NCBI RefSeq assembly: GCF_003855255.1
Contig: NZ_CP034072.1
Span: forward strand, 3,402,727-3,466,726
DNA length: 64,000 nt
Source of the DNA: Mycolicibacterium nivoides
GTDB taxonomy: Bacteria; Actinomycetota; Actinomycetes; Mycobacteriales; Mycobacteriaceae
Direction: 5' to 3'
Shown: positions 1 to 64,000 of the stretch, one piece after another
How the letters are laid out: every line of letters begins with the position of its first letter
Position numbering within the stretch: position 1 is the first letter of the stretch
Notes under the pieces: model-generated
What the model was told of the DNA's origin: nothing
Databases searched by the model: none
The model's input: only the letters and a program-made list of their open reading frames with translations
Program-made: the position numbers and the translations under genes

Positions 1-104
1 GGGTACACCGCCTACGAGGGAGGTGGTGTCGCGCACCAAGCTCACCGGGCTACTCCGATCGTCGAGTCTGCGCGCACCGCATCATCAGTAACCGAAGCAA
101 CTGT

Positions 105-110
105 TACAGT
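105..110 (+). promoter_or_regulatory. -10 box of a probable leaderless promoter for the TetR gene
   Basis: TACAGT fits the mycobacterial TANNNT consensus and places the predicted transcription start at or next to the GTG at 116. No convincing -35 box is visible. Confidence 0.5.
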
Positions 111-115
111 CAAGT

Positions 116-733
116 GTGCCGCGGCCGTTCGACCACGCCAAACGCGAAGAACTACTGGCCACCGCGGGCGCCATCTTGGCGCGCACCGGGGTGGTGGACA
201 CCTCGCTGCGTGAGCTTGCCTCGCAGATGGGAACCAGTGCCCGGATGCTGGTCTACTACTTCGGCAGCAAGGAGCAACTCATCCTTGAGGTCCTGAACCG
301 GCAGCAGCGAGCGGCCATACCTCGGACCGAGGAGTTGGATCTTCCGGAGTCCATTGCGGCGCATCGCAAATGGTGCTTCGAGGACTGGCACGAGTGCACC
401 CGCGGGGAACGCAATCAGAGCCTGCGTGTGGTGCTGCAGGTCTTCGGCGCCGCATGCGGAGTCGACAGCCCCTATCGCGAATACACCTGGGACACCCTGT
501 CCTTGCTGACCCGCAACTCCAGGGCGCGCCTACAGGCGCTCGGGATGCCCACGCACGTCGCCGAAACCCGTTCGCGCATCGCACTGGCAGCCTTCCAGGG
601 CTTCATCATCGAGTACTTCACCGCTCCGGATCCCACCTTCGTCGACGACACCTTCGCCAGGTTCGTCGACGAGTTCCTGCTCGCCCCGTTCCCTCCCCCG
701 GGCCGTGTCAAGGATCAACCGAAGCAGGTGTAA
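116..733 (+). CDS. TetR/AcrR family transcriptional regulator
   Basis: A 205-residue one-component repressor. The N-terminal helix-turn-helix spans about residues 16-56 and ends in the family's YYFGSKEQL recognition-helix segment; the rest is an alpha-helical ligand/dimer domain with no recognisable ligand signature. The GTG at 116 is preferred because a TACAGT box (105-110) ends five bases upstream, the arrangement of a leaderless mycobacterial transcript, and no Shine-Dalgarno sequence precedes it. An alternative GTG sits at 114 in another frame. Its target is not evident: the next gene is a tRNA on the opposite strand and the upstream neighbour lies outside the window. The family call is firm; the function is unknown. 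Confidence 0.88.
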   Translation: MPRPFDHAKREELLATAGAILARTGVVDTSLRELASQMGTSARMLVYYFGSKEQLILEVLNRQQRAAIPRTEELDLPESIAAHRKWCFEDWHECTRGERNQSLRVVLQVFGAACGVDSPYREYTWDTLSLLTRNSRARLQALGMPTHVAETRSRIALAAFQGFIIEYFTAPDPTFVDDTFARFVDEFLLAPFPPPGRVKDQPKQV

Positions 734-788
734 GGCATCAGCCGACACAGAAATGGCGAGCATCACCCGAGGTAAAACACGAACTGAG

Positions 789-861
789 TGCCCCCGGCAG
801 GATTCGAACCTGCGACACCGGCTTTAGGAGAGCCGTGCTCTATCCCCTGAGCTACGGGGGC
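789..861 (-). tRNA. tRNA-Arg (anticodon CCU)
   Basis: The reverse complement folds as a complete cloverleaf: a seven-base acceptor stem (GCCCCCG with CGGGGGC), D arm, a five-pair anticodon stem CGGCT/AGCCG around the loop CTCCTAA, and a T arm with GGTTCGAATCC. The loop puts CCU at positions 34-36, which reads the AGG arginine codon. The 3' CCA is not encoded. The 3' end faces the TetR gene, so an element integrated at the tRNA 3' end would lie at lower coordinates. Confidence 0.95.
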
Positions 862-1037
862 GGTGACCTATCGAGATAGGCGTCGAAAACCCACAGGGAC
901 GCTTCATGGTAGTTCGCCGAGCGCCAATCAGCGGCATCGGGGCTGCCGCGAGGTGGTCTTTGCGTTGCCAGAGTCCCCTATCTTTGTCGGCAGGCGCCAG
1001 TACCGTCAGCGGCAGATCGACATCAGGGGGATGACAG

Positions 1038-1979
1038 GTGAACCGCACGGTGCAGTACTGGCGGCTTTTGCAGCCGGACGGTGCTCCGCTACCCGGTGAA
1101 TTTCCGGCCGAGCAGGTGGTTCGGCGGCTCAGCCGAGCCGAGGCCGACGGTCTCAACCGCTACCGCCGGTGCCATGACGGGATGCTGCTGATCGCGCACG
1201 GCACCGATGACGACCGGATGCTGATCCTCGACAAGGTGCGGCGGGAAAACCTGCCCAGTATCGGCAGCGCCGCAGGTGCCCGGCGGGCGATCGGGCTGAC
1301 TCCCGACGAAGGTCTGCTGGAACCGACATATTGCCTGTTCGGTGAGCGCAACATCATTGCCATGCTGACAAGCGGTGACGGCCCCCGGGCCCGGCGGCTG
1401 GTCGACTATCTCGAGCACAAGCTCGACATCGAGGTCGGTATCGAGCCGGTGCTCACCCAGAACCTCGACCAGGCGCTCGACGAGATGAGCGTGTCCAGGG
1501 TCGACGTCGCGATCCCGGCCAATCGCATCAATCGGGACCTCGTCGGCGGCGACTGGGTCCAGGCACTCGACGGTGCCCGCGCGCTGGCCCAGGATGGGGT
1601 CGTCCGCATCGGGATCTCGGTGGGTCGCCGCGGCACCGGAACGCAGAAAGATGCGATCCGCCGGCGGATCCGCGAACTGATCGACAACCTGCGGGGTTCC
1701 GGCGCGCTGTCGGAGTTCGAGAGTGCGCGGGTCATCGGTTCCATCAGCGGTACCCAACAGTCGGTCGACCTGCTCGAAGATCGATTCGTCGAGCGGACGG
1801 CGGTCGATGCCGACCGGTTGAACGATCCGGTGCGTTCCACCGCGTATGCGCGGGAGCTGTTGCGGCAGTCGCTGACTCGCAACAGCGAGTATCTCTTGTC
1901 GGCCGTGGCGGAGGTGCCCGCCGAACCCGTGCCGTACGCCGACACGTTGATCGAAATGCCCGACGATGAACTCGAGTAA
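1038..1979 (+). CDS. Unrecognised 313-residue cytosolic protein, first of a two-gene unit
   Basis: I do not recognise this protein. It is soluble, without signal peptide or membrane segment, and has an N-terminal segment beginning YWRLLQPDG followed by a mixed alpha/beta body rich in charged residues. No Walker, nuclease or protease motif is obvious. The GTG at 1038 is chosen because AGGGGG (1025-1030) lies eight bases upstream. The gene overlaps the next one, a four-TM membrane protein, by 14 bases, so the two are probably cotranslated. A cytosolic protein of about 310 residues with a small four-TM partner recalls the layout of some anti-phage systems such as Kiwa, but that is a comparison of shape only. 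Confidence 0.75.
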   Translation: MNRTVQYWRLLQPDGAPLPGEFPAEQVVRRLSRAEADGLNRYRRCHDGMLLIAHGTDDDRMLILDKVRRENLPSIGSAAGARRAIGLTPDEGLLEPTYCLFGERNIIAMLTSGDGPRARRLVDYLEHKLDIEVGIEPVLTQNLDQALDEMSVSRVDVAIPANRINRDLVGGDWVQALDGARALAQDGVVRIGISVGRRGTGTQKDAIRRRIRELIDNLRGSGALSEFESARVIGSISGTQQSVDLLEDRFVERTAVDADRLNDPVRSTAYARELLRQSLTRNSEYLLSAVAEVPAEPVPYADTLIEMPDDELE

Positions 1980-2490
1980 GCGTCCGGTCGTGCGGTTCAG
2001 CCTTCGGGAAAGGCTGCAGCACAATTGGGTTCGCCATCAATGGGCGGACTGGGCGCTCGCCCTGATCGTCGTCGGCGTGTGGCTGGCAGTGGGCAGGGTC
2101 GGTTGGCTCGCCTGGGCCCTGACCGAGGTTCCCCACGACGCCCGCCGCACCGCCTACCAGATCCTGGCGACCGTCGCGGCCACGATGGGCGGGTTCACCC
2201 TGACCAGCATCTCCATCCTGGTCAATCTGCTGCGGGCCCCGATGACCACCGTGGACAAGCTCTTACCGACCGACGACAAGCGCCGGGTGGGCACCGCATT
2301 CGTCTCGGCGCTGCCGACCCTGTTCACATTGTTCGTTGCGGCGATTGTCGGGCTGACGACCGACGCCAATCTCGATTCCGGCTACTGGTGGCTGCAGGCG
2401 ACCATCGTCGGGGCGGCCGTCGCCGCCGTCGCGTCGCTCGCGCGGGTCGTGTGGATCCTGCGGCGCCTGCTCACCCTGTCCACGGACTGA
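1966..2490 (+). CDS. Four-TM small membrane protein, partner of the upstream gene
   Basis: A 174-residue integral membrane protein with hydrophobic segments at about 29-52, 65-88, 109-130 and 141-165, joined by short loops. The second segment contains the polar run GGFTLTSIS. The ATG at 1966 lies inside the end of the preceding gene (stop at 1977-1979) and has no clear Shine-Dalgarno sequence of its own, which points to translational coupling. The family is not recognised. It could be a membrane-acting effector or an anchor for its partner; nothing in the sequence decides between these. Confidence 0.75.
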   Translation: MNSSKRPVVRFSLRERLQHNWVRHQWADWALALIVVGVWLAVGRVGWLAWALTEVPHDARRTAYQILATVAATMGGFTLTSISILVNLLRAPMTTVDKLLPTDDKRRVGTAFVSALPTLFTLFVAAIVGLTTDANLDSGYWWLQATIVGAAVAAVASLARVVWILRRLLTLSTD

Positions 2491-2509
2491 TTGTTGAACC
2501 GCCGGACGC

Positions 2510-2947
2510 TCAGTTTCCGACGAGCGGGCGACCACTGGCCTGCCAGGCTTTCATTCCGCCCTTGAGTTCGACCACATCGGTGTAGCCCAACGACATCAAC
2601 GTCTCAGCGGCGGTCGCGCTCATGGGTCCGGTTCGGCAGTAGACCGCGAGCGTGGCATCGCGATCACCGGGCAGCCGGTCGGATTGCTCGGCGACCCGAT
2701 CGAAGGGAATCGACAGGTCGGTACCGGGAATGTCGCCCTGGTAAGGCACATGAACATTGACCAACACTGTGTCGGATCTTCCGATGGCGGTGGCGAATTC
2801 GTCAGCACCGACCAGGCGATGGTGCGCAACGTTCACGGTGCCGGATTCGACAGTGGCCGCTGACGGTGGGCCGGTTGATACGCCACATGAGGCCAGGGAC
2901 ACCGACGCGACGACGGTCAACGCGCCCACACACATCCGCTTGAGCAT
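2510..2947 (-). CDS. Rhodanese-domain lipoprotein
   Basis: A 145-residue exported protein. A signal peptide ends in the lipobox LASC with Cys21 as the lipidation site, followed by a rhodanese fold whose active-site loop is YCRTGPMS (Cys104). Rhodaneses move sulfane sulfur through a cysteine persulfide; here the domain would sit outside the cytoplasmic membrane. The ATG at 2947 is preferred over in-frame upstream starts because it puts the basic residues MLKRM directly before the hydrophobic core. It is divergent from the DUF1326 gene, and the shared 105-base region holds two CsoR/CstR-like palindromes, one of them within 27 bases of this start. Confidence 0.85.
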   Translation of the reverse strand: MLKRMCVGALTVVASVSLASCGVSTGPPSAATVESGTVNVAHHRLVGADEFATAIGRSDTVLVNVHVPYQGDIPGTDLSIPFDRVAEQSDRLPGDRDATLAVYCRTGPMSATAAETLMSLGYTDVVELKGGMKAWQASGRPLVGN

Positions 2948-2958
2948 GGCGACAATCA

Positions 2959-2973
2959 TACCCCCAGGGGGTA
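2959..2973. promoter_or_regulatory. CsoR/CstR-type operator palindrome 1
   Basis: TACCCCCAGGGGGTA is a perfect palindrome about a central A. A C-tract meeting a G-tract flanked by TA is the form of operators bound by the CsoR family (copper-sensing CsoR/RicR and persulfide-sensing CstR). It lies just upstream of the rhodanese lipoprotein start. No csoR-like gene is in the window, so the regulator would be encoded elsewhere. Confidence 0.65.
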
Positions 2974-3015
2974 CTTGCGCATTGAAGTTCACCGGTGTTA
3001 CGGTCGCCTGGTCAC

Positions 3016-3032
3016 ATACCCCCTAGGGGTAT
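3016..3032. promoter_or_regulatory. CsoR/CstR-type operator palindrome 2
   Basis: ATACCCCCTAGGGGTAT, a near-perfect inverted repeat, lies 20 bases before the start of the DUF1326 gene and about 58 bases centre-to-centre from the first palindrome. The pair suggests one regulator controls both divergent genes. Confidence 0.65.
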
Positions 3033-3052
3033 CAACAGAAGGAGCGGGATCG

Positions 3053-3772
3053 ATGACAACTTCGTCGACGCAGGTCGATTGGCATTTGCGCGGAGAATGG
3101 TTCGACGTGTGCAGCTGCAAGCTGCCTTGCCCGTGCAGCTTCGCCCAGGAGCCGACGCACGGAGATTGCTTGTTCACCCTGGTGTGGCACGTCCGCGAAG
3201 GACACTACGGCGACACCGATTTGACGGGCCTCAGCGTCATCGCGCTCGGTGAGTTCGCCGGCAACATGTGGATCGGCGACCCGAACGCGACGATGAAGTT
3301 GATGTTCTACATCGACGAAAAGGGCGACGCCGCTCAGCGCGATGCCCTCGAGCGCATCTTCACAGGCAAGGAAGGAGGTTGGCCCGCCGAATTCGGCAGC
3401 CTGATCGAGGAACTGCGCGGCATCGAATACGCCCCGATCAGTTTCGAGGCCGCCGATGACCTCGCCTACTGGCGCGCCGAGATCCCCGGCAAGGTGGACC
3501 TGCGAGTGGAGGCACTGACCGGTCCGACAGCTGACCCGAACCGCCGGGTGACCACAACCAACGCACCGGGCGCGGAGGTCGGTCCGGGACAGGTCGCGAC
3601 GTGGGGGGTGGTCAAGGAGGACCACTCCGTGGGATTCGACTGGTCACATGAGCACAGTGGCGGCTCGAGTAAGCACTTCCCGTTCGATTGGCGTCCCGGG
3701 TCCGAGGACACGGGATCCGGTGCGGCCAACCAGGAAGAGCAGCTGTCGTCGTCCTGCAGCTGCGGCTGCTGA
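3053..3772 (+). CDS. DUF1326 family cysteine-rich protein
   Basis: A 239-residue cytosolic protein of the DUF1326 family, whose biochemical role is not established to my knowledge. The hallmark cysteine cluster is CSCKLPCPC (Cys20, 22, 26 and 28), a likely soft-metal or sulfur ligand set. The protein ends in SSSCSCGC, a second cysteine cluster of four residues. The ATG at 3053 is preferred because AGAAGGAG lies about eight bases upstream; in-frame codons reaching back to 2975 run through the second operator palindrome. The gene is divergent from the rhodanese lipoprotein. Context and cysteines suggest handling of copper, another thiophilic metal or reactive sulfur. It ends just before a strong hairpin terminator. 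Confidence 0.85.
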   Translation: MTTSSTQVDWHLRGEWFDVCSCKLPCPCSFAQEPTHGDCLFTLVWHVREGHYGDTDLTGLSVIALGEFAGNMWIGDPNATMKLMFYIDEKGDAAQRDALERIFTGKEGGWPAEFGSLIEELRGIEYAPISFEAADDLAYWRAEIPGKVDLRVEALTGPTADPNRRVTTTNAPGAEVGPGQVATWGVVKEDHSVGFDWSHEHSGGSSKHFPFDWRPGSEDTGSGAANQEEQLSSSCSCGC

Positions 3773-3785
3773 ATCACACACCGAA

Positions 3786-3816
3786 GCCGGGCGGAGGCTT
3801 CGAGCCTCCGCCCGGC
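3786..3816. terminator. Hairpin terminator after the DUF1326 gene
   Basis: A perfect 13-bp inverted repeat (GCCGGGCGGAGGC, five-base TTCGA loop) starts 14 bases after the DUF1326 stop. There is no U-tract. The convergent SDR fragment breaks off at its far edge. Confidence 0.75.
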
Positions 3817-4005
3817 CGACACCTCCTCCGCGGTTCGTTCCAGATCGTCGGGTGTGGGCAGTGGATAGTCGACGGATTCGACCGGCCCCGCGATGTCACA
3901 GACGACGATGTCGGCGCCTTCCCGCGCCAGCGTCGTGGCGTGCGCGCGCCCCTGGCCGCGGGCTCCACCGGTCACCAGAGCCGTCTTGCCGTCGAGCGCT
4001 CCCAT
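3817..4005 (-). pseudogene. 5' remnant of a mycofactocin-type short-chain dehydrogenase
   Basis: Only the first 63 codons or so survive. They encode the NAD-binding start of an SDR, ALVTGGARGQGR at residues 9-20, then VVCDIAG and an acidic insertion, YPLPTPDDLERT. That extra insert after the second beta strand is typical of SDRs associated with the redox cofactor mycofactocin. The reading frame then runs into the terminator hairpin at 3786-3816 and the catalytic Tyr-x3-Lys half is absent. The ATG at 4005 has an AGGAGGGA Shine-Dalgarno sequence at a suitable distance, so the remnant may still be translated. It is most simply a deletion remnant. Confidence 0.75.
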
Positions 4006-4018
4006 GCACATCCCTCCT

Positions 4019-4317
4019 ATATTTCGGTCCTTGGATGCAGACCATCTGCGGTGGCAAAACTCGTCGACGCGTGCGACCGCACCACGCGACCCACGAGTCA
4101 CGCGCCCAGCCTGGCAACACTCCGAAAGGGTGTCGGTGACCCCTGTTTCCCTTGGCAAATGAATTCAAGGTTCTGACCGGGAAGAGCTTTCTGAGAGCAA
4201 ATCCGCAGCACCGCGAGGTTCCAGGCGATTCCCAGGAACATCATGAGATGCACTAATGTTATCTATGGACGGGGGTCTTGGGCTCGTATACAGCTAACAA
4301 CCCGGAGGCGAGAAAAG
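4019..4317. other. Intergenic region with no gene seen
   Basis: About 300 bases between the SDR remnant and the small secreted protein. The last 70 bases are AT-richer (around 4250-4265) and probably hold the promoter of the downstream gene. No RNA gene, repeat or credible ORF was found. Confidence 0.5.
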
Positions 4318-4545
4318 ATGCGTTCGAAACTGATGAAGGCCGCTGCGGTCGGGCTGGGTGCGCTGGCAATTCCGGTCGGCGTGGCAGTCGCAGGAGCAGC
4401 CCCGGCATCGGCCGGTCCTGAGATCTGCGCGACCGGACCGTACGGCTACGTGCAGGCCTGTGTCGAAGGTCCCGGCTGGGGCCGTTGGAACGGCTGGGAC
4501 AACGGCTGGCACGGTCGCGGCCATGGCCACGGTCACGACGACTAA
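4318..4545 (+). CDS. Small secreted Gly/His-rich protein
   Basis: A 75-residue preprotein. The signal peptide covers residues 1-32 and ends in ASA before GPE, giving a mature peptide of about 43 residues. The mature part has two cysteines that could form a disulfide, a Trp/Gly-rich middle and the tail HGRGHGHGHDD, a plausible divalent-metal ligand. The ATG at 4318 follows a GGAGG motif about ten bases upstream. The family is not recognised. It is monocistronic, bounded by a strong terminator. Confidence 0.8.
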   Translation: MRSKLMKAAAVGLGALAIPVGVAVAGAAPASAGPEICATGPYGYVQACVEGPGWGRWNGWDNGWHGRGHGHGHDD

Positions 4546-4561
4546 GTCGGTTTAACCACGG

Positions 4562-4618
4562 GTAACGCCGTGGCGGGAATCCGAGTCCGGATTTCCGCCA
4601 CGGCGTTACTTGTTTTTG
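4562..4618 (+). terminator. Strong intrinsic terminator
   Basis: The arms 4562-4576 and 4595-4609 pair perfectly over 15 bp and extend by about four weaker pairs. They are followed by ACTTGTTTTT, a true T-tract, which is unusual in mycobacteria. It ends the small secreted protein gene and insulates the thiolase operon. Confidence 0.85.
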
Positions 4619-4658
4619 GGCCTCGAGTCACTCTCTTAGTTGTAGTAGCGTCACCGCC

Positions 4659-5873
4659 ATGGAGGACGTCTGGATTCTCGGCGGTTATCAGAGCGATTTC
4701 GCGCGCAACCTCACCCGCGAGCAGATCGACTTCGCCGGGCTCACCCTCGAGGTCGTCGACCACACGTTGAACAGCGCCAGAATCGAGGCCACCGACATCG
4801 GCGTTGTCCATGTCGCAAACGCCTTCGGTGCGCTGTTCGCCGGGCAGACCCAGCTGGGCGCCATGCCGGCCACCGTGCATCCCGGCCTGTGGGGCACTCC
4901 GGCCTCCCGTCATGAGGCCGCCTGCGCGTCGGGCAGCATCGCAATCCTCGCCGCCATCGCCGACCTGCGCTCGGGCGCCTATGACAACGCCCTGGTCATC
5001 GGGGTGGAATTGGAGAAGACGGTGTCCGGCGACACCGCCGCCTCCCACCTCGGCGCCGCCGCCTGGACCGGCCATGAAGCTGACGAGGCCAAGTTCGTCT
5101 GGCCATCGATGTTCGCCGAGGTGGCCGACGCCTACGACCAACGCTATGGACTGGATGCCGAGCATCTCCGTGCGATCGCGGCGCTGAACTTCCGCAACGC
5201 ACGTGCCAACCCCAACGCCCAGACCCGCGACTGGACGGTGCCCGATCCGATCGGGGACGACGACGCGACCAATCCGGTGGTGGAAGGCCGGCTGCGCCGC
5301 TTCGACTGCAGCCAGATGACCGACGGCGGAGCGGGGCTGGTGCTGGTCAGCGATGCCTATCTGCGCGCGCACCCACACACCCGGCCGATCGCCCGCATCG
5401 ACGGCTGGGGCCACCGCACCGTCGGCCTCGGGCTGCGGCAGAAGCTCGACCACAGCGCCGCAGATCCGTACCTGCTGCCGCACGTACGCGACGCCGTACT
5501 GGACGCCCTCGGCCGCGCCGAAGTGAGGCTCGACGATCTCGACGGGTTCGAGGTCCACGACTGCTTCACCCCCAGCGAGTACCTGGCCATCGACCACATC
5601 GGACTGACCGGCCCCGGCGAATCCTGGAAGGCCATCGAGAACGGCGAGATCGAGATCGGCGGCCGGCTGCCGATCAACCCCAGCGGCGGGCTGATCGGGG
5701 GCGGGCATCCGGTCGGGGCGTCAGGGGTCCGCATGCTGCTCGACGCCGCCAAACAGGTCAGCGCCACAGCCGGGCCCTATCAGGTCGAGAACGCAAAGAC
5801 CTTCGGCACCTTGAATTTTGGCGGCAGCACCGCAACCACCGTCAGCTTCGTCGTGTCGGCGAGCAAGGAGTAG
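4659..5873 (+). CDS. Thiolase-like acyl-CoA acetyltransferase (SCP-x type)
   Basis: A 404-residue thiolase-superfamily protein that would cleave or condense beta-ketoacyl-CoA. The nucleophilic cysteine is Cys89 in AACASGSI. The second catalytic region is HDCFTPSEY at 300-308, the HDCF form typical of SCP-x/lipid-transfer-type thiolases, and the C-terminal GGGHPVGASG carries His350. The gene begins with ATG at 4659 and ends two bases before the carotenoid-oxygenase-like gene, so the two are cotranscribed. Mycobacteria use SCP-x thiolases in sterol side-chain and fatty-acid degradation; the substrate here is not deducible. Confidence 0.88.
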   Translation: MEDVWILGGYQSDFARNLTREQIDFAGLTLEVVDHTLNSARIEATDIGVVHVANAFGALFAGQTQLGAMPATVHPGLWGTPASRHEAACASGSIAILAAIADLRSGAYDNALVIGVELEKTVSGDTAASHLGAAAWTGHEADEAKFVWPSMFAEVADAYDQRYGLDAEHLRAIAALNFRNARANPNAQTRDWTVPDPIGDDDATNPVVEGRLRRFDCSQMTDGGAGLVLVSDAYLRAHPHTRPIARIDGWGHRTVGLGLRQKLDHSAADPYLLPHVRDAVLDALGRAEVRLDDLDGFEVHDCFTPSEYLAIDHIGLTGPGESWKAIENGEIEIGGRLPINPSGGLIGGGHPVGASGVRMLLDAAKQVSATAGPYQVENAKTFGTLNFGGSTATTVSFVVSASKE

Positions 5874-5875
5874 AC

Positions 5876-7327
5876 ATGCACACCGAGATCGTCACCAAGT
5901 TCCTGTCCACCCTGCCCGAGGATGACACCCACCCCTACCGCACCGGGGCGTGGCGGCCGCAGACCACCGAATTCGATGCCGACGATCTGCGCGTCGTCGA
6001 CGGCGAGATCCCTTCCGACCTCGACGGTGTGTACCTGCGCAACACCGAGAACCCGCTGCATCCGGCGTTTCAGACCTACCACCCTTTCGACGGGGACGGG
6101 ATGCTGCACATCGTCGGCTTCCGCGACGGAAAAGCGTTCTACCGCAACAGGTTCATCCGCACCGACGGCTTCCTGGCCGAAAACGAGGCGGGTGGCCCGC
6201 TGTGGCCCGGTATCGCCGAGCCCGTCGAACTGGCCCGGCGCGACCACGGCTGGGGTGCCCGTACGCTGATGAAGGACGCCTCCAGCACGGACGTCACCGT
6301 GCACCGCGGGGTCGCACTCACCAGCTTCTACCAGTGCGGCGACCTGTACCGCATCGACCCGTACACCGGGGACACCCTGGGCAAGCAAGACTGGGGTGGC
6401 GCCTTCCCCGCCGAATGGGGCGTGTCGGCACATCCCAAGGCCGACGACGCCACCGGTGAACTGCTGTTCTTCAACTACGGCAAACAGGCTCCGTACATGC
6501 ACTACGGCGTCGTGGACGCCGACAACCACCTGGTGCACTACGTCGACGTCGAACTGCCCGGGCCCCGGTTGCCCCACGACATGGCGTTCACCGAAAACTA
6601 CGTGATTCTCAACGACTTTCCGTTGTTCTGGGATGCCGAGTTCCTCAAGAACAACGTGCACCTGCCGAAGCTGCACCGCGACATGCCATCCCGCTTCGCC
6701 GTTCTCCCCCGCCGCGGAACGTCCGGCGACGTCAAGTGGTTCGAAGCCGACACCACCTATGTCCTGCATTTCACCAACGCCTACGAGGACGGCGACGAAA
6801 TCGTGCTCGACGGATTCTTCCAGGGCAACGCGGCACCGGCCCTGGCGCTCGACAAGATGCAGACCAGGCTGCACCGCTGGCGGTTCAACCTCGTCACCGG
6901 AGCGACCCGCGAGGAGCAATTGTCGGACAGCATCACCGAATTCGGCATGATCAACCCCGGCTACGCCGGACGCGACTACCGCTACGCCTATGCCGCCACC
7001 GGGAAGCCGGGCTGGTTCCTGTTCGACGGGCTCGTCCGCCATGACCTGCACACCGGATCCGAACAACGCTTTGTCTTCGAGGACGGGGTGTACGGCAGCG
7101 AGACGGCGATGGCGCCTCGAGTGGGCAGCCGTGGCGAGGACGACGGCTACCTGGTCACTGTCACCACCGACATGAACGACGACGCGTCCTACTGCCTGGT
7201 GTTCGAGGCCGCCCGGGTCGCCGACGGGCCGATGTGCAAACTCGCTCTACCGGAACGGGTTTCCAGCGGAACCCATTCCACCTGGGCTCCGGGTGACCAG
7301 CTGCGCCGATGGCTCGTGCGTGACTGA
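5876..7327 (+). CDS. Carotenoid cleavage oxygenase family protein
   Basis: A 483-residue member of the carotenoid/lignostilbene dioxygenase family, non-heme Fe(II) beta-propeller enzymes that cleave C=C bonds in apocarotenoids or stilbenoids. The four expected iron-binding histidines can be placed at His186 (VSAHPKA), His234 (LPHDMAF), His298 (VLHFTNAYED) and His467 (SGTHSTWAP). The N-terminal YLRNTENP and HPFDGDGMLH motifs are also typical. It starts two bases after the thiolase stop and overlaps the HxlR regulator gene. The substrate is unknown. Confidence 0.9.
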   Translation: MHTEIVTKFLSTLPEDDTHPYRTGAWRPQTTEFDADDLRVVDGEIPSDLDGVYLRNTENPLHPAFQTYHPFDGDGMLHIVGFRDGKAFYRNRFIRTDGFLAENEAGGPLWPGIAEPVELARRDHGWGARTLMKDASSTDVTVHRGVALTSFYQCGDLYRIDPYTGDTLGKQDWGGAFPAEWGVSAHPKADDATGELLFFNYGKQAPYMHYGVVDADNHLVHYVDVELPGPRLPHDMAFTENYVILNDFPLFWDAEFLKNNVHLPKLHRDMPSRFAVLPRRGTSGDVKWFEADTTYVLHFTNAYEDGDEIVLDGFFQGNAAPALALDKMQTRLHRWRFNLVTGATREEQLSDSITEFGMINPGYAGRDYRYAYAATGKPGWFLFDGLVRHDLHTGSEQRFVFEDGVYGSETAMAPRVGSRGEDDGYLVTVTTDMNDDASYCLVFEAARVADGPMCKLALPERVSSGTHSTWAPGDQLRRWLVRD

Positions 7328-8228
7328 CGCACCCGGCGGCACCAACGCCGTCGGGCAGATGCTGGGCCTGGTCGGCGACGAGTGGACGCTGCTGGTGATG
7401 CAACAGGCCCTGTTGGGAGCCACCCGCTACGGCCAGTTCACCACCCGGCTCCCGATCTCCAACTCGGTACTGACCCGCCGCCTGGCCTCCCTGACCGAAG
7501 ACGGTCTGCTGCAACGCCACCGCTATCAGGAGCGGCCGCCACGCGACGAGTACCTGACCACCGCACGCGGGCGGGCACTGTGGCCGGTACTGGTGTCGAT
7601 CTGGGAATGGGAGCGCCACTGGGTGCCCGAACACCGTGAGCCACTGCCCAAGATGCGGCACCTGAGCTGTGGCGCCGACTTCACGCCGGTCCTCACCTGC
7701 GCCGGCTGCGGTGCCCCAACGACGGCCGGCGATGTGGCCGCCGTGTGGGGGCCGAGCGGGGGCTGGTCGCGGTCGCTGCCGGAGGTGACGACCCGGCGCC
7801 GATCCGCCGACGACCGGCGCGACTCCCCCTCGGGCCTGTTCCCCCAGACCATGAGCGTGCTCGGCAACCGCTGGGCCTTCGCGATCATGGTCGCCGCCTT
7901 CACCGGTATCTCCAGGTTCTCGGACTTCCAACGGGTGCTGGCGGCGCCGCCGGCATCGCTCGCCGACCGCTTGCAGACGTTCCGGGCCAACGGCATTCTC
8001 ACCACCGCCGACGAGGACCCCCGATACCGGTTGACGCCGAAGGGTGCTGCGTTCCTGCCCGTGCTGGTGACAGCGCTGGCCTGGGCGCAGCGGTCGTTCC
8101 CAGGCGTCGAAGGCCCCGCGGTGATCCTCACTCACAACGGATGTGGACACGGCTTCTCCCCGGTGCTGAGGTGCGATCAATGCGGCGAGCGGCTCACCGG
8201 AGCAGCGGTGTCCGCCGTCGAATCGTGA
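7320..8228 (+). CDS. Tandem HxlR-type winged-helix regulator
   Basis: A 302-residue protein made of two HxlR winged-helix domains in one chain, about residues 8-125 and 160-300; HxlR proteins are normally single-domain dimers. Both halves carry the same design: a winged helix (LGLVGDEWTLLVMQQAL and SVLGNRWAFAIMV) followed by a Cys-rich knuckle (LSCGADFTPVLTCAGCG and NGCGHGFSPVLRCDQCG) that may bind metal or sense redox state. The GTG at 7320 overlaps the carotenoid-oxygenase stop by eight bases; an in-frame GTG at 7293 is possible. It probably regulates its own operon. The 3' end overlaps the convergent MFS gene by 35 bases. Confidence 0.87.
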   Translation: MTDAPGGTNAVGQMLGLVGDEWTLLVMQQALLGATRYGQFTTRLPISNSVLTRRLASLTEDGLLQRHRYQERPPRDEYLTTARGRALWPVLVSIWEWERHWVPEHREPLPKMRHLSCGADFTPVLTCAGCGAPTTAGDVAAVWGPSGGWSRSLPEVTTRRRSADDRRDSPSGLFPQTMSVLGNRWAFAIMVAAFTGISRFSDFQRVLAAPPASLADRLQTFRANGILTTADEDPRYRLTPKGAAFLPVLVTALAWAQRSFPGVEGPAVILTHNGCGHGFSPVLRCDQCGERLTGAAVSAVES

Positions 8229-9366
8229 TGGCCAGCCCCGTAAGTAGGGCGACCCCGGTGAGCCCGACAGCGACCCACACCGGCCCGAGGTGTCCCGCCG
8301 GGCCGGCGAATGAGGCGGCGGCCAGGGCCGGGCCGCAGGTGGCTCCGATGTTCAGCGCCGCCGTGGCATACGAGCCGCCCATCGTCGGAGCCCCTACCGC
8401 CGCGTAGAGCACCCGCGCGATGAGGGTGCTCCCTACCGCGAAGGCCGAGATTCCTTGTACCAGGACCAGAATCAGCAGCACCACCGGATGAGCCGCCAGG
8501 GTGGCCAACACAATCCAGCCGACGAGCAACAGCGGACCACCCACCCCGATGACGAGGCGGGGACGGCGATCGGAGTACCGGCCGGCCACCGTCACACCGA
8601 TGAACGACCCGAACCCGAAGAGCACCAGCGCCACCGGCACCCACAGCCCCGGCAAGCCGGCGATGTCGGTGACGATGGGCGCCAAGAATGTGAAAGTGGC
8701 GAACGTGCCCGCGTTGACCAGGGCGGCGAGGAGTAGGGCCGATGCCAGTCTCGGCGATGTGAGTTGAGTGAGCTCATCGCGTAGCGGCGGGGCATCGACC
8801 GCGGGGACCGAATTCCCTTCGGCGCGACCGGGAATCCCGCGCAGGATACCGAGTGCGGCGGGAAGACACAGCAGTGCGATGGCCCAGAACGCTGACCGCC
8901 ATCCCAACAGTGCACCCAGCACCGCGCCGCCGGGCACACCCGCGATGGTCGCGACTGTCGTCCCGCCGAGCAATACCGACAGCGCGCGCCCCTTCTGGTC
9001 TGCCGCCACCAGCGCCGCGGCCGTGCTGAGCGCCACCGCCAAGAATCCGGCGTTGGCAAGCGCGGCGATGACACGGGTGCCGAAGAGGACCGGGAAGTTC
9101 GGTGTCAGCGCGCCGACAATGTGGCAGAGCGCAAAGACCACCAGACAGCCGAGCAGGCTGCTGCGGGCCGGCCACCGGCGCGCGAGCACGGCCATGGCCG
9201 GCGCACCGATGACCATTCCGACCGCAAAGGCGGAGGTCAGGAGGCCGGCCGCGCCGATGGTGACGCCGAGACCGGCGGCGATATCCGGGACGAGCCCGGC
9301 AAGCATGAATTCTGAGGTGCCCATGGCGAACACCGCCAGGGCAAGCAGATAGAGAGCGAGAGGCAT
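8194..9366 (-). CDS. MFS transporter, Cmx/CmlA-like drug exporter
   Basis: A 390-residue, 12-TM major facilitator. The N-terminal sequence ALYLLALAVFAMGTSEFML matches the actinobacterial drug:H+ antiporter group that includes chloramphenicol exporters such as Cmx, and conserved loops such as RRWPARSSLL support this. It would pump amphiphilic drugs or metabolites out of the cell. A possible leader peptide gene lies 78 bases upstream, so expression may depend on ribosome stalling. Actual drug specificity cannot be read from sequence. Confidence 0.88.
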   Translation of the reverse strand: MPLALYLLALAVFAMGTSEFMLAGLVPDIAAGLGVTIGAAGLLTSAFAVGMVIGAPAMAVLARRWPARSSLLGCLVVFALCHIVGALTPNFPVLFGTRVIAALANAGFLAVALSTAAALVAADQKGRALSVLLGGTTVATIAGVPGGAVLGALLGWRSAFWAIALLCLPAALGILRGIPGRAEGNSVPAVDAPPLRDELTQLTSPRLASALLLAALVNAGTFATFTFLAPIVTDIAGLPGLWVPVALVLFGFGSFIGVTVAGRYSDRRPRLVIGVGGPLLLVGWIVLATLAAHPVVLLILVLVQGISAFAVGSTLIARVLYAAVGAPTMGGSYATAALNIGATCGPALAAASFAGPAGHLGPVWVAVGLTGVALLTGLAITIRRRTPLLR

Positions 9367-9444
9367 CGAGTACTCCGAGGCGAGAGAACGAACGGGAGAC
9401 GTCTCGTCACCACGGCCAGCACCCCGAGAAAGGAAGCTGAAGTG

Positions 9445-9510
9445 TCAGTGATTCAGGGGGCTGACGGCGTGACCGAAAGCCCCCAACTTGTGCGCTTCAG
9501 GACTCGACAT
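9445..9510 (-). CDS. Possible leader peptide for the MFS exporter
   Basis: A 21-codon ORF (begins MSSPEAHKLG, ends VSPLNH) whose stop lies 78 bases before the MFS start. Its ATG follows a TAGGGT box by exactly six bases, which predicts a leaderless transcript beginning at the start codon. A hairpin (GGGGGCT at 9456-9462 with AGCCCCC at 9478-9484) lies inside the ORF, where a translating or stalled ribosome would melt it. This is the layout of translational attenuators for drug-exporter genes. No coding bias can be tested at this length. Confidence 0.45.
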   Translation of the reverse strand: MSSPEAHKLGAFGHAVSPLNH

Positions 9511-9516
9511 GCCGCC

Positions 9517-9522
9517 ACCCTA
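9517..9522 (-). promoter_or_regulatory. -10 box of the MFS leader transcript
   Basis: TAGGGT on the minus strand fits TANNNT and sits six bases before the ATG at 9510. Confidence 0.45.
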
Positions 9523-9794
9523 CTAAAGGCCCGCACCCTGAACGCAACCGAATTCACCCGGCACAGGTTATCGCGACCTCCCGGGACGAGATTGCTGATG
9601 GCTGCGTCAGACTCCCCCTGCCGATCGGCAGAGACGTCGGCGTCATGCCCCCTGGTAGGGCGCGCGGCATTCCCGCTCGAGTCTGCAGCGCTACGGAAGC
9701 GTCATGCCGCCTCAACCGCCGCCCTAATAAAAACCTCCCACCGAATCCCACGTCTTTGACATGCACCAATCACCGAAAGATGGTCAGAAAATAT

Positions 9795-9821
9795 CTAGCA
9801 CTCATCATGGTCGAGTGCTAA
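9795..9821. promoter_or_regulatory. CIRCE element (HrcA operator)
   Basis: CTAGCACTC-N9-GAGTGCTAA matches the CIRCE consensus TTAGCACTC-N9-GAGTGCTAA at 17 of 18 arm positions with the canonical nine-base spacer. It lies 72 bases before the hsp20 start. HrcA binds CIRCE and represses chaperone genes until heat shock. Confidence 0.93.
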
Positions 9822-9893
9822 TATCGGCGGTGCACAGTGATTGGCTGCCTGCCAAGGTGGCGGGCTCTGAGACGTTACGGGAGGTGAATTACT

Positions 9894-10340
9894 GTGCTTC
9901 GTTTTGATCCGTTCAGCGACCTTGATGTTTTGACCAGGAGTTTGCTGTCAGGTGATTCCGGGTCAACTCGCACACCGCGATTCATGCCGATGGACCTCTG
10001 CAAGATCGGTGACCACTACGTTCTGACGGCCGACCTTCCGGGCATCGATCCGGGCTCGGTGGACGTCAACGTCGACAACGGCACCCTGACCATCTCGGCG
10101 CATCGAACCGCACGCACGGAGGAGTCCGTCCAATGGCTGGCGAATGAGCGGTTCTTCGGCAGCTACCGACGCCAGTTGTCGCTCGGCGACGGGATCGATA
10201 CGTCGGCCATCTCCGCCACGTATGAGAACGGTGTCCTCACCGTCACCATCCCAGTGGCCGAGCGCGCCCGGCCTCGTAAGATCGAGGTCGCGCACGGCGC
10301 CGACCGCAAGTCGATCGAAACCACTGTCGACGCGGATTAG
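9894..10340 (+). CDS. Small heat-shock protein, Hsp20/alpha-crystallin family
   Basis: A 148-residue ATP-independent chaperone that holds unfolding proteins. The alpha-crystallin domain covers about residues 37-130, with PGIDPGSVDVNVDNGTLTI and the C-terminal ENGVLTVTIPV block; the N-terminal FDPFSDLD is usual for actinobacterial class A Hsp20. The GTG at 9894 has GGAGGTG about nine bases upstream. A CIRCE element upstream makes it part of the HrcA heat-shock regulon. The gene overlaps the convergent GNAT gene by four bases. Confidence 0.93.
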   Translation: MLRFDPFSDLDVLTRSLLSGDSGSTRTPRFMPMDLCKIGDHYVLTADLPGIDPGSVDVNVDNGTLTISAHRTARTEESVQWLANERFFGSYRRQLSLGDGIDTSAISATYENGVLTVTIPVAERARPRKIEVAHGADRKSIETTVDAD

Positions 10341-10942
10341 CCGGTCTCGCCACGGCGGTCCAGCCTGAACTTCAGGCTGGACCGCGCCGCGGGCCACTCG
10401 ATGTCCAGGATCGAGTACACGACAGTGTCACGACGGGAGCCGTCGGGCCCCAACTGGTGGCTGCGCAGCACTCCGTCGAGCTTGGCACCGAGCCGCTCGA
10501 TGGCTCCACGGCTGGCGAAATTGAAGAAGTGCGTGCGGAATTCCACTGCCACACAATTCAACTCGTCGAAGGCATGACCGAGCATCAAGAGCTTGGTCTC
10601 GGCGTTGATGCCGGTGCGCCGTGCCGCGGCGGTGTACCAGGTGTGCCCGATCTCCAGCCTCCGGTTCGGACCGTCGACATGCAGATAGCTCGAAGACCCC
10701 ACCAGCTTGCCGTCGAGGTCCCGCACCACGAAGGTCACGCCGTCATCGGCGGCGCGCAGCTCGAACATGCGCTGCACCCACTCGGCGGCACCGCCGGGCT
10801 GTGGCGTCATCGTGTACCAGAGCGACCCCAGCTCACCGTCCGCGGCAGCGGCGTCGATCTCCGGGATGTGCCCGGTCATCAACGGCTCCAACGTCACCCA
10901 GCGTTGCCCGGTCAACTCCACGGGTCTCACGAATTCGCCCAT
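10337..10942 (-). CDS. GNAT family N-acetyltransferase (RimJ/RimL-like)
   Basis: A 201-residue acetyltransferase related to the RimJ/RimL group, which acetylate protein N-termini or small amines using acetyl-CoA. The acetyl-CoA site is the ARRTGINAETKLLMLGHAF region (about 107-126), preceded by the beta4 segment LEIGHTWY, and followed by FASRGAIERLGAKLDGVLR, the conserved N..S....EKLGF-type helix. The substrate is unknown. The coding sequence ends inside the hairpin shared with hsp20. Confidence 0.87.
   Translation of the reverse strand: MGEFVRPVELTGQRWVTLEPLMTGHIPEIDAAAADGELGSLWYTMTPQPGGAAEWVQRMFELRAADDGVTFVVRDLDGKLVGSSSYLHVDGPNRRLEIGHTWYTAAARRTGINAETKLLMLGHAFDELNCVAVEFRTHFFNFASRGAIERLGAKLDGVLRSHQLGPDGSRRDTVVYSILDIEWPAARSSLKFRLDRRGETG
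10357..10383. terminator. Bidirectional hairpin at the hsp20/GNAT convergence
   Basis: A perfect 12-bp inverted repeat (GGTCCAGCCTGA with a three-base loop) begins 17 bases after the hsp20 stop and lies within the last codons of the convergent GNAT gene. It has no T-tract. Confidence 0.55.
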
Positions 10943-10958
10943 CAGCTCTGCCTCTCGC

Positions 10959-11381
10959 TCATTGGCGGCCGCCGAACGTCGCCAACAACGACCACACCGA
11001 ACACAACCCGGCCAACACCGCCATGGCGCCCCCGACGTACAGGCCGTAGCCCGCCGCCACCGGCCCCTTCACGTTGAGCGTGTAGTACCACGCCGTCACC
11101 GCTACCAACGCCAGCGAAATCACCAGTCCCGCAGCCGAAGCCCACCGCTGCGACAGGCCACGCCCGGCCATCGCCCCGGCCACGATCAGGCCGGCCCCCA
11201 GCAAAACGATCAGCTGCCCGGCGCCGAAACCATGAGGCAGCACGATGCTGCCCACCGCCCCCCCGATCGCATTTGCCCGGCCGCCGCCGTTGGCACTGGT
11301 GGTCAGCCACGGCAACCAGGCCACGACCACCAGAACCGCAGCACACAGTGCCACCAGCCAACCTGGACGAAGACGAACCAT
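10959..11381 (-). CDS. Four-TM conserved membrane protein
   Basis: A 140-residue integral membrane protein with hydrophobic segments at about 8-27, 55-73, 80-100 and 108-133. It resembles the many small mycobacterial membrane proteins of unknown role. It lies 16 bases upstream of the GNAT gene on the same strand and may be cotranscribed with it. The 19 bases to the divergent cupin gene at 11401 leave little room for separate promoters, so at least one transcript is probably leaderless. Confidence 0.75.
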   Translation of the reverse strand: MVRLRPGWLVALCAAVLVVVAWLPWLTTSANGGGRANAIGGAVGSIVLPHGFGAGQLIVLLGAGLIVAGAMAGRGLSQRWASAAGLVISLALVAVTAWYYTLNVKGPVAAGYGLYVGGAMAVLAGLCSVWSLLATFGGRQ

Positions 11382-11400
11382 AGCGACGAGACTATCGGGT

Positions 11401-11847
11401 GTGACCGAACTACCTGACTGGGCCAGAGAGCTCGATCTCGCTCCGCACCCCGAGGGCGGCTGGTACCGCGAGACCTGGCGTAGCGAACTGACGATCAGCC
11501 AGGCCTCGCTGCCGACGGGCTATTCGGGGCCCCGTGACGCCGGCACCGCGATCCTGTTCCTGCTGATGCCCGGCCAGCAGTCGGCGTGGCACACCGTGCG
11601 CAGTGCCGAGCTGTGGTTTCACCACCGGGGCAGCCCCCTGGTCCTGGAGATCGGCGAGGAAAAAGACACCGCGACAAGCCTTCTGCTGGGCCCTGACATT
11701 GCCGCCGGGCAGCACCCGCAACTGCTCGTGCCACCCGGCCACTGGCAGCGCGCCATGCCCCGCGGCGACGAGCCCGCGCTGGTCAGTTGTGTGGTGGTGC
11801 CGGGATTCGATTTCGCCGACTTCGCGCTCGGCGCGACTAAGGACTGA
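11401..11847 (+). CDS. Cupin DUF985 family protein
   Basis: A 148-residue cupin-5 protein. The family signature is present: HPEGGWYRETWRS near the N terminus, then SAWHTVRSAELWFHHRGSPL, with His/Glu residues placed to bind a metal or a sugar-like ligand. The GTG at 11401 gives the family's usual N terminus; in-frame codons back to 11245 cross the divergent membrane-protein gene. The last 11 bases overlap the convergent BKACE gene. The function is not established for this family. Confidence 0.82.
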   Translation: MTELPDWARELDLAPHPEGGWYRETWRSELTISQASLPTGYSGPRDAGTAILFLLMPGQQSAWHTVRSAELWFHHRGSPLVLEIGEEKDTATSLLLGPDIAAGQHPQLLVPPGHWQRAMPRGDEPALVSCVVVPGFDFADFALGATKD

Positions 11848-12562
11848 GCAGGTCCACCGCTGCGGCTATCAGCGCTTCGTTGTCCGGTGCGGTGCGGCCG
11901 TCCGGCAGCAGCAGGGTGTCCTCCAGCCCGATCCGGGCCTGCGCACCGCGGACCCCTGCGTGTTGCAGTAACGGCCAACAGCTTTCGTCCATTCCGTGCA
12001 ACAACGCGGGCACCGACGGCGCTGCCGCGCCCACCACGGTGAGCAGGGCATCGGCGGTGTCGGTATCGCCGTCGGGCGGCAACTCGATCATCACCCGCAT
12101 GCAGTGCTCGGCAAGTTCGGAGGAAGCCCACGCCGCGGCCGCATCGGCGTGGAACAACCCGGCCTCGACTCCGATGCCTCTGTCCAACAGCAGCCGGGCC
12201 AGATCCTCGGCACCAGGCTCGTGCCAGTTCACCGATGCGAAATCGGGAAGCTCCGACCACTCCTCGACCGCCCGCAGCCGACCGCGTGGATCGGGAAGCG
12301 CCCAATAGCCCGTCGTCACCCCGAGCGGCAGGCCCGGCACTTTGTGCCGCACCGCCGCAACCGCTGCGTCCACGGCGTCGGCCGCCAGCGAGTCCGTGCC
12401 GTTCGCGGTCTTGGGATGCAGATGTACGGCCTGCGCTCCTGCCCGGTGTGCGGCGACGGCCGCATCGGCGAGTTGCTCGGGGGTTACCGGCAGGGCCGGG
12501 TGTTGATCCGGGGTACGCGCGCCGTTCACACACGCCTTGAGATACGTCGGGTTGCCGGGCAT
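11837..12562 (-). CDS. Beta-keto acid cleavage enzyme (BKACE, DUF849) family
   Basis: A 241-residue TIM-barrel protein of the BKACE family, which condense a beta-keto acid with acetyl-CoA and release acetoacetate and a new CoA ester. The N-terminal LKACVNGAR and the metal-site HLHPKTANG motif (the H-x-H-x-R-like segment) are visible. At about 240 residues it is shorter than the 270-310 usual for the family. The ATG at 12562 is preferred over 12586 because it starts at the conserved MPGNPTYLKAC segment. The substrate is unknown. Confidence 0.8.
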   Translation of the reverse strand: MPGNPTYLKACVNGARTPDQHPALPVTPEQLADAAVAAHRAGAQAVHLHPKTANGTDSLAADAVDAAVAAVRHKVPGLPLGVTTGYWALPDPRGRLRAVEEWSELPDFASVNWHEPGAEDLARLLLDRGIGVEAGLFHADAAAAWASSELAEHCMRVMIELPPDGDTDTADALLTVVGAAAPSVPALLHGMDESCWPLLQHAGVRGAQARIGLEDTLLLPDGRTAPDNEALIAAAVDLLSP

Positions 12563-12602
12563 GCCTTCATGCTTACCCGCGCGCACCCCGGTTCACACGC
12601 GA

Positions 12603-13376
12603 TCAGTCCTGCAGCGACGACAGATTGAACCCGGCACCGGTCGGATCGGCCACCGCGGCGAGCCGCCCGTACGGTGTGTCCTCGGCCGCGCGTACCACCG
12701 AGCCGCCGTTGGCGACGATCAGCTCGATCGTCTTGTCCACATCGTCGGCACCGAAGAAGACGGCCCAGTCACCCGGCACACCCTCGGGCAGATACACCGA
12801 ACCGTCCATCACACCCACGAGTGCCTCACCGTCGAAGTTCGCAGTGCTGTAACGGAATTCATCGGTATCCGACACCAACTCGGTGCTCCAGCCGTATACC
12901 GTGCGGTAGAAGTCCAGCCCCCCGGCGTAGTCCCTGGTGGTCAGCTGGTGATACACCGGCGCACCAGCCTCGTTGAACACGGCGAAACCCTCGTGCCCGG
13001 CCGGCTGCCAAATGCCGTAGAACACGCCCGCCGGATCAGTCATCATCGCCATCCGGCCCTTCTCCGGGATGTCCATCACACCGCCACAATTGCCACCGCC
13101 CGCAGCGATGGCCGCCGCCACGGTGGCGTCCGCATACGCGGTGTGCAGGTAGGTGGTCCAGGCATCCGGTGCGTTCCACTGCGGGTCATTGCTCATCAGA
13201 CCCGCCACCACGTTGCCGTCGACGGATGCGGTGACGTAGCCGCCGTACTCGGGGCCGCCGGTCTCGTACGTCCAGCCGAACACCGCACCGTAGAACTGCT
13301 GGGCACGCTCAAGGTCGGACGTGGTCAGGTCGATCCAGTTGGGGGCGCCCAGCGGCGCGCTCTGACGGGTAACCAC
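12603..13376 (-). CDS. Two-domain VOC (glyoxalase-like) protein, Rv0577 type
   Basis: A 257-residue protein with two vicinal-oxygen-chelate domains, about residues 10-125 and 138-255. Each starts with the typical strand-helix pattern (NWIDLTTSDLERAQQFYGAV and VYHQLTTRDYAGGLDFYRTV) and ends with a DP-G segment. The architecture matches mycobacterial Rv0577-like proteins, for which a firm enzymatic activity is not known to me. A second member with the same layout is at 49712-50548. Confidence 0.85.
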   Translation of the reverse strand: MVTRQSAPLGAPNWIDLTTSDLERAQQFYGAVFGWTYETGGPEYGGYVTASVDGNVVAGLMSNDPQWNAPDAWTTYLHTAYADATVAAAIAAGGGNCGGVMDIPEKGRMAMMTDPAGVFYGIWQPAGHEGFAVFNEAGAPVYHQLTTRDYAGGLDFYRTVYGWSTELVSDTDEFRYSTANFDGEALVGVMDGSVYLPEGVPGDWAVFFGADDVDKTIELIVANGGSVVRAAEDTPYGRLAAVADPTGAGFNLSSLQD

Positions 13377-13449
13377 GATGGTGTCTCCTTCACGGTGAGT
13401 GGTCGGTCATTCGTATCGACCCGCGCCGTGACGGAAACTCATCGCCGCT

Positions 13450-14007
13450 TCAGCAACTGGTCGTCTGATCCGGCCGCCCGCCGTCATCCAGCACGACGGT
13501 GGTCGTCCCGCCGCGCGACAGTTCGATCCGCACCGTCCGCGGACCCATCCATTCGACTTCTTTGAGCCCGTCGCGTTTACCGTTGAAGCAGCCCAGATAG
13601 TTCTGCCGCGACAGCAGACCGTTGTTGGTGTACACCCGCACCGACGTTATCGGGTCGATCGTGAACCCGCCGCCACTGAACACGACCAGCTCCATGCCGC
13701 CATCCGGTGACGCGAGCCGTTTCACCTCGCTCTCGGGTCCGCCGGCAAGCAATAGCGCAAACAACACGATGCCGCCCCATCCCAGGCCGGCCAGGACCAC
13801 CAGAACGACGGCCGACCATTTGACCACCTGATGGCGGATCAACAAGCCGATTGCCATGGCCAGCGCCATACTGCCCGCGACACCGAATATCACGGGATGA
13901 AACAGAAACGGACGCAACCGGTAATAGTCGGTCAACACGAAACCCGCCCCCACCAGGAGCCACAGGCAAACGCCGATCGCGGCGGCAACGCCACCCATCA
14001 CCCGCAC
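13450..14007 (-). CDS. Membrane protein with C-terminal extracytoplasmic domain
   Basis: A 185-residue protein with three hydrophobic segments (about 8-26, 38-57 and 64-88) followed by a soluble domain of about 90 residues rich in beta strands. The family is not recognised. The GTG at 14007 is preceded by TACAGT and six bases, which fits a leaderless transcript; an ATG at 13998 is the alternative. Although it follows the acyl-CoA dehydrogenase cluster on the same strand, the box suggests its own promoter. Confidence 0.7.
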   Translation of the reverse strand: MRVMGGVAAAIGVCLWLLVGAGFVLTDYYRLRPFLFHPVIFGVAGSMALAMAIGLLIRHQVVKWSAVVLVVLAGLGWGGIVLFALLLAGGPESEVKRLASPDGGMELVVFSGGGFTIDPITSVRVYTNNGLLSRQNYLGCFNGKRDGLKEVEWMGPRTVRIELSRGGTTTVVLDDGGRPDQTTSC

Positions 14008-14025
14008 GCGGCTACTGTACGCAGC

Positions 14026-15060
14026 TCACCGGTAGCGCTGCGCGATCCTTCTGCGGTGTTCAGCGGGCGAACCGAACAGCGAACGGTTGAGCGCGGCGCG
14101 CTTGAGATAGACGTGCACGCCGCTCTCCCAGGTGTAGCCGATGCCTCCGTGCAACTGCATGGCCTTCCCGGCCACCTCGACGGCGGCCTCGGTGGCATTG
14201 ACCTTGGCCATGGACACCGCGAGCGGCGCCGGTTCCGTAATGGCCGCGTTCACCAGCTGGCGAGCGACCGAGATACGCACGAGCATGTCGGCACACGCGT
14301 GCTTGACGGCCTGGAACGAGCCGATCGGACGGCCGAACTGCTGGCGAACCCCGGTGTAGGACACCGTGGTGTCGAGCATGGCCTGGGCGACGCCCAGGCT
14401 GTCGCAGGCCACCGCGAGCGCGGCACGTTCGTTGAGCGCACCCAGCGCGGCCTCAGGGTCGCCGTCGAATCGCCACACCGCGTCCTCGTCGACCTCCACC
14501 CCCTCGGCCGTCACGGTGGCGAGGCTGCGGGTCTCGTCGAGCACCGGCTGCTCGGTGACCGTGAGTCCGGGTGCCTCGGCGGCCACGTCCACCAGCACCG
14601 CGACGCCGTCGGCGTCACGAGCGGGCAGCAGCAGCCGCTGAGCTCCGGCTGCATCGGGCACAAAGGTGGCCCGGCCGTGGACGCGCCAGCCCAGCCTTGT
14701 GGTGCCCAGGTCGAACGGTGCCGGCTCGCCCGTTCCCGGCAGGGCCAGTACGGCACGGATGTTCCCGGCCACCACCGCCTGCAACAATGCGTCACGGCTC
14801 TCGTTGGGTTGCACCGCATTCAGTGCGCCGATGGCCAGCACAGCACCGCCGAGGTAGCGGGTCGCCCCGGCGGCCCGGCCCAGCTCCTCGCAGATCACCG
14901 CCACTTCGGCGAACGTCGCGCCGGCACCGCCTGCCTCATCGGGGGCGTCCAGTCCGACCCACCCCGCCGAGACCAACAGCGGCCAGTCGATGCTGTCCTT
15001 GGCCAGCAGATCAGCTGCCACGGAGCGTAGTTCGTCATGAAGCTCGGAAAACTCGCTCAT
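14026..15060 (-). CDS. Acyl-CoA dehydrogenase, small-subunit type (pair B)
   Basis: A 344-residue acyl-CoA dehydrogenase-fold protein, shorter than the usual 380-400. Recognisable parts are RQQFGRPIGSFQAVKH (the helix that contacts FAD/ADP) and LHGGIGYTWESGVHVYLKRA at the C terminus. It follows the larger acyl-CoA dehydrogenase at 15060-16223 with a one-base overlap (TGATG). Mycobacterial steroid-side-chain dehydrogenases work as alpha2beta2 complexes of adjacent genes with one longer and one shorter chain, so this is probably the partner subunit. It is the last gene of the minus-strand catabolic operon. Confidence 0.88.
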   Translation of the reverse strand: MSEFSELHDELRSVAADLLAKDSIDWPLLVSAGWVGLDAPDEAGGAGATFAEVAVICEELGRAAGATRYLGGAVLAIGALNAVQPNESRDALLQAVVAGNIRAVLALPGTGEPAPFDLGTTRLGWRVHGRATFVPDAAGAQRLLLPARDADGVAVLVDVAAEAPGLTVTEQPVLDETRSLATVTAEGVEVDEDAVWRFDGDPEAALGALNERAALAVACDSLGVAQAMLDTTVSYTGVRQQFGRPIGSFQAVKHACADMLVRISVARQLVNAAITEPAPLAVSMAKVNATEAAVEVAGKAMQLHGGIGYTWESGVHVYLKRAALNRSLFGSPAEHRRRIAQRYR

Positions 15061-16223
15061 CACACCGCACTCGGTTCTCGGGGCAGGCCCAGACCGCGCT
15101 CACCGATGATGGTGCGCTGGATCTCGCTGGCTCCGCCGGGGATGGTCCATTCCCACGATCCGATGAAATCGAGCATCCAGGCGCCCGACTCCCAGCCGCT
15201 GGAGGCCGGTTTGGCCAGCACGGTGTGGGCGTTCAGGCCACCGATCTCGGCACCGAATCCGGTCATCCGCTGCAACAACTCGCTGTAGTACAGCTTGACG
15301 ATCGAAGCGTCGGCCGGGCCGGCCTGCCCCGCCTCGGTCCGTTCCACCAGATCCCGGCACAGCCCGCGCAAGCCGGACAGCTCGATCTCGAACTGCGCCA
15401 GCCGATCTGCCACCACCGGATCCTCGACGGGGGCGGCTTCGAGCAGCCACTTGAAGCCCGCATTGCCCAGCCGTTCCGACAACTCGAGCATGGTCATGCC
15501 GCGCTCGGCGCCGAGCGTGGCCTGGGCCACCTGCCAACCCTTGTTCACCGGGCCGATCAGATTGGCCGCGGGAACGGTGACGTCGTTGAGGAAGATCTCG
15601 CAGAAATGCGAATCCCCCACGGCATTTCGGATCGGCCGCACATCGATGCCCGGTGTGGTCATATCCATCAGGAAGTAGGAGATACCGTGCCGTTTGGGTG
15701 CTTCCGGATCGGTGCGCGCCAGCAGCAGACACCAGTCGGCGTGCAGAGCGCCACTGGCCCAGAGCTTCTGGCCGTTGACGACGAAGTTGTCCCCCTCGGC
15801 GCGGGCGGTCGTGCGCAGGGCTGCCAGATCGGACCCGGCCTCCGGCTCGGAGAACCCCTGCACCCAGATCTCGCCGTCGAGGATGGCGGGCAGGTGACGG
15901 CGCCGCTGTTCCTCGGAGCCTGCCGCGAGCAGGGTGGAGGCGGCGTGGTGGATCCCGACGAACGCCAGCACCAGTCGGGGCGCGTCGTGCGCGGCCAGTT
16001 CCTGATAGAGCACGATCTGCTGGGAAACTGACATGCCACCGCCCCATTCGGCGGGCCAGTGCGGAACCGCGTACCCGGCGGTGTGCAGCTCGGCGAACCA
16101 GGCTTTCTGGAACGACACGAACTCGTCGTCTCCGACACCGGTCTGGTTGGCGCGCCAGTCTTTCGGGACGTGGGCCGCGCACCAGTCCCGCACGGTGGCC
16201 CTGAACTCGTCGAGGTCGGTCAT
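15060..16223 (-). CDS. Acyl-CoA dehydrogenase, large-subunit type (pair B)
   Basis: A 387-residue FAD-dependent acyl-CoA dehydrogenase that introduces an alpha,beta double bond into an acyl-CoA. The FAD-binding motif GFSEPEAGSDLAALRT and the NGQKLWASG segment are intact. The position of the MCAD catalytic glutamate (YEG) reads PGG here, while an ER pair occurs in helix G (GAERGMTML), the location used by isovaleryl-CoA dehydrogenase-type enzymes. It overlaps the flanking small-subunit genes by ATGA and TGATG, so the order is large-small-large-small. Confidence 0.9.
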   Translation of the reverse strand: MTDLDEFRATVRDWCAAHVPKDWRANQTGVGDDEFVSFQKAWFAELHTAGYAVPHWPAEWGGGMSVSQQIVLYQELAAHDAPRLVLAFVGIHHAASTLLAAGSEEQRRRHLPAILDGEIWVQGFSEPEAGSDLAALRTTARAEGDNFVVNGQKLWASGALHADWCLLLARTDPEAPKRHGISYFLMDMTTPGIDVRPIRNAVGDSHFCEIFLNDVTVPAANLIGPVNKGWQVAQATLGAERGMTMLELSERLGNAGFKWLLEAAPVEDPVVADRLAQFEIELSGLRGLCRDLVERTEAGQAGPADASIVKLYYSELLQRMTGFGAEIGGLNAHTVLAKPASSGWESGAWMLDFIGSWEWTIPGGASEIQRTIIGERGLGLPREPSAV

Positions 16224-17152
16224 GACGAGAACAATCCGGTGAGTCCGCGCCGGCCGAGCCGGGCGGTCAGGGTGTCGCGGGTTTTGGACACCCCGAATGG
16301 CAAGCGGCGCAACGGCTGGCTGTAACGCGACAGCCAGGACAGCGTGGTTTCATCGCAGAAGCCGACGGCCCCGTGCAGCTGATGGCACACCCGGAACACC
16401 ACCTCTGCCGCCTCGATCGCGGCCAGGCGCAATGCCAGCGCGTCGTTGATCGCCTCGTCGGCGGAGTTTGTGACCAGGCTCCACAGCGCGTACTTCGCCA
16501 GGATGTCGGCGCCGCTGCGCTCCACCTCGGCATCGGTCAGCTGGAACTGCACGCCCTGGAACGACGACAGCGGCTGGCCGAACTGCCTGCGCAGGCTGAC
16601 GTGTGCGACCGTCAGATCGATGGCCCGGTCCAGCATGCCGAGCAGGGTCCACGACGGCAGCACCAGAGCAAGCGCCACGTCCTTCAGGCCGGCACCGTCC
16701 ACGGAAGACAGCTCCAGCGCGGTGGCGAACGACGGACCGGAGGCACCCGTTGCGGTCACCGTGCTGCGCGTGCCGTCCAATGTGACAGCGGCCCACCGGT
16801 TGTCCAGCCCCTGCAGCGCCGCGTCGGGCGCGTCGGCATCGATGACGACCAGCCCGTCGACGTCCAGATCCGCCGGGCGCGCCAATCGCTCCGCGACCGG
16901 ATACGGCAGCGCCCAATAGCCGGCACTGCGGCACACAGCGGCCGCGGCCTCCAATGAGTCCGCATCGCCGCGTGGTTCGAGCTCGAACACCCCAAGGCCT
17001 TCCAGCACAGGCATGACCAGCCCGGCCCGGGTGTCCGGCTTGGCGTCGGCCTGGGCCAGCAGCTGATCACCGCCGGCGGACTCGAATGCCTTCAGAGCCT
17101 CGCGGCCATACTCTTTCGCGTCATCGCTGAGATCCAGAATCATCGCCGTCAC
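16220..17152 (-). CDS. Acyl-CoA dehydrogenase, small-subunit type (pair A)
   Basis: A 310-residue shortened acyl-CoA dehydrogenase-fold protein. The RRQFGQPLSSFQGVQF segment and the C-terminal LHGAVGFCDETTLSWLSRY are recognisable, but the N-terminal domain is reduced and the helix-G glutamate seen in its neighbours is not apparent (PSWTLLGML). It is most likely the non-catalytic or FAD-contributing partner of the dehydrogenase at 17149-18303. The GTG at 17152 overlaps that gene's stop as GTGA; an ATG at 17143 is the alternative start. Confidence 0.87.
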   Translation of the reverse strand: MTAMILDLSDDAKEYGREALKAFESAGGDQLLAQADAKPDTRAGLVMPVLEGLGVFELEPRGDADSLEAAAAVCRSAGYWALPYPVAERLARPADLDVDGLVVIDADAPDAALQGLDNRWAAVTLDGTRSTVTATGASGPSFATALELSSVDGAGLKDVALALVLPSWTLLGMLDRAIDLTVAHVSLRRQFGQPLSSFQGVQFQLTDAEVERSGADILAKYALWSLVTNSADEAINDALALRLAAIEAAEVVFRVCHQLHGAVGFCDETTLSWLSRYSQPLRRLPFGVSKTRDTLTARLGRRGLTGLFSS

Positions 17153-18303
17153 GCCTTTCCAGCCAGCATGGTTCGCGACAGCAGGATGCGCTGCATCTCG
17201 ATGCTTCCCGAGGACACCGTCGACGCCTGCGAGTACCGCCAGTGATCCTCCACCTCGGCGCGGAAGTACTCGGCACGGCTGTCCCCGCCGCGCGGCAGGA
17301 CTGCGGCAATCTCCATGAGCACCTCGGCGCTCTCCTGATCCAGCCTCGTCACCGCGATCCGATAAGCCGCGGAGTCACCGGGATTCACTCGTCCGGTGGC
17401 CTGCATCGACACCACCCGGTACGCCGTCAGCCGAGCCCGGCGACAATGCGTCAGCATCCGCGTCCAGCGGCCCCGGAGTTCCGCGGGCAATTGCTCCCAC
17501 TTGTCTCCGAGCACCTCGGGCGCGGCCTGCAGCAGCCGCTCGCAGCGCGCGTAGCGCGCGATACCGACGCGCTCGAAGGACACCACGTCCTGCACGATCG
17601 ACCAGCCCTGGTCCACGGTGCCGAGCACATCGGCCTCGGTGACCTTGAGGTCGTCGAAGAACACCTCGTTGAGATGGTGCGGGCCCATCATGGTGCGGAT
17701 CGGGCGCACCTGGATACCCGGTGAATCCATCGGCACCAGGAAGATGGTCATGCCCTGCTGTTTCTTCTCGCCCTTGGACGTGCGGGCGAGCAGGAAGCAC
17801 CACTGCGCCATGGTGGCGTAGGAGGTCCAGATCTTCTGGCCGTTGACCCGCCAGCCGTCGTCCTCCCGGCGGGCGAACGTGCGCAGTGAGGCCAGGTCAG
17901 AACCCGCCTCCGGTTCGGAAAAACCCTGGCACCAGATCACTTCACCGTTGGCGATCGGCGGCAGGTGCTTGCGCTGCTGCTCCTCGGTGCCGTGCCGCAT
18001 GATGATCGGGCCGACCCAGTTGACGCCCATGTACTGGGCCCCGCGCGGCTCGTGGTGCGCCCACATCTCCTCACGCACGACGGTCTGCTCCCAGACCGAC
18101 GCGTCGCCGCCGCCGAACTCCTTCGGCCACGACATGCACAGCAGATGCTGCTGTGCCAGCGTCCGGCAGAACTGCTGCGCCACCGCCAGATCGGCGGGGT
18201 CATCGGTGAACGCGCCGAGAAAATCAGCGGGAACCTGGTCGGCGATCAGCGCACGCAGCTCACCCCGCAGCGCGTCGGCCGCCTCGCCAAAATCGAAATC
18301 CAC
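17149..18303 (-). CDS. Acyl-CoA dehydrogenase, large-subunit type (pair A)
   Basis: A 384-residue acyl-CoA dehydrogenase with GFSEPEAGSDLASLRT (FAD site), NGQKIWTS and a C-terminal SSGSIEMQR in place of the MCAD YEGTSQIQR; a helix-G SFERVG supplies a candidate base. The open frame continues upstream to 18855 but that part lies antisense-like over the CoA-transferase gene; the GTG at 18303 with AGGCCAGGA ahead of it gives the normal family N terminus. It is 34 bases downstream of the CoA-transferase and is coupled to the small subunit by GTGA. Confidence 0.9.
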   Translation of the reverse strand: MDFDFGEAADALRGELRALIADQVPADFLGAFTDDPADLAVAQQFCRTLAQQHLLCMSWPKEFGGGDASVWEQTVVREEMWAHHEPRGAQYMGVNWVGPIIMRHGTEEQQRKHLPPIANGEVIWCQGFSEPEAGSDLASLRTFARREDDGWRVNGQKIWTSYATMAQWCFLLARTSKGEKKQQGMTIFLVPMDSPGIQVRPIRTMMGPHHLNEVFFDDLKVTEADVLGTVDQGWSIVQDVVSFERVGIARYARCERLLQAAPEVLGDKWEQLPAELRGRWTRMLTHCRRARLTAYRVVSMQATGRVNPGDSAAYRIAVTRLDQESAEVLMEIAAVLPRGGDSRAEYFRAEVEDHWRYSQASTVSSGSIEMQRILLSRTMLAGKA

Positions 18304-18337
18304 TCCTGGCCTTTCTATTCCTGCTCTGATTCGCCCG

Positions 18338-19489
18338 TTATCCGGCGATGTCCCGTCGGCCGAGCTCGGCAAGCACCTCGGCAGTATCGGCACCCAGTTC
18401 CGGTGCGTACCCGGCGACGTGGCCCGGAGTCCGGGAGAACCAGGTGGGCACGCCGGGCATCCGCACCCGGCCGTGCGGGGTATCGATGGTCTCGAACAGT
18501 CCGACGGCGTTGAGGTGCTCGTTCTCGAACAGCGCGTCCGGAGTGAGCATGGGCGCGGCGGGAATCTCCAACTCGGTGAACAGATCCAGCCACTCCGCGG
18601 TGGTGCGCTCCTTGAGGGTCTTGGCCACCAGCGCGTACACCGTGTCGATCTGCTTGGCTCTTTGTTCCAGCGTCGCGTACTCGGGGCTGTTCCATGGCGG
18701 CTGCACCCGGTCGATGAAGGCGTTCCAGTGCTTGTCGTTGTAGACGAGCGCCGCGATGTGACCGTCCTTGGTCTCGTACGGCTTGCGGTTGGGGGTGACC
18801 GCCCGCGGGTACACCGCGGGTCCCAGCGGGGGGTCGAACATGGCGCCGTTGGCATGTTCGACCAGCATGAAGGAGGCCATGGTCTCGAACATGCTGACCT
18901 CGACCTCCTGGCCCTCGCCGGTGCGCTCCCGGTGGAACAGGGCCATGGTGGTCGCGTAGAGGGCGGTCAGCCCGGCCACCTTGTCGGCCATGATGGTGCC
19001 GACGTAGGAGGCCTCGCCGGTCAATTGCTGTTGCACCGCGGGCAATCCGCATTCGGCCTGGATGGTGTCGTCGTACGCGGGCCGGTCGGCGTCCGGGCCG
19101 CGCCGGCCGTATCCGTAGCAATTGGTGTAGACGATGCCCGGGTTGATCGCGGCCACGTCGTCGTAGCCGAAGCCGAGCTTGGTGATGGCCTTGGCCCGCA
19201 TCGAGTGGATGAACACATCGGCGTCGGCGATCAGTGCCCGCAGGTCGGCCTTGCCCTGTTCCGAACGCAGATCCAGCACCACGCTGCGCTTGCCGCGGTT
19301 GACGTTGACGAACACGCCGCTCATCCCGGGAGCCGGGCCCACCGAGATATAGCGGGTGTTGTCCCCCGCCGGTGTCTCGACCTTGATGACGTCGGCGCCC
19401 ATGTCGGCCATGATCTGCGTGCAGTACGGCCCCATCACCATCGCGGTGAGGTCGATGACCCGAATGCCCTGCAGTGGACCGGATGTCAT
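18338..19489 (-). CDS. Class III CoA-transferase (CaiB/BaiF family)
   Basis: A 383-residue CoA-transferase of the CaiB/BaiF (formyl-CoA transferase) fold, which moves CoA between carboxylic acids through an aspartyl-CoA thioester. The start GIRVIDLTAMVMGPYCTQ, the NVNRGKRSVVLDL strand and the nucleophile region AYDDTIQAECG (Asp140 or 141) are all conserved. It overlaps the upstream SDR gene by ATGA. In this operon it could activate an acid intermediate before the acyl-CoA dehydrogenases act, sharing the task with the acyl-CoA synthetases across the divergent promoter. Confidence 0.9.
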   Translation of the reverse strand: MTSGPLQGIRVIDLTAMVMGPYCTQIMADMGADVIKVETPAGDNTRYISVGPAPGMSGVFVNVNRGKRSVVLDLRSEQGKADLRALIADADVFIHSMRAKAITKLGFGYDDVAAINPGIVYTNCYGYGRRGPDADRPAYDDTIQAECGLPAVQQQLTGEASYVGTIMADKVAGLTALYATTMALFHRERTGEGQEVEVSMFETMASFMLVEHANGAMFDPPLGPAVYPRAVTPNRKPYETKDGHIAALVYNDKHWNAFIDRVQPPWNSPEYATLEQRAKQIDTVYALVAKTLKERTTAEWLDLFTELEIPAAPMLTPDALFENEHLNAVGLFETIDTPHGRVRMPGVPTWFSRTPGHVAGYAPELGADTAEVLAELGRRDIAG

Positions 19490-20406
19490 GAGTTGACCTC
19501 GTCCGCGGCTCGTCCGAAGCTGTAGCGGATGTGGTCGGCGTGCCCGTCGGGGACCACCGGGAAGATCACCGGCTCGCTGGTATCGCGGATGCGGTCCATC
19601 TGCTCACCGACCTCCTCCACGGTCCACGACGGCTGGTACACCCCCGGCGATTCGGCGACGACGGCGCGGGCGATCCGCCCCGCGATCGCGACGAAGAACT
19701 CGCCGGTGACCGAACAGGATTCGTGCGCCAGCCAGCCCACGGCCGGGGCCACCAGGTCCGCGCCCATCGGCGGGTACGCCGAGGTGTCCAGGCCCTCGGC
19801 CATCCGGGTCACCGCGCCCGGCACGATCGCATTGCACATCACGCCATCGTCGGCGCCCTCCAGTGCCACCACATTGCACAGCCCGAGAATCCCGGCCTTG
19901 GCCGCCGCGTAGTTGGCGACCTGATGGTTGCCGTACAGCCCGCCGATCGACGAGGTCAGCACCACGCGGCCGTATCCGGCCTGGCACATCAGCGGAAATG
20001 CCGGGCGCACAACGTGGAACGCGCCGCGCAGATGCACGTCGAGCACGGCTTCGAAATCGTCGTAGGTGAGTTCCTTCAGCGAGCCGCGCCGCACGGTGCC
20101 CGCGTTGTGGATCAGGATGTCCACGCGACCGAAGCGCTCGACGGCCGCGTCGACGATGGCCTGGCCGCCCTCGGGGGTGGCCACCGAATCCGTGACGGTG
20201 ACGGCTTGGCCACCGGCCGAGACGATTTCGTCGACGACGGCCTGCGCCGGCCCCGAGTCGGTACCGTCCCCGGTGAGACCGCCACCGGGATCGTTGACGA
20301 CGACCTTGGCGCCCCTCGATGCGAGGAGCAGGGCGTATTCGCGGCCGAGTCCCCGGCCGGCCCCGGTGACGACGGCGACGCGCTCGTCGAATCTGAGTGT
20401 GCTCAA
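19486..20406 (-). CDS. Short-chain dehydrogenase, MFE/HSD17B4-like
   Basis: A 306-residue SDR. The cofactor motif is VVTGAGRGLG, followed by NDPGGGLTGDGTDS, the insertion characteristic of the 3-hydroxyacyl-CoA dehydrogenase part of multifunctional enzyme 2. The NAG motif, the catalytic Ser in TSSIGG and YAAAK are present. Family members oxidise (3R)-hydroxyacyl-CoA or hydroxysteroid-like alcohols. It overlaps its neighbours on both sides by ATGA. Confidence 0.9.
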   Translation of the reverse strand: MSTLRFDERVAVVTGAGRGLGREYALLLASRGAKVVVNDPGGGLTGDGTDSGPAQAVVDEIVSAGGQAVTVTDSVATPEGGQAIVDAAVERFGRVDILIHNAGTVRRGSLKELTYDDFEAVLDVHLRGAFHVVRPAFPLMCQAGYGRVVLTSSIGGLYGNHQVANYAAAKAGILGLCNVVALEGADDGVMCNAIVPGAVTRMAEGLDTSAYPPMGADLVAPAVGWLAHESCSVTGEFFVAIAGRIARAVVAESPGVYQPSWTVEEVGEQMDRIRDTSEPVIFPVVPDGHADHIRYSFGRAADEVNS

Positions 20407-21245
20407 GCGAAGGGCTCCTCGCCCTCGAGTTTGGTGCGCTGCAACAGCCGCCCCGACGTCGGGTCATACGGTGTGGCCCGGTGCATGGTCCCGGTGTTGT
20501 CCCAGATCACCAGGTCGCCGACGGTCCACTTGTGCCGGTAGGTGAAGTCCGGTTGGGTGGCCCAATCCCGCAGCCGCACCAGCAGTTCGGCGCTCTTGCG
20601 GAAGTCGATCGGGCCGTCGGCGTCGACGATGTGGCGGGCTGTGGCGCCGAGCACCAGCGACTTACGGCCGGACTGATGCGTCCACACCAACGGCAGTTCC
20701 CGGTCACCGATCGCCATCATGCGGCGCAGAGCCTTCGCACTGGGCTCGGGGTCGTAGTAGAACATCGTGTTCCACGCCGAATGCATGGCGCGCAGGCCCT
20801 CGAGCTCGGCCTTGTCGTCGTCGGACAGGTCGTCGTAGGCGGCGTAGGTGTTGCAGAACTCGGTGTCGCCTTCCTCCGGGTTCCCCAGCGCCACGCTCTG
20901 CAGCAGCGAGGCCAGGATCGGCACCTCGTTCATCGTGCCGTCGATGTGCCAGTACAGCGAGCCCTTGAGGTAGTCGGCCTGCTTGTTCACCTCGGTGTCG
21001 AGGGAGACCTTGTACAGCTTCTCGCCGGCGTGTTCCGGGGCGAACGTCCCGAGGATTTCGGTGAAGGCGATCTGCTCGTCGTCGGTGAACCCGATCTGCG
21101 GGAACACCAGCACCCCGCGCTGCTCGAGCAGTTCTCTGATCCGCCCAGCATGTTCGCCCGAAAGCAGTGTGGCCTTGTCGGCCCGGATCTCGGTTCCGAT
21201 GCGCGGCTTGATATCCCGAGTCTCAAGCGCCGTGGTCGTCGTCAT
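20403..21245 (-). CDS. TauD/TfdA-family Fe(II)/2-oxoglutarate dioxygenase
   Basis: A 280-residue enzyme with the complete facial triad: His100-x-Asp102 (YWHIDGT) and His255 (GTMHRA), with Arg270 placed to bind 2-oxoglutarate. The family couples decarboxylation of 2-oxoglutarate to hydroxylation of a substrate, often releasing sulfite or splitting an ether bond in TauD/TfdA relatives. It is ATGA-coupled to both the Baeyer-Villiger-type monooxygenase upstream and the SDR downstream, placing it firmly in the catabolic operon. The substrate is unknown. Confidence 0.92.
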   Translation of the reverse strand: MTTTTALETRDIKPRIGTEIRADKATLLSGEHAGRIRELLEQRGVLVFPQIGFTDDEQIAFTEILGTFAPEHAGEKLYKVSLDTEVNKQADYLKGSLYWHIDGTMNEVPILASLLQSVALGNPEEGDTEFCNTYAAYDDLSDDDKAELEGLRAMHSAWNTMFYYDPEPSAKALRRMMAIGDRELPLVWTHQSGRKSLVLGATARHIVDADGPIDFRKSAELLVRLRDWATQPDFTYRHKWTVGDLVIWDNTGTMHRATPYDPTSGRLLQRTKLEGEEPFA

Positions 21246-23089
21246 GAGGTGAGCTCTAGTCCGTCGAGGTCACCCTTGGCCCGCCATTCAGCAATGAGCT
21301 CATCGAAGGCGTAGAAGCCGGGCGAGTAGAAATCACCCAGGAAGGCGCCGTTGCGTTCCGCGCCTCCGCGACCCTCGTTGTTGTAGTAGCCGGGCGTGCA
21401 CGACAGTTCGAACGCCGAGTTGTCGATCGCCAGTTCACGGACCGTCGCGACCCAGGCGTCCTGCCCCTCCTGGCTGGGTTCCACCGTGGTGGCGCCCCGA
21501 TTCTGGGCCTCAGCGATGATGTAGGCGATGTGCTTGGCCTGCTGTTCGAACATCGCCGTGGTGTTGGCCGAGACGCCGCCCTGGATGAAGCCCATGAAGA
21601 ACTGGTTGGGGAATCCGCGGCTGGTCATCCCGTGCAGGGTCTTGTAGTCGTTCTGCCAGTAATCGAAAAGGGACAGTCCGTCGCGGCCGACGATGCTCTC
21701 GATCGCGAAGCGGCGGCTGATTTCGGTTGAGATCTCGAAGCCACTCGCGAAGATCACGCAGTCGACCTCGTATTCGACACCGTCGGCAACGATCCCCTTC
21801 TCCGTCAGCCGTTCCACACCCTTTGAAGCCGAGACGTCGACGAGTGTCACGTTTGGACGGTTGAACGTGGCCAGATACTGCTCACTGGACGTTGGCCGCT
21901 TGCACATGAATCGGTAGTACGGCTTCAGCACCTCGGCGGTCGCGGGATCCTCCACGATCTCGGCGACGTGGCGACGCAGCCGCTCCATGATCTTGAAGTC
22001 TTCTTCCTCCCGGAACGCCATGATCTGCTCGATGGTCACCGATGCCGGGTCATCGCTGGCCGCGATCCGCGCAGTCAGATTGCGCCCGAGCTCGGTCCAG
22101 AAGTCGCACACCAGGTCTGGTTCACCGAACACCACACCGACGAACGGCGACCAGTTGTGGAAGTTGCGCTTGCGTTCCTCCTGCCAGCCCGGCTGCAGGG
22201 ATGCGGCCCACGCCGGATCGGTGGGCGGGTTGGACCGCGCGTCGACCGAGGACGGCGTCCGCTGGAAGACGAACAGCTGCTGGGCATCGCGGCCGAGGTG
22301 CGGCACGAGCTGGATACCCGTCGCACCGGTACCGACGAGGGCGACGCGCTTGTCGGCCAGCTTGTGCAGGCCGCCGTCGGCGTCGCCGCCCGTGTAGTCG
22401 TAATCCCAGCGTGCGGAATGGAATACGTGCCCCGTGAAGTCCTTGATGCCGGGGATACCCGGCAGTTTCGGCCGGTTGTACGAGCCCTGCGCCATCACGA
22501 CGAAGCGGGCTCGGATATCGTCGCCCCGGTCGGTGCTGATCTGCCAACGCTGCGTTGCGTCGTCCCAGCGCATGTCCCGAACCTGGGTGGAGAACAGTGC
22601 ACCGTCGTACAGCCCGAAATGCTTACCGATGTTGCGGCAGTGCTGGAAGATCTCGGCGCCGTCGGCGAACTTCTTGCTCGGCATGAAGTCCAGCTCTTCG
22701 AGTAGCGGGATGTAGCAGTAGGCGTCGTTGTCGCACTGGATTCCCGGGAAGCGGTTCCAGTACCAGACTCCACCGAAGTCACCGGCCATCTCGATGACGC
22801 GGATCCCCTCGACACCGGCCTTCTTCAAATAAGCTCCGGCGAGCAGTCCGGCGAAGCCACCGCCGAGGATGACGACGTCGGAATCCTCGGTGACCGGGTC
22901 CCGTTCGATCACCGTCGTGTAGGGGTCGACCTCGTAGAAGTCGGCGAAATCGCCTTCCAGTTCCAGGTATTGGTCGGCCCCCTCGGGCCGCAGCCGCTTG
23001 GCCCGCTCGGCGGCGTACTTCTCGCGGATCGCGTCGATGTCGAAGTCGTCGGGCGTGTCGGTGGGCCCGCAAGTGTTGGGCTGCGTCAT
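21242..23089 (-). CDS. Flavin monooxygenase, Baeyer-Villiger type
   Basis: A 615-residue class B flavoprotein monooxygenase. The FAD Rossmann motif is LGGGFAG (about 75-81), the NADPH motif LVGTGATG (about 251-258), and between them stands FTGHVFHSARWDYD at 218-231, which matches the Baeyer-Villiger fingerprint FxGxxxHxxxW. Such enzymes insert oxygen next to a ketone, making an ester or lactone. The N-terminal extension of about 60 residues is usual for the cyclopentadecanone/steroid-type subgroup. The ATG at 23089 overlaps the luciferase-like gene's stop (ATGA); upstream in-frame codons to 23248 lie within that gene. Confidence 0.92.
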   Translation of the reverse strand: MTQPNTCGPTDTPDDFDIDAIREKYAAERAKRLRPEGADQYLELEGDFADFYEVDPYTTVIERDPVTEDSDVVILGGGFAGLLAGAYLKKAGVEGIRVIEMAGDFGGVWYWNRFPGIQCDNDAYCYIPLLEELDFMPSKKFADGAEIFQHCRNIGKHFGLYDGALFSTQVRDMRWDDATQRWQISTDRGDDIRARFVVMAQGSYNRPKLPGIPGIKDFTGHVFHSARWDYDYTGGDADGGLHKLADKRVALVGTGATGIQLVPHLGRDAQQLFVFQRTPSSVDARSNPPTDPAWAASLQPGWQEERKRNFHNWSPFVGVVFGEPDLVCDFWTELGRNLTARIAASDDPASVTIEQIMAFREEEDFKIMERLRRHVAEIVEDPATAEVLKPYYRFMCKRPTSSEQYLATFNRPNVTLVDVSASKGVERLTEKGIVADGVEYEVDCVIFASGFEISTEISRRFAIESIVGRDGLSLFDYWQNDYKTLHGMTSRGFPNQFFMGFIQGGVSANTTAMFEQQAKHIAYIIAEAQNRGATTVEPSQEGQDAWVATVRELAIDNSAFELSCTPGYYNNEGRGGAERNGAFLGDFYSPGFYAFDELIAEWRAKGDLDGLELTS

Positions 23090-24258
23090 GCGTTGGCCTT
23101 CTCCGGAAGCGCGGCGGCGTGCAGTGGTGCGGGCATGTCGTGCACCGCGGGCAGCACCTCGGCGGCGAACAACTTGGTGGACTCCATCGCCTTCTCGTAC
23201 GGCATGGTGCCGAACTGCGGGACGATGGTGACCTCGCAGAACGAACACGCCTCCTGCGCGGCCTTGAGCTTTTCGAACACCGTCTCGGGCGTGCCGATCA
23301 GCAGGTTGGACGCGTGGTATCCGGGCGGGCCGCCCTTCTTCTGGTTGCCGACCTCCGATGCCAGCACGGCCGTCGCGCTCGCCTCACGGGCGGCGTAGGC
23401 CTCGTACCCCTTGACGCCCTTGAAGTTGGACGCATCGGCAAAGCCGTAGTGCACGTTGACATCGCGGTTCGCGGTCCAGATCCATTCCTCGGTCTGAGCC
23501 ACCTCGTCCTCGGAACCCACGCAGTACATGAACATCACGTTCTTGGGCTGACAGGGCCCCAGGCCCTCCTCGGCACGGAAGGTGTTGACCTTGCGCACCT
23601 CCTCACCGGCATCGGTGATCGGCTTGTTGCCCACGAACAGCGGCACCATGCCACGGCGGGACAGGATCTCCAGCGACTCGGCGGTCGAGGACGAGCTGTA
23701 GATGCGGTCGAACAGGTCGGTGCTGATCGGCTCGGGCCGCAGCGACATCTCCGGGAACGAGAAGATCTTGCCCTCGTAGGAGAACCGCTCGCCGGAGAAG
23801 GCCAGCTTGAGGATGTCCAGCGTCTCGTTGAAGCGGTCGCGGCTCTCCTCCCGCGGCACGCCGACCGCGGCGAACTCTCCCTTGGACACCCCGCGGCCCA
23901 GGCCGATCGTGGTGTAGCGGCCGTTGGAGACGATGTCGAGGTAGGCGATCTGAGTGGCGAGCCGGATCGGGTTCCACCACGGCACCACCGCCACGAACGT
24001 GCCCAGGCTGACCCGCTCGGTGCGTCCGGCGAAGTAGGTCAGGGCCTGAATCGGGTTGGGCGTCATGCCATATGGCGTGCCGTGGTGCTCGGGGAACCAG
24101 ATCCCGTCGAAGCCGAGCGGCTCGGCGAGGTCGCCGAGGGCCAGCGCGGCCTGCACGCACTTGTAGTCCGGGGTGGCAGGCGGGGTGCTGAAGTCACCGG
24201 CGAGCACGCGCTCCCAGTCGTGGGAGTTCTGCGCTCCCGTACCCAGATTGACCTTCAT
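23086..24258 (-). CDS. Luciferase-like (LLM) flavin-dependent monooxygenase
   Basis: A 390-residue TIM-barrel protein of the bacterial luciferase-like family using FMNH2 or F420. Conserved parts are GFDGIWFPEHHGTPYG, the NGRYTTIGLGRG segment and the C-terminal LLIGTPETV phosphate-binding loop. FMN-type members act with a reductase as two-component monooxygenases; mycobacteria also have many F420-type members, and I cannot tell which applies. It is ATGA-coupled to the Baeyer-Villiger-type gene and 66 bases downstream of the Rieske oxygenase gene. Confidence 0.9.
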   Translation of the reverse strand: MKVNLGTGAQNSHDWERVLAGDFSTPPATPDYKCVQAALALGDLAEPLGFDGIWFPEHHGTPYGMTPNPIQALTYFAGRTERVSLGTFVAVVPWWNPIRLATQIAYLDIVSNGRYTTIGLGRGVSKGEFAAVGVPREESRDRFNETLDILKLAFSGERFSYEGKIFSFPEMSLRPEPISTDLFDRIYSSSSTAESLEILSRRGMVPLFVGNKPITDAGEEVRKVNTFRAEEGLGPCQPKNVMFMYCVGSEDEVAQTEEWIWTANRDVNVHYGFADASNFKGVKGYEAYAAREASATAVLASEVGNQKKGGPPGYHASNLLIGTPETVFEKLKAAQEACSFCEVTIVPQFGTMPYEKAMESTKLFAAEVLPAVHDMPAPLHAAALPEKANA

Positions 24259-24324
24259 TTACGTCTCCTTACTCGGCGATTTGTGTGCGTTTGGCGGCGC
24301 TGACCGCCGCTGGATGCACCCAAA

Positions 24325-25740
24325 TCACTGGATGTCTCGGGGTTCTCCGGTGCCCATGTACTTGGAAAGCTGGTAGTGCAGGTTGACCGTGCTGCGTTCG
24401 CGATAGGGATTGGGCAAGGTTCCGGGGAACCCTGCCGATTTCATCCCCTGTTGCACCGCCGCCATGTTCGAGAAGTCCTGCGGCAGCACCGACAGCCAGT
24501 TCGGTGAGTCCTTCGGGGTATAGGCCCATTCGGTCTCCGGCTCTTCGCCTTTCGGGTACAGCTCGAAGACAGCGACCTCGAAGATGCACTTGTCCGGGTT
24601 GTAGCCGGGATCGGGTCGTGCGGAGTAGCACAGCGCGCTGGTCAGGCCCTGCCCCACTTGGAAGTTCGGGAAGATCTGCCAAGCAGTGCCGCTCTGCCCG
24701 AGGATGTCGGGCGGGATGGTCGGCCAGGTCACGCCACGCGCCTCGTCATCGCGGCGGGCCGAGGCCAGCCAGTGCTGCAGCACCTCGTCGGCGGGTGTGC
24801 CCTCGGGAAGCTCGTCGACGAGCCGCTTGGCGGCGTTCACCAAGGTCTTCGTCGTCGTCGCGTTGGTCTCTTCCATGGTGTAGACCTGCATCTCGGCAGT
24901 GGAGATGCGCGGATCACCGGTTCCCAGACGGATCTTGGACTTGGTCTCGTCCATGCCTTTTGGCGCGTCGTAGCCGATGTTGCTGTGCTTGCCCTGCGCC
25001 TTGGCCCAGCCCTTGAACTCGCCGAACTTGTTGAACTCCGGGTGCGTGGTGAACACGTGGTAGGTCTCGTTGAAGGCCTCCATCGCGACCTTCCAGTTGC
25101 AGTCGAAGTACAACCATTTGCGCCACTTGTAACGCATGTTCTCCAGGCCGAACGGGTCGAGGATCTTGGCAGCCGGCATCAGGTAGTCGGCCAGCGACTC
25201 GCAGTCGGGATCCATGTTGATGAACAGCCACCCGCCCCAGGTGTCCACCTGTACGGGTGCGAGGTGGGTGTTGCGCGGGGTGAGTTTGCCCTGCCAGTCG
25301 TCCTGCTCCCGGATGTGCGTGCAGGTTCCGTCGAGACCGTAGGTCCAGCCGTGGAATCCGCAGACGAAGGACTTCCGCGCGCGGCCGGTCGCGTTCTTGG
25401 CACCCTCGGGGTTGTCGATGAGCTTGCGTCCGCGGTGCATGCAGACGTTGTGGTGGGCGGTGAATTCGTTTGGGCCCGTGCGCACGACAATGATGGAGTC
25501 GTCGAGGATGTCGTAGGTCAGGTAGCTTCCGACCTCGGGAATCTCCTCGACCCGGCCGACCTGCTGCCAGACCTTGCGCCACAGTCGATCCCGTTCGGCG
25601 CGAGCGTAGCTCTCGGAGATGTAGGCCTCGACCCCGATGGTGGTCGGCTGGGACAAATCTTCGGCGATCTCTCCGCTCGCGTCGTCCGGTTCGGCGTCGA
25701 CCTCCATGGCGGCGTCGAGATGCGATTCGGTATGAGCCAT
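24325..25740 (-). CDS. Rieske non-heme iron oxygenase, large (alpha) subunit
   Basis: A 471-residue ring-hydroxylating-type oxygenase. The Rieske [2Fe-2S] ligands are Cys100-x-His102 and Cys127-x2-His130. The mononuclear iron site is in EAFNETYHVFTTHPE with His228 and His233 and a nearby acidic bridging residue; the usual Asp is replaced in this segment by Asn224/Glu225, common in the broader family. No ferredoxin, reductase or beta-subunit gene is nearby, so electrons must come from elsewhere. It starts immediately downstream of the SDR gene and is the second gene of the operon. Confidence 0.92.
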   Translation of the reverse strand: MAHTESHLDAAMEVDAEPDDASGEIAEDLSQPTTIGVEAYISESYARAERDRLWRKVWQQVGRVEEIPEVGSYLTYDILDDSIIVVRTGPNEFTAHHNVCMHRGRKLIDNPEGAKNATGRARKSFVCGFHGWTYGLDGTCTHIREQDDWQGKLTPRNTHLAPVQVDTWGGWLFINMDPDCESLADYLMPAAKILDPFGLENMRYKWRKWLYFDCNWKVAMEAFNETYHVFTTHPEFNKFGEFKGWAKAQGKHSNIGYDAPKGMDETKSKIRLGTGDPRISTAEMQVYTMEETNATTTKTLVNAAKRLVDELPEGTPADEVLQHWLASARRDDEARGVTWPTIPPDILGQSGTAWQIFPNFQVGQGLTSALCYSARPDPGYNPDKCIFEVAVFELYPKGEEPETEWAYTPKDSPNWLSVLPQDFSNMAAVQQGMKSAGFPGTLPNPYRERSTVNLHYQLSKYMGTGEPRDIQ

Positions 25741-26586
25741 TTAGATCCTCCTGATGGCTTCGCGGAAGTCGTCGTCCTTGAGGAACAGCGAGGTGTTGTC
25801 GGCGCCGAGGTGGGTCCAGCGCAGGTTCAGCCCGCCGTCGACCAGGATGGTCTGGCCGGTGATGTAGCTCGACAGATCCGAGAGCAGGAACAGGATGGCC
25901 CCGGCCTGCTCCTCGGGAGTACCGCGGCGGCCCATCGCGATCGCCCGCCGGTCCCGCTCGGGGTCGGCATCGACATAGGTTGCCGAGGCCGCGGTTTCGG
26001 TCACCCCAGGAGCGACGGCGTTGACCCGGATGCCTTCGGCGGCGAGTTCTGCGGCCATGGTCCGGGTGGCCGCCACGATCGCGGCCTTCGCTGTGCCGTA
26101 GGCGACGTGATACGGCGCGGTGTTCATTCCGCTGATCGAGGACACCGACACGATCGAGCCCGGGGCGCCCTGGCTGCGGATCTCAGCGGCCACAGCCTGG
26201 CTCATGAAGAACATGGTCTCCAGGTTCGCGGCGAACAGCTCGCGCCAGTCGGCCCGCGAGACCCGGGTGGCGGGCATCCAGGTGGACGGCGCCGCGCCGC
26301 CTGCGACATTCACCAGCCCGTACAGCGTTCCGTCGGCAGCCCGCGCCGCGTCGAGCACCGCCACGATGCCCTCATCGGTGGACGCGTCGGCGGCGACCGT
26401 CACCACGTTCAGTCCCTTGTCGGCCAGCGGTGCCACGTGCGTGTCGAGGTTCTCCTGGGAGCGGCTCACCGCCACCACCGTGGCGCCGGCCTCGGCCGCC
26501 ATCCGCGTGACAGTGGTTCCGATGCCGCCACCACCGGCGCCCGACACCACCACAACGCGGCCGTCCAAGCTCAGGGAACTGTCCAT
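25741..26586 (-). CDS. Short-chain dehydrogenase, first gene of the catabolic operon
   Basis: A 281-residue SDR with GAGGGGIGTTV as the cofactor loop, VAGGA, Ser in SVSSISG and the catalytic AYGTAKAA. It ends in VDGGLNLRWTHLG, a C terminus usual for SDRs of this kind. The ATG at 26586 is preferred over a GTG two codons upstream. It abuts the Rieske oxygenase gene with no spacer. The divergent promoter region upstream carries a perfect GTC-NN-GAC palindrome only about 20 bases away. Confidence 0.9.
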   Translation of the reverse strand: MDSSLSLDGRVVVVSGAGGGGIGTTVTRMAAEAGATVVAVSRSQENLDTHVAPLADKGLNVVTVAADASTDEGIVAVLDAARAADGTLYGLVNVAGGAAPSTWMPATRVSRADWRELFAANLETMFFMSQAVAAEIRSQGAPGSIVSVSSISGMNTAPYHVAYGTAKAAIVAATRTMAAELAAEGIRVNAVAPGVTETAASATYVDADPERDRRAIAMGRRGTPEEQAGAILFLLSDLSSYITGQTILVDGGLNLRWTHLGADNTSLFLKDDDFREAIRRI

Positions 26587-26606
26587 CCGCACCCCAATCG
26601 GCTCAA

Positions 26607-26618
26607 TTGTCCGGACAA
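26607..26618. promoter_or_regulatory. Candidate GntR operator 1
   Basis: TTGTCCGGACAA is a perfect 12-base palindrome close to the start of the minus-strand operon. GTC-NN-GAC cores are used by HutC-type GntR regulators such as DasR, and a regulator of that type is encoded at 28359. Confidence 0.6.
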
Positions 26619-26702
26619 CAAATGACGATCTTCATATTGGAGAACACTATTCCCCAGCACTTATTCAACCGTCAAGGGTCGATCCGAGCTTTTCGACGGC
26701 TA

Positions 26703-26714
26703 TTGTCTGGACTA
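26703..26714. promoter_or_regulatory. Candidate GntR operator 2
   Basis: TTGTCTGGACTA matches operator 1 in 10 of 12 positions and keeps the GTC-NN-GAC core. It lies 25 bases before the beta-propeller gene, 96 bases from operator 1, on the other side of the divergent promoter. Confidence 0.55.
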
Positions 26715-26739
26715 CGGCAAGTTGCTAACGTCCGAGGTC

Positions 26740-28353
26740 ATGAGCGCCCTATCGGCAAATCCCGGCATCGCCAACGCGAGGTACACCGCAAACCCGTCGG
26801 TGGCCGAGAACTGGACGCTGGAGCAGGTCACAGGCCCCAGCAGGCTGTTCGGCGCGAACGGCCTGCGCACCGGTCCGGACGGCCGGATCTACGTCGCCCA
26901 GGTCACCGGCAGCCAGATCAGCGCGCTCGACCTGGAAACCGGACAGCTCGAAACCGTCAGCGCCAAGGGCGGCGACATCATCGCCCCCGACGACGTGGCC
27001 TTCGACCCGAGCGGCAACCTCTACGCGACCGAGGTGATGGACGGCCGGGTCAGCGTGCGCGCAGCCGACGGCACCACCCGCGTGCTGCGCGACGACATCC
27101 CCTCCGCCAACGGCATCACCTTCCACCAGGGCCGGCTGTTCGTCGGAGAATGCCGTGAGGGCGGCCGGCTCATGGAGTTCGACCTGGCCGGCGGCGCCCC
27201 GCGCATCCTGCTCGAGGACGTGCCCTCGCCCAACGCCATGGAAGTCGGCCCCGACGGACTGTTGTATTTCCCGGTGATGGGCGCGAACGAGATCTGGCGT
27301 ATCGATCCCAGCGGCGGCGACCCTCAGGTGGTGGCCGGCGGGCTCGGGGTACCGGACTCGGTCAAGTTCGACGCCGACGGCCACATCGTCTCCACGCAGG
27401 TGGCCAGCGGGCAGGTGCTGCGCATCGACCCGCGCAACGGCGACCAGACGCTGCTGGCCCAGCTCAACCCCGGCCTGGACAACTGCACCTTCGTCGACGG
27501 CCGGCTGTTCGTCTCGAACTTCACCGGCGAGATCACCGAGATCCTGTCGGGTGGCGGCACCGCGCCCCTGCTGCCGGGCGGGCTCAACTGGCCGCTGGAC
27601 CTGACGGTCGGCCCCGACGGCGATCTCTACGTCGCCGACGGCACCTACTTCTACCGGGTGAACCCCGACGGTGGACTGCAGACCGTCGCAATGCTGTTCT
27701 CCCCCGGCTATCCCGGCTTCCTGCGTGGAGTGACCGCCTCGGGCCCAGGCGAGTTCATCGTCACCACCGCCGCGGATACGGTGGCCCGGTTCCGCCCAGC
27801 GGGGGCCGAGGACGAGGTGAGCCAGATTCTCGCCGGCGGCATCGACCAGCCCTATGGCGTGGCACAGGCTCCCGATGGTTCGGTGGTGGTCGTCGAACAG
27901 GGTGCGGGACGCCTACTCTCGGTGCGCGACGGTTCGGTGAGCGTCCTGGCTTCCGGCCTGGACACCCCGGTCGGTGTGGTGATCGGGCCCGACGGCGCGC
28001 CCCTGGTGTCGGTGGCCGGCGCGGTTGTGCGGGTGAGCGGCGGAGGTGTCGCGCCGCTGGTCGACGGATTGCACACGCCGCACGGCATTCTCGTGCGTGA
28101 CGGCGTGCTCTACATCGTCGACTCCGGCAGCAAGGAACTCATCGGCTACGACCTGGACGATGCGGGCCGCACCACGATCGCCACCGGGCTGCCGGTCGGC
28201 CCGCCGCCCGGAGTGACCCCCAAGCCGCTCAAGGGCATGCCGCCGTTCTCCGGCCCGCAGGGCCCGTTCGCCGGGATCACCGCGGGAGCCGATGGAACGC
28301 TTTACATCTCGGGCGACGGCGATGGCAGCGTGCTGGCGCTGCGCAGAGGCTGA
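26740..28353 (+). CDS. SMP-30/gluconolactonase-like beta-propeller protein
   Basis: A 537-residue cytosolic protein made of NHL/SMP-30-type beta-propeller repeats: the motif hydrophobic-x-GPDG-x-hydrophobic-Y-hydrophobic recurs about every 40-45 residues (LRTGPDGRIYVAQ, MEVGPDGLLYFPV, LTVGPDGDLYVAD, VVIGPDGAPLVS). The number of repeats is enough for two propellers or one large one. Relatives include calcium-dependent lactonases. Facing an operon with a Baeyer-Villiger-type enzyme, lactone hydrolysis is an attractive role, but it is inference. The ATG at 26740 is preferred to a TTG at 26722. Confidence 0.8.
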   Translation: MSALSANPGIANARYTANPSVAENWTLEQVTGPSRLFGANGLRTGPDGRIYVAQVTGSQISALDLETGQLETVSAKGGDIIAPDDVAFDPSGNLYATEVMDGRVSVRAADGTTRVLRDDIPSANGITFHQGRLFVGECREGGRLMEFDLAGGAPRILLEDVPSPNAMEVGPDGLLYFPVMGANEIWRIDPSGGDPQVVAGGLGVPDSVKFDADGHIVSTQVASGQVLRIDPRNGDQTLLAQLNPGLDNCTFVDGRLFVSNFTGEITEILSGGGTAPLLPGGLNWPLDLTVGPDGDLYVADGTYFYRVNPDGGLQTVAMLFSPGYPGFLRGVTASGPGEFIVTTAADTVARFRPAGAEDEVSQILAGGIDQPYGVAQAPDGSVVVVEQGAGRLLSVRDGSVSVLASGLDTPVGVVIGPDGAPLVSVAGAVVRVSGGGVAPLVDGLHTPHGILVRDGVLYIVDSGSKELIGYDLDDAGRTTIATGLPVGPPPGVTPKPLKGMPPFSGPQGPFAGITAGADGTLYISGDGDGSVLALRRG

Positions 28354-28358
28354 CACCG

Positions 28359-29096
28359 ATGACACTCACCCCCGCTGACCACCGCTACCTGCAGGTCGCG
28401 CGCACCCTGCGCAAGGAGATCGTCGACGGGGTGTACCCGGTGGGCTCACAATTGCCCACCGAACACGAACTGTGCGAGCGCTTCGAGGTCAGCCGCTACA
28501 CCGTGCGTGAGGCGCTGCGGCGCCTCCGCGACGACAACCTCGTCACGTCACGGCCGCGGGCCGGCACCACGGTGGCCCAGCGGGCCGCGACCAACACCTA
28601 TGCCCAGGACGTGGTCTCGATCAATGACCTGCTGGCCTTCGCCACCGGCGCCCAGTTCACCATCGAGTCCAATGCCATGGTCACCATCGACAGCGAATTG
28701 GTCGAACGCACCGGGCTTCCGCTCGGCGAGCAGTGGCTGGCGGTCCGCGGCTACCGGCAGGCCGATGGCGATCCGGCACCGGTGTGCCGCACCGAGTACT
28801 TCATCAACCGCAGCTTCGCCGCCGTCGGGCGGCTGCTGCAACGACACTCCGGTCCGATCTTCCCGCTGATCGAGGATCTGTTCGGGGTCAGCATCGTCGA
28901 AGTGCACCAGGAGATCTCAGCGATCGTCACGTCCGCCGAACTCGCCGCGGGCCTCAAGGTCGGCGCGGGCACCGCGGCCCTGCAGATGCAGCGCACCTAC
29001 ACCACCTCCGACGGGGAGATCGCCCAGGTCACCGTCAACACCCACCCGTCCGACCGGTTCCGCCACTCCATGACGATGCGCCGGGTCAAGGGCTGA
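28359..29096 (+). CDS. GntR family regulator, HutC type with UTRA domain
   Basis: A 245-residue repressor. The winged helix covers about residues 8-75 (GSQLPTEHELCERFEVSRYTVREALRRL is the classic GntR helix-turn-helix region), followed by a UTRA effector-binding domain with the typical EYFINRSFA and QEISAIVTS segments. It lies six bases downstream of the beta-propeller gene. It is the only dedicated regulator in the 14-33 kb catabolic block and probably binds the two GTC-NN-GAC sites in the divergent promoter, released by a pathway intermediate. Confidence 0.9.
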   Translation: MTLTPADHRYLQVARTLRKEIVDGVYPVGSQLPTEHELCERFEVSRYTVREALRRLRDDNLVTSRPRAGTTVAQRAATNTYAQDVVSINDLLAFATGAQFTIESNAMVTIDSELVERTGLPLGEQWLAVRGYRQADGDPAPVCRTEYFINRSFAAVGRLLQRHSGPIFPLIEDLFGVSIVEVHQEISAIVTSAELAAGLKVGAGTAALQMQRTYTTSDGEIAQVTVNTHPSDRFRHSMTMRRVKG

Positions 29097-29102
29097 GGCA
29101 CG

Positions 29103-30668
29103 GTGCGAAATCTGGTGCGACGGGACGAGGCGCGTTCGGACGACGCCTACGCCCGGGGTCTGTGGGTGTCCACCACCTTGGCCGACGCCCTCGCGGACGC
29201 GGCGCGTGAGAGCCCCGACCGGACGCTTGTGATCGACGGCGACATCACCCTGACGGCGCGCGAATTGCATGACCGGGCACGGGCACTGGCACTGCGGCTC
29301 GCCGACTGGATGCCGGTGGGCAGCGTGGTGTCCTTCATGCTGCCCAACTGGCACGAGGCCGCCATCATCTACCTGGGCGCCACGTTGGCCGGCATGGCGG
29401 TCAACCCGATCCTGCCCTCACTGCGCGACCGGGAACTGTGTTTCATCCTCGACGATGCGCACAGCCGCGCGATCTTCATCCCCGCCCGGTTCGGCAACCA
29501 CGACTACGCCGCGATGCTCACCCGGGTGTGCGGCGGGATGGCCACGCCACCGGAAGTGGTGGTGCTGCGCGGGGACCCGGGCCCGCACCGCTCATTCGAC
29601 GCCCTGCCCGCGGCACGCGACCGGGCCCTGCCCGCGCTCGACCCGGACGACATCCGGATGATCATGTACACCTCCGGGACCACCGGGCGGCCCAAAGGTG
29701 TACTGCACAGCCACAACTCGATCAACGCATTGATCCTACAGCTGCGTCAGCACTGGATGATCGACCCCGGTGACACGTTCCTGGTGCCCTCCCCCATCGC
29801 TCACATCGGCGGTTCCATCTATGCCTTCGAATGCCCCTTGCTGTTGGGCAGCACCGCCGTGCTGATGGAGCGCTGGAACGCCGAGGAGGGCGTGGCCCTG
29901 ATGACCGAACGCAAATGCACCCACATGGCCGGGGCAACACCGTTTCTGGAGCAGCTCCTCGGGGCCGCCGAACGGGCCGGCACCCGGCTACCCGATCTCA
30001 AGGTGTTCATCTGCGGTGGCGCTTCGGTACCTCCGTCGCTCATCCGGCGGGCGTCGGACTACTTCGAGCGAGCCGTGGTCAGCCGGGTCTACGGCTCCAC
30101 CGAGGTGCCGGTGACCACCGTCGGCTCACTGGCACCCGGGGGCATCGAGCACGCCGCCGAGACCGACGGCCGTCCCGGCATCGCCGAGATCCGGCTGGTC
30201 TCCGGCGAGATCCGGGCCCGCGGCCCGCAGATGCTGCTGGGTTATCTGCACCCCGAGGACGAGATCGAATCCTTCGACCAGGACGGCTTCTTCCGCACCG
30301 GGGACCTCGGCCGATGGGTGGATGGCGACTACCTGCAGGTGACCGGGCGGGCCAAGGACCTCATCATCCGCAACGGCGAGAACATCTCCCCCAAGGAAGT
30401 CGAGGACCTCCTGGTCGGCCACCTCGGCATCGTCGAGGTGGCTGTGGTGGGCCTGCCCGATGACCGCACCGGGGAACGTGCCTGCGCGGTACTGGTGACT
30501 TCCGGCGGCCGGCGCCCCGACGTGACCGACCTGGGCCGGGTCCTGGCCCAGCACGGGCTGGCCCGGTTCAAAACACCCGAGCGGGTGGAGATCTGGGATG
30601 CCCTGCCGAAGAACGACGCGGGCAAAGTGTTGAAACATCACATCCGAGCACGGTTGAAGGGCGAATAG
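29103..30668 (+). CDS. Acyl-CoA synthetase (AMP-binding) 1
   Basis: A 521-residue ANL-superfamily ligase that adenylates a carboxylic acid and transfers it to CoA. The P-loop is MYTSGTTGRPKGVLHSH, followed by VYGSTEVPV, FFRTGDLGRW and the C-terminal hinge and lysine region KNDAGKVLKH. The GTG at 29103 follows the GntR stop by six bases, so it is in the same operon. It would activate an acid product of the pathway. Confidence 0.9.
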   Translation: MRNLVRRDEARSDDAYARGLWVSTTLADALADAARESPDRTLVIDGDITLTARELHDRARALALRLADWMPVGSVVSFMLPNWHEAAIIYLGATLAGMAVNPILPSLRDRELCFILDDAHSRAIFIPARFGNHDYAAMLTRVCGGMATPPEVVVLRGDPGPHRSFDALPAARDRALPALDPDDIRMIMYTSGTTGRPKGVLHSHNSINALILQLRQHWMIDPGDTFLVPSPIAHIGGSIYAFECPLLLGSTAVLMERWNAEEGVALMTERKCTHMAGATPFLEQLLGAAERAGTRLPDLKVFICGGASVPPSLIRRASDYFERAVVSRVYGSTEVPVTTVGSLAPGGIEHAAETDGRPGIAEIRLVSGEIRARGPQMLLGYLHPEDEIESFDQDGFFRTGDLGRWVDGDYLQVTGRAKDLIIRNGENISPKEVEDLLVGHLGIVEVAVVGLPDDRTGERACAVLVTSGGRRPDVTDLGRVLAQHGLARFKTPERVEIWDALPKNDAGKVLKHHIRARLKGE

Positions 30669-30669
30669 A

Positions 30670-31455
30670 ATGCAGGTCGCGATCGTCACCGGAGCCAGCA
30701 GCGGCATCGGATTCGGCTGTGCCACCACGCTTGCCGAGGCGGGCATGGCGGTGCTCGGAACCGGCCGCGACGAGGACCGGCTCGCCGAGCTCGAACGGGC
30801 TGTGGGCGACCCGGGCCGGATCGCGACCCTGGCCGTCGACCTGACCGACGACGACGCACCGCAGCGCATCGTCGAGGCCGCGTTGTCCCGCTGGGGCCGT
30901 ATCGACTTCCTGATCAACAACGCCGGCATCGGCAGCCCCAAACCCCTGCACGAGACCGACGACGAAACCTTGGATCACTTCCTCGGGATCATGCTGCGGG
31001 CGCCGTTCCGGTTGGCGCGAGATGTGCTGCCGCACATGGGTCCCGGATCGGCGATCATCAACGTCACCTCCACGTTCGCCGTCGTCGGCGGGCTGCGCGG
31101 CGGAGCCTACTCGGCCGCCAAGGGCGGATTGACCGCACTGACCACCCACATCGCCTGCCAGTACGGCGCGCAGGGCATCCGGTGCAACGCGGTGGCCCCC
31201 GGCGTCACCGTCACCCCGATGGTCGAGCAGCGTCTCAACGATCCGGGGTTCCGCAAGATGCAGACCGAGATGACCCCGCACACCCGCCTGGGCCGGGTCG
31301 AGGACATCGCCGCCACCGTGGCATTCCTGTGCTCCGACGGTGGTGCCTTCATCAACGGGCAGACCATCGTCGTCGACGGCGGCTGGAGCTCGACGAAATA
31401 CCTGTCTGATTTCGCGCTGCGCGCCAACTGGATTGAGGATGGTTCTCAGTCATGA
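30670..31455 (+). CDS. Short-chain dehydrogenase
   Basis: A 261-residue classical SDR: TGASSGIGFG cofactor loop, NNAG at about 88-91, catalytic Ser in NVTSTFA, YSAAKGG and the PG motif following the active site. The start overlaps the end of the upstream synthetase region by one base spacing and its own stop overlaps the next synthetase as ATGA. It would oxidise or reduce an alcohol/ketone intermediate; cofactor preference is not clear. Confidence 0.9.
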   Translation: MQVAIVTGASSGIGFGCATTLAEAGMAVLGTGRDEDRLAELERAVGDPGRIATLAVDLTDDDAPQRIVEAALSRWGRIDFLINNAGIGSPKPLHETDDETLDHFLGIMLRAPFRLARDVLPHMGPGSAIINVTSTFAVVGGLRGGAYSAAKGGLTALTTHIACQYGAQGIRCNAVAPGVTVTPMVEQRLNDPGFRKMQTEMTPHTRLGRVEDIAATVAFLCSDGGAFINGQTIVVDGGWSSTKYLSDFALRANWIEDGSQS

Positions 31456-33008
31456 ATGTCTTCGCGGTGCTCGATCAGGCCGCCGCCCGGTTCGGTGACC
31501 GGGGCGCGGTCTTTCTGGGCGAACGTCAACTGCTCACCTGGGCGGAGCTGCGCGACCGCGTACTGCGCCTGGCCACCTCGCTGAAGGCGCTCGGCGATCG
31601 CGGGACCCGCGTCGCCGTCGCCAGCGAGAACCGGCCCGAGATCGTCGAGCTGATGTTCGCCATCTGGGCGGCCGAGTGCGTTTTCGTACCGATCAACTAC
31701 AAACTGCATCCCCGCGAGATGGCCGACATCCTGGCCGATTCCGGTGCGGCGCAGGTGTTCGCGTCGGCCAAGATCGCCGACGGCCTGGCCGCGTCCACCG
31801 AAGTACCCGTCGAGATCATCGGCACCCCGGACTACTCGGCACGGTTCGCCTCCAGGCCGTCAACCGTGCCCACGACTGATCCGGGCTCGCTGGCCTGGCT
31901 GTTCTACACCAGCGGAACCACCGGAAAATCCAAGGGCGCCATGCTGTCCCACCGCAACCTGATGGCGATGACGGTGGCGCACCTGGCGGACTTCGACGAC
32001 CCGGACGAGAACTGCAGTCTGATCCACGGTGCCCCGATGTCGCACGGCTCCGGTCTGTACATCCCGCCCTACGTGCTGCGCGGTGCCCGTCAGGTGATCC
32101 CGGAATCGGCCGCGTTCGATCCCGACGAGTTCCTGGACCTGTGCGGCCATCACCCCGGCAGCAGCGCCTTTCTCGCGCCGACCATGGTGCAGCGCCTGAT
32201 CCAGACCGGCCGGCCCCGTCCCGAGAACCTGAAAACCGTGGTCTACGGCGGCGGACCGATGTACGTCGACAGCCTCAAGAAGTCCCTGGCCGCCTACGGA
32301 CCGATCTTCGTGCAGCTCTACGGGCAGGGCGAAGCGCCGATGACGATCACCGGGCTGCGCCGCGCGGACCACATTGATGCCGACGACGCGACGCTGGGCT
32401 CTGTCGGTTATCCGCGTTCCGGCGTCGAGGTCGCCGTGCTCACCTCCGACGGCACCCACGCGGCCGTCGACGAGATCGGCGAGATCGTCTGCCGCGGTGA
32501 CGTCGTCATGTCGGGGTACTGGAACAACCCGACCGCCACCGCAGCGACACTCAAGGACGGCTGGCTGCACACCGGTGACATGGGTTCCTTCGATACGCGC
32601 GGCTACCTCACCCTGCGCGATCGTTCCAAGGACGTGGTGATCAGCGGGGGCAGCAACATCTATCCCCGCGAGGTGGAGGAAGCGCTGCTGGAACATCCCG
32701 ATGTCGTGGAGGCGGGCGTGGTGGGCGCACCCGATGCGGACTGGGGTGAGGTGGTGGTGGCGTTCGTGGTCGTATCCGACGCCGCGCTCGATACTGCAAT
32801 GCTCGACGCTCACCTGCTGGAACGCATCGCCCGGTTCAAACGGCCAAAACGCTACGAGTTCATCGACGCGCTGCCGAAGAACAGCTACGGCAAGGTGCTC
32901 AAACGCGAACTGCGGGAGCGGCTGGTACAGCAATGGACGGGCGGGTCCCGACAGGCATACTCTGATGTGATCTGGATCACTTATGCCGGACCCGAGGAGG
33001 CGGGATGA
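31452..33008 (+). CDS. Acyl-CoA synthetase (AMP-binding) 2
   Basis: A 518-residue ANL ligase with FYTSGTTGKSKGAMLSH, LYGQGEAPMTI, LHTGDMGSFD and the C-terminal lysine motif KNSYGKVLKR. It is ATGA-coupled to the SDR upstream. The 3' coding end contains a CRP-like palindrome at 32966-32981, and the stop overlaps the start of a small Cys/His-rich gene. Two synthetases in one operon may handle different acids, for example ring-derived and side-chain products. Confidence 0.9.
   Translation: MNVFAVLDQAAARFGDRGAVFLGERQLLTWAELRDRVLRLATSLKALGDRGTRVAVASENRPEIVELMFAIWAAECVFVPINYKLHPREMADILADSGAAQVFASAKIADGLAASTEVPVEIIGTPDYSARFASRPSTVPTTDPGSLAWLFYTSGTTGKSKGAMLSHRNLMAMTVAHLADFDDPDENCSLIHGAPMSHGSGLYIPPYVLRGARQVIPESAAFDPDEFLDLCGHHPGSSAFLAPTMVQRLIQTGRPRPENLKTVVYGGGPMYVDSLKKSLAAYGPIFVQLYGQGEAPMTITGLRRADHIDADDATLGSVGYPRSGVEVAVLTSDGTHAAVDEIGEIVCRGDVVMSGYWNNPTATAATLKDGWLHTGDMGSFDTRGYLTLRDRSKDVVISGGSNIYPREVEEALLEHPDVVEAGVVGAPDADWGEVVVAFVVVSDAALDTAMLDAHLLERIARFKRPKRYEFIDALPKNSYGKVLKRELRERLVQQWTGGSRQAYSDVIWITYAGPEEAG
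32966..32981. promoter_or_regulatory. CRP-like binding site ahead of the frd genes
   Basis: TGTGATCTGGATCACT fits the TGTGA-N6-TCACA consensus with one mismatch at the last base. It lies inside the 3' end of the acyl-CoA synthetase, 24 bases before the next gene and about 280 bases before frdA. The M. tuberculosis cAMP receptor Rv3676 recognises this sequence type and, as I recall, binds ahead of frdA. Confidence 0.55.
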
Positions 33009-33250
33009 TGACCGCCACAACGACGCATTTCCCCAGTCAGAAGGCGCCCTGCGGACGCACCACCCAGGGCGACCACCATATCGAGGATGACGACGACGGC
33101 CTGAATTTCGACGACTTCACGTTCGCCTGCGGCTGCCGCGAGACTCGGCACACCTACCACGACGGCTGCGTGAGCATCCGCACCATCAGGCACGACGGCA
33201 AAGTCCTCCGAGACGAGCGCTGCCGCGAACATGAGGCCTTCGAAGTCTGA
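33005..33250 (+). CDS. Small Cys/His-rich protein ahead of frdA
   Basis: An 81-residue acidic protein with CGCRETRHTYHDGC in the middle and further cysteines at both ends (APCGR and ERCREH). The CxC...C...C spacing resembles a small zinc-finger of the DPH/CSL kind, but the usual flanking residues are not complete, so the family is not certain. It starts with ATGATG overlapping the synthetase stop and has GAGGAGGCGGG upstream. It precedes frdA by nine bases and is probably in the frd operon. Confidence 0.65.
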   Translation: MMTATTTHFPSQKAPCGRTTQGDHHIEDDDDGLNFDDFTFACGCRETRHTYHDGCVSIRTIRHDGKVLRDERCREHEAFEV

Positions 33251-33259
33251 GATCAGCCG

Positions 33260-35002
33260 ATGACGGCCTCACACGACATAGTGGTGATCGGAGGGGGCGG
33301 CGCCGGTCTGCGCGCCGCGATCGCCATCGCCGAGACCGACCCGCGGCTGTCCGTGGCGATCGTGTCGAAGGTGTACCCGATGCGCAGCCACACCGTCTCG
33401 GCCGAAGGCGGGGCCGCCGCCGTGGCGGGGGCCGACGACAGCATCGACGAACACGCCTACGACACGATTTCCGGCGGGGACTGGCTGTGCGATCAGGACG
33501 CCGTCGAAGCGTTCGTCGCCGAGGCGCCCCGTGAGCTCATGCAGCTCGAGCACTGGGGTTGCCCGTGGAGCCGGACCCCGGACGGGCACATCGCTGTTCG
33601 CGCCTTCGGCGGCATGAAGAAGCTGCGCACCTGGTTCGCCGCCGACAAGACCGGGTTCCACCTGCTGCACACCCTGTTCCAGCGGGTGCTGTCCTATCCG
33701 GGGATCGCGCGTTACGACGAATGGTTCGCCACCACACTGCTCGTCGACGACGGTGCGGTTCGCGGTCTGGTCGCGATCGAGCTGGCCACCGGACGGATCG
33801 AGACCATCCTGGCCGACGCCGTGATCATGTGCACCGGCGGCTGCGGCCGGGTGTTCCCGTTCACCACCAACGCCAACATCAAGACCGGGGACGGAATGGC
33901 GTTGGCGTTCCGGGCCGGAGCACCGCTCAAGGACATGGAATTCGTGCAGTACCACCCCACCGGATTGCCGTTCACCGGCATCCTGATCACCGAGGCTGCC
34001 CGCGCCGAGGGGGGATGGCTGCTCAACAAGGACGGCTACCGGTACCTGCAGGACTACGACCTGGGCACGCCCACACCGGAACCCAAGCTGCGCAGCATGG
34101 AACTCGGCCCGCGTGACCGGTTGTCGCAGGCGTTCGTCCACGAGCTGGACAAGGGCCGCACCGACGAAACCCCTTACGGACCGGTGGTTTACCTGGACTT
34201 ACGACACCTGGGCGCAAAGCTCATCGACGCGAAGCTGCCGTTCGTCCGGGAGCTGTGCCGCGACTATCAGCACATCGACCCGGTCTCCGAGCTGGTGCCG
34301 GTGCGACCCGTCGTGCACTACATGATGGGTGGCGTCCACACCGATATCACGGGTGCCACAACACTTCCCGGGCTCTACGCGGCCGGCGAGACCGCGTGCG
34401 TCAGCATCAACGGGGCCAACCGGCTTGGTTCCAACTCATTGCCCGAACTGCTGGTGTTCGGCGCCCGCGCCGGATGTGCCGCGGCCGAGTACGTGTCGCG
34501 GGCCGGCTCGGCCTCCGCCTCGGTGCAGACGCAGGCCCACACCGAGGAAGAGCGCCTGGAACACGACCTGAGCCGGCGCGCCGAAAGCGGCAGCGAACGC
34601 ATCGCCGACATCCGCACCGACATGCAGAGCGTGCTGGAGACCGCGGCAGGCATCTACCGCGACGGCCCGACCCTGACCAAGGCGGCCGAGCAGGTACGGG
34701 AGCTGCAGGAACGCTTCGCCAATGCCGGCATCGACGATCACAGCCACACCTTCAACACCGAGCTGCTGGCGTTTCTGGAGTTGTCGGGGATGCTCGACAT
34801 CGCCCAGACGATCATCGAATCCGCCTCACACCGCACCGAATCCCGCGGGGCACACCAGCGGACCGACTTCCCCAGCCGCGACGACGAGCAGTTCCTCGCC
34901 CACACCATGGCCCATCGAGAGCCCGACGGCTCAGCGCGGATCGACTACCTGCCGGTCACCATCACCCGCTGGCCACCGGGCGAACGCGTCTACGGGAGAT
35001 GA
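33260..35002 (+). CDS. frdA: Fumarate reductase / succinate dehydrogenase flavoprotein subunit
   Basis: A 580-residue FAD-binding subunit that interconverts fumarate and succinate. The dinucleotide motif is [13 protein letters not shown], and [10 protein letters not shown] carries His44, the residue that binds FAD covalently in this family. The substrate-site segments [19 protein letters not shown] and NRLGSNSL are intact. Length and the following B, C and D genes match the four-gene mycobacterial frdABCD operon (M. tuberculosis Rv1552-Rv1555) and not the sdh operons. It works on the inner face of the membrane and connects to the quinone pool. Confidence 0.92.
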
Positions 35003-35003
35003 G

Positions 35004-35747
35004 ATGGCAGACCGAATTGTCATGGAGGTGGCTCGATATCGACCCGAAACCGATACCGAGCCGGTGGTGCAGTCCTACGACGTTCCGCTCACGCGCGAGT
35101 GGGCGGTCCTGGACGGACTGAACTACATCAAGGACCGGCTCGACGGCACCCTGAGCTTCCGGTGGTCATGCCGGATGGGGATCTGCGGCAGCTGCGGGAT
35201 GACGGTCAACGGTGACCCGAAACTGGCGTGCGCCACCTTTCTCGTCGACTACCTGCCCGGGCCGGTGCGGGTGGAACCCATGCGCAACTTCCCGGTGATC
35301 CGCGATCTCGTCGTCGACATCAGCGACTTCATGACCAAACTCCCCCGGGTCAAGCCGTGGCTCATCCGCGACGACGACGCACCGGCCGAGGACGGCGAAT
35401 ACCTCCAGACGCCAGCCGAACTGGATGAGTTCAAGCAGTTCAGCATGTGCATCAACTGCATGCTGTGCTACTCCGCGTGCCCCGTCTACGCCCTGGATCC
35501 GGACTTCCTCGGGCCCGCGGCGATCGCGCTGGCCCAGCGGTACAACCTGGATTCCCGCGACGAGGGCGAGGAAGAACGTCGCGATGTGCTGGCCGCCGCC
35601 GACGGGGCGTGGGCGTGCACGTACGTCGGTGAATGTTCGGTGGCCTGCCCGAAAGGTGTCGATCCGGCCGGTGCGATTCAGCGCTACAAGCTCACGGCGG
35701 CAACACATTCGGCGAAGAGCCTGCTGCTCCCGAGGGCCGCGCGATGA
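35004..35747 (+). CDS. frdB: Fumarate reductase iron-sulfur subunit
   Basis: A 247-residue electron-transfer subunit. The [2Fe-2S] ligands are Cys56, 61, 64 and 76 ([10 protein letters not shown]...CA). The C-terminal ferredoxin domain has [12 protein letters not shown] (Cys149, 152, 155, 159) and [14 protein letters not shown] (Cys205, 211, 215) for the [4Fe-4S] and [3Fe-4S] clusters. The ATG at 35004 follows GGGAGATGAG one base after the frdA stop; longer in-frame extensions run inside frdA. Its own stop overlaps frdC as ATGA. It passes electrons from menaquinol to FrdA. Confidence 0.93.
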
Positions 35748-36118
35748 CAACGTATCGACAGCCCGTCCCCCTGTTGTGGTGGGTCAAACGACCCTCCTAC
35801 CTGCGGTACATGCTGCGCGAGGCCAGTTGTAAGTTCGTGGCCTGGTCGGTGGTGTACCTGGGATTGTTGGTGTGGGCGCTCGGCACGGACCGCTACGACT
35901 GGTTTCAGGATTTCAGCACCCACCCCGTGGTGATCGCGCTGAACGTGGTGACACTGGCATTCCTGTTGTTGCACACTGTGACCTGGTTCAGCCTCGCGCC
36001 GCGCGCGATGGTCGTGCATCTGCGGGGCCGGCGGGTTCCCGCGGGTGCGGTGCTCGCCGGCCATTACGCCGCATGGCTTGTCGTCTCGGTAGTGATCGCA
36101 TGGGTGGTGCTGGCATGA
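35744..36118 (+). CDS. frdC: Fumarate reductase membrane anchor subunit C
   Basis: A 124-residue membrane subunit with three hydrophobic segments (about 32-50, 60-82 and 100-122) and an N-terminal [23 protein letters not shown] that matches FrdC proteins. Its histidines near the second and third helices are candidates for quinone contacts. The ATG at 35744 overlaps the frdB stop. Its stop overlaps a 22-codon ORF that in turn overlaps frdD. Confidence 0.88.
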
Positions 36119-36183
36119 GCGACGATTGCGGAGCGAATCAACGGCAGGCATGCGGCGACCGAGCCTGCGAGGGGGCCGCATGA
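36115..36183 (+). CDS. Possible 22-residue peptide coupled between frdC and frdD
   Basis: ATG at 36115 overlaps the frdC stop (ATGA) and its TGA at 36181-36183 overlaps the frdD ATG at 36180 (ATGA again). The peptide, beginning [11 protein letters not shown], has three cysteines in 22 residues and no membrane segment. Two four-base stop-start overlaps suggest that ribosomes leaving frdC may translate it before reaching frdD. It could be a functional microprotein, only a coupling device, or chance; frdD has no obvious Shine-Dalgarno sequence of its own. Confidence 0.45.
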   Translation: MSDDCGANQRQACGDRACEGAA

Positions 36184-36539
36184 GCGCGCCGGCCCGCCGG
36201 ACGCCGGAACCGTTCTTCTGGCTGTTGTTCTCGGCCGGCGGCATGGTGACCGCGCTGACACTGCCGGTGCTGATGTTGCTGTTCGGCGTGGCGTTCCCGC
36301 TCGGCCTGATCGACGCGCCCGACCCCGCACATCTGCTGGCCGTGGTGCGTAATCCGCTGACCAGGATCGTGCTGGCCGGCATCTTCGTGCTGGGGTTGTT
36401 CCACTGGGCGCACAGGTTCCGCTTCATGCTCGAACACGGCCTGAAGCTCGGCCGCTTCGACCGGGCGATCGCGGTCTGCAGTTACGGCGCGGCCGTTCTG
36501 GGCTCGATCGTGGCGATCTGGGTGCTGGTCACCCTGTAG
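36180..36539 (+). CDS. frdD: Fumarate reductase membrane anchor subunit D
   Basis: A 119-residue membrane protein with three hydrophobic segments (about 12-38, 58-78 and 92-118) and PEPFFWLLFSAGGMV near the start, typical of FrdD. LFHWAHRFRFMLEHGL between the second and third helices contains the conserved His-Arg cluster near the quinone site. The ATG at 36180 overlaps the stop of the 22-codon ORF. The gene ends two bases before a long hairpin. Confidence 0.87.
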   Translation: MSAPARRTPEPFFWLLFSAGGMVTALTLPVLMLLFGVAFPLGLIDAPDPAHLLAVVRNPLTRIVLAGIFVLGLFHWAHRFRFMLEHGLKLGRFDRAIAVCSYGAAVLGSIVAIWVLVTL

Positions 36540-36541
36540 CG

Positions 36542-36601
36542 GCGAGCAGACACAAAACTGCCCATTTTCCCTGGAGAAAGGGCAGTTTTGCGTCTGCTCG
36601 C
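36542..36601. terminator. Long hairpin of the GCGAGCAGAC family, end of frd operon
   Basis: Two 22-base arms (36542-36563 and 36580-36601) pair with one mismatch around a 16-base loop. The outer sequence GCGAGCAGAC and the inner ACTGCCC/GGGCAGT resemble an intergenic hairpin I recall as frequent in mycobacterial genomes. It sits between the convergent frdD and SRPBCC genes and can terminate both. A diverged relative is at 59223-59287. Confidence 0.75.
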
Positions 36602-36609
36602 GAGAGAAA

Positions 36610-37059
36610 TTACGACGATGCGTACAGCGACTTGAACTTGTTGAGCGACTGCTGGATATCGCCCTTGAGCGCGGCGGCGACCACCATGCCGATCGGCCCG
36701 AACAGGGCAGGCCCACCGAGGTGCACGTCGAAGGTGACCTTCGCGCCGTCCACTGCATCAACGGCGGCCGGCGCGATCTTTCCGATCAGCTTGACCTTTA
36801 CCCCGCCACGGCCATCGCCGTTGAGGGTCAAGGAGTGCGGCGGCTTGTAGTTCACCAGCGTCCACTTCACGCGGTTCAGCATCCCCTTGACTTCGACGAT
36901 CGAGTCGATGACCGTGCCCTTTTCCAGGGTTTCGGGCAGCTTCGACCGCCAGGCCCGGTGGATGCTGAGCCATTCGTCGTACCGGGACAGATCAGAGGCG
37001 TATTCCCACGCCTTCTCCGGCGGCAACGGAACATCGACGGAGACAGACAATTTGGCCAT
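36610..37059 (-). CDS. SRPBCC (START-like) protein, Rv0910-type toxin
   Basis: A 149-residue SRPBCC-fold protein starting AKLSVSVDVPLPPEKAWEYA, with WRSKLPETLEKGTV and the C-terminal GPALFGPIGMVVAAALKGD. It closely resembles what I recall of M. tuberculosis Rv0910, reported as the toxin of the Rv0909/Rv0910 toxin-antitoxin pair. The gene starts three bases after the Rv0909-like antitoxin stop and follows ctpE in the same order as in M. tuberculosis. The pocket of the fold could hold a hydrophobic ligand; the toxic mechanism is not known to me. Confidence 0.85.
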   Translation of the reverse strand: MAKLSVSVDVPLPPEKAWEYASDLSRYDEWLSIHRAWRSKLPETLEKGTVIDSIVEVKGMLNRVKWTLVNYKPPHSLTLNGDGRGGVKVKLIGKIAPAAVDAVDGAKVTFDVHLGGPALFGPIGMVVAAALKGDIQQSLNKFKSLYASS

Positions 37060-37062
37060 GAG

Positions 37063-37242
37063 CTACTGCTGCGGTTCTTCCTTGTTGATGGCGTTCTTCG
37101 CGGCTTCCTGTGCCTTGTCGACCGCGCCGGAATACTTGCCCTGCGTCTTCTCGTCGATGACGTCGCCGGCCTTCTCGATGGCCTGCTCGACCTTGTCAGC
37201 GTTCTGCGACAAAAGGTCCTTGGCCTTGTCCAGGAATCCCAT
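37063..37242 (-). CDS. Rv0909-type antitoxin
   Basis: A 59-residue, highly charged, Lys/Glu/Ala-rich protein that is probably all-helical. It begins MGFLDKAKDLLSQNADKVEQ and ends NKEEPQQ, the pattern of the MT0933/Rv0909 antitoxin family. It lies directly upstream of the SRPBCC gene, three bases apart, so the antitoxin is made first, as expected of such pairs. GGTGGGC ahead of the ATG at 37242 may serve as the ribosome site. Confidence 0.8.
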   Translation of the reverse strand: MGFLDKAKDLLSQNADKVEQAIEKAGDVIDEKTQGKYSGAVDKAQEAAKNAINKEEPQQ

Positions 37243-37312
37243 CAGCCCACCCTATCTTCTCGATTTCGTCTCGGTGTTCAACCGAGCCCCGCAACATTGT
37301 CCCCGTAGCCAG

Positions 37313-39688
37313 CTATCTCCACAACCGCCGCTTCTCGCCCAGCACCACGCCCTGCACCCACCACAGCGCCTCGATCAACGCGGCCCCGACCAGGCCAATG
37401 CCCAGCGCGATCGCGGTGACCTTCAGATTCGACGGATCCAGCATGAACAGACGCTGAGCCAGCGGCAAACAGAAGATCAGCACATACGCCAGCCCTGACC
37501 CCGCGACCAGGGCCACGCGCCACCACTCATACGGCCGGGCCACCACCGACAGCACCCACAACGAGGACACCAACAAGGTGATCAGCGCTGCCGTCGACGC
37601 CTGGGTCTGCTCCGCCGGGCTGGCCGCCCGGCCCTGATAGGCCACCAGGTAGGAGACGAACGTGACGGTGCCGACGACCAGACCCGAGGGCAGCGCCGCC
37701 GTCATCACCCGGCGCACGAAACCCGAATGGGCCCGTTCGTTGTTCGGAGCCAGCGACAGGATGAAGGCCGGGATGCCGATGGTGAACCAGGCCGCGATGG
37801 TGACGTGGATCGGCTGGAACGGGAACAGCAGTGGATCGGTGCCGAACCATTCGGCGGACAGCCCGGCGAACCCCACCAGGATCGCCAACAGCACCGAGTA
37901 GACGGTCTTGGTGAGGAACAGGTTCGAGACCCGCTCGATGTTGCCGATCACCCGGCGGCCCTCGCCGACCACATAGGGCAGCGTGGCGAACTTGTTGTCC
38001 AACAACACGATCTGCGCCACCGCGCGCGAGGCCGAACTGCCCGAACCCATCGCGACGCCGATGTCGGCGTCCTTGAGGGCCAGCACGTCGTTGACGCCGT
38101 CCCCGGTCATGGCCACCGTGTGCCCGCGCGACTGCAGGGCATGGACCATCGCCCGCTTCTGGTCCGGACGCACCCGGCCGAACGTGGTGTACTCCTCCAG
38201 CGCGTCGGCCAACTGTTCCGGTTCGTGGGGCAGCTGCCGGGCGTCCATCGTCTCGCCGTGCAGGCCCAGTTTGCCTGCCACCGCACCCACCGACACCGCA
38301 TTGTCGCCGGAGATCACCTTGACCGAAACATGCTGGGAAGAAAAGTAATCGAGAGTCTCACCGGCGTCAGGACGGATCCGCTGCTCGAGCACCACCAGGG
38401 CAACGGGCGTGACGGTGCCGGGCGCGCCCGGCGCGTCGACAGCCAGATCGGAGGACCCGACCAGCAGCACCCGCAGCCCCTGGGCACCGATCTGCTCGGC
38501 CTGCTCGGCCACCGGAGAGGTGGAATCCAGCAGCACGTCGGGGGCGCCGATCACCCAGTTGCCGTGCTCGCCGTAGGACGCACCGCTCCACTTGGTGGCC
38601 GACTTGAACGGGGCTGTCGCGGTGGCGGTCCAGCCCGGCGGCTCGCTGTAGGCCTCGGCGATGGCCACCATGCTGGCGTTGGGCCGGGCGTCGTCAGCGG
38701 CCAGCTGCGCCAACACCGCAGCCACATCAGCCTCGTTGAACGGTTTGAGATCGCTTACCCGCATACCGTTTTCGGTCAGCGTGCCGGTCTTGTCGGCACA
38801 CACCACGTCGACCCGGGCCAGACCCTCGATCGCGGGAAGCTCGTTGACCAGACACTGACGCCGGCCCAACCGCACCACCCCGACCGCGAACGCGAGCGAG
38901 GTCATCAGCACCAGACCTTCGGGCACCATCGGCACCAGTGCGCCCACCATGCGCAACACCGCGTCATGCCAGTCGGCGTGTGTGGTGAACAGCTGGGTGT
39001 AGATGGTGAGCAGGCCGGCGGGCACCAACAGGTAAGTGATGAACTGCAGGATCTTGTTGATGCCGTTGCGCAGTTCGGATTTCACCAGGGTGAACTTGGA
39101 GGCCTCCTCGGCCAGCTTGGCGGCGTACGCCTCGTGCCCGACCTTGGTGGCCCGGTAGGCGCCGGAGCCTGCCACCACGAAACTGCCCGACATCACCGTG
39201 TCACCGGCATCTTTGGCGATCGGGTCGGCCTCACCGGTCAGCAGCGACTCGTCGACCTCGAGGTTGGATTCCTCGATGACCTCGCCGTCCACCACGATCT
39301 GATCGCCGGGCCCGAGTTCGATGATGTCGTCGAGCACCACCTCACTGGGCAGCACTGCGCGAGCACCGGATTCCCTGCGGACCGTGGGCTTGGCCTGCCC
39401 GACGATGGCCAGCTTGTCCAGGGTCTGTTTGGCCCGGACCTCCTGGATGATGCCGATCGCGCTGTTGGCGATGATCAGCAGGCCGAACGCGCCATTGATC
39501 ACCGACCCGGTGGACATCACGATCAGGAACAGCACACCCAGAATCGCGTTGATCCGGGTGAACACGTTGCCGCGGATGATGTCCGAGATGCTGCGCGCAG
39601 CACGCGTCGGCACGTCGTTGGTCTTACCCGCCGCAACCCGCTCGGCCACCTCGGCATCGGTGAGACCAGTGACATTGATCGTCGTCAT
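37313..39688 (-). CDS. ctpE: P-type cation ATPase CtpE
   Basis: A 791-residue P-type ATPase. LLTGEADP (TGE at 151-153) is the phosphatase loop, VPEGLV at 255-260 the transmembrane ion-site proline, DKTGTLT with Asp299 as the phosphorylated residue, and [16 protein letters not shown] the hinge. Ten membrane segments can be counted. Position among echA6, the metallo-beta-lactamase-fold gene and the Rv0909/Rv0910 pair identifies it as the orthologue of Rv0908, studied in M. smegmatis as a calcium-uptake ATPase. The gene equivalent to Rv0907 is missing between it and the next gene upstream. Confidence 0.9.
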
Positions 39689-39748
39689 TCGCCCTCGTCC
39701 CGTTCGGTGTCGTCAAGCTCGGACGTCAGTTTGCCACCGCCGGGGCGG

Positions 39749-40855
39749 TCAGAACTCCCACCACGGGTCGAGCGCCGCAGATTCGGCGTCCACCCGCTGC
39801 CCCGGGCGCGGCACCGCGATCTGCACACCGGCCGGGTCGGCCGCCGTCAGCAACCGCCGCACCGGATCCGCCCACGGGTGCGGTGCCAGGCGGAAGGTGG
39901 CCCAGTGGACCGGCACCAGCAAGCCGGAATCGGTGACGTCCAGGTGGGCACGCACCGCTTCCTCGGGATTCATGTGGATGTCGGGCCAACTCGGGTGATA
40001 GGCCCCGACGGGAAGCAGGGTCAGATCGAAAGGCCCATGTTCCGAACCGATTTCGGAGAAGCTCTTGGTGTAGCCGGTATCCCCGCCGAAGAACGCCCGG
40101 TGCTGCGGCCCGATGAAGGCCCACGAGGCCCACAGCGTGGTGTTGCGCTGGAACAGCCGGCCGGAGAAGTGCCGGGCCGGCGTGCACACCAGGGTCAGCT
40201 CGCCGATCCGGTGGCTCTCGTTCCAGTCCAGCTCGACGATGCGGTCTTCCGGTATCCGCCACTTACGCAGATGGGCACCGATCCCCAGCGGCACCACGAA
40301 CGGCGCCCGCTGCGTGCGGACCAGACCCAGCACGGTCTCGATGTCGAGGTGGTCGTAGTGATCGTGACTGATCACCACGGCGTCGACGGCAGGCAGCGCC
40401 TCCAGCGGCAGCGGCGGTTCGTGCAGCCGCTGCGGTCCCACCACCCGCGACGGCGAGCAGCGACGGCTCCAGACCGGATCCGTCAGCACCCGGTAGCCGT
40501 CGATCTCGACCAGCGCGGTGGAGTGCCCGTACCAGGACACCGCGCACGTCGCGGCCTCCGCCTCGACCGGTTCGGCCAGCGGGATGGGCCCGGGTGGCCG
40601 GGTGGCCGACCGCGGGCCGAACATCTCGGCGATCAGCATGCGCCACTCTTCCCGGCTCATGCTGATCCCGGGCGAGGCCGGCTCGATGTTGACGAACACG
40701 CCGTCCGCGTACTGCAGAGACCGCTGCGCCACCGGGCGGATCTCGCGGGGCAGGGCCCCCACCGAGGCATAGGTCCCGTTCAGTGCGCGCAACAACCACC
40801 CGCCGGCCAGCAGTGACGCCGACCTCGCTCCCAACCGCAGCGCCGCGCGCAGCAC
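39749..40855 (-). CDS. Metallo-beta-lactamase fold hydrolase, Rv0906 type
   Basis: A 368-residue protein of the NAPE-PLD/UlaG-like branch of the metallo-beta-lactamase fold. The metal motif is VISHDHYDHLD, with further ligands in CTPARHFSG, FFGGDTGY and the C-terminal VPVHWATF. An N-terminal hydrophobic segment suggests membrane association. The GTG at 40855 follows the echA6 stop by one base; upstream in-frame codons lie over echA6 in another frame. By synteny it corresponds to Rv0906. Its likely activity is a phosphodiesterase or lipid amidase/phospholipase-like hydrolysis, which is inference. Confidence 0.87.
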   Translation of the reverse strand: MLRAALRLGARSASLLAGGWLLRALNGTYASVGALPREIRPVAQRSLQYADGVFVNIEPASPGISMSREEWRMLIAEMFGPRSATRPPGPIPLAEPVEAEAATCAVSWYGHSTALVEIDGYRVLTDPVWSRRCSPSRVVGPQRLHEPPLPLEALPAVDAVVISHDHYDHLDIETVLGLVRTQRAPFVVPLGIGAHLRKWRIPEDRIVELDWNESHRIGELTLVCTPARHFSGRLFQRNTTLWASWAFIGPQHRAFFGGDTGYTKSFSEIGSEHGPFDLTLLPVGAYHPSWPDIHMNPEEAVRAHLDVTDSGLLVPVHWATFRLAPHPWADPVRRLLTAADPAGVQIAVPRPGQRVDAESAALDPWWEF

Positions 40856-40856
40856 G

Positions 40857-41591
40857 TCAGGCCCCGGTGAAGTTGGGCGGCCGCTTCTCGATCCGCGCCA
40901 CCTGCGCCTCGATGACGTCCTTGGAAGCCCACGCCTTGTCGAACAGCTCCTTGTGGGCCGGCCACGACTCCTCGTAGGCACCGTCGTCGTTGAGCACGCG
41001 CTTGGCATGCTGCAACGCCAGCGGTGCGAAGCCGGCCAGCTCGGCGGCCCACTTCTGCGCGTCGGCCAGCGTGCCGATGCGGTTGGCCATCCCGGTCTGC
41101 AGCGCGGTCTCGGCGGTGAGCTTCTCGGCGCCGAGCAGCATGCCCCGTGCCCGGCCGTAGCCGACCAGCGAGGTCAGCCGCCGGATGCTCCAGTTGTCCA
41201 AGGCCAGGCCGTACCGCGCGACCGGGAACTGGAAATAGGCGTCGGGGGCGACGACCCGCAGATCGCAGATCATGGAAAGAATCACACCCGCGCCGATCGC
41301 CGGGCCGTTGATCGCGCCGATGACCGGAACCGGGGCCTTGTCGATCGCCAGGTTCAGGGCCAGCGCCTTGTCGGGCAGCTGCTCGGCCATGCCCGCCGCA
41401 TCGGTCAGGTCGGCGCCGGAGCTGAACACCGAACCCGCCCCGGTCAGCACGATGGCCCGGATATCTTCGCCCGCGGCGTTCTCCACCGCCTCCCGCAGAC
41501 TGTCGACAAGCTCGCAGTTCAGCGCGTTGCGCCGCTCTTCGCGTTGCAGTTCCAGGGTCAGGACATTGCCGTCTCTGGTCACACCAATCAT
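40857..41591 (-). CDS. echA6: Enoyl-CoA hydratase-fold protein EchA6
   Basis: A 244-residue crotonase-fold protein whose sequence closely follows M. tuberculosis EchA6 ([53 protein letters not shown]). Rv EchA6 binds fatty acyl-CoA and feeds FAS-II for mycolic acid synthesis and is reported to lack normal hydratase activity. In agreement, the first catalytic region ([13 protein letters not shown]) has no glutamate in the expected place. It is divergent from accD3, with about 26 bases between the starts. Confidence 0.9.
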
Positions 41592-41617
41592 GTGGCCAGC
41601 CTATATACGCTCAAGCC

Positions 41618-43087
41618 GTGAGTCGGATCGGCGCCCGCGCGCTTCGTGATGCAGTGCTCGACGAGGGCTCGTTCCAGAGCTGGGACGAGCCGCCCCTTGA
41701 GATCGCCCGTTCTGAGGATTACCAGCGCGAACTGGCCGAAGCGTCGGCGAAAACCGGGCTCGACGAATCCGTGCTGACCGGGGAAGGGACCATCTTCGGC
41801 CGCCGCGTGGCCGTGGTGGCCTGCGAGTTCGACTTCCTGGCCGGATCGATCGGCGTGGCCGCCGCCGAGCGGATCACCGCCGCCGTGACGAGAGCCACAG
41901 CCGAGCGGCTACCACTGCTGGCCTCACCGAGCTCCGGCGGGACCCGCATGCAGGAAGGCACCGTGGCATTCCTGCAGATGGTCAAGATCGCCGCGGCCGT
42001 CGAACTGCACAAGCAGGCGCACCTGCCCTACCTGGTGTACCTGCGCCACCCCACGACCGGCGGCGTGTTCGCCTCCTGGGGTTCGCTGGGGCATGTCACC
42101 GCCGCCGAGCCGGGCGCGCTGATCGGCTTCCTCGGCCCGCGGGTGTACGAGCACCTGTACGGCGAACCCTTCCCCTCCGGCGTGCAGACCGCCGAGAACC
42201 TGCATGCCCACGGCGTCATCGACGGGGTGGTGCCACTCGCGCTGCTGCGCGACACCCTGGACCGCACGCTGCGGGTGGTCGCCGATCCGCCGGGGCCGCC
42301 GCCTGCCGCTCCCGAGCCTGAACCGCTGCCCGACGTGCCGGCGTGGGAATCGGTGCTGGCGTCGCGACGGCCGGATCGCCCCGGAGTCGGCTATCTGCTG
42401 CGACACGGCGCCACCGACCGGGTGCTGCTGTCCGGCACCGAACGGGGCGAGGCCGCCACGATGCTGCTGGCGCTGGCCCGGTTCGGCGGACAGCCCGCGG
42501 TGGTGCTGGGCCAGCGCCACAGCGAGGGCGGGCTGATCGGGCCCGGCGCACTGCGTGAGGCCCGGCGCGGCATGGCGTTGGCGGCCGGTCTGCAGCTGCC
42601 GCTGGTACTGGTGATCGACACCCCGGGCCCGGCCCTGTCGATCGAGGCCGAGCAAGGCGGGCTGGCCGGTGAGATCGCCCGCTGCCTGGCCGAATTGGTC
42701 ACGCTGGACACCCCGACGGTGTCGGTGCTGATGGGTCAGGGCAGCGGCGGACCCGCGCTGGCGATGGTGCCCGCCGACCGGGTGCTGGCCGCAGCGAACG
42801 GCTGGCTGGCTCCTCTACCACCCGAGGGCGCCAGTGCGATCGTCTACCGCGATACCGCACATGCCGCGGAACTGGCCGCCGCGCAAGGGGTTCGCTCGAC
42901 GGATCTGGTGCGGGCCGGCATCGCCGACGCGATCGTCCCCGAACATCCCGATGCCGCCGACGAGCCACGGGCCTTCACCGAGCGGCTGTCTACGGCCATC
43001 GCCGGCGAGCTCGCCCACTTGCGTACGGTGCCCGCCGAGCAGCGATTGCGGACCCGGCTCGACCGCTACCGGCGGATCGGGCTCTGA
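41618..43087 (+). CDS. accD3: Acyl-CoA carboxylase carboxyltransferase subunit AccD3
   Basis: A 489-residue protein with two crotonase-type carboxyltransferase halves: the first has SSGGTRMQEGTVAFLQM and the oxyanion region GGVFASWGSLGHVTAAEPGA; the second has DTPGPALSIEAEQGG and MGQGSGGPALAM. Such subunits transfer carboxyl from biotin to an acyl-CoA. Divergence from echA6 matches Rv0904c/Rv0905 and supports accD3. Unlike typical AccD subunits it has no partner accA nearby. The GTG at 41618 has no clear Shine-Dalgarno sequence and may be leaderless. Confidence 0.9.
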   Translation: MSRIGARALRDAVLDEGSFQSWDEPPLEIARSEDYQRELAEASAKTGLDESVLTGEGTIFGRRVAVVACEFDFLAGSIGVAAAERITAAVTRATAERLPLLASPSSGGTRMQEGTVAFLQMVKIAAAVELHKQAHLPYLVYLRHPTTGGVFASWGSLGHVTAAEPGALIGFLGPRVYEHLYGEPFPSGVQTAENLHAHGVIDGVVPLALLRDTLDRTLRVVADPPGPPPAAPEPEPLPDVPAWESVLASRRPDRPGVGYLLRHGATDRVLLSGTERGEAATMLLALARFGGQPAVVLGQRHSEGGLIGPGALREARRGMALAAGLQLPLVLVIDTPGPALSIEAEQGGLAGEIARCLAELVTLDTPTVSVLMGQGSGGPALAMVPADRVLAAANGWLAPLPPEGASAIVYRDTAHAAELAAAQGVRSTDLVRAGIADAIVPEHPDAADEPRAFTERLSTAIAGELAHLRTVPAEQRLRTRLDRYRRIGL

Positions 43088-43092
43088 CTCCA

Positions 43093-43145
43093 GCGATTTG
43101 TGGAGTCTCAGCCGTCACCGGCACGGTCAGAACTCCACGAATCGC
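43093..43145. terminator. Hairpin between accD3 and the convergent YhgE/Pip gene
   Basis: GCGATTTGTGGAGT (43093-43106) pairs with ACTCCACGAATCGC (43132-43145) with one mismatch around a 25-base loop. It lies between convergent genes and has no T-tract. Confidence 0.5.
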
Positions 43146-43147
43146 CG

Positions 43148-45154
43148 TCAGACTTCGATCGGCGGGTGCAACCTGTCCATGGTGTATTGCCGGTCTCTAC
43201 GCGCGGCCCACGAACTGCCGGCCAGCGACGCCACCAGAACACCGAACAACACCGCGATCGCGATCCACAGCCGTGAATCGATCCCGCCCACGATCAATTG
43301 GCGAAGGCCGTTGACCGCGTACGTCATCGGGTCGACCGGGTGCAATATCTGGAACGGTTTGGCCGTGGTCTCCACCGGATAGATACCGCCGGCCGAGACC
43401 AGTTGCAGCATCAGGAAGGCCAGCGTCACCACCCGGCCCACCGACACCCCGAACAACGCGTTGAACGCCTGGATCAGGGCCAGGAACGTGCCCGCGACCA
43501 ACAGCAGGAACGCCACGGTGGCCAGTGGGTATCTCGCTTGCAGGCCCACCCCGAAGTGCACCACGGCATACATCACCACGACCTGGCAGAACACGATCAG
43601 CAAGGCCGGCCAGTAGGAGGCCAGCACCACACGCAGCGCCCCCAGCCCGTTGACCACCGGGCGGGACTGCAACGGCTTCAACAACATCCAGATGATGAGC
43701 GCACCGATGAACAGCGCCAGCGGCAAGAAGAAGGGCGCGAAACCGGTGCCGAACGTGGCGGCCGGATTGTGTGTCTGGATGTCCAGCGCCACGGGAGCGG
43801 CCAGGGTCCGCGCCACCTGAGTGCGCTGCTGCGGGGTCCAGGACGGGACCTGGGTCGAGCCCTCTTTGAGCGCGGTGGCCAGCTGCTGATTGCCGGCCTG
43901 AAGCTTTTCGGTGCCGGCGGCGAGTTCGCCAGCCCCGCTGGACAGTTGACGTCCACCGTTGGTCAGCTGCACCAGGCCGCTGTTGAGCCTCTGGGCACCG
44001 TCGTTGAGTTGATGAGCGCCGTCGCGCAATTTGACGACGTCGGAGCGCAGTCCGCCGGTGACCGCCTTGGTGATGAACACCCGCAGCTTGCTGTTCGGAT
44101 CGCCCAGCTCGTTCTCCAACTGGGTGGCGTTGTCACGCAATCGGATCAGGCCCTCATCGGTGGTGGGATCCAGCCCGCGAGCCTGCAGCAGCCGTTGCGC
44201 ACCGGCCAGGAACTCCCCGGTGTCGCGCACCGCGGGATCGGGGCTGTTGCGCAGGATGCCGACCGCCTGGTCGACGATCGCCGCGGCCTGCGCCTGGTCG
44301 ATGTTCAACGCCGCGATCCGGTCGGTGGTCGAGCGCACCGCACCCGAGAGCCGCTGTGCGGCCATGCCAACCTCGTTGGGGTCCAGACCAAGTCCGCTGA
44401 CCCGGTCCAGCACGGTCAGCAACGGATCGGTCGCCGTGTCGACCGCCGTCGACAGCTGCCGGGTGCCCGCGGCCAACTGCGAAGACCCGTCACGCGCGGT
44501 GACCAGACCCGCGGTCAACGCGTCGGCACCGGCGGACAACCGGTGCGCACCGTCATTGGCCGCAGCGCTGCCCGTGGCCAACTGCTGCGCACCGTCGGCC
44601 GCCTTGACCAGGCCGGCCCCGGCATCGGTCAGCCCGGTCAGAACGGTCCCGACCGTGCGTTCACCGATGTTCGCGTTGATCTGGTTGATCACCTCACGCG
44701 CCGCGTTCTGGCCGATGATCGAGCCCAGGTAGTTGTTGGCGTCGTTGAACGTGAAGCGGACGTTGGCCTGGTGCGGTGAGCCGCCCGAGGGTGACGAGAT
44801 GCTGGTGCTGAAATCCTCCGGCAGCGTGATCGAGAAGTAGTACTTGCCGCTGGACACCCCGTCGGCCGCCTCCTGCGCCGAAACCCGGTGCAGCTGAAGC
44901 TGACCCGAATCCACGAGGGCGTCGGCCACCTCATCGCCCGCCCTGACCTGCTGCCCCTCCGCGACGGTGCCCTGGTCTTCGTTGACCAGTGCCACCGGGA
45001 CCTTGTTCACCTCACCGAACGGGTTCCAGAACGCCCACAGGTACATCGCGCCGTACAGCAGCGGCAGCAGGATGACCGTCACGAGCGCGATCCGCGGCAT
45101 CGTGCCGCGCGAGAAACGTTTGAGGTCAGTGCCCAACGACATTCCGGCTAGCAC
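43148..45154 (-). CDS. YhgE/Pip-type membrane protein (ABC-2-like)
   Basis: A 668-residue membrane protein of the YhgE/Pip family. There is one N-terminal TM segment (about 22-42), a large extracytoplasmic region and five or six TM segments at the C terminus (from about residue 480). The middle part is a long series of L-x-x-GA-x-x-L-x-x-G repeats (DGAHRLSAGADALTAGL, DGAQRLNSGLVQLTNG), predicted to form extended coiled helices. Relatives serve as phage receptors or accompany secretion systems; the substrate is unknown. It immediately follows a degenerate ATPase gene and the two probably form one complex. The start is GTG 45154 or ATG 45142. Confidence 0.82.
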   Translation of the reverse strand: MLAGMSLGTDLKRFSRGTMPRIALVTVILLPLLYGAMYLWAFWNPFGEVNKVPVALVNEDQGTVAEGQQVRAGDEVADALVDSGQLQLHRVSAQEAADGVSSGKYYFSITLPEDFSTSISSPSGGSPHQANVRFTFNDANNYLGSIIGQNAAREVINQINANIGERTVGTVLTGLTDAGAGLVKAADGAQQLATGSAAANDGAHRLSAGADALTAGLVTARDGSSQLAAGTRQLSTAVDTATDPLLTVLDRVSGLGLDPNEVGMAAQRLSGAVRSTTDRIAALNIDQAQAAAIVDQAVGILRNSPDPAVRDTGEFLAGAQRLLQARGLDPTTDEGLIRLRDNATQLENELGDPNSKLRVFITKAVTGGLRSDVVKLRDGAHQLNDGAQRLNSGLVQLTNGGRQLSSGAGELAAGTEKLQAGNQQLATALKEGSTQVPSWTPQQRTQVARTLAAPVALDIQTHNPAATFGTGFAPFFLPLALFIGALIIWMLLKPLQSRPVVNGLGALRVVLASYWPALLIVFCQVVVMYAVVHFGVGLQARYPLATVAFLLLVAGTFLALIQAFNALFGVSVGRVVTLAFLMLQLVSAGGIYPVETTAKPFQILHPVDPMTYAVNGLRQLIVGGIDSRLWIAIAVLFGVLVASLAGSSWAARRDRQYTMDRLHPPIEV

Positions 45155-45156
45155 GG

Positions 45157-45897
45157 TTATTCGCCACCTTTCTGCGAACCGGCCAGCTCGGCCAGCGTCG
45201 TGTTGGGCACTGTCACCTGCGCGCGCATCGCCGCGGCGAGATGGCCGGGCACTCCGTTGACCGTCGCGGTGATCACGGTCTGTTTCTCCCCCAGCGCGAT
45301 CAGGCGCCCCAGCAGGATGTCCCGGTTGCGGTCATCGGTGAGGTGGTCCAGGTTGCCGACCACCAGCAGCGGCGGGGTCGATGTGTTGGCCAGCGCGATG
45401 CGCAACAGGATCTGATCGAGCTCGGTGAGCCCGTCGAAGTACGCCGTCAGCGACGGCAACGGCAGATCGCCGAACACCGGCTCGCACATGGCGGCCAGGG
45501 CGTCTTCGTCGGCCCGGCCCACCAGGGTGTACCAGGGTGCGTCCCATCGGCGTTGCTCGGTCACCAGGTCGCGCACCGTCACCGACTCGGACACTGTGTC
45601 GAGTTCATCGATCCCGGCCAGGGCCGCGGAGCGGAAGATATCGGTGGCGCGGGTGCGCCCGAACACCGTCAGCTGTCCGCGCGCCGTTTTCATCCGCCCG
45701 GCCAGTGTCATCAGCAGTGCGGTGCGACCGGTACCCGCCGGTGCGACCAGCACCGTGACGCCACCTTCGTCGATGTCGAGGTCGACGGGCCCGTACACGG
45801 GGCCCCAGGGACCGTGCATGGTGATCGCGCGTGCGGTGATCGCCGGTGGCTTTTGCTCGTCCTCGCCGGCATCAGGCTCGGGACTTTGCTCAGGCAT
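45157..45897 (-). CDS. Degenerate ABC-like ATP-binding protein
   Basis: A 246-residue protein built like an ABC ATPase but with altered catalytic motifs. Walker A reads APAGTGRT (52-59), with Arg58 where lysine is expected. The signature region reads FDGLTELDQILLRIALAN and not LSGGQ. Walker B is LLVVGNLDHL with Asp184 but no following glutamate. It starts at ATG 45897 and ends two bases before the YhgE/Pip gene. The fold could still bind nucleotide, but efficient hydrolysis is doubtful. In-frame sequence upstream of 45897 lacks similarity to the family. Confidence 0.75.
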   Translation of the reverse strand: MPEQSPEPDAGEDEQKPPAITARAITMHGPWGPVYGPVDLDIDEGGVTVLVAPAGTGRTALLMTLAGRMKTARGQLTVFGRTRATDIFRSAALAGIDELDTVSESVTVRDLVTEQRRWDAPWYTLVGRADEDALAAMCEPVFGDLPLPSLTAYFDGLTELDQILLRIALANTSTPPLLVVGNLDHLTDDRNRDILLGRLIALGEKQTVITATVNGVPGHLAAAMRAQVTVPNTTLAELAGSQKGGE

Positions 45898-46085
45898 AGG
45901 CACATCACAACACATCCGGCGGGTGCGCACAGGTAACCGCAAACCCCGTTGCCCTGCCGATTCTTGGGTGGACCCTGCGGAAACGCTTGGAGACTTCCGG
46001 TGACGGCCGTCACGCCCGAGACGCGATGTGTCATTACCGAACTGACACAACCGATTTGGAAGCCGAGATCCGGCAGCGAACCGTG

Positions 46086-46114
46086 TTGACAATTCTCCGG
46101 TGTAAGGTTCTAAT
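46086..46114 (+). promoter_or_regulatory. Promoter of the mgtA leader transcript
   Basis: TTGACA at 46086-46091 and TCTAAT at 46109-46114 are separated by exactly 17 bases, a near-consensus sigma-70-type promoter (SigA). The transcript would begin at about 46121, at the first base of the M-box riboswitch. Confidence 0.8.
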
Positions 46115-46120
46115 GAAACC

Positions 46121-46287
46121 CGCGCTTCGTTAGGTGAGGCTCCTATGCGAACACAGGCCACTGATCCGACGACGTCGAGAGACGCCCAGGGTTAGGACAG
46201 GTCTTCCCGGCCTAAGGGATGACCCGAAGTGGCTTCCCACCCCTGGTGGGACACGTCGTGTAGTGCCAAAGCTCTGATGAGGAAGTG
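46121..46287 (+). ncRNA. M-box (ykoK) magnesium riboswitch
   Basis: The conserved M-box blocks occur in order: CTTCGTTAGGTGAGGCTCCTA (first 20 bases of the block at 46125), GGCCACTG, GTCGAGAGACGCC, a variable hairpin, and GTAGTGCCAAAGCTCTGATG near 46258-46278. This RNA binds Mg2+ and closes when Mg2+ is plentiful. It lies 650 bases upstream of an mgtA-type Mg2+ ATPase and follows a strong promoter directly. Its output is probably the hairpin immediately downstream. Confidence 0.93.
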
Positions 46288-46328
46288 CTCGCGCCGACCG
46301 GCGCGTCTGGCCACGTGCCGACTTCCTC
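46279..46328 (+). terminator. Probable expression-platform hairpin of the M-box
   Basis: GAGGAAGT (46279-46286) pairs with ACTTCCTC (46321-46328), enclosing a second GC hairpin (46291-46304). The left arm overlaps the end of the M-box, so ligand binding could decide whether this terminator forms. There is no T-tract. Confidence 0.6.
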
Positions 46329-46390
46329 TTCAGCGTGTTTGCATCTGACGATTTGCGTCAAGATCAGCGGCGTTCCGTGCGCCCGACAGC

Positions 46391-46491
46391 GAGGAGGTGA
46401 CGACGACATGACGTCGAGTGACAGTCCGTATCCCAGTCCGATTCGAAAACGTCTGTCCATAAACACCTTTCCGCTGTCGATGACTGCCTAG
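46391..46491 (+). CDS. 27-residue leader ORF with perfect ribosome site
   Basis: The coding part is 46408-46491 (ATG to TAG) and encodes a 27-residue peptide starting MTSSDSPYPSPIRKR. GAGGAGGTGA at 46391-46400 is nearly a full match to the 16S anti-Shine-Dalgarno sequence, seven bases before the ATG, and is the best ribosome site in this region. The peptide has prolines at positions 7, 9 and 11. Enteric mgtA is preceded by the proline-rich leader peptide MgtL, so stalling control of mgtA is plausible but not shown. It lies between the M-box hairpin and the 57-residue ORF. Confidence 0.6.
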
Positions 46492-46586
46492 ATCCGCCAC
46501 TCCAGGACGCCGGAGCGCCTGGCGCGGTGGACGACTGCCGCATGCGCATCGACGCGGAGAGCTCCGATTGAACTGGAGTCGATCCC

Positions 46587-46760
46587 ATGCAGCGCAATAC
46601 CTTTCTTCGTCGTGCCCAGGGTGTGGTCAAGGGGCCCATCGCGTGGATCCACACGCGTGCGTCGCTGACCCCGCAGGAGCGGCACAACCTGAGGATGAGC
46701 AACACCCCGGTGGCGGTCCTGACCGCGTCCCTTGGCGGCGGTTCGCATACCGCTCGATAG
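46587..46760 (+). CDS. 57-residue small protein upstream of mgtA
   Basis: ATG 46587 to TAG 46760 encodes a 57-residue basic protein beginning MQRNTFLRRAQGVVKGPIAW. GGAG lies eight bases before the start. A moderately hydrophobic stretch VAVLTASLGGG is near the C terminus, but there is no clear transmembrane helix. The family is not recognised. Its place downstream of an M-box and 167 bases before mgtA suggests it is expressed at low Mg2+. It may be a small regulatory partner of the ATPase or a second leader. Confidence 0.5.
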   Translation: MQRNTFLRRAQGVVKGPIAWIHTRASLTPQERHNLRMSNTPVAVLTASLGGGSHTAR

Positions 46761-46927
46761 CCGAGCCATCCCAGATCCCGTTTATTCAGTCATCTTTCAC
46801 GTCTTCACCCACGTGAACTGACACCTTCCAATACCGCGCGCCGCCTCAAGTCTCACCGAATCTCGTCTTGCTCCAGCCGATTCGGTGCGACTTGTGGTGC
46901 GCGCTCACCACCGACAGGAGCAGCCGG

Positions 46928-49642
46928 ATGAACACCGCTGTCGAACAGAGCACCCTGACACCCACCGCGCCCGACGGCCGCAGCCTGTCCCTGCGTGCCG
47001 CCGCCGAAGCACACAACGAAGTCGAGGTCACGCTGGCGAACGTCGGGGGCCACCTCGACGGCCTGACCCTCGAGGACGCCGCCGAACGCCTCGCGGACGA
47101 CGGCCCCAACGAGGTCGCCCACGACAAGGCCCCGCCAGCGCTGCTCCAGTTCCTGGAGGCCTTCAAGAACCCGTTCATCGCGGTGCTGGTGGTGCTGGCC
47201 GCCATCAGCTCGGTGACCGACATCTACCTCCCGATGCGCGACGGCCAGGCCGCGGACTACACCGGTGTCTTGATCATCGTGACCATGGTCGTCCTCAGCG
47301 CCCTGCTGCGGTTCTGGCAGGAGTACCGCTCGGGGAAGGCGGCCGAAACCCTCAAGGCGATGGTCCGGACCACCGCGACGGTGAAGCGCCGGGCCGCACC
47401 GGACGCCACACCCGAACTCGTCGAGATCCCGATGGCGCGGATCGTCACCGGTGACATCGTGCATCTGTCGGCCGGCGACATGATTCCGGCCGACATCCGC
47501 CTGCTCGATTCTCGCGACCTGTTCGTCAGCCAGGCGGCGCTGACCGGCGAGGCCCTGCCGGTGGAGAAGTACGACACGCTCGGCGCGGTGGCGGAGAAAT
47601 CCGCCACCGCGGTCGCCGACGACGAGGCCGGCCCGCTCGACCTGCCCGGCATCTGCTTCATGGGCACCAACGTGGTGAGCGGCACGGCCACCGCGGTCGT
47701 CGTATCTACCGGCATACAGACCTATTTCGGGTCACTGGCCAAGGCGATCGTGGGCTCGCGCGCGGAGACCGCCTTCGACCGGGGTGTCAACAGCGTGAGC
47801 TGGCTGCTGATCCGCTTCATGTTGGTGATGGTGCCGATCGTGTTGCTGATCAACGGTTTCACCAAGGGCGACTGGCCCGAGGCATTCCTGTTCGCGCTCG
47901 CCGTGGCGGTGGGACTCACCCCGGAAATGCTGCCGATGATCGTGTCGTCCAATCTCGCCAAGGGCGCCGTGGCGTTGTCCCGTCGCAAGGTCGTGGTCAA
48001 GCGCCTCAACGCGATCCAGAACTTCGGCGCGATGGACGTGCTGTGCACCGACAAGACCGGCACGCTCACCCAGGACCGGATCATCCTCGAGCATCACACG
48101 GACATCCGGGGGGATCAGGACGACAACGTGCTCGCCCTGGCCTGGCTCAACAGCTTTCACCAGAGTGGCGTCAAGAATCTGATGGACCGCGCTGTCCTGC
48201 ACTTCGCCGAGGACACACCCGAAGCGCTGCTCGCCGCCTCCGCCTACCGCAAGGTCGACGAACTTCCGTTCGACTTCGAGCGACGCCGGCTGTCTGTCGT
48301 CGTCTCAGACGTCGACCGGAATCACCTGATGGTCTGCAAGGGCGCCGTCGAGGAGATGCTCGCTGTGTCGACCCAGGTGTGGGACGGCACCGCGTGCCGG
48401 CCGCTCACCGATACCGACCGCGAGGCGCTGACCGAAACCGCGCGCGACTACAACCGCGAAGGGTTCCGGGTGCTGTTGGTGGCCACCCGGGAGATCCCGC
48501 GCGTCGAGCGCACGCACCGCTACCGCATCGAGGATGAGAAGGACCTCGTCGTCCACGGCTTTCTCACCTTCCTCGATCCGCCGAAGGAGACGGCCGCCCC
48601 GGCCATCACGGCACTCGCCGAACACGGCGTCACCGTGAAGGTCCTCACCGGTGACAACGAGGTCGTCAGCGCCAAGATCTGTCACGAGGTGGGACTCGAC
48701 CCCGGGCAGCCCATCCTCGGTCCCCAGATCGACGACCTCGACGACGACGAGCTGAAGCGCGTTGTCGACGAACGAACCGTTTTCGCGAAGCTGACCCCGC
48801 TGCAGAAGTCGCGGGTGCTGCGGGCCCTGCAGGCCAATGGGCACACGGTCGGCTTCCTTGGCGACGGCATCAACGACGCACCGGCACTGCGCGATGCGGA
48901 TGTGGGCATCTCGGTCGACACCGGCACCGATATCGCGAAGGAATCGGCGGACATCATCCTGCTCGAAAAGAGTCTGATGGTGCTCGAAGAGGGCGTGGTC
49001 AAGGGCCGCGAGACATTCGGCAACATCATCAAATACCTGAACATGACCGCCAGTTCGAACTTCGGGAATGTGTTCTCGGTACTGGTGGCGAGCGCCTTCA
49101 TCCCGTTCCTGCCCATGCTGGCGATCCACCTGCTGATCCAGAACCTGCTGTACGACATCTCCCAGCTCGCCCTGCCGTGGGACCGCATGGACAAGGAGTT
49201 TCTGCTCAAGCCACGGAAGTGGGACGCGAGGAACATCGGTCGCTTCATGATCTGGATGGGACCGACGTCCTCGATCTTCGACATCACCACCTTCGCGGTG
49301 ATGTGGTATGTCTTCGCGGCCAACTCACCCGAGATGCAATCGCTGTTCCAATCGGGCTGGTTCATCGAAAGCCTGCTCTCGCAAACCCTGGTGGTACACA
49401 TGTTGCGAACCCAGAAGATCCCGTTCATCCAGAGCACCGCGGCGCTGCCGGTGCTGCTGACGACCGGGGCGGTCTGTGTGCTCGGGATCCTCATCCCGTT
49501 CTCGCCGCTGGGGGCGGCCGTCGGATTGCAACCCCTGCCGTGGGCCTACTTCGGATGGCTCGTCGCGACGTTGGTGTCCTACTGCGTCGTCGCCCAGACC
49601 ATGAAGACCATCTACATCCGCAAGTTCGGTCAATGGTTCTGA
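46928..49642 (+). CDS. mgtA: Magnesium-importing P-type ATPase (MgtA/MgtB type)
   Basis: A 904-residue P3B-type ATPase importing Mg2+. Motifs in order are ALTGEALPVEKYD, GLTPEMLPMIVSSNLAKGA (ion-site helix typical of MgtA), CTDKTGTLTQD with phosphorylated Asp375, and LGDGINDAPALRDAD. Ten TM segments are present and the C-terminal region NLLYDISQLALPWDRMD is diagnostic for MgtA. The ATG at 46928 follows AGGAG (46915-46919). The gene is under an M-box riboswitch with two intervening leader ORFs and ends at a 15-bp hairpin. Confidence 0.94.
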   Translation: MNTAVEQSTLTPTAPDGRSLSLRAAAEAHNEVEVTLANVGGHLDGLTLEDAAERLADDGPNEVAHDKAPPALLQFLEAFKNPFIAVLVVLAAISSVTDIYLPMRDGQAADYTGVLIIVTMVVLSALLRFWQEYRSGKAAETLKAMVRTTATVKRRAAPDATPELVEIPMARIVTGDIVHLSAGDMIPADIRLLDSRDLFVSQAALTGEALPVEKYDTLGAVAEKSATAVADDEAGPLDLPGICFMGTNVVSGTATAVVVSTGIQTYFGSLAKAIVGSRAETAFDRGVNSVSWLLIRFMLVMVPIVLLINGFTKGDWPEAFLFALAVAVGLTPEMLPMIVSSNLAKGAVALSRRKVVVKRLNAIQNFGAMDVLCTDKTGTLTQDRIILEHHTDIRGDQDDNVLALAWLNSFHQSGVKNLMDRAVLHFAEDTPEALLAASAYRKVDELPFDFERRRLSVVVSDVDRNHLMVCKGAVEEMLAVSTQVWDGTACRPLTDTDREALTETARDYNREGFRVLLVATREIPRVERTHRYRIEDEKDLVVHGFLTFLDPPKETAAPAITALAEHGVTVKVLTGDNEVVSAKICHEVGLDPGQPILGPQIDDLDDDELKRVVDERTVFAKLTPLQKSRVLRALQANGHTVGFLGDGINDAPALRDADVGISVDTGTDIAKESADIILLEKSLMVLEEGVVKGRETFGNIIKYLNMTASSNFGNVFSVLVASAFIPFLPMLAIHLLIQNLLYDISQLALPWDRMDKEFLLKPRKWDARNIGRFMIWMGPTSSIFDITTFAVMWYVFAANSPEMQSLFQSGWFIESLLSQTLVVHMLRTQKIPFIQSTAALPVLLTTGAVCVLGILIPFSPLGAAVGLQPLPWAYFGWLVATLVSYCVVAQTMKTIYIRKFGQWF

Positions 49643-49653
49643 CCATCTGAGGA

Positions 49654-49690
49654 GCCACCGACCGCGCCGGGGGTCGGCGCGGTCGGTGGC
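49654..49690 (+). terminator. Hairpin terminator of mgtA
   Basis: A perfect 15-bp stem (49654-49668 with 49676-49690) with a seven-base loop begins 12 bases after the mgtA stop. No T-tract follows. Confidence 0.75.
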
Positions 49691-49711
49691 ATCGGGTGCG
49701 ACGATGGGCAG

Positions 49712-50548
49712 ATGACCGAGTCAAGGACCTACCCACCCGGTGTCCCCTGCTGGGTGGACACCGATCAACAGGATGTGGCTGCCGCCCAAGACTTTTACGG
49801 TCGGCTGTTCGGCTGGACGTTCGAGAACGTGCTGCCCGAGGACGCCGAGGAGAAGTATCTGATCGCCACGCTGGACGGTCACGACGTGGCCGCGGTCGCG
49901 TCGGCGCGAACCGGGGACGAGATCGCCTGGAACACCTATGTCGCGGTGGCCGATGCCGACGCCACGGCGGCCGCGGTGGGCGCTGCCGGCGGGACCGTGA
50001 CGAGCGGGCCTGTCGACGCGGGACCCGGTGGGCGGCAGGCCGGTTGCGCCGATCCTCGCGGCGCGCACTTCAAGCTGTGGCAGCCCCGGCGGCGCCTCGG
50101 TGCCCAGCTGGTCAACGTTGCCGGCGCCTGGAATTTCAGCAACCTGCAGACGGCAGACCCGCAGGCTGCCGAGGCCTTCTACGGGCCATTGTTCAACTGG
50201 GAGTTCGATGTCGCCGGTGGCGCGGCGATGATCCGCCGTCCGGGATACGGCGACCACCTGGCCGCCACCATCGACCCCGGCATCAAGGAACGTCATGCCA
50301 CCCCGGGTACCCCGCCCGGGTTCTCCGACGCGATCGGCTGGACGGGGCAGTTGTCCGACGAGCAGCAGCCCGAGCACTGGCAGGTGGTGTTCGCTGTGGC
50401 GAACCGCGACGAGTCCGCGGCGCTGGCCGAAAAGCTGGGCGCCACAGTGGTTTCCAGCTCGGACACCGAGTGGACCAACACCGCCCTGATCAAGGACCCG
50501 CAGGGCGCGCCGCTGGTCCTGAGTCAGTTCATCCCACCGACGGGCTGA
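49712..50548 (+). CDS. Two-domain VOC (glyoxalase-like) protein
   Basis: A 278-residue protein with two VOC domains: PCWVDTDQQDVAAAQDFYGRLFGW opens the first after residue 10, and WNFSNLQTADPQAAEAFYGPLF opens the second at about residue 146. Each ends with a DP-x-GA segment. It has the same architecture as the protein at 12603-13376 but is clearly diverged. No activity can be assigned. Its last 20 bases overlap the convergent membrane-protein gene. Confidence 0.85.
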   Translation: MTESRTYPPGVPCWVDTDQQDVAAAQDFYGRLFGWTFENVLPEDAEEKYLIATLDGHDVAAVASARTGDEIAWNTYVAVADADATAAAVGAAGGTVTSGPVDAGPGGRQAGCADPRGAHFKLWQPRRRLGAQLVNVAGAWNFSNLQTADPQAAEAFYGPLFNWEFDVAGGAAMIRRPGYGDHLAATIDPGIKERHATPGTPPGFSDAIGWTGQLSDEQQPEHWQVVFAVANRDESAALAEKLGATVVSSSDTEWTNTALIKDPQGAPLVLSQFIPPTG

Positions 50549-50927
50549 TCACCGAGCGATGCCGGGTGCGGTAGGTCAGCACAGCCGCGGCAATGATCAC
50601 CTCGAGCAAAGCCAGCAGCGTCGCCGTCGTCATCATCGCCGAGGCCTGGACAGGGGCCGCCACGGTGTGGTGATGCATGGGCATCGGGGTGTGCAGGGCG
50701 ATCATCGCCAGGCTCATCAACGCGATCGTGCACCAGACTCCGGGGGTGCCGCTGCGCCACAGGTGACCCGCACAGTACAGACAACCCACGATCATCGCCG
50801 CGAGCACCACACCGGCCACCGGGTTGGCGGTCGCGCCGAGCATCACCACGTGCAGCCCTGCCGAGCTCACGGCCAGCAGGGCACACGTCCGGCGCCCGAC
50901 AACACTGCAGGCATGCGCGGCCGACAT
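50529..50927 (-). CDS. Small membrane protein with a Met/His-rich loop
   Basis: A 132-residue membrane protein with about four hydrophobic segments (14-30, 36-52, 65-80 and 96-118). The loop between the third and fourth, [10 protein letters not shown], concentrates Met and His ligands suited to Cu(I)/Cu(II) or another soft metal. The family is not recognised. The gene is convergent with the VOC gene and lies about 100 bases from the divergent asparaginase gene. Confidence 0.65.
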
Positions 50928-51027
50928 AGCTCCATCGTCGCAGCAATGGCACGCCTACGCTGCCCGAAACCGGTATGAGCAGCGAAAAGCCCGGTGGGTA
51001 TCCGCCTACCGCCGTAGCGTCTGCCCT

Positions 51028-52104
51028 ATGACCCACTTCAAAGCCCGGCTGACCCGGTCGCCACTGGTGATGGGCACACTCCTTCTCACGGTCGCGCTCA
51101 CGGCGTGTTCGACCAACACTACTTCGCCTGAAGCGACGACAACCCCGGACGGCGCCAAGGGTGAATCGGCAGCGAGCCACGTCGTGGTGATCACCACCGG
51201 GGGGACCATCGCGACGAGCACCGACGCCAACGGCGTGCGCCGCCCGACGGTCAGCGGCGCCGATCTGGCGGCCGGCCTCGACGTCCAGGTCATGGATGTG
51301 ATGAAGAAGGACAGTTCGCAGCTGACACCGGCCGACTGGGATGTGATCGGAGCGGCGGCCAAGAAGGCGGTGGCCGACGGTGCTTCCGGTGTGGTGATCA
51401 CCCACGGCACCGACACGATGGAAGACACCGCGATGTGGCTGGACGTCACCTACAACGGGCCGGCGCCGATAGTGCTGACCGGGGCGCAACGCAGCTCCGA
51501 CGCCCCGGATGCCGACGGGCCGACAAACCTGCGGGACGCGCTGACCGTGGCGGCCAGTCCCGCCGCGCGCGACCAGGGCGTGATGATCATGTTCGCCGGC
51601 GACGTCTTTCAGGCCTTGGGGACCCACAAGGTGAACACCCAGGATCTCCACGCGTTCGGCGGCACCCCGCCGATCGGGTCCGTAGCCGACAACACCTTCA
51701 GGCTGGACCACCCCGCGCAGCGGCCGTTCCTCGGTGAGGTGCCCGCGGTCAGCGCACCCCGGGTCAACGTCGTCGCGGCCTATCCCGGCGACGGCCCGGG
51801 CCCCATCGATGCCGCCGTGGCCGCGGGAGCACGCGGAATCATCGTGGAGGCACTGGGATCCGGCAACGCCGGTGACGGCGTGGTGGACGCGGTACGCCGG
51901 CACGCACCGGCCGGGGTGTCGTTCGGAATCTCCAGCCGCGTCCCGGACGGAGAGGTCATCGCCGAATACGGTCCCGGCGACGACATGGTCAAGGCCGGTG
52001 CGGTGATGGTTCCCCACTTGCGGCCGAGCCAGGCGCGGGTGCTGATGATGGCGGCACTGGCCACCGGTAAGCCGGTGGGCGACGTGATCAAGCGCTGGGG
52101 TTGA
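51028..52104 (+). CDS. L-asparaginase, lipoprotein form
   Basis: A 358-residue exported type II-like asparaginase. The signal peptide ends in LTAC, a lipobox with Cys27, so the enzyme is anchored outside the membrane. The first catalytic motif is [12 protein letters not shown] (Thr of TGGTIA), and the second is [14 protein letters not shown] with the Thr-Asp pair; an [15 protein letters not shown] block follows. It hydrolyses asparagine to aspartate and ammonia, which in mycobacteria supports nitrogen uptake and acid resistance. The ATG at 51028 is preferred because it starts the signal peptide. Confidence 0.92.
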
Positions 52105-52115
52105 CCATTTGAAAA

Positions 52116-53744
52116 CTAGCTGTCGCCGAGGCCGAGGAGTTTGACGCTCTCGTCCCTCATGTCGACCTTGCGGATCTTTCCCGTCACCGTCATCGGGAAT
52201 TCCTCCACGACAACCACATAGCGCGGGATCTTGTAGTGGGCCAGCTTTCCGGAGGCGAACGCCCGCAGCGCCTCGGCGTCCAGCGGCGCACGGCCCGGTT
52301 TCATCCGGACCCACGCGCAGACCTCCTCGCCGTACTTGGCGTCAGGTACGCCGATCACCTGGGCGTCGTCGATGTCGGGATGGGTATAGAGAAACTCCTC
52401 GATCTCACGGGGATAGACGTTCTCACCGCCCCGGATCACCATGTCCTTGATCCGGCCGACCACCGTGCAGTAGCCGTCCTCACGCATCACCGCCAGGTCC
52501 CCGGTGTGCATCCAGCCGTCGGTGTCGATGGCCTCCGCGGTTTTCGCAGGCTCATCCCAATAGCCGAGCATGACCGAGTAACCGCGGGTGCAGAACTCGC
52601 CGGGCTCCCCGCGCTCGACCGTCTCGCCGGTATCCGGGTCGACGATCTTGACCTCGATGTGCGGATGGGCGCGACCGATGGTGGCGGTACGGCGCTCCAG
52701 ATCGTCATCAACCAGCGTCTGACACGACACCGGTGACGTCTCGGTCATGCCGTAACAGATCGCCACCTCGGCCATATGCATGTCCGCCACCACGTGCTTC
52801 ATCACCTCGACGGGGCACACCGAGCCCGCCATGATCCCGGTCCGCAGTGAGGACAGGTCGAATTGGGCGAAGTCGGGATGCCCGAGCATCGCGATGAACA
52901 TCGTCGGTACCCCGTACAGCGCCGTGCACTCCTCGGATTCGACCGCGGCCAGCGTGATGCCCGGATCGAATCCCGGTGCTGGGATGACGATCGTCGCACC
53001 GTGGGTCAGCGCACCGAGGTTGCCCATCACCATGCCGAAGCAGTGGTAGAACGGCACCGGGATACACACCCGGTCGCCGCGGTCGAAATTGATCAGCCCG
53101 CCGACGAAGAACCCGTTGTTCAGGATGTTGCGATGGCTCAGCGTCGCCCCCTTGGGGAATCCTGTTGTCCCCGACGTGTACTGGATGTTGATCGGGTCGG
53201 TGTTGGACAGCTCGCCGGTCCGCGCCCGCAATTGATCCTCGCCGACCTGCTCGATGTGCAACCGGTCCCAGTCCAGGGTGCCGAGGAAGATGATGTCTTT
53301 CAGCGCCGGACATTCCGCCTGCACTTCGGCCACCATCGTCACGTAGTCGGAGGACTTGAATGCGGTGGCCGACACCAGGGTCCGAATGCCGGATTGCTTG
53401 AGTACGTATGCCAGTTCGTGGGTACGGTACGCCGGGTTGATGTTGACCAGGATCGCGCCGATCTTGGCCGTCGCGAGCTGAAGCATCACCCATTCGGCAC
53501 AGTTGGGCGCCCAGATGCCGACGCGATCGCCCTTCTGTACGCCCAGTGCCATGAGACCACGTGCCACCGCGTCGACCTCGTCGTTGAGCGCGGCATAGGT
53601 CCAGTGCCGCCCGGTGGCCACCTCGACCAGCGCGTCGGCGTCCGGCCCGGCCGCCACCATGCGCTCGAAGTTCGCCCCGATGGTCTCTTCGAGCACGGGA
53701 ACATCGGTAGGGCCACGGTCATAGGAACTCATCGCTGTGTTCAT
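52116..53744 (-). CDS. Acyl-CoA synthetase (FadD-like) 3
   Basis: A 542-residue ANL ligase. P-loop [18 protein letters not shown], the GMTETSPVS motif, MHTGDLAVM and the C-terminal [12 protein letters not shown] lysine site are all present. The N terminus [23 protein letters not shown] resembles medium-chain/FadD35-type fatty acyl-CoA synthetases as I recall them. The ATG at 53744 overlaps the upstream synthetase stop (ATGA), so the two are one operon. Confidence 0.9.
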
Positions 53745-55438
53745 TCCACAAGATCCTCGTATCGGAATTCGGTGGAAATAGGTTCGCCCGCTTCATGAGC
53801 CGCGTCCTCACGCTTGCGCAACTCGACGCGGCGGATCTTGCCCGAGATCGTCTTGGGCAGGTCGAAGAACTCCACCCGGCGCACCTTGAGGTAGGGGGCG
53901 AGATGGTCGCGGGCATAGGCCATGACCTCTTTCGCCGTGTCCGCGTTGGCTTCCCAGCCATCGGCCAGCGCGACATATGCCTTGGGCACCGACAGCCGGG
54001 TGTCGTCGGGTTGCGGTACCACCGCGGCCTCGACCACGGCCGGATGCTCGATCAGCACGCTCTCCAACTCGAACGGCGACACCTTGTAGTCGCTGGACTT
54101 GAACACGTCGTCGGTGCGGCCGATGTAGGTGATGTAGCCGTCCTCGTCACGGCCGGCGACGTCACCGGTGTGGTAGTAACCGCCGGCCATCACGGCCTCA
54201 TTGCGTTGCGGGTCACCGAGATAGCCGGTCATCAGGTTGCGCGGGTGCGCCGCCAGGTCCAGGCAGATCTCCCCCTCGTCGGAGAGCGTCGAGGTGATCG
54301 GATCCACCAGCACCACCGGGACGCCCGGCATCGGCCGGCCCATCGATCCCGGTTTCACCGGCTGGCCGGGGGTGTTGCCGATCAGCAACGAGGTCTCGGT
54401 CTGGCCGAACCCGTCGCGAATCGTCAGCCCCCAGGCCTTTTCCACCTGGGCGATCACATCCGGGTTCAGCGGCTCACCGGCGCCCAGAATCTCCCGGAGC
54501 CCCTCGGGCCGCTCCCCCAGGTCGGCCTGGATCAGCATGCGCCACACCGTCGGCGGGGCGCAGAACGTGTTGACCTCGGCCCGGCGCAACTGACCCAGCA
54601 GTGCCGCCGCATCGAAGCGCGCGTAGTTGTAGACGAAGATCGTCGCCTCGGCGATCCACGGTGCGAAGAAACAGCTCCAGGCGTGCTTGGCCCAGCCGGG
54701 CGAGCTGATCGCGAGGTGCACGTCGCCGGGTTTGACTCCGATCCAGGCCATCGTGGTCAGATGGCCGACCGGGTAGCTAGCCTGGGAGTGCTCGACCAGC
54801 TTCGGCTTGCTCGTGGTGCCGGAGGTGAAGTAGATGAGCATCGGGTCATCGACAGTGGTGCACGCCTCGAACCGCTGCGGTGCCACGTCCTGCGCGTCGG
54901 CGTAGCGGTGCCAGCCTGCCGGCGTCTCGCCGACCGCGATCCGCACGTAGTCGCCGGGCACCTCGGCGAACTTGACCGCATCGGCGGTGTTGGCGATGAC
55001 GAACCGCGCGCCGCCGCGGGCGATGCGATCGGACAGGTCCGCCGGCCCCAACGCCCCGGTCGTCGGCATGATGACCGCGCCCAGCTTGGCGATGGCCAGC
55101 ATCGCCTCCCACAACTCGACCTGATTGCCGAGCATCAACAGGACCCGGTCTCCCTTGCTCACGCCGAGTCCCCGCAGCCAGGCCGCGACGCGGTCGGAGC
55201 GCTGCGCCATCTCGGCAAAGGTCACCTGCTGTTCGGAACCGTCCTCCTCCACGATCCACAGCGCCGTGCGGTCGTTGCCCCTGGCGATGGCGTCGAACCA
55301 GTCGACAGCCCAGTTGAAGGTGCCGCTGATCTGCGGCCAGGCGAATTCCCCGACAGCCTGGGCGTAGTCCGCGATGGTGGCAACCAGCTGGTCACGGGCA
55401 CCGCGGTAGCGGTCCGTGTTGCTCGCGACGACATTCAT
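53741..55438 (-). CDS. Acyl-CoA synthetase, medium-chain (MACS) type
   Basis: A 565-residue ANL ligase of the medium-chain acyl-CoA synthetase branch. P-loop [17 protein letters not shown], the [16 protein letters not shown] segment characteristic of MACS enzymes, [30 protein letters not shown] and the C-terminal lysine motif [14 protein letters not shown] are intact. It is coupled by ATGA to a second synthetase and divergent from a GAF-LuxR regulator. Likely substrates are C4-C12 or aromatic acids. Confidence 0.9.
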
Positions 55439-55456
55439 GACAGTTATGCTCTACGT

Positions 55457-55488
55457 CACACTTGCCGCCCGCTACCCCCGAAAGTGTG
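55457..55488. promoter_or_regulatory. Inverted repeat in the MACS/LuxR divergent promoter
   Basis: CACACTT (55457-55463) and AAGTGTG (55482-55488) form a perfect inverted repeat with 18 bases between, in a 58-base divergent promoter. It could bind a dimeric regulator, possibly the adjacent LuxR protein; this is only a pattern. Confidence 0.35.
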
Positions 55489-55496
55489 TACCGACG

Positions 55497-56336
55497 ATGC
55501 GCCCCTGGTTATTGCGGCCCCGCGACGGCGACGCGGTACGCGCCGAGCTGCGCCGCATGGCCACCGATACCGGGCTTCCGCTGGCCTTCGGCGGGGAGGT
55601 GCACGACGACACCCTGCTGTTGAGCGAGTTCTTCGGCACCCGCACCGGCGCCATGCGCGGGCTCGCGGTGCTGCCCCGGGCCGGGCTGGGCGGGGCCAGC
55701 GTGGTGTCCCGCCGCCCCATCTCGGTGCCCGATTACCGGCGGTCTTCGACCATCACCCACGATTACGACGAGCCGGTGCTGACCGAGGGGATCCGCTCGA
55801 TCCTGGCTGTGCCGGTTGTCGTCGACGGCACGGCGCGGGCCGTGCTCTACGGCGCGCACCGCACCAGTGCCCCGATCGGCGACCGGACCGCGGCCGCGAT
55901 GGTGGCCTCGGCCCAGCGATTGAGCGACGAGCTTCGCGTCCGCGACGAGGTGGACCGGCGCCTGCGGATGCGCGAGAGTGCGCTGACCAACTTCACCGAC
56001 CAGCCGGCCGACACCGAACAGATCCGCGAGGTGCACGCCGACCTGCGCCGGCTGGCTGCCGACACCCCAGACCTGGCCGGGCCGCTGCGCGAGCTCGCGG
56101 ACCGGCTGGCTGTCGCCCTGCGTGGCGACCCACCGGCCAGCGCCCCGCTGACCGCGCGGGAGGTCGACGTGCTGGCGCAGGTCGCTCTGGGCTGCACCAA
56201 TGCCGAAGCAGCCCAGCGGCTTTCACTCAAGCCGGAGACCGTGAAGAGTTATCTGCGCAGCGCGGCAGCCAAGCTCGGGGCCCGCAACCGTCACGAGGCG
56301 GTCTCCAAGGCGCGGCGGCTACGCCAGATTCCCTGA
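55497..56336 (+). CDS. GAF-domain LuxR-type transcriptional regulator
   Basis: A 279-residue regulator. The N-terminal two-thirds is a GAF-like sensor (about residues 12-150, with IRSILAVPVVVDGTARAVLYG), followed by a helical linker and a C-terminal LuxR helix-turn-helix (LTAREVDVLAQVALGCTNAE, then LKPETVKSYLRSAAAKL). GAF domains bind small ligands. It is divergent from the acyl-CoA synthetase pair and probably controls it. The ATG at 55497 is preferred; in-frame codons back to 55416 overlap the divergent gene. Confidence 0.87.
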   Translation: MRPWLLRPRDGDAVRAELRRMATDTGLPLAFGGEVHDDTLLLSEFFGTRTGAMRGLAVLPRAGLGGASVVSRRPISVPDYRRSSTITHDYDEPVLTEGIRSILAVPVVVDGTARAVLYGAHRTSAPIGDRTAAAMVASAQRLSDELRVRDEVDRRLRMRESALTNFTDQPADTEQIREVHADLRRLAADTPDLAGPLRELADRLAVALRGDPPASAPLTAREVDVLAQVALGCTNAEAAQRLSLKPETVKSYLRSAAAKLGARNRHEAVSKARRLRQIP

Positions 56337-56368
56337 CCTCGGGACCTGCCTCTGGCAGATTGGGAGGC

Positions 56369-57475
56369 ATGGCTCAGATCCGCCCCTTCCGCATCGCAAT
56401 TCCCGACGCCGATCTCGACGACCTCAAACAGCGACTGAACCGGACCCGATGGCCCGAGGCCGAGTGCGTCGAGGACTGGACCCAGGGCATCCCGCTGGAC
56501 TACACCAAGGATCTGGCGGCCTACTGGGCCAACGAGTACGACTGGCGCGCCCGAGAGGCCGCACTGAACCGGTTCGACCACTTCACCACCGAGATCGATG
56601 GCCTGGACATCCATTTCATCCACCAGCGATCCGCGCGTGAGGACGCGTTCCCACTGCTGATCACCCACGGCTGGCCCGGGTCGATCGTCGAATTCCACAA
56701 GGTCATCGAACCGCTGACCGAGGCCGGATTCGACGTGGTGTGCCCGTCGCTGCCCGGCTACGGGTTCTCCGGCAAACCGAGCGCAACGGGCTGGGGAATC
56801 GGGAAGATCGCGCAAGCCTGGGACACCCTGATGACGCGGTTGGGCTATGACCGCTACGGCGCGCAGGGCGGCGACTGGGGCGCCGCGGTGACGACGCAGA
56901 TCGGCCGCAACGTGGGCTCGTGCGTGGGCATTCACGTGAACATGCCGATCGCGCAGCCGCCGGCCGAGGGCATCGGCGAGATGACCGAGGACCTGCAGGC
57001 GGCCCTGGCCCGGATCGAGTACTACCGCAAGTGGGATTCGGGCTACATGAAGCAGCAGTCCACCCGGCCGCAGACCGTGGGGTACGGACTGGTGGACTCC
57101 CCCGTCGGTCAGCTGGCGTGGATCGTGGAGAAGTTCTGGTCGTGGATGGACTGTGACGGAAACCCCGAGAGCGTGGTGTCCAGAGACGAGATGCTCGACA
57201 ACGTCATGCTCTATTGGCTCACCGCATCGGCGGCCTCATCGGCCCGGCTGTACTGGGAAAGCGCCAACACGTTCGCCGGCGGCGAATATGTCAGCCTGCC
57301 CACCGGTATCGCGTCGTTCCCGCTGGAAATCCTGCGCGCCCCGCGCAGCTGGTGCGAGACCGGCTACAACGTCACCCACTTCACGACGATGCCGCGCGGC
57401 GGACACTTCGCCGCCTTCGAACAGCCGGAATTGTTCGTCGAAGATGTGAAGACGTTCTTCGACACCGTGCGGTGA
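56369..57475 (+). CDS. Epoxide hydrolase (microsomal-EH type)
   Basis: A 368-residue alpha/beta hydrolase with an EHN N-terminal domain (RIAIPDADLDDLKQRLNRTR). HGWPGS forms the oxyanion hole, GGDWGA carries the nucleophilic Asp, and GGHFAAFEQPE carries the catalytic His and is the usual C-terminal block. It opens an epoxide to a diol, a detoxification or catabolic step. GGGAGG lies immediately upstream of the ATG at 56369. It may be in one operon with the LuxR regulator (32-base gap) and the frameshifted gene downstream. Confidence 0.92.
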   Translation: MAQIRPFRIAIPDADLDDLKQRLNRTRWPEAECVEDWTQGIPLDYTKDLAAYWANEYDWRAREAALNRFDHFTTEIDGLDIHFIHQRSAREDAFPLLITHGWPGSIVEFHKVIEPLTEAGFDVVCPSLPGYGFSGKPSATGWGIGKIAQAWDTLMTRLGYDRYGAQGGDWGAAVTTQIGRNVGSCVGIHVNMPIAQPPAEGIGEMTEDLQAALARIEYYRKWDSGYMKQQSTRPQTVGYGLVDSPVGQLAWIVEKFWSWMDCDGNPESVVSRDEMLDNVMLYWLTASAASSARLYWESANTFAGGEYVSLPTGIASFPLEILRAPRSWCETGYNVTHFTTMPRGGHFAAFEQPELFVEDVKTFFDTVR

Positions 57476-57493
57476 GGTACTAGCGTCTTGGGC

Positions 57494-58802
57494 ATGGACC
57501 CGTTGGTGCGTTCCCGTGCTGTCCAGGCCGTGATCTGGGGTATGCCCGCCGTCAACTTCGAGCTGTTGCGCGAAGCGGCAGCCGGAGTCGGCGCGGGCGA
57601 CAACCAGGTGGTGTTCTGGTCGAAGCTGCTGGACTGGAAGAACCAGACCCTGACACCCAACCCGGACACCCTGTACTTCTTCCCGTTCTACAACACCCAG
57701 GCCGGCCCGGTCGTGCTGGAAATCCCTCCCGCCGAAGGCGGTTCGATCACCGGGTCGGTGGACAACGGTTGGCAGGAAGCGCTCGAAGACGTCGGGCCCG
57801 CCGGGGTGGACAAAGGCGCGGGTGGCAAGTACCTGATCCTGCCGCCGGGGTTCGACGGCGAGGTCCCCGCCCGGCTACATCCCGATGCCATCGGCGACGT
57901 ACACCGGATTCGGGGCGCTGCGGTCCAACATCGCATCGAGCGACGACGCCGACGTCGCGGCGGCCGCCGAGTACGGCAAGCGGATCAAGGTCTATCCGCT
58001 GTCCGGTCCGGAACCGACGTCCTTCGCCGACGCGTCGGGTGCGTTGTACGACAGCACGATCCCGTATGACATCCGGTTCTTCGAACTGCTTCACCAGTTC
58101 ATCCAGCGCGAGCAATGGTTGCAGCGGGACCGGGTGATGATCTCGGTGCTGAAGTCGATCGGTATCGAAAAGGGCAAGCCGTTCGAACCCAACGCCGAAT
58201 TAAAGCCGGTACTGGAGGCGGCGGCCGCCGACGCACACGAGCGGCTCGACGCCAACTATCCGGGGTGCTTCACGCCGCCGTATTTCAGCGGGTCCCACTG
58301 GGCCGTGCCCGCCTCACCCGAGGTGGTGCAGGGCATGCAGAGCGGATTCGCCGACCCCGCCAGCTATCCGGTCGACGGGCGCGGCCTGCTGTACTCGTTC
58401 GTCTATTTCAGTGCCAAACACCTCGGGCAGGGCCAGTTCTACGTGATGACGATCGTCGATGCCGACGGTCAGTCGCTCGACGGTGCGGCCACCTATCGAC
58501 TTCGAGTGCCCGCCGACCCGCCGGTTTCGCTGTACTGGTCGGCCACGGTGTACGACCGGGCGACACACGCGCTGATCCGTGACCTGCCGTACGGGAGCCG
58601 CTCCTCACACCGGCCCGACCTCGTGACGAACCCCGACGGGTCCGTCGACATCTACTTCGGCCCGTCTGCCCCAGAAGGCAAGCAGTCCAACTGGATTCCG
58701 ACGAAGCCCGATGGACAGTTCGAGGTACTGTTCCGGCTCTACGGCCCGAAACCCGCCCTGTTCGACAAGACCTGGGCGCTTCCCGACATCGAAAAGCTGT
58801 AG
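57494..58802 (+). pseudogene. DUF1254/DUF1214 protein gene with a one-base frameshift
   Basis: Two frames together encode a normal DUF1254-DUF1214 protein of about 435 residues: frame 1 from ATG 57494 to about 57870, and frame 2 from there to the stop at 58802. At GCCCGGC (about 57869-57874), removing one C gives VPAGYIPMPSATYTGF, the continuous family sequence at the domain junction. Downstream, typical blocks such as IVDADGQSLDGAATYRL and SLYWSATVYD are intact. It may be a true pseudogene, a sequencing error in a C-run, or phase variation. The family's function is not established. Confidence 0.8.
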
Positions 58803-58810
58803 CCGGCGCG

Positions 58811-59218
58811 GTGAACCGCCTGCGCTGGCTCGGCATCGCGGTGATGGTCGTCGCCGTGGGCGGCGGCATGCTGTGGCTGTTGTGGCCGCAACCACGGACG
58901 CCGATCGTCGCCGAAGCCACCGCGGGGCCGTACCTGGTGCGCTTGAAGGGCGATCCACCCAAGGTGGGAGTCGGCCCGCTGACCGTCGAGATCCTGGGAA
59001 GCGCAGGCGAAACCCCGACACCGGAGTGGGTCCGCTTCGAACCGCGGATGCCGGAGATGGGTTTGGCCGCACCCACTGTCGAGGCCACGCCCGAGCGCAT
59101 CGATGACTACCGCGGTGAGGTGGACCTGTCCGCACCGGGCCAGTGGGACGTCATCGTGCGCATCGGTGCAGGCTCGCAGAGCTACGACGCCACGCTGCGC
59201 TTCACCGCCAAGCGATAA
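58811..59218 (+). CDS. Membrane-anchored FixH/YtkA-like protein
   Basis: A 135-residue protein with one N-terminal TM anchor (about 6-25) and an extracytoplasmic beta-sandwich-like domain. VRFEPRMPEMGLAAPTVEATP resembles the MPxMxH-type copper-related region of YtkA/FixH proteins, but the histidine is absent. The GTG at 58811 begins nine bases after the DUF1214 stop, so it may be in the same operon. Function is not assignable. Confidence 0.65.
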   Translation: MNRLRWLGIAVMVVAVGGGMLWLLWPQPRTPIVAEATAGPYLVRLKGDPPKVGVGPLTVEILGSAGETPTPEWVRFEPRMPEMGLAAPTVEATPERIDDYRGEVDLSAPGQWDVIVRIGAGSQSYDATLRFTAKR

Positions 59219-59222
59219 CGAC

Positions 59223-59287
59223 TGCGCGAGCAGACACGAAAGTACCAGTTTCGAACAATTTAGGGTGCTTTCACGTCTTCTCGCGCA
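59223..59287. terminator. Hairpin of the GCGAGCAGAC family
   Basis: Arms 59223-59246 and 59264-59287 form a long imperfect stem that includes GCGCGAGCAGACACGAAAG. It shares the outer GCGAGCAGACAC block with the hairpin at 36542-36601. It lies between the FixH-like gene and the convergent ABC exporter gene and probably ends both transcripts. Confidence 0.65.
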
Positions 59288-59308
59288 GAGAACGTCACGC
59301 TCAGACCG

Positions 59309-61162
59309 TTAGGCCAGCGAGTCGACCCAGGCCCGGTGCAACGCCGCATAGGCCCCGTCGGCCCGGTCCATGAGATCGGCCGGTGCGCCGTCCTCGATGA
59401 TGCGGCCGTGCTCGAGGACGAGTACCCGGTCGGCGATCTGCACCGTGGAGAGCCGGTGTGCGATCACCAGCGCGGTGCGGTCGGCCAACACGGTTTCCAA
59501 CGCGCGCTGCACCATTCGTTCGCTCGGGATGTCCAGTGAGGACGTCGCCTCATCCAGGATCAGTACCGCCGGATCTGCCAGGAATGCCCGGGCGAACGCC
59601 ACCAGCTGACGCTGCCCCGCCGACAGCCGGCCACCGCGCTTGGCGACGTCGGTGTCATATCCGTCGGGCAATGTCTCGATGAAGCGGTCCGCACCGACCG
59701 CGGCGGCGGCCTCCCGCACCTGCTCATCGGTGGCCCCGGGACGTCCGAACCGGATGTTGTCGGCGACCGTCCCGGAGAACATGAAGTTCTCCTGCGTGAC
59801 CATCACGACGTGGCGGCGCAGGTCCGCCTGTGCGAGCTCGCGCAGATCCACGCCGTCCAGCGTCACCGATCCGGCCGTGGGATCGTAGAACCGGGCGATC
59901 AACTTGGCGATGGTGGTCTTGCCCGCGCCGGTGGTACCCACGAGTGCCACGGTCTGGCCGGCCGGCACCGAGAGCTCAAGCCCGGGCAGCACCGGGCGGC
60001 CCGGCGCATACTCGAACCGGACATCATGGAACATGATGTCGCCCTTCGGGTCCGGCAGTGCCACGGGCACCTCCGGATCGGCGATGGCGGGCCGCTGGGC
60101 CAGCACCCCGGCCAGCTTCTCCAGAGCCGAGGACGCCGACTGGAAGGTGTTGAAGAACTGCGAGATCTCCTGCATCGGTTCGAAGAACATCCGCAGGTAC
60201 AGCAGGAACGCGGCCAGCGTGCCGATGGTCATCTCACCGTGCAGCACCCGAGAACCGCCGTAGAGCAGCACCACGCCCGTGGTGAGGTTGCCGACCAGCT
60301 TGACGCCGGGCATGAAGATCGCCAGCAGCTTGAAGGTCTTCTCGTTGATCGCCCGGTACTCGTCGGCGACGTCGTCGAAGATCTCCTGGTTGCGCGGCTC
60401 ACGCCGGTAGGCCTGTACCGCCTTGATCCCCGTCATGGTCTCGACGAACTGCACGATCACCAGCGCCGCGCTTTCCCGCACCAGCCGGTAGGTCTTGCCC
60501 GACTCGTTGCGGAACCACCACACCAGGGCGACCAGGATCGGGAACGCCGCCAGGCACATCAGACCCAGCCGCCAGTCGAGCGCGACCAGCAGGATCGCGG
60601 TACCGAACAACGTCAGCACCGCGGTGATCAGGCTGTCGAAACCGGTTTCCAGCATGTCCTGGATGGCCTCGACGTCATTGGTGGACCGGCTGACCACCCG
60701 GCCCGACGTATACCGGTCGTGGAAGGCCACATCGAGCTTGCCGAAATGGCGGAAGACCCGCCGGCGCAACTCCAACAGCACCCGCTGCCCGACCCGGCCG
60801 GAGCGGCGCAGGAAGAACATACGGCTGATCGCCTGCACGATCACGACCGCGCACAGCGTGCCGACGATGAGCATCAGCTCACGGGCCGGGCCGCCCTCCA
60901 GAATCGGTGGGATGCCCCGGTCGATACCGCGCTGCACCAGGATCGGAACCGAAAGCCGGGCAGTGTTTTCGACGACGACCACCAGCGCCAGCACGGCGAC
61001 CGTCCACCGGTAGGGGCGCAGCAATGACATGAGCAACGCCCGGGCCTCCCGGCGCCGGGGCACGCTCTCGTCGATCGGAAGTGCGGACGCGCCGGCGGGG
61101 GTGCCGTCGGAGTCATCCTGCTCGTCGTCGGTCAGCCGGCCGCGCCATTGTGTAGTTGTCAT
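59309..61162 (-). CDS. ABC exporter half-transporter (subunit 2 of a heterodimer)
   Basis: A 617-residue type IV ABC half-exporter with six TM segments and a C-terminal nucleotide-binding domain. Walker A is VGTTGAGKTT, the signature reads LSAGQRQ (not LSGGQ), Walker B is VLILDEATSSLD with the catalytic glutamate present. Together with the neighbour, which has aspartate at that place, this fits a heterodimer with one degenerate ATP site. The ATG at 61162 overlaps the upstream subunit's stop (ATGA). The substrate (lipid, drug or peptide) is unknown. Confidence 0.9.
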   Translation of the reverse strand: MTTTQWRGRLTDDEQDDSDGTPAGASALPIDESVPRRREARALLMSLLRPYRWTVAVLALVVVVENTARLSVPILVQRGIDRGIPPILEGGPARELMLIVGTLCAVVIVQAISRMFFLRRSGRVGQRVLLELRRRVFRHFGKLDVAFHDRYTSGRVVSRSTNDVEAIQDMLETGFDSLITAVLTLFGTAILLVALDWRLGLMCLAAFPILVALVWWFRNESGKTYRLVRESAALVIVQFVETMTGIKAVQAYRREPRNQEIFDDVADEYRAINEKTFKLLAIFMPGVKLVGNLTTGVVLLYGGSRVLHGEMTIGTLAAFLLYLRMFFEPMQEISQFFNTFQSASSALEKLAGVLAQRPAIADPEVPVALPDPKGDIMFHDVRFEYAPGRPVLPGLELSVPAGQTVALVGTTGAGKTTIAKLIARFYDPTAGSVTLDGVDLRELAQADLRRHVVMVTQENFMFSGTVADNIRFGRPGATDEQVREAAAAVGADRFIETLPDGYDTDVAKRGGRLSAGQRQLVAFARAFLADPAVLILDEATSSLDIPSERMVQRALETVLADRTALVIAHRLSTVQIADRVLVLEHGRIIEDGAPADLMDRADGAYAALHRAWVDSLA

Positions 61163-63081
61163 CGGCGCTGCACCTCCGCCCCGAGATACGGTGGCTCGCC
61201 CACTTCGTCGATGGCCGCACGCTCGGCCTGCCCGCGCTGCAACCGGCCCAGCTCCTCGTCGTCCTCCCATTCGCAACTGCGCTCGCTCGCGTCGTCGAGT
61301 TGGTCATCGGCGGCCAGCAGGTAGCGGTATTGCGGTACCCGCGTGAGCAATTCGGTGTGCGTCCCGATGTGGGTGATGGTGCCGTCCTGCAACAGCGCGA
61401 CCTGGTCGGCCAGCAGCACGGTCGACGCGCGGTGCGCCACGATGATGCCCGTCACCCCGCGCAGGACACGCCCGAGCGCCTCCGTCACCACGGCCTCGGT
61501 ATGCACGTCCAGCGCCGACAGCGTGTCGTCGAGCACCAGGATCTTGGGTGCCGCCAGGATCGCGCGGGCCAGCGAAAGACGTTGGCGCTGACCACCGGAC
61601 AGGCTCATACCCTGCTCGCCGATCCGGGTGTCCAGGCCGAACGGCAGGTCGTATACGAACTGTGCGGCCGCGATCTCGATGGCCTGGCCCAACTGCTCGT
61701 CGGTGGCATCGGCACGGCCCAGCCGCAGGTTCTCCGCCACCGACATCGAGAACAGCGTCGGATCCTCGAACGCGGTGGCCACGGCCTGCCGGAGCACGGG
61801 CAGGCTCAGCTCCCGGATGTCGCGGCCGTCGATCAGGATCTGGCCTTCGGTGACGTCGTACAGCCGCGAGAACAACGCGGCCAGTACCGATTTGCCCGAG
61901 CCGGTCGCGCCGACGAGCGCCAGCGTCTGCCCCGGTTCCACCACAACGTTGACGTGGCGCAAAGCCCAATTGTCCGGCCCGCCGGGCCGGGCCCGTGCCC
62001 CCTCATCAGGGAACTTGAAGCCCACATCCCGCAGCTCCAACCGCCCACCGCGCGGCGCCTGCGACACCGGGCCGTCGGCGATGTCGATCGGGGAATCGAA
62101 GATCTCGGCGATCCGGTTGGCCGCGGTGAACGACTCCTGGGTCATCGACAGCAGGAAACCGAGCGAGGCGATCGGCCACACCAGCGACAGCATCATCGTG
62201 ATGAAGGCAACCAGGGTGCCCATCGTGACGTGGCCGTGGCCCGCCGCGTACGCGCCGAAGCCCAGCACCACGATCAGCGTGAGGTTGGGGATGACCTCCA
62301 GCAGCGTCCAGAACTTCGCCGACACACTCACCCTGGCGAACTGCGTCTCGTAGAGCTGCGTGGCCTGTTCGTCGAACCGGTCGAAGACGTAGTCCTCGCG
62401 GCCGAAGGCCTTGACCACCCGCAGCCCGAGAGCGGCCTCCTCGACATGGGTTGCGACGTGGCCGGTCTGGTCCTGCGCCAGCCGCGACAACCGGGTGTAC
62501 TCCCGCTCGAAATGCAGCACGGTCAGCGTGATCGGCACGATCGACACCAGCACCACCACACCCAGCGGCCAGTACATCGCCAGCAGGATCGACGTCACCA
62601 CGACGATCTGCAGGGTGTTGAGGATCAGGAACACCAGCCCGAAGGACAGGAACCGGCGGATCGTGGACAGGTCGTTCATCACCCGCGACAGCAGCTGCCC
62701 TGACTGCCAGCGGCTGTGGAAGCTCATCGGCAGGATCTGCAGCCGCGCGTAGAGATCCTTGCGGATGTCGGCCTCGACGCCCATGGTGGCGCGCGCGACC
62801 ATCCAGCGCCTGATGAACCACAGCACGGCCTCCGAGATGCCGACCGCCACCGCGGCCGAACCCAGTACCCACAGCCCGTGCGGATCCTGGTGGCGCACCG
62901 GACCGTCGATCACGGCCTTGGTCATCAGCGGAATCGCCACCGTCGCGGCCAGGCTGACCACCGCGACCACGATCATGATGATCCAGCGGGTCCGGTACGG
63001 CAGCAGATAAGGCAACAGCCGCCACAGATCTGAACTGGTCCGGATCCGCTTCGGTGATGGGGCGATCGCGGGTTGACTCAC
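61159..63081 (-). CDS. ABC exporter half-transporter (subunit 1 of a heterodimer)
   Basis: A 640-residue ABC half-exporter: six TM segments in about residues 25-330, then Walker A GATGSGKSV, signature LSGGQRQRL and Walker B KILVLDDTLSALD, in which Asp replaces the catalytic glutamate. A C-terminal extension of about 45 residues follows the ATPase. The degenerate Walker B is typical of one chain in heterodimeric exporters such as TM287/288. It is ATGA-coupled to the downstream half-transporter. Its start is 36 bases after the stop of another ABC gene. Confidence 0.9.
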   Translation of the reverse strand: MSQPAIAPSPKRIRTSSDLWRLLPYLLPYRTRWIIMIVVAVVSLAATVAIPLMTKAVIDGPVRHQDPHGLWVLGSAAVAVGISEAVLWFIRRWMVARATMGVEADIRKDLYARLQILPMSFHSRWQSGQLLSRVMNDLSTIRRFLSFGLVFLILNTLQIVVVTSILLAMYWPLGVVVLVSIVPITLTVLHFEREYTRLSRLAQDQTGHVATHVEEAALGLRVVKAFGREDYVFDRFDEQATQLYETQFARVSVSAKFWTLLEVIPNLTLIVVLGFGAYAAGHGHVTMGTLVAFITMMLSLVWPIASLGFLLSMTQESFTAANRIAEIFDSPIDIADGPVSQAPRGGRLELRDVGFKFPDEGARARPGGPDNWALRHVNVVVEPGQTLALVGATGSGKSVLAALFSRLYDVTEGQILIDGRDIRELSLPVLRQAVATAFEDPTLFSMSVAENLRLGRADATDEQLGQAIEIAAAQFVYDLPFGLDTRIGEQGMSLSGGQRQRLSLARAILAAPKILVLDDTLSALDVHTEAVVTEALGRVLRGVTGIIVAHRASTVLLADQVALLQDGTITHIGTHTELLTRVPQYRYLLAADDQLDDASERSCEWEDDEELGRLQRGQAERAAIDEVGEPPYLGAEVQRR

Positions 63082-63117
63082 TGGATCAATCTTCCCATCA
63101 AGGGCAAACGATTAACC

Positions 63118-64000
63118 TCATGCCGCCGGGACCTCCTCGGAGAACTGCGTGTCGTACAGCTCGGCGTAGCGGCCACCACGGGCGAGCAACTCGCGGTGGG
63201 TGCCGCGTTCGACGATGCGACCATCCTCGACGACCAGGATGAGATCGGCGGCGCGAACCGTGGACAACCGGTGCGCGATGACGATCGAGGTGCGCCCGCC
63301 CAGTGCCTCGGCGAGGGCCTGCTGGACGGCGGCCTCCGAGGCCGAGTCCAGCGACGCCGTCGCCTCATCGAGCACCACCACCCGTGATCGTCCCAACAGC
63401 AGGCGCGCGATGGTCAACCGCTGCCGCTGTCCTCCGGACAGACGGTATCCGCGCTCACCGACAACCGTGTCCAAGCCGTCGGGCATCGCCGCGACCACAT
63501 CGTCGAGCCGCGCCCGGCGCAGCGCCTCCCAGAGTTGGTCTTCGGACGCGTCCGGAGCCGCGAGCAACAGGTTCGAGCGGATCGACTCGTGGAACAGGTG
63601 CCCGTCCTGGGTCACCATGCCCACGGTGTCCTTGAGCGACGCGAACGTCACGTCCCGCACGTCGGCACCGTTGAGCTTGATGGAACCGGAGTCGACGTCG
63701 TAGAGCCGGGCCAGCAGCGACGCGATGGTCGACTTGCCCGCCCCCGACGATCCGACCAGCGCCACCATCTGCCCGGGCCGCGCCGCGAACGAGATGCCGT
63801 GCAGCACCTCGTCACCACCGCGGTCGTCCAACGTCGCCACTTCTTCCAGTGAGGCCAGCGACACCTTCTCCGCCGAGGGGTAGGAGAACCGGACGTGGTC
63901 GAACTCGATATCAACAGGCCCGGCCGGCACTCCAATGGCATCGGGTTCCTCGGCGATCAGCGGCACCAGGTCGAGCACCTCGAAAACCCGCTCGAATGAC
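63118..64000 (-). CDS. ABC exporter, C-terminal part (cut by the window end)
   Basis: The last 294 codons or so of a third ABC exporter. The ATPase domain is complete: VGSSGAGKST, LSGGQRQRL and VVLDEATASLD are all canonical, and an H-loop IAHRLSTV follows. The open frame continues past 64000, so the TM domain and start lie outside the window; ATG-like codons near 63978 are internal. With canonical motifs it may act as a homodimer or pair with another gene beyond the window. Confidence 0.9.
   Translation of the reverse strand, partial: SFERVFEVLDLVPLIAEEPDAIGVPAGPVDIEFDHVRFSYPSAEKVSLASLEEVATLDDRGGDEVLHGISFAARPGQMVALVGSSGAGKSTIASLLARLYDVDSGSIKLNGADVRDVTFASLKDTVGMVTQDGHLFHESIRSNLLLAAPDASEDQLWEALRRARLDDVVAAMPDGLDTVVGERGYRLSGGQRQRLTIARLLLGRSRVVVLDEATASLDSASEAAVQQALAEALGGRTSIVIAHRLSTVRAADLILVVEDGRIVERGTHRELLARGGRYAELYDTQFSEEVPAA

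Follow-up and report, generated by a model that had tools for sequence, protein, structure and literature searches.

Sixteen genes in the analysed window (the whole stretch of 64,000 nucleotides) look like a single regulon, whose likely role is the degradation of a bulky cyclic compound. They are arranged in two divergent arms around a gap carrying a pair of conserved sites, and a luciferase-like flavin-dependent enzyme (LLM), encoded in one arm, alternates among mycobacterial genomes with an unrelated thiamine-diphosphate (ThDP) enzyme. The favoured reading is that of a catabolic regulon with a single regulator, a GntR/HutC repressor, where a Rieske oxygenase, a Baeyer-Villiger monooxygenase (BVMO), lactone opening, CoA activation and beta-oxidation would follow one another, LLM taking the place of the ThDP enzyme and of an aldehyde dehydrogenase (ALDH). 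As a whole, it is given a probability of about 0.45.

Organization of the cluster

Open reading frames and family profile searches define the two arms: eleven genes on the minus strand, from 26586 to 14026, and five on the plus strand, from 26740 to 33008. The minus arm opens with the short-chain dehydrogenase SDR1 (25741..26586; Pfam adh_short_C2), followed by the Rieske oxygenase alpha subunit, ROX (24325..25740; Pfam Rieske and Ring_hydroxyl_A, with the Rieske motif), LLM (23086..24258; Pfam Bac_luciferase), BVMO (21242..23089), a TauD-type 2-oxoglutarate oxygenase (20403..21245; Pfam TauD, HxD...H present) and SDR2 (19486..20406), a PRK07791-like dehydrogenase recognized by family profile matches and colinear in distant stretches. 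A family III (CaiB-type) CoA-transferase (18338..19489; Pfam CoA_transf_3, 386 bits) precedes four acyl-CoA dehydrogenases (ACADs): alpha1 (17149..18303; full length, with Pfam N, M and C domains, GTG start assumed), beta1 (16220..17152; lacking the M domain, by Pfam domains and motifs), alpha2 (15060..16223; Pfam) and beta2 (14026..15060; lacking the M domain, IpdE2-like by NCBIfam and PDB matches). The ten junctions comprise six 4-base overlaps, one 1-base overlap, one abutting pair and two gaps, one measuring 66 bases and the other 34 if alpha1 starts at the GTG at 18303. The eleven genes, and the functions assigned to them in the preliminary description, are confirmed.

The plus arm was said there to face the minus one; the two are divergent instead, back to back. 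It encodes PROP, an SMP-30/Vgb-like propeller (26740..28353), a GntR-type regulator with a UTRA ligand domain (28359..29096; Pfam GntR and UTRA), and the acyl-CoA ligases FadD1 (29103..30668) and FadD2 (31452..33008), both recognized by family profiles and motifs; FadD2 is present in 49 of the 69 loci with full flanks. These four genes had been correctly listed, but the arm holds five: another short-chain dehydrogenase, SDR3 (30670..31455; Pfam), lies between the ligases.

Conservation among relatives

Nine genes (PROP, SDR1, ROX, BVMO, SDR2, CoA-transferase, GntR, FadD1, SDR3) are found together in 66 of 69 loci, and are indicated as the core; 11 of the 80 named loci, without full flanks, are excluded from the 69-locus counts, and gene matches covering under 40–50% of the query length were dropped. 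In nine of the 16 more distant stretches fetched (L148-L156), PROP, SDR1, ROX, BVMO and SDR2 are consecutive on a single strand, SDR1 being 76–81% identical. Core co-occurrence and distant colinearity, taken together, place the gene set far beyond chance. Within the genus, the Rieske gene of the cluster is present in 101 of the 128 genomes searched.

LLM and TauD, found in only 18 and 9 of the 80 named loci, respectively, are accessory. Their assignment to the core oxygenases was rejected: where they are missing, the neighbouring genes are 0–106 bases apart, a TauD remnant in L038 aside. Three or four oxygenase types acting in a single route, as originally suggested, are not supported by these counts, nor by the alternation of LLM with the ThDP enzyme. 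AcuI, MaoC-like, P450 and amidohydrolase genes accompany the cluster elsewhere; neither the window nor its 20 kb flanks contain a match to them at E 1e-10.

Putative operators

A perfect palindrome, TTGTCCGGACAA, is located at 26607..26618, 20 bases before the SDR1 start, and is the candidate operator 1. The genome (6.9 Mb) contains a single exact copy, the one in the gap that separates the two arms. Among 70 homologous gaps, own gap included, the best site has no mismatches in 59 and at most one in 69. The candidate operator 2, the degenerate TTGTCTGGACTA (TAGTCCAGACAA on the reverse strand), lies at 26703..26714, 25 bases before the PROP start and 96 bp from operator 1; in 68 of the 70 gaps a second site lies on this side of operator 1, at a distance of 95–97 bp.

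Seven genomes carry the cluster in two pieces, at distant loci or on separate contigs: in all seven, each piece retains a site, and both sites are found in all nine split-locus gaps read. In six of the seven stretches the site adjoins PROP and GntR, while the seventh stretch ends before GntR. In L053, L059 and L099, where the ThDP gene lies between PROP and SDR1, the site precedes the ThDP gene. The case for operator 2 is based on the conserved spacing and on its presence in the split-locus gaps: within the window alone, sites with two mismatches (4 found, 1.84 expected) are not significantly enriched. When one mismatch is tolerated, 5 sites occur in the genome and the reversed control yields 4, so that nothing but the exact site is distinctive. 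Of the nine unsplit cluster-bearing genomes searched, only five have the pattern TTGTYCGRACAA at the cluster, and loci outside the genus showed no site within one mismatch.

The GntR protein has the features of a HutC-type regulator (Pfam GntR HTH, 77 bits; UTRA, 60 bits) and is the sole regulator among the 16 genes; it would be expected to bind the paired sites. The original view of a coupled regulon, with a single gene for its regulator, is supported by an exact site unique in the genome, a dual site in nearly all gaps, and the marking of both pieces after a split.

Enzymes of the cluster

The best PDB and NCBIfam matches of ROX are carnitine and glycine-betaine monooxygenases (CntA, GbcA). 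A glutamate within E-x2-H-x4-H, with a bridging role, is a trait of this family; in ROX it corresponds to Glu225, which aligns with the glutamate of carnitine monooxygenase (6y9c) and is present in 101 of 101 genus rows; the distant rows, 15 of 15, also have it, along with the two histidines. ROX differs from this family in scoring 120 bits against GbcA, far below the cut-off of 670 (ROX is 471 aa long), and no betaine genes were seen in the cluster. Since ROX is closer to carnitine monooxygenase than to ring oxygenases, and shares the glutamate before the iron ligands, ring hydroxylation is only a putative function.

Type I BVMOs are marked by FxGxxxHxxxW(P/D) between two Rossmann GxGxxG motifs. 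The cluster BVMO carries FTGHVFHSARWD at 218, between GGGFAG at 76 and GTGATG at 253, and is accordingly of type I. Its best PDB match is 5mq6 (411 bits), taken to be PockeMO, and its best NCBIfam match is PtlE (pentalenolactone D synthase). It thus resembles a branch presumably comprising PockeMO, CPDMO and PtlE; yet the PtlE score, 692 bits, is below the cut-off of 1100.

PROP matches Pfam SGL (59.1 bits, cut-off 26.3) and Vgb_lyase (52.6 bits, cut-off 50). Between residues 40 and 248, an invariant N or D recurs at intervals of about 41 residues, and the 46 predicted strands are enough for about 12 blades (AlphaFold pLDDT 89.5). The lactonase-like propeller originally described does fit, but other NHL-type propellers fit slightly better, their folds scoring about 2 Z units above lactonases (VIA-align).

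The four ACADs, originally counted as such, are really two large/small pairs. In alpha2beta2 enzymes, full-length subunits are adjacent to subunits lacking the M domain, with complementary motifs; both pairs follow this steroid-type rule, each member carrying motifs absent from its partner, and the small ones lacking the middle domain. IpdE1-IpdE2 and Tcur3481/3483 are such enzymes of sterol catabolism, as presumably is 4x28; the best PDB match of beta2 is Tcur3481 (6wy8), a chain of 4x28 also being among the best. Unlike the sterol enzymes, beta2 is below the IpdE2 equivalog cut-off (160 bits against 450), and no sterol cluster is present here. ChsE4-ChsE5, an alpha2beta2 ACAD of sterol catabolism, is described in the available part of PMC6678751.

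Comparison with described clusters

In open-licence literature, among the matches listed, no description of this gene set was found, and the earlier statement that no described pathway features it is upheld within that scope. Closest among those listed is the pdc cluster for progesterone in Caenibius tardaugens, where, according to the available part of PMC12239570, a type I BVMO and an LLM, encoded in one small inducible cluster, both perform Baeyer-Villiger oxidation of a steroid ketone. Both genes are paired also here. However, pdc, as described in that part, comprises four genes, and its regulators are of the TetR and LuxR types, where the present cluster has GntR-UTRA only; Rieske, CoA-transferase, FadD, paired ACAD, propeller or GntR genes are not part of pdc. 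Lumichrome/riboflavin degradation was discarded: Rieske and ThDP enzymes take part in it, but the steps described in the available part of PMC12752717 differ. No matching locus is contained in the part of PMC3599157 available.

Alternation of LLM and the ThDP enzyme

Of the 101 Rieske-bearing genomes, 35 have LLM, 64 the ThDP enzyme, none both, and two neither (Fisher p 4e-25, ancestry ignored); the ThDP enzyme is absent from the own genome. The exclusion also holds in the seven of the 64 ThDP genomes where the ThDP and Rieske genes are widely separated or on different contigs. Trees (the first without L114, which has under 3 genes, the second without the second Rieske copy of G513) indicate 4–5 switches between the two states; independent pairs are in the expected direction in 4 of 4 cases, an underpowered comparison (sign test p 0.125). 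ALDH accompanies the ThDP gene in 64 of 64 genomes, against 7 of 35 with LLM; its presence in 9 of 27 Rieske-negative genomes indicates that it is not specific to the cluster. The operon positions of LLM and of the ThDP gene differ.

The best PDB match of LLM is the alkanal monooxygenase alpha chain (luciferase-type), and its TIGR03619 score, 115 bits, is below the cut-off of 166.9; F420 and FMN are both candidate cofactors. The ThDP enzyme scores 156 bits against NCBIfam 2-hydroxyacyl-CoA lyase (cut-off 600). Alignments do not discriminate between a lyase, a decarboxylase and a dione hydrolase: its scores with chains of acetolactate synthase, oxalyl-CoA decarboxylase and lyase are similar, and NCBIfam cut-offs are not reached.

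The alternation suggests that the two unrelated enzymes do the same job, and it is proposed that, at one C-C cleavage step, LLM stands in for the ThDP enzyme and usually for the associated ALDH too. Two solutions of unrelated fold and cofactor, a flavin/oxygen enzyme and a ThDP C-C lyase with ALDH, would thus be interchangeable at one step of an otherwise constant operon, with at least four switches in mycobacteria and no sampled genome carrying both; this claim is tentative, at somewhat less than even odds.

Proposed pathway and alternatives

The gene set looks catabolic, as first described. The repressor would act through the two operators, in the divergent promoter region, and control both arms, until released by a pathway intermediate. 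The Rieske enzyme and an SDR would oxidise the bulky cyclic substrate, and BVMO would insert oxygen next to a ketone; the lactone or ester would be opened, possibly by PROP, and the acid converted to a CoA thioester by FadD1, FadD2 and the CoA-transferase. The two alpha2beta2-type dehydrogenases, with SDR2, would then begin beta-oxidation of a hindered acyl-CoA. LLM, with reduced flavin and oxygen, would cleave a C-C bond next to a carbonyl, a task performed in most relatives by the ThDP enzyme followed by ALDH.

LLM might instead be a further Baeyer-Villiger enzyme, of type II, that duplicates the function of BVMO, the alternation being an accident of few lineage-specific replacements. The two genes are adjacent, overlapping by 4 bases, only 4–5 switches are required, and in C. 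tardaugens the two enzymes have redundant functions on progesterone (PMC12239570, available part); this rather unlikely reading leaves unexplained, however, why LLM and the ThDP enzyme exclude each other in 101 genomes while both meet TauD (4 loci with LLM, 3 with ThDP, of 69) and the ACADs (6 and 29). Somewhat more doubtful is that LLM and ThDP clusters serve two related substrates, the switch tracking substrate rather than enzyme equivalence. BVMO identity does range widely (68–96% among the 80 loci), and TauD shows a weak association with LLM (4 of 14 LLM loci, 4 of 55 others; p 0.048, ancestry ignored); but core genes and operators are unchanged on both sides of the switches, and even sister rows can be in opposite states, as L083 (LLM) and L091 (ThDP) are.

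A new arrangement of known steroid, alicyclic ketone (chn-type) or PAH degradation is hinted at by the steroid-type paired ACADs (profiles, PDB, motifs; PMC6678751, available part). It is judged unlikely, and a shade less probable than a change of substrate: among the matches listed, up to 25 per protein, none of the 16 proteins reaches a curated steroid or cyclohexanone cut-off, and no such cluster is found among the open-licence papers listed for the gene set. Pentalenolactone-like biosynthesis, prompted by the PtlE match of BVMO and a PtlD match of TauD (NCBIfam, 72 bits), is very improbable and was rejected: both scores are below cut-off (550 for PtlD), the genes scanned include no terpene synthase, most loci lack TauD, and the remaining genes are degradative acyl-CoA genes.

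If the favoured reading, with LLM replacing the ThDP enzyme, is true, LLM performs oxidative C-C cleavage next to a carbonyl, mirroring thiamine chemistry, at a step placed under a dual-operator GntR switch that outlived cluster fission. The alternation narrows the chemistry to carbonyl-adjacent C-C cleavage, and makes it possible to test directly, by genetics, whether two unrelated enzyme families are functionally equivalent. The conserved paired site is a ready reporter for the inducer, which would name the substrate. As the cluster is widespread, and undescribed among the literature matches listed, a common mycobacterial use of carbon may have no known substrate.

Gene organization of the cluster

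In the window (positions 3402727-3466726 of a single-contig 6.9 Mb genome), eleven minus-strand genes form an operon running from SDR1 (ATG at 26586) to ACAD-beta2 (stop at 14026). The propeller (26740), GntR-UTRA, FadD1, SDR3 and FadD2 (stop at 33008) form a plus-strand arm, which diverges from the operon; the preliminary description had the two arms facing each other. The domain functions given there are confirmed by profile searches. The overlap of most minus-strand genes also holds: 7 of the 10 junctions overlap and one more abuts. The number of acyl-CoA dehydrogenases (ACADs), four, also holds, but is refined to two large/small pairs with complementary motifs.

The fumarate reductase genes frdA and frdB (33260-35747), which follow FadD2 on the same strand after a 251-base gap, are probably a separate unit; FrdA reaches the curated equivalog cut-off. 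Downstream of the cluster, at 12603-13376, a two-domain glyoxalase-like protein is encoded, KbpA-like and under cut-off; such a gene adjoins the cluster in only 4 of the 80 listed named loci (L038-L040, L072).

Conservation of the core genes

With the BVMO as query, at least 80 named loci were gathered, and gene presence was counted at 50% identity or above, truncated loci included. As the closest named BVMO relatives among the matches listed are M. porcinum, Mycobacterium sp. GA-1841 and M. senegalense (94-96%), we take the window's genome to be, probably, that of a fortuitum-group mycobacterium.

Rieske and BVMO genes are found in all 80 listed loci, SDR1 and SDR2 in 79, the CoA-transferase in 75, and propeller, GntR, FadD1 and SDR3 in 72 each. 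Of the 69 listed loci with full flanks, 66 have the complete core of nine genes; the remaining three (L073, L074, L076) are all from Mycolicibacter. The luciferase-like flavin-dependent enzyme (LLM) and TauD are found in 18 and 9 of the 80 loci, respectively; M. aurum (L041) is one of the species of LLM type. Where LLM or TauD is missing, the flanking genes lie close together, except in the M. porcinum locus L038, where a TauD remnant limited to residues 202-280, the last third, is located between BVMO and SDR2. TauD is therefore undergoing loss in a species among the closest listed relatives of the window.

In the class, the Rieske gene is present in 36 of 394 genomes: 24 from the window's genus, one from another genus of the family and 11 from families f31 and f32. 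Gene order was compared in 16 distant or paralogous stretches. Propeller, SDR1, Rieske, BVMO and SDR2 are consecutive on one strand in nine of them (L148-L156), and this colinearity assigns the propeller to the core. The set is also present in L157 and L158, with BVMO separate on the opposite strand, and in L161, without propeller; L159, L160, L162 and L163 contain scattered relatives only.

Some loci show peculiar features. In a close relative with a near-identical LLM (L207, G521:C12:153330-154676), an in-frame TGA inside the Rieske gene indicates either decay or an assembly error. L162 (G007:C224) has a further BVMO (54%) close to a MaoC-like gene that shares 77% identity with its counterpart adjoining the core cluster in other families; this stretch may be paralogous or continue the pathway. 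In L148, L149 and L152-L155, from another actinobacterial family, the core cassette has a P450 and an amidohydrolase-like gene as neighbours; neither was seen in the window.

Alternation of LLM and ThDP enzymes

Many relatives carry, near the core, genes for a thiamine-diphosphate (ThDP) dependent enzyme of about 568 aa and an aldehyde dehydrogenase (ALDH). No close copy of either is found in the window's genome, where the best matches are 28% and 47%, respectively. Among 128 genomes of the genus, 101 contain Rieske, 35 LLM and 64 ThDP, but none contains both LLM and ThDP, whose matches are confined to Rieske-bearing genomes. Only two Rieske-positive genomes, G464 and G508, each 7% contaminated, have neither: the Rieske contig of G464, 6.9 kb long, could hold an adjoining LLM but is too short to reach a ThDP gene 10 kb off, and in G508 the Rieske gene stops four bases short of the contig end. 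The same exclusion is seen in the 69 listed full-flank loci (LLM 14, ThDP 52, both 0, neither 3).

The ThDP gene is linked to Rieske in 57 of 64 genomes, but lies on another contig in three and 2.7-3.3 Mb away in four; since it is unlinked in these seven, the exclusion does not hinge on the two genes vying for a single location. ALDH is found alongside ThDP in all 64 genomes and alongside LLM in 7 of 35; its tie is looser, as 9 of the 27 Rieske-negative genomes have it too, and so does G464. As controls, TauD, ACADs and FadD2 each occur with LLM and with ThDP. Apart from this exclusion, a strong negative pairing is seen only between LLM and ALDH (one locus with both), and weak associations link TauD positively to LLM (p 0.048) and negatively to ThDP (p 0.018).

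The tabular Fisher p for the exclusion, 4e-25, treats kindred genomes as independent and so makes the case look stronger than it is. Core-protein trees require 4 or 5 LLM/ThDP changes; each of the four independent pairs that rest on supported branches shows opposite states, yet with four pairs p is only 0.125. Outside the genus, 8 of 14 stretches contain the ThDP gene and none LLM; in the class sample LLM is found at 81% identity or above in 5 of 394 genomes, all from the window's genus, the next match being 42%. The LLM form thus looks derived.

In eight loci (L066, L080, L081, L089, L151-L153, L155) ThDP-ALDH is followed by genes for an AcuI-type acrylyl-CoA reductase, reaching the curated cut-off for the L153 copy, and a MaoC-like hydratase, a hint that the ThDP form of the pathway may end in a three-carbon product.

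Paired sites and split clusters

The propeller-SDR1 gap (26587-26739) holds the palindrome TTGTCCGGACAA. In 70 homologous gaps, the window's included, its best match has no mismatches in 59, one in 10 and two in one; 1400 base-shuffled gaps contain no exact site, and sites with up to two mismatches in nine. In 68 of the 70 gaps a second, weaker site stands 95-97 bp off, towards the propeller. The exact site occurs once in the window's genome, where 5 sites are found with one mismatch allowed, versus 4 for the reversed control. No site within one mismatch was found in loci outside the genus. Gene content indicates GntR as the presumed binding protein of the paired sites.

In seven genomes the cluster is split, with an arrangement like that of the Mycolicibacter loci L073, L074 and L076. 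One piece, read in all seven, contains GntR/propeller | CoA-transferase-ACADs-ThDP; the other, read in two (L289 and L290), contains SDR1-Rieske-BVMO-(TauD)-SDR2-ALDH. In four genomes 2.7-3.3 Mb separate the pieces; in the other three each piece has its own contig. The site is retained at both pieces in all seven, and in six these are the sole matches to the pattern TTGTYCGRACAA, the seventh having a third. In all gaps read, seven from the first piece and two from the second, both members of the pair are found, 96-98 bp apart. That the pair is retained where only a single promoter of the cluster is left suggests joint action of the two sites, for example by looping.

Other counts speak against this. 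The exact pattern is absent at the cluster in 4 of the 9 unsplit cluster-bearing genomes searched. Four Rieske-negative genomes contain 2, 0, 0 and 1 matches, and the reversed pattern gives a mean of 0.65 per genome. Off-cluster matches (G012:C1:1891462, G460:C1:2221152, G523:C139:58070, G001:C37:27097) are either chance occurrences or further regulon members.

Proposed pathway and relation to known systems

Rieske and SDR1 would produce a ketone, to be converted by BVMO into an ester or lactone. As a caution, the Rieske protein sides with the carnitine/betaine monooxygenase branch by its glutamate and its best matches, so any site of attack assigned to it is tentative. The propeller, which reaches the SGL and Vgb_lyase cut-offs, may open the BVMO product. 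Its high-confidence model features 46 strands, which would suffice for about 12 blades; the best fold matches are non-lactonase and exceed known lactonases by about 2 Z units. FadD and CoA-transferase would activate the resulting acid. The two ACADs of alpha2beta2 type suggest, by analogy, a hindered, steroid-like or polycyclic acyl-CoA, a precedent from sterol catabolism being found in PMC6678751.

The alternating step could break a bond whose two carbons are both oxidised: the ThDP enzyme could leave an aldehyde, then oxidised by ALDH, and the luciferase-like enzyme could insert oxygen, giving the acid directly. Baeyer-Villiger oxidation by luciferase-like enzymes has precedents in the diketocamphane enzymes and in the C. 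tardaugens LLM (PMC12239570).

No described match to the whole gene set was recognised among the open-licence papers listed, in line with the preliminary description, which knew of none; the nearest described system is pdc. The cluster is best regarded as of the BVMO-to-beta-oxidation catabolic kind, set apart by its unusual combination of genes, its putative dual operator and a module that is probably interchangeable.
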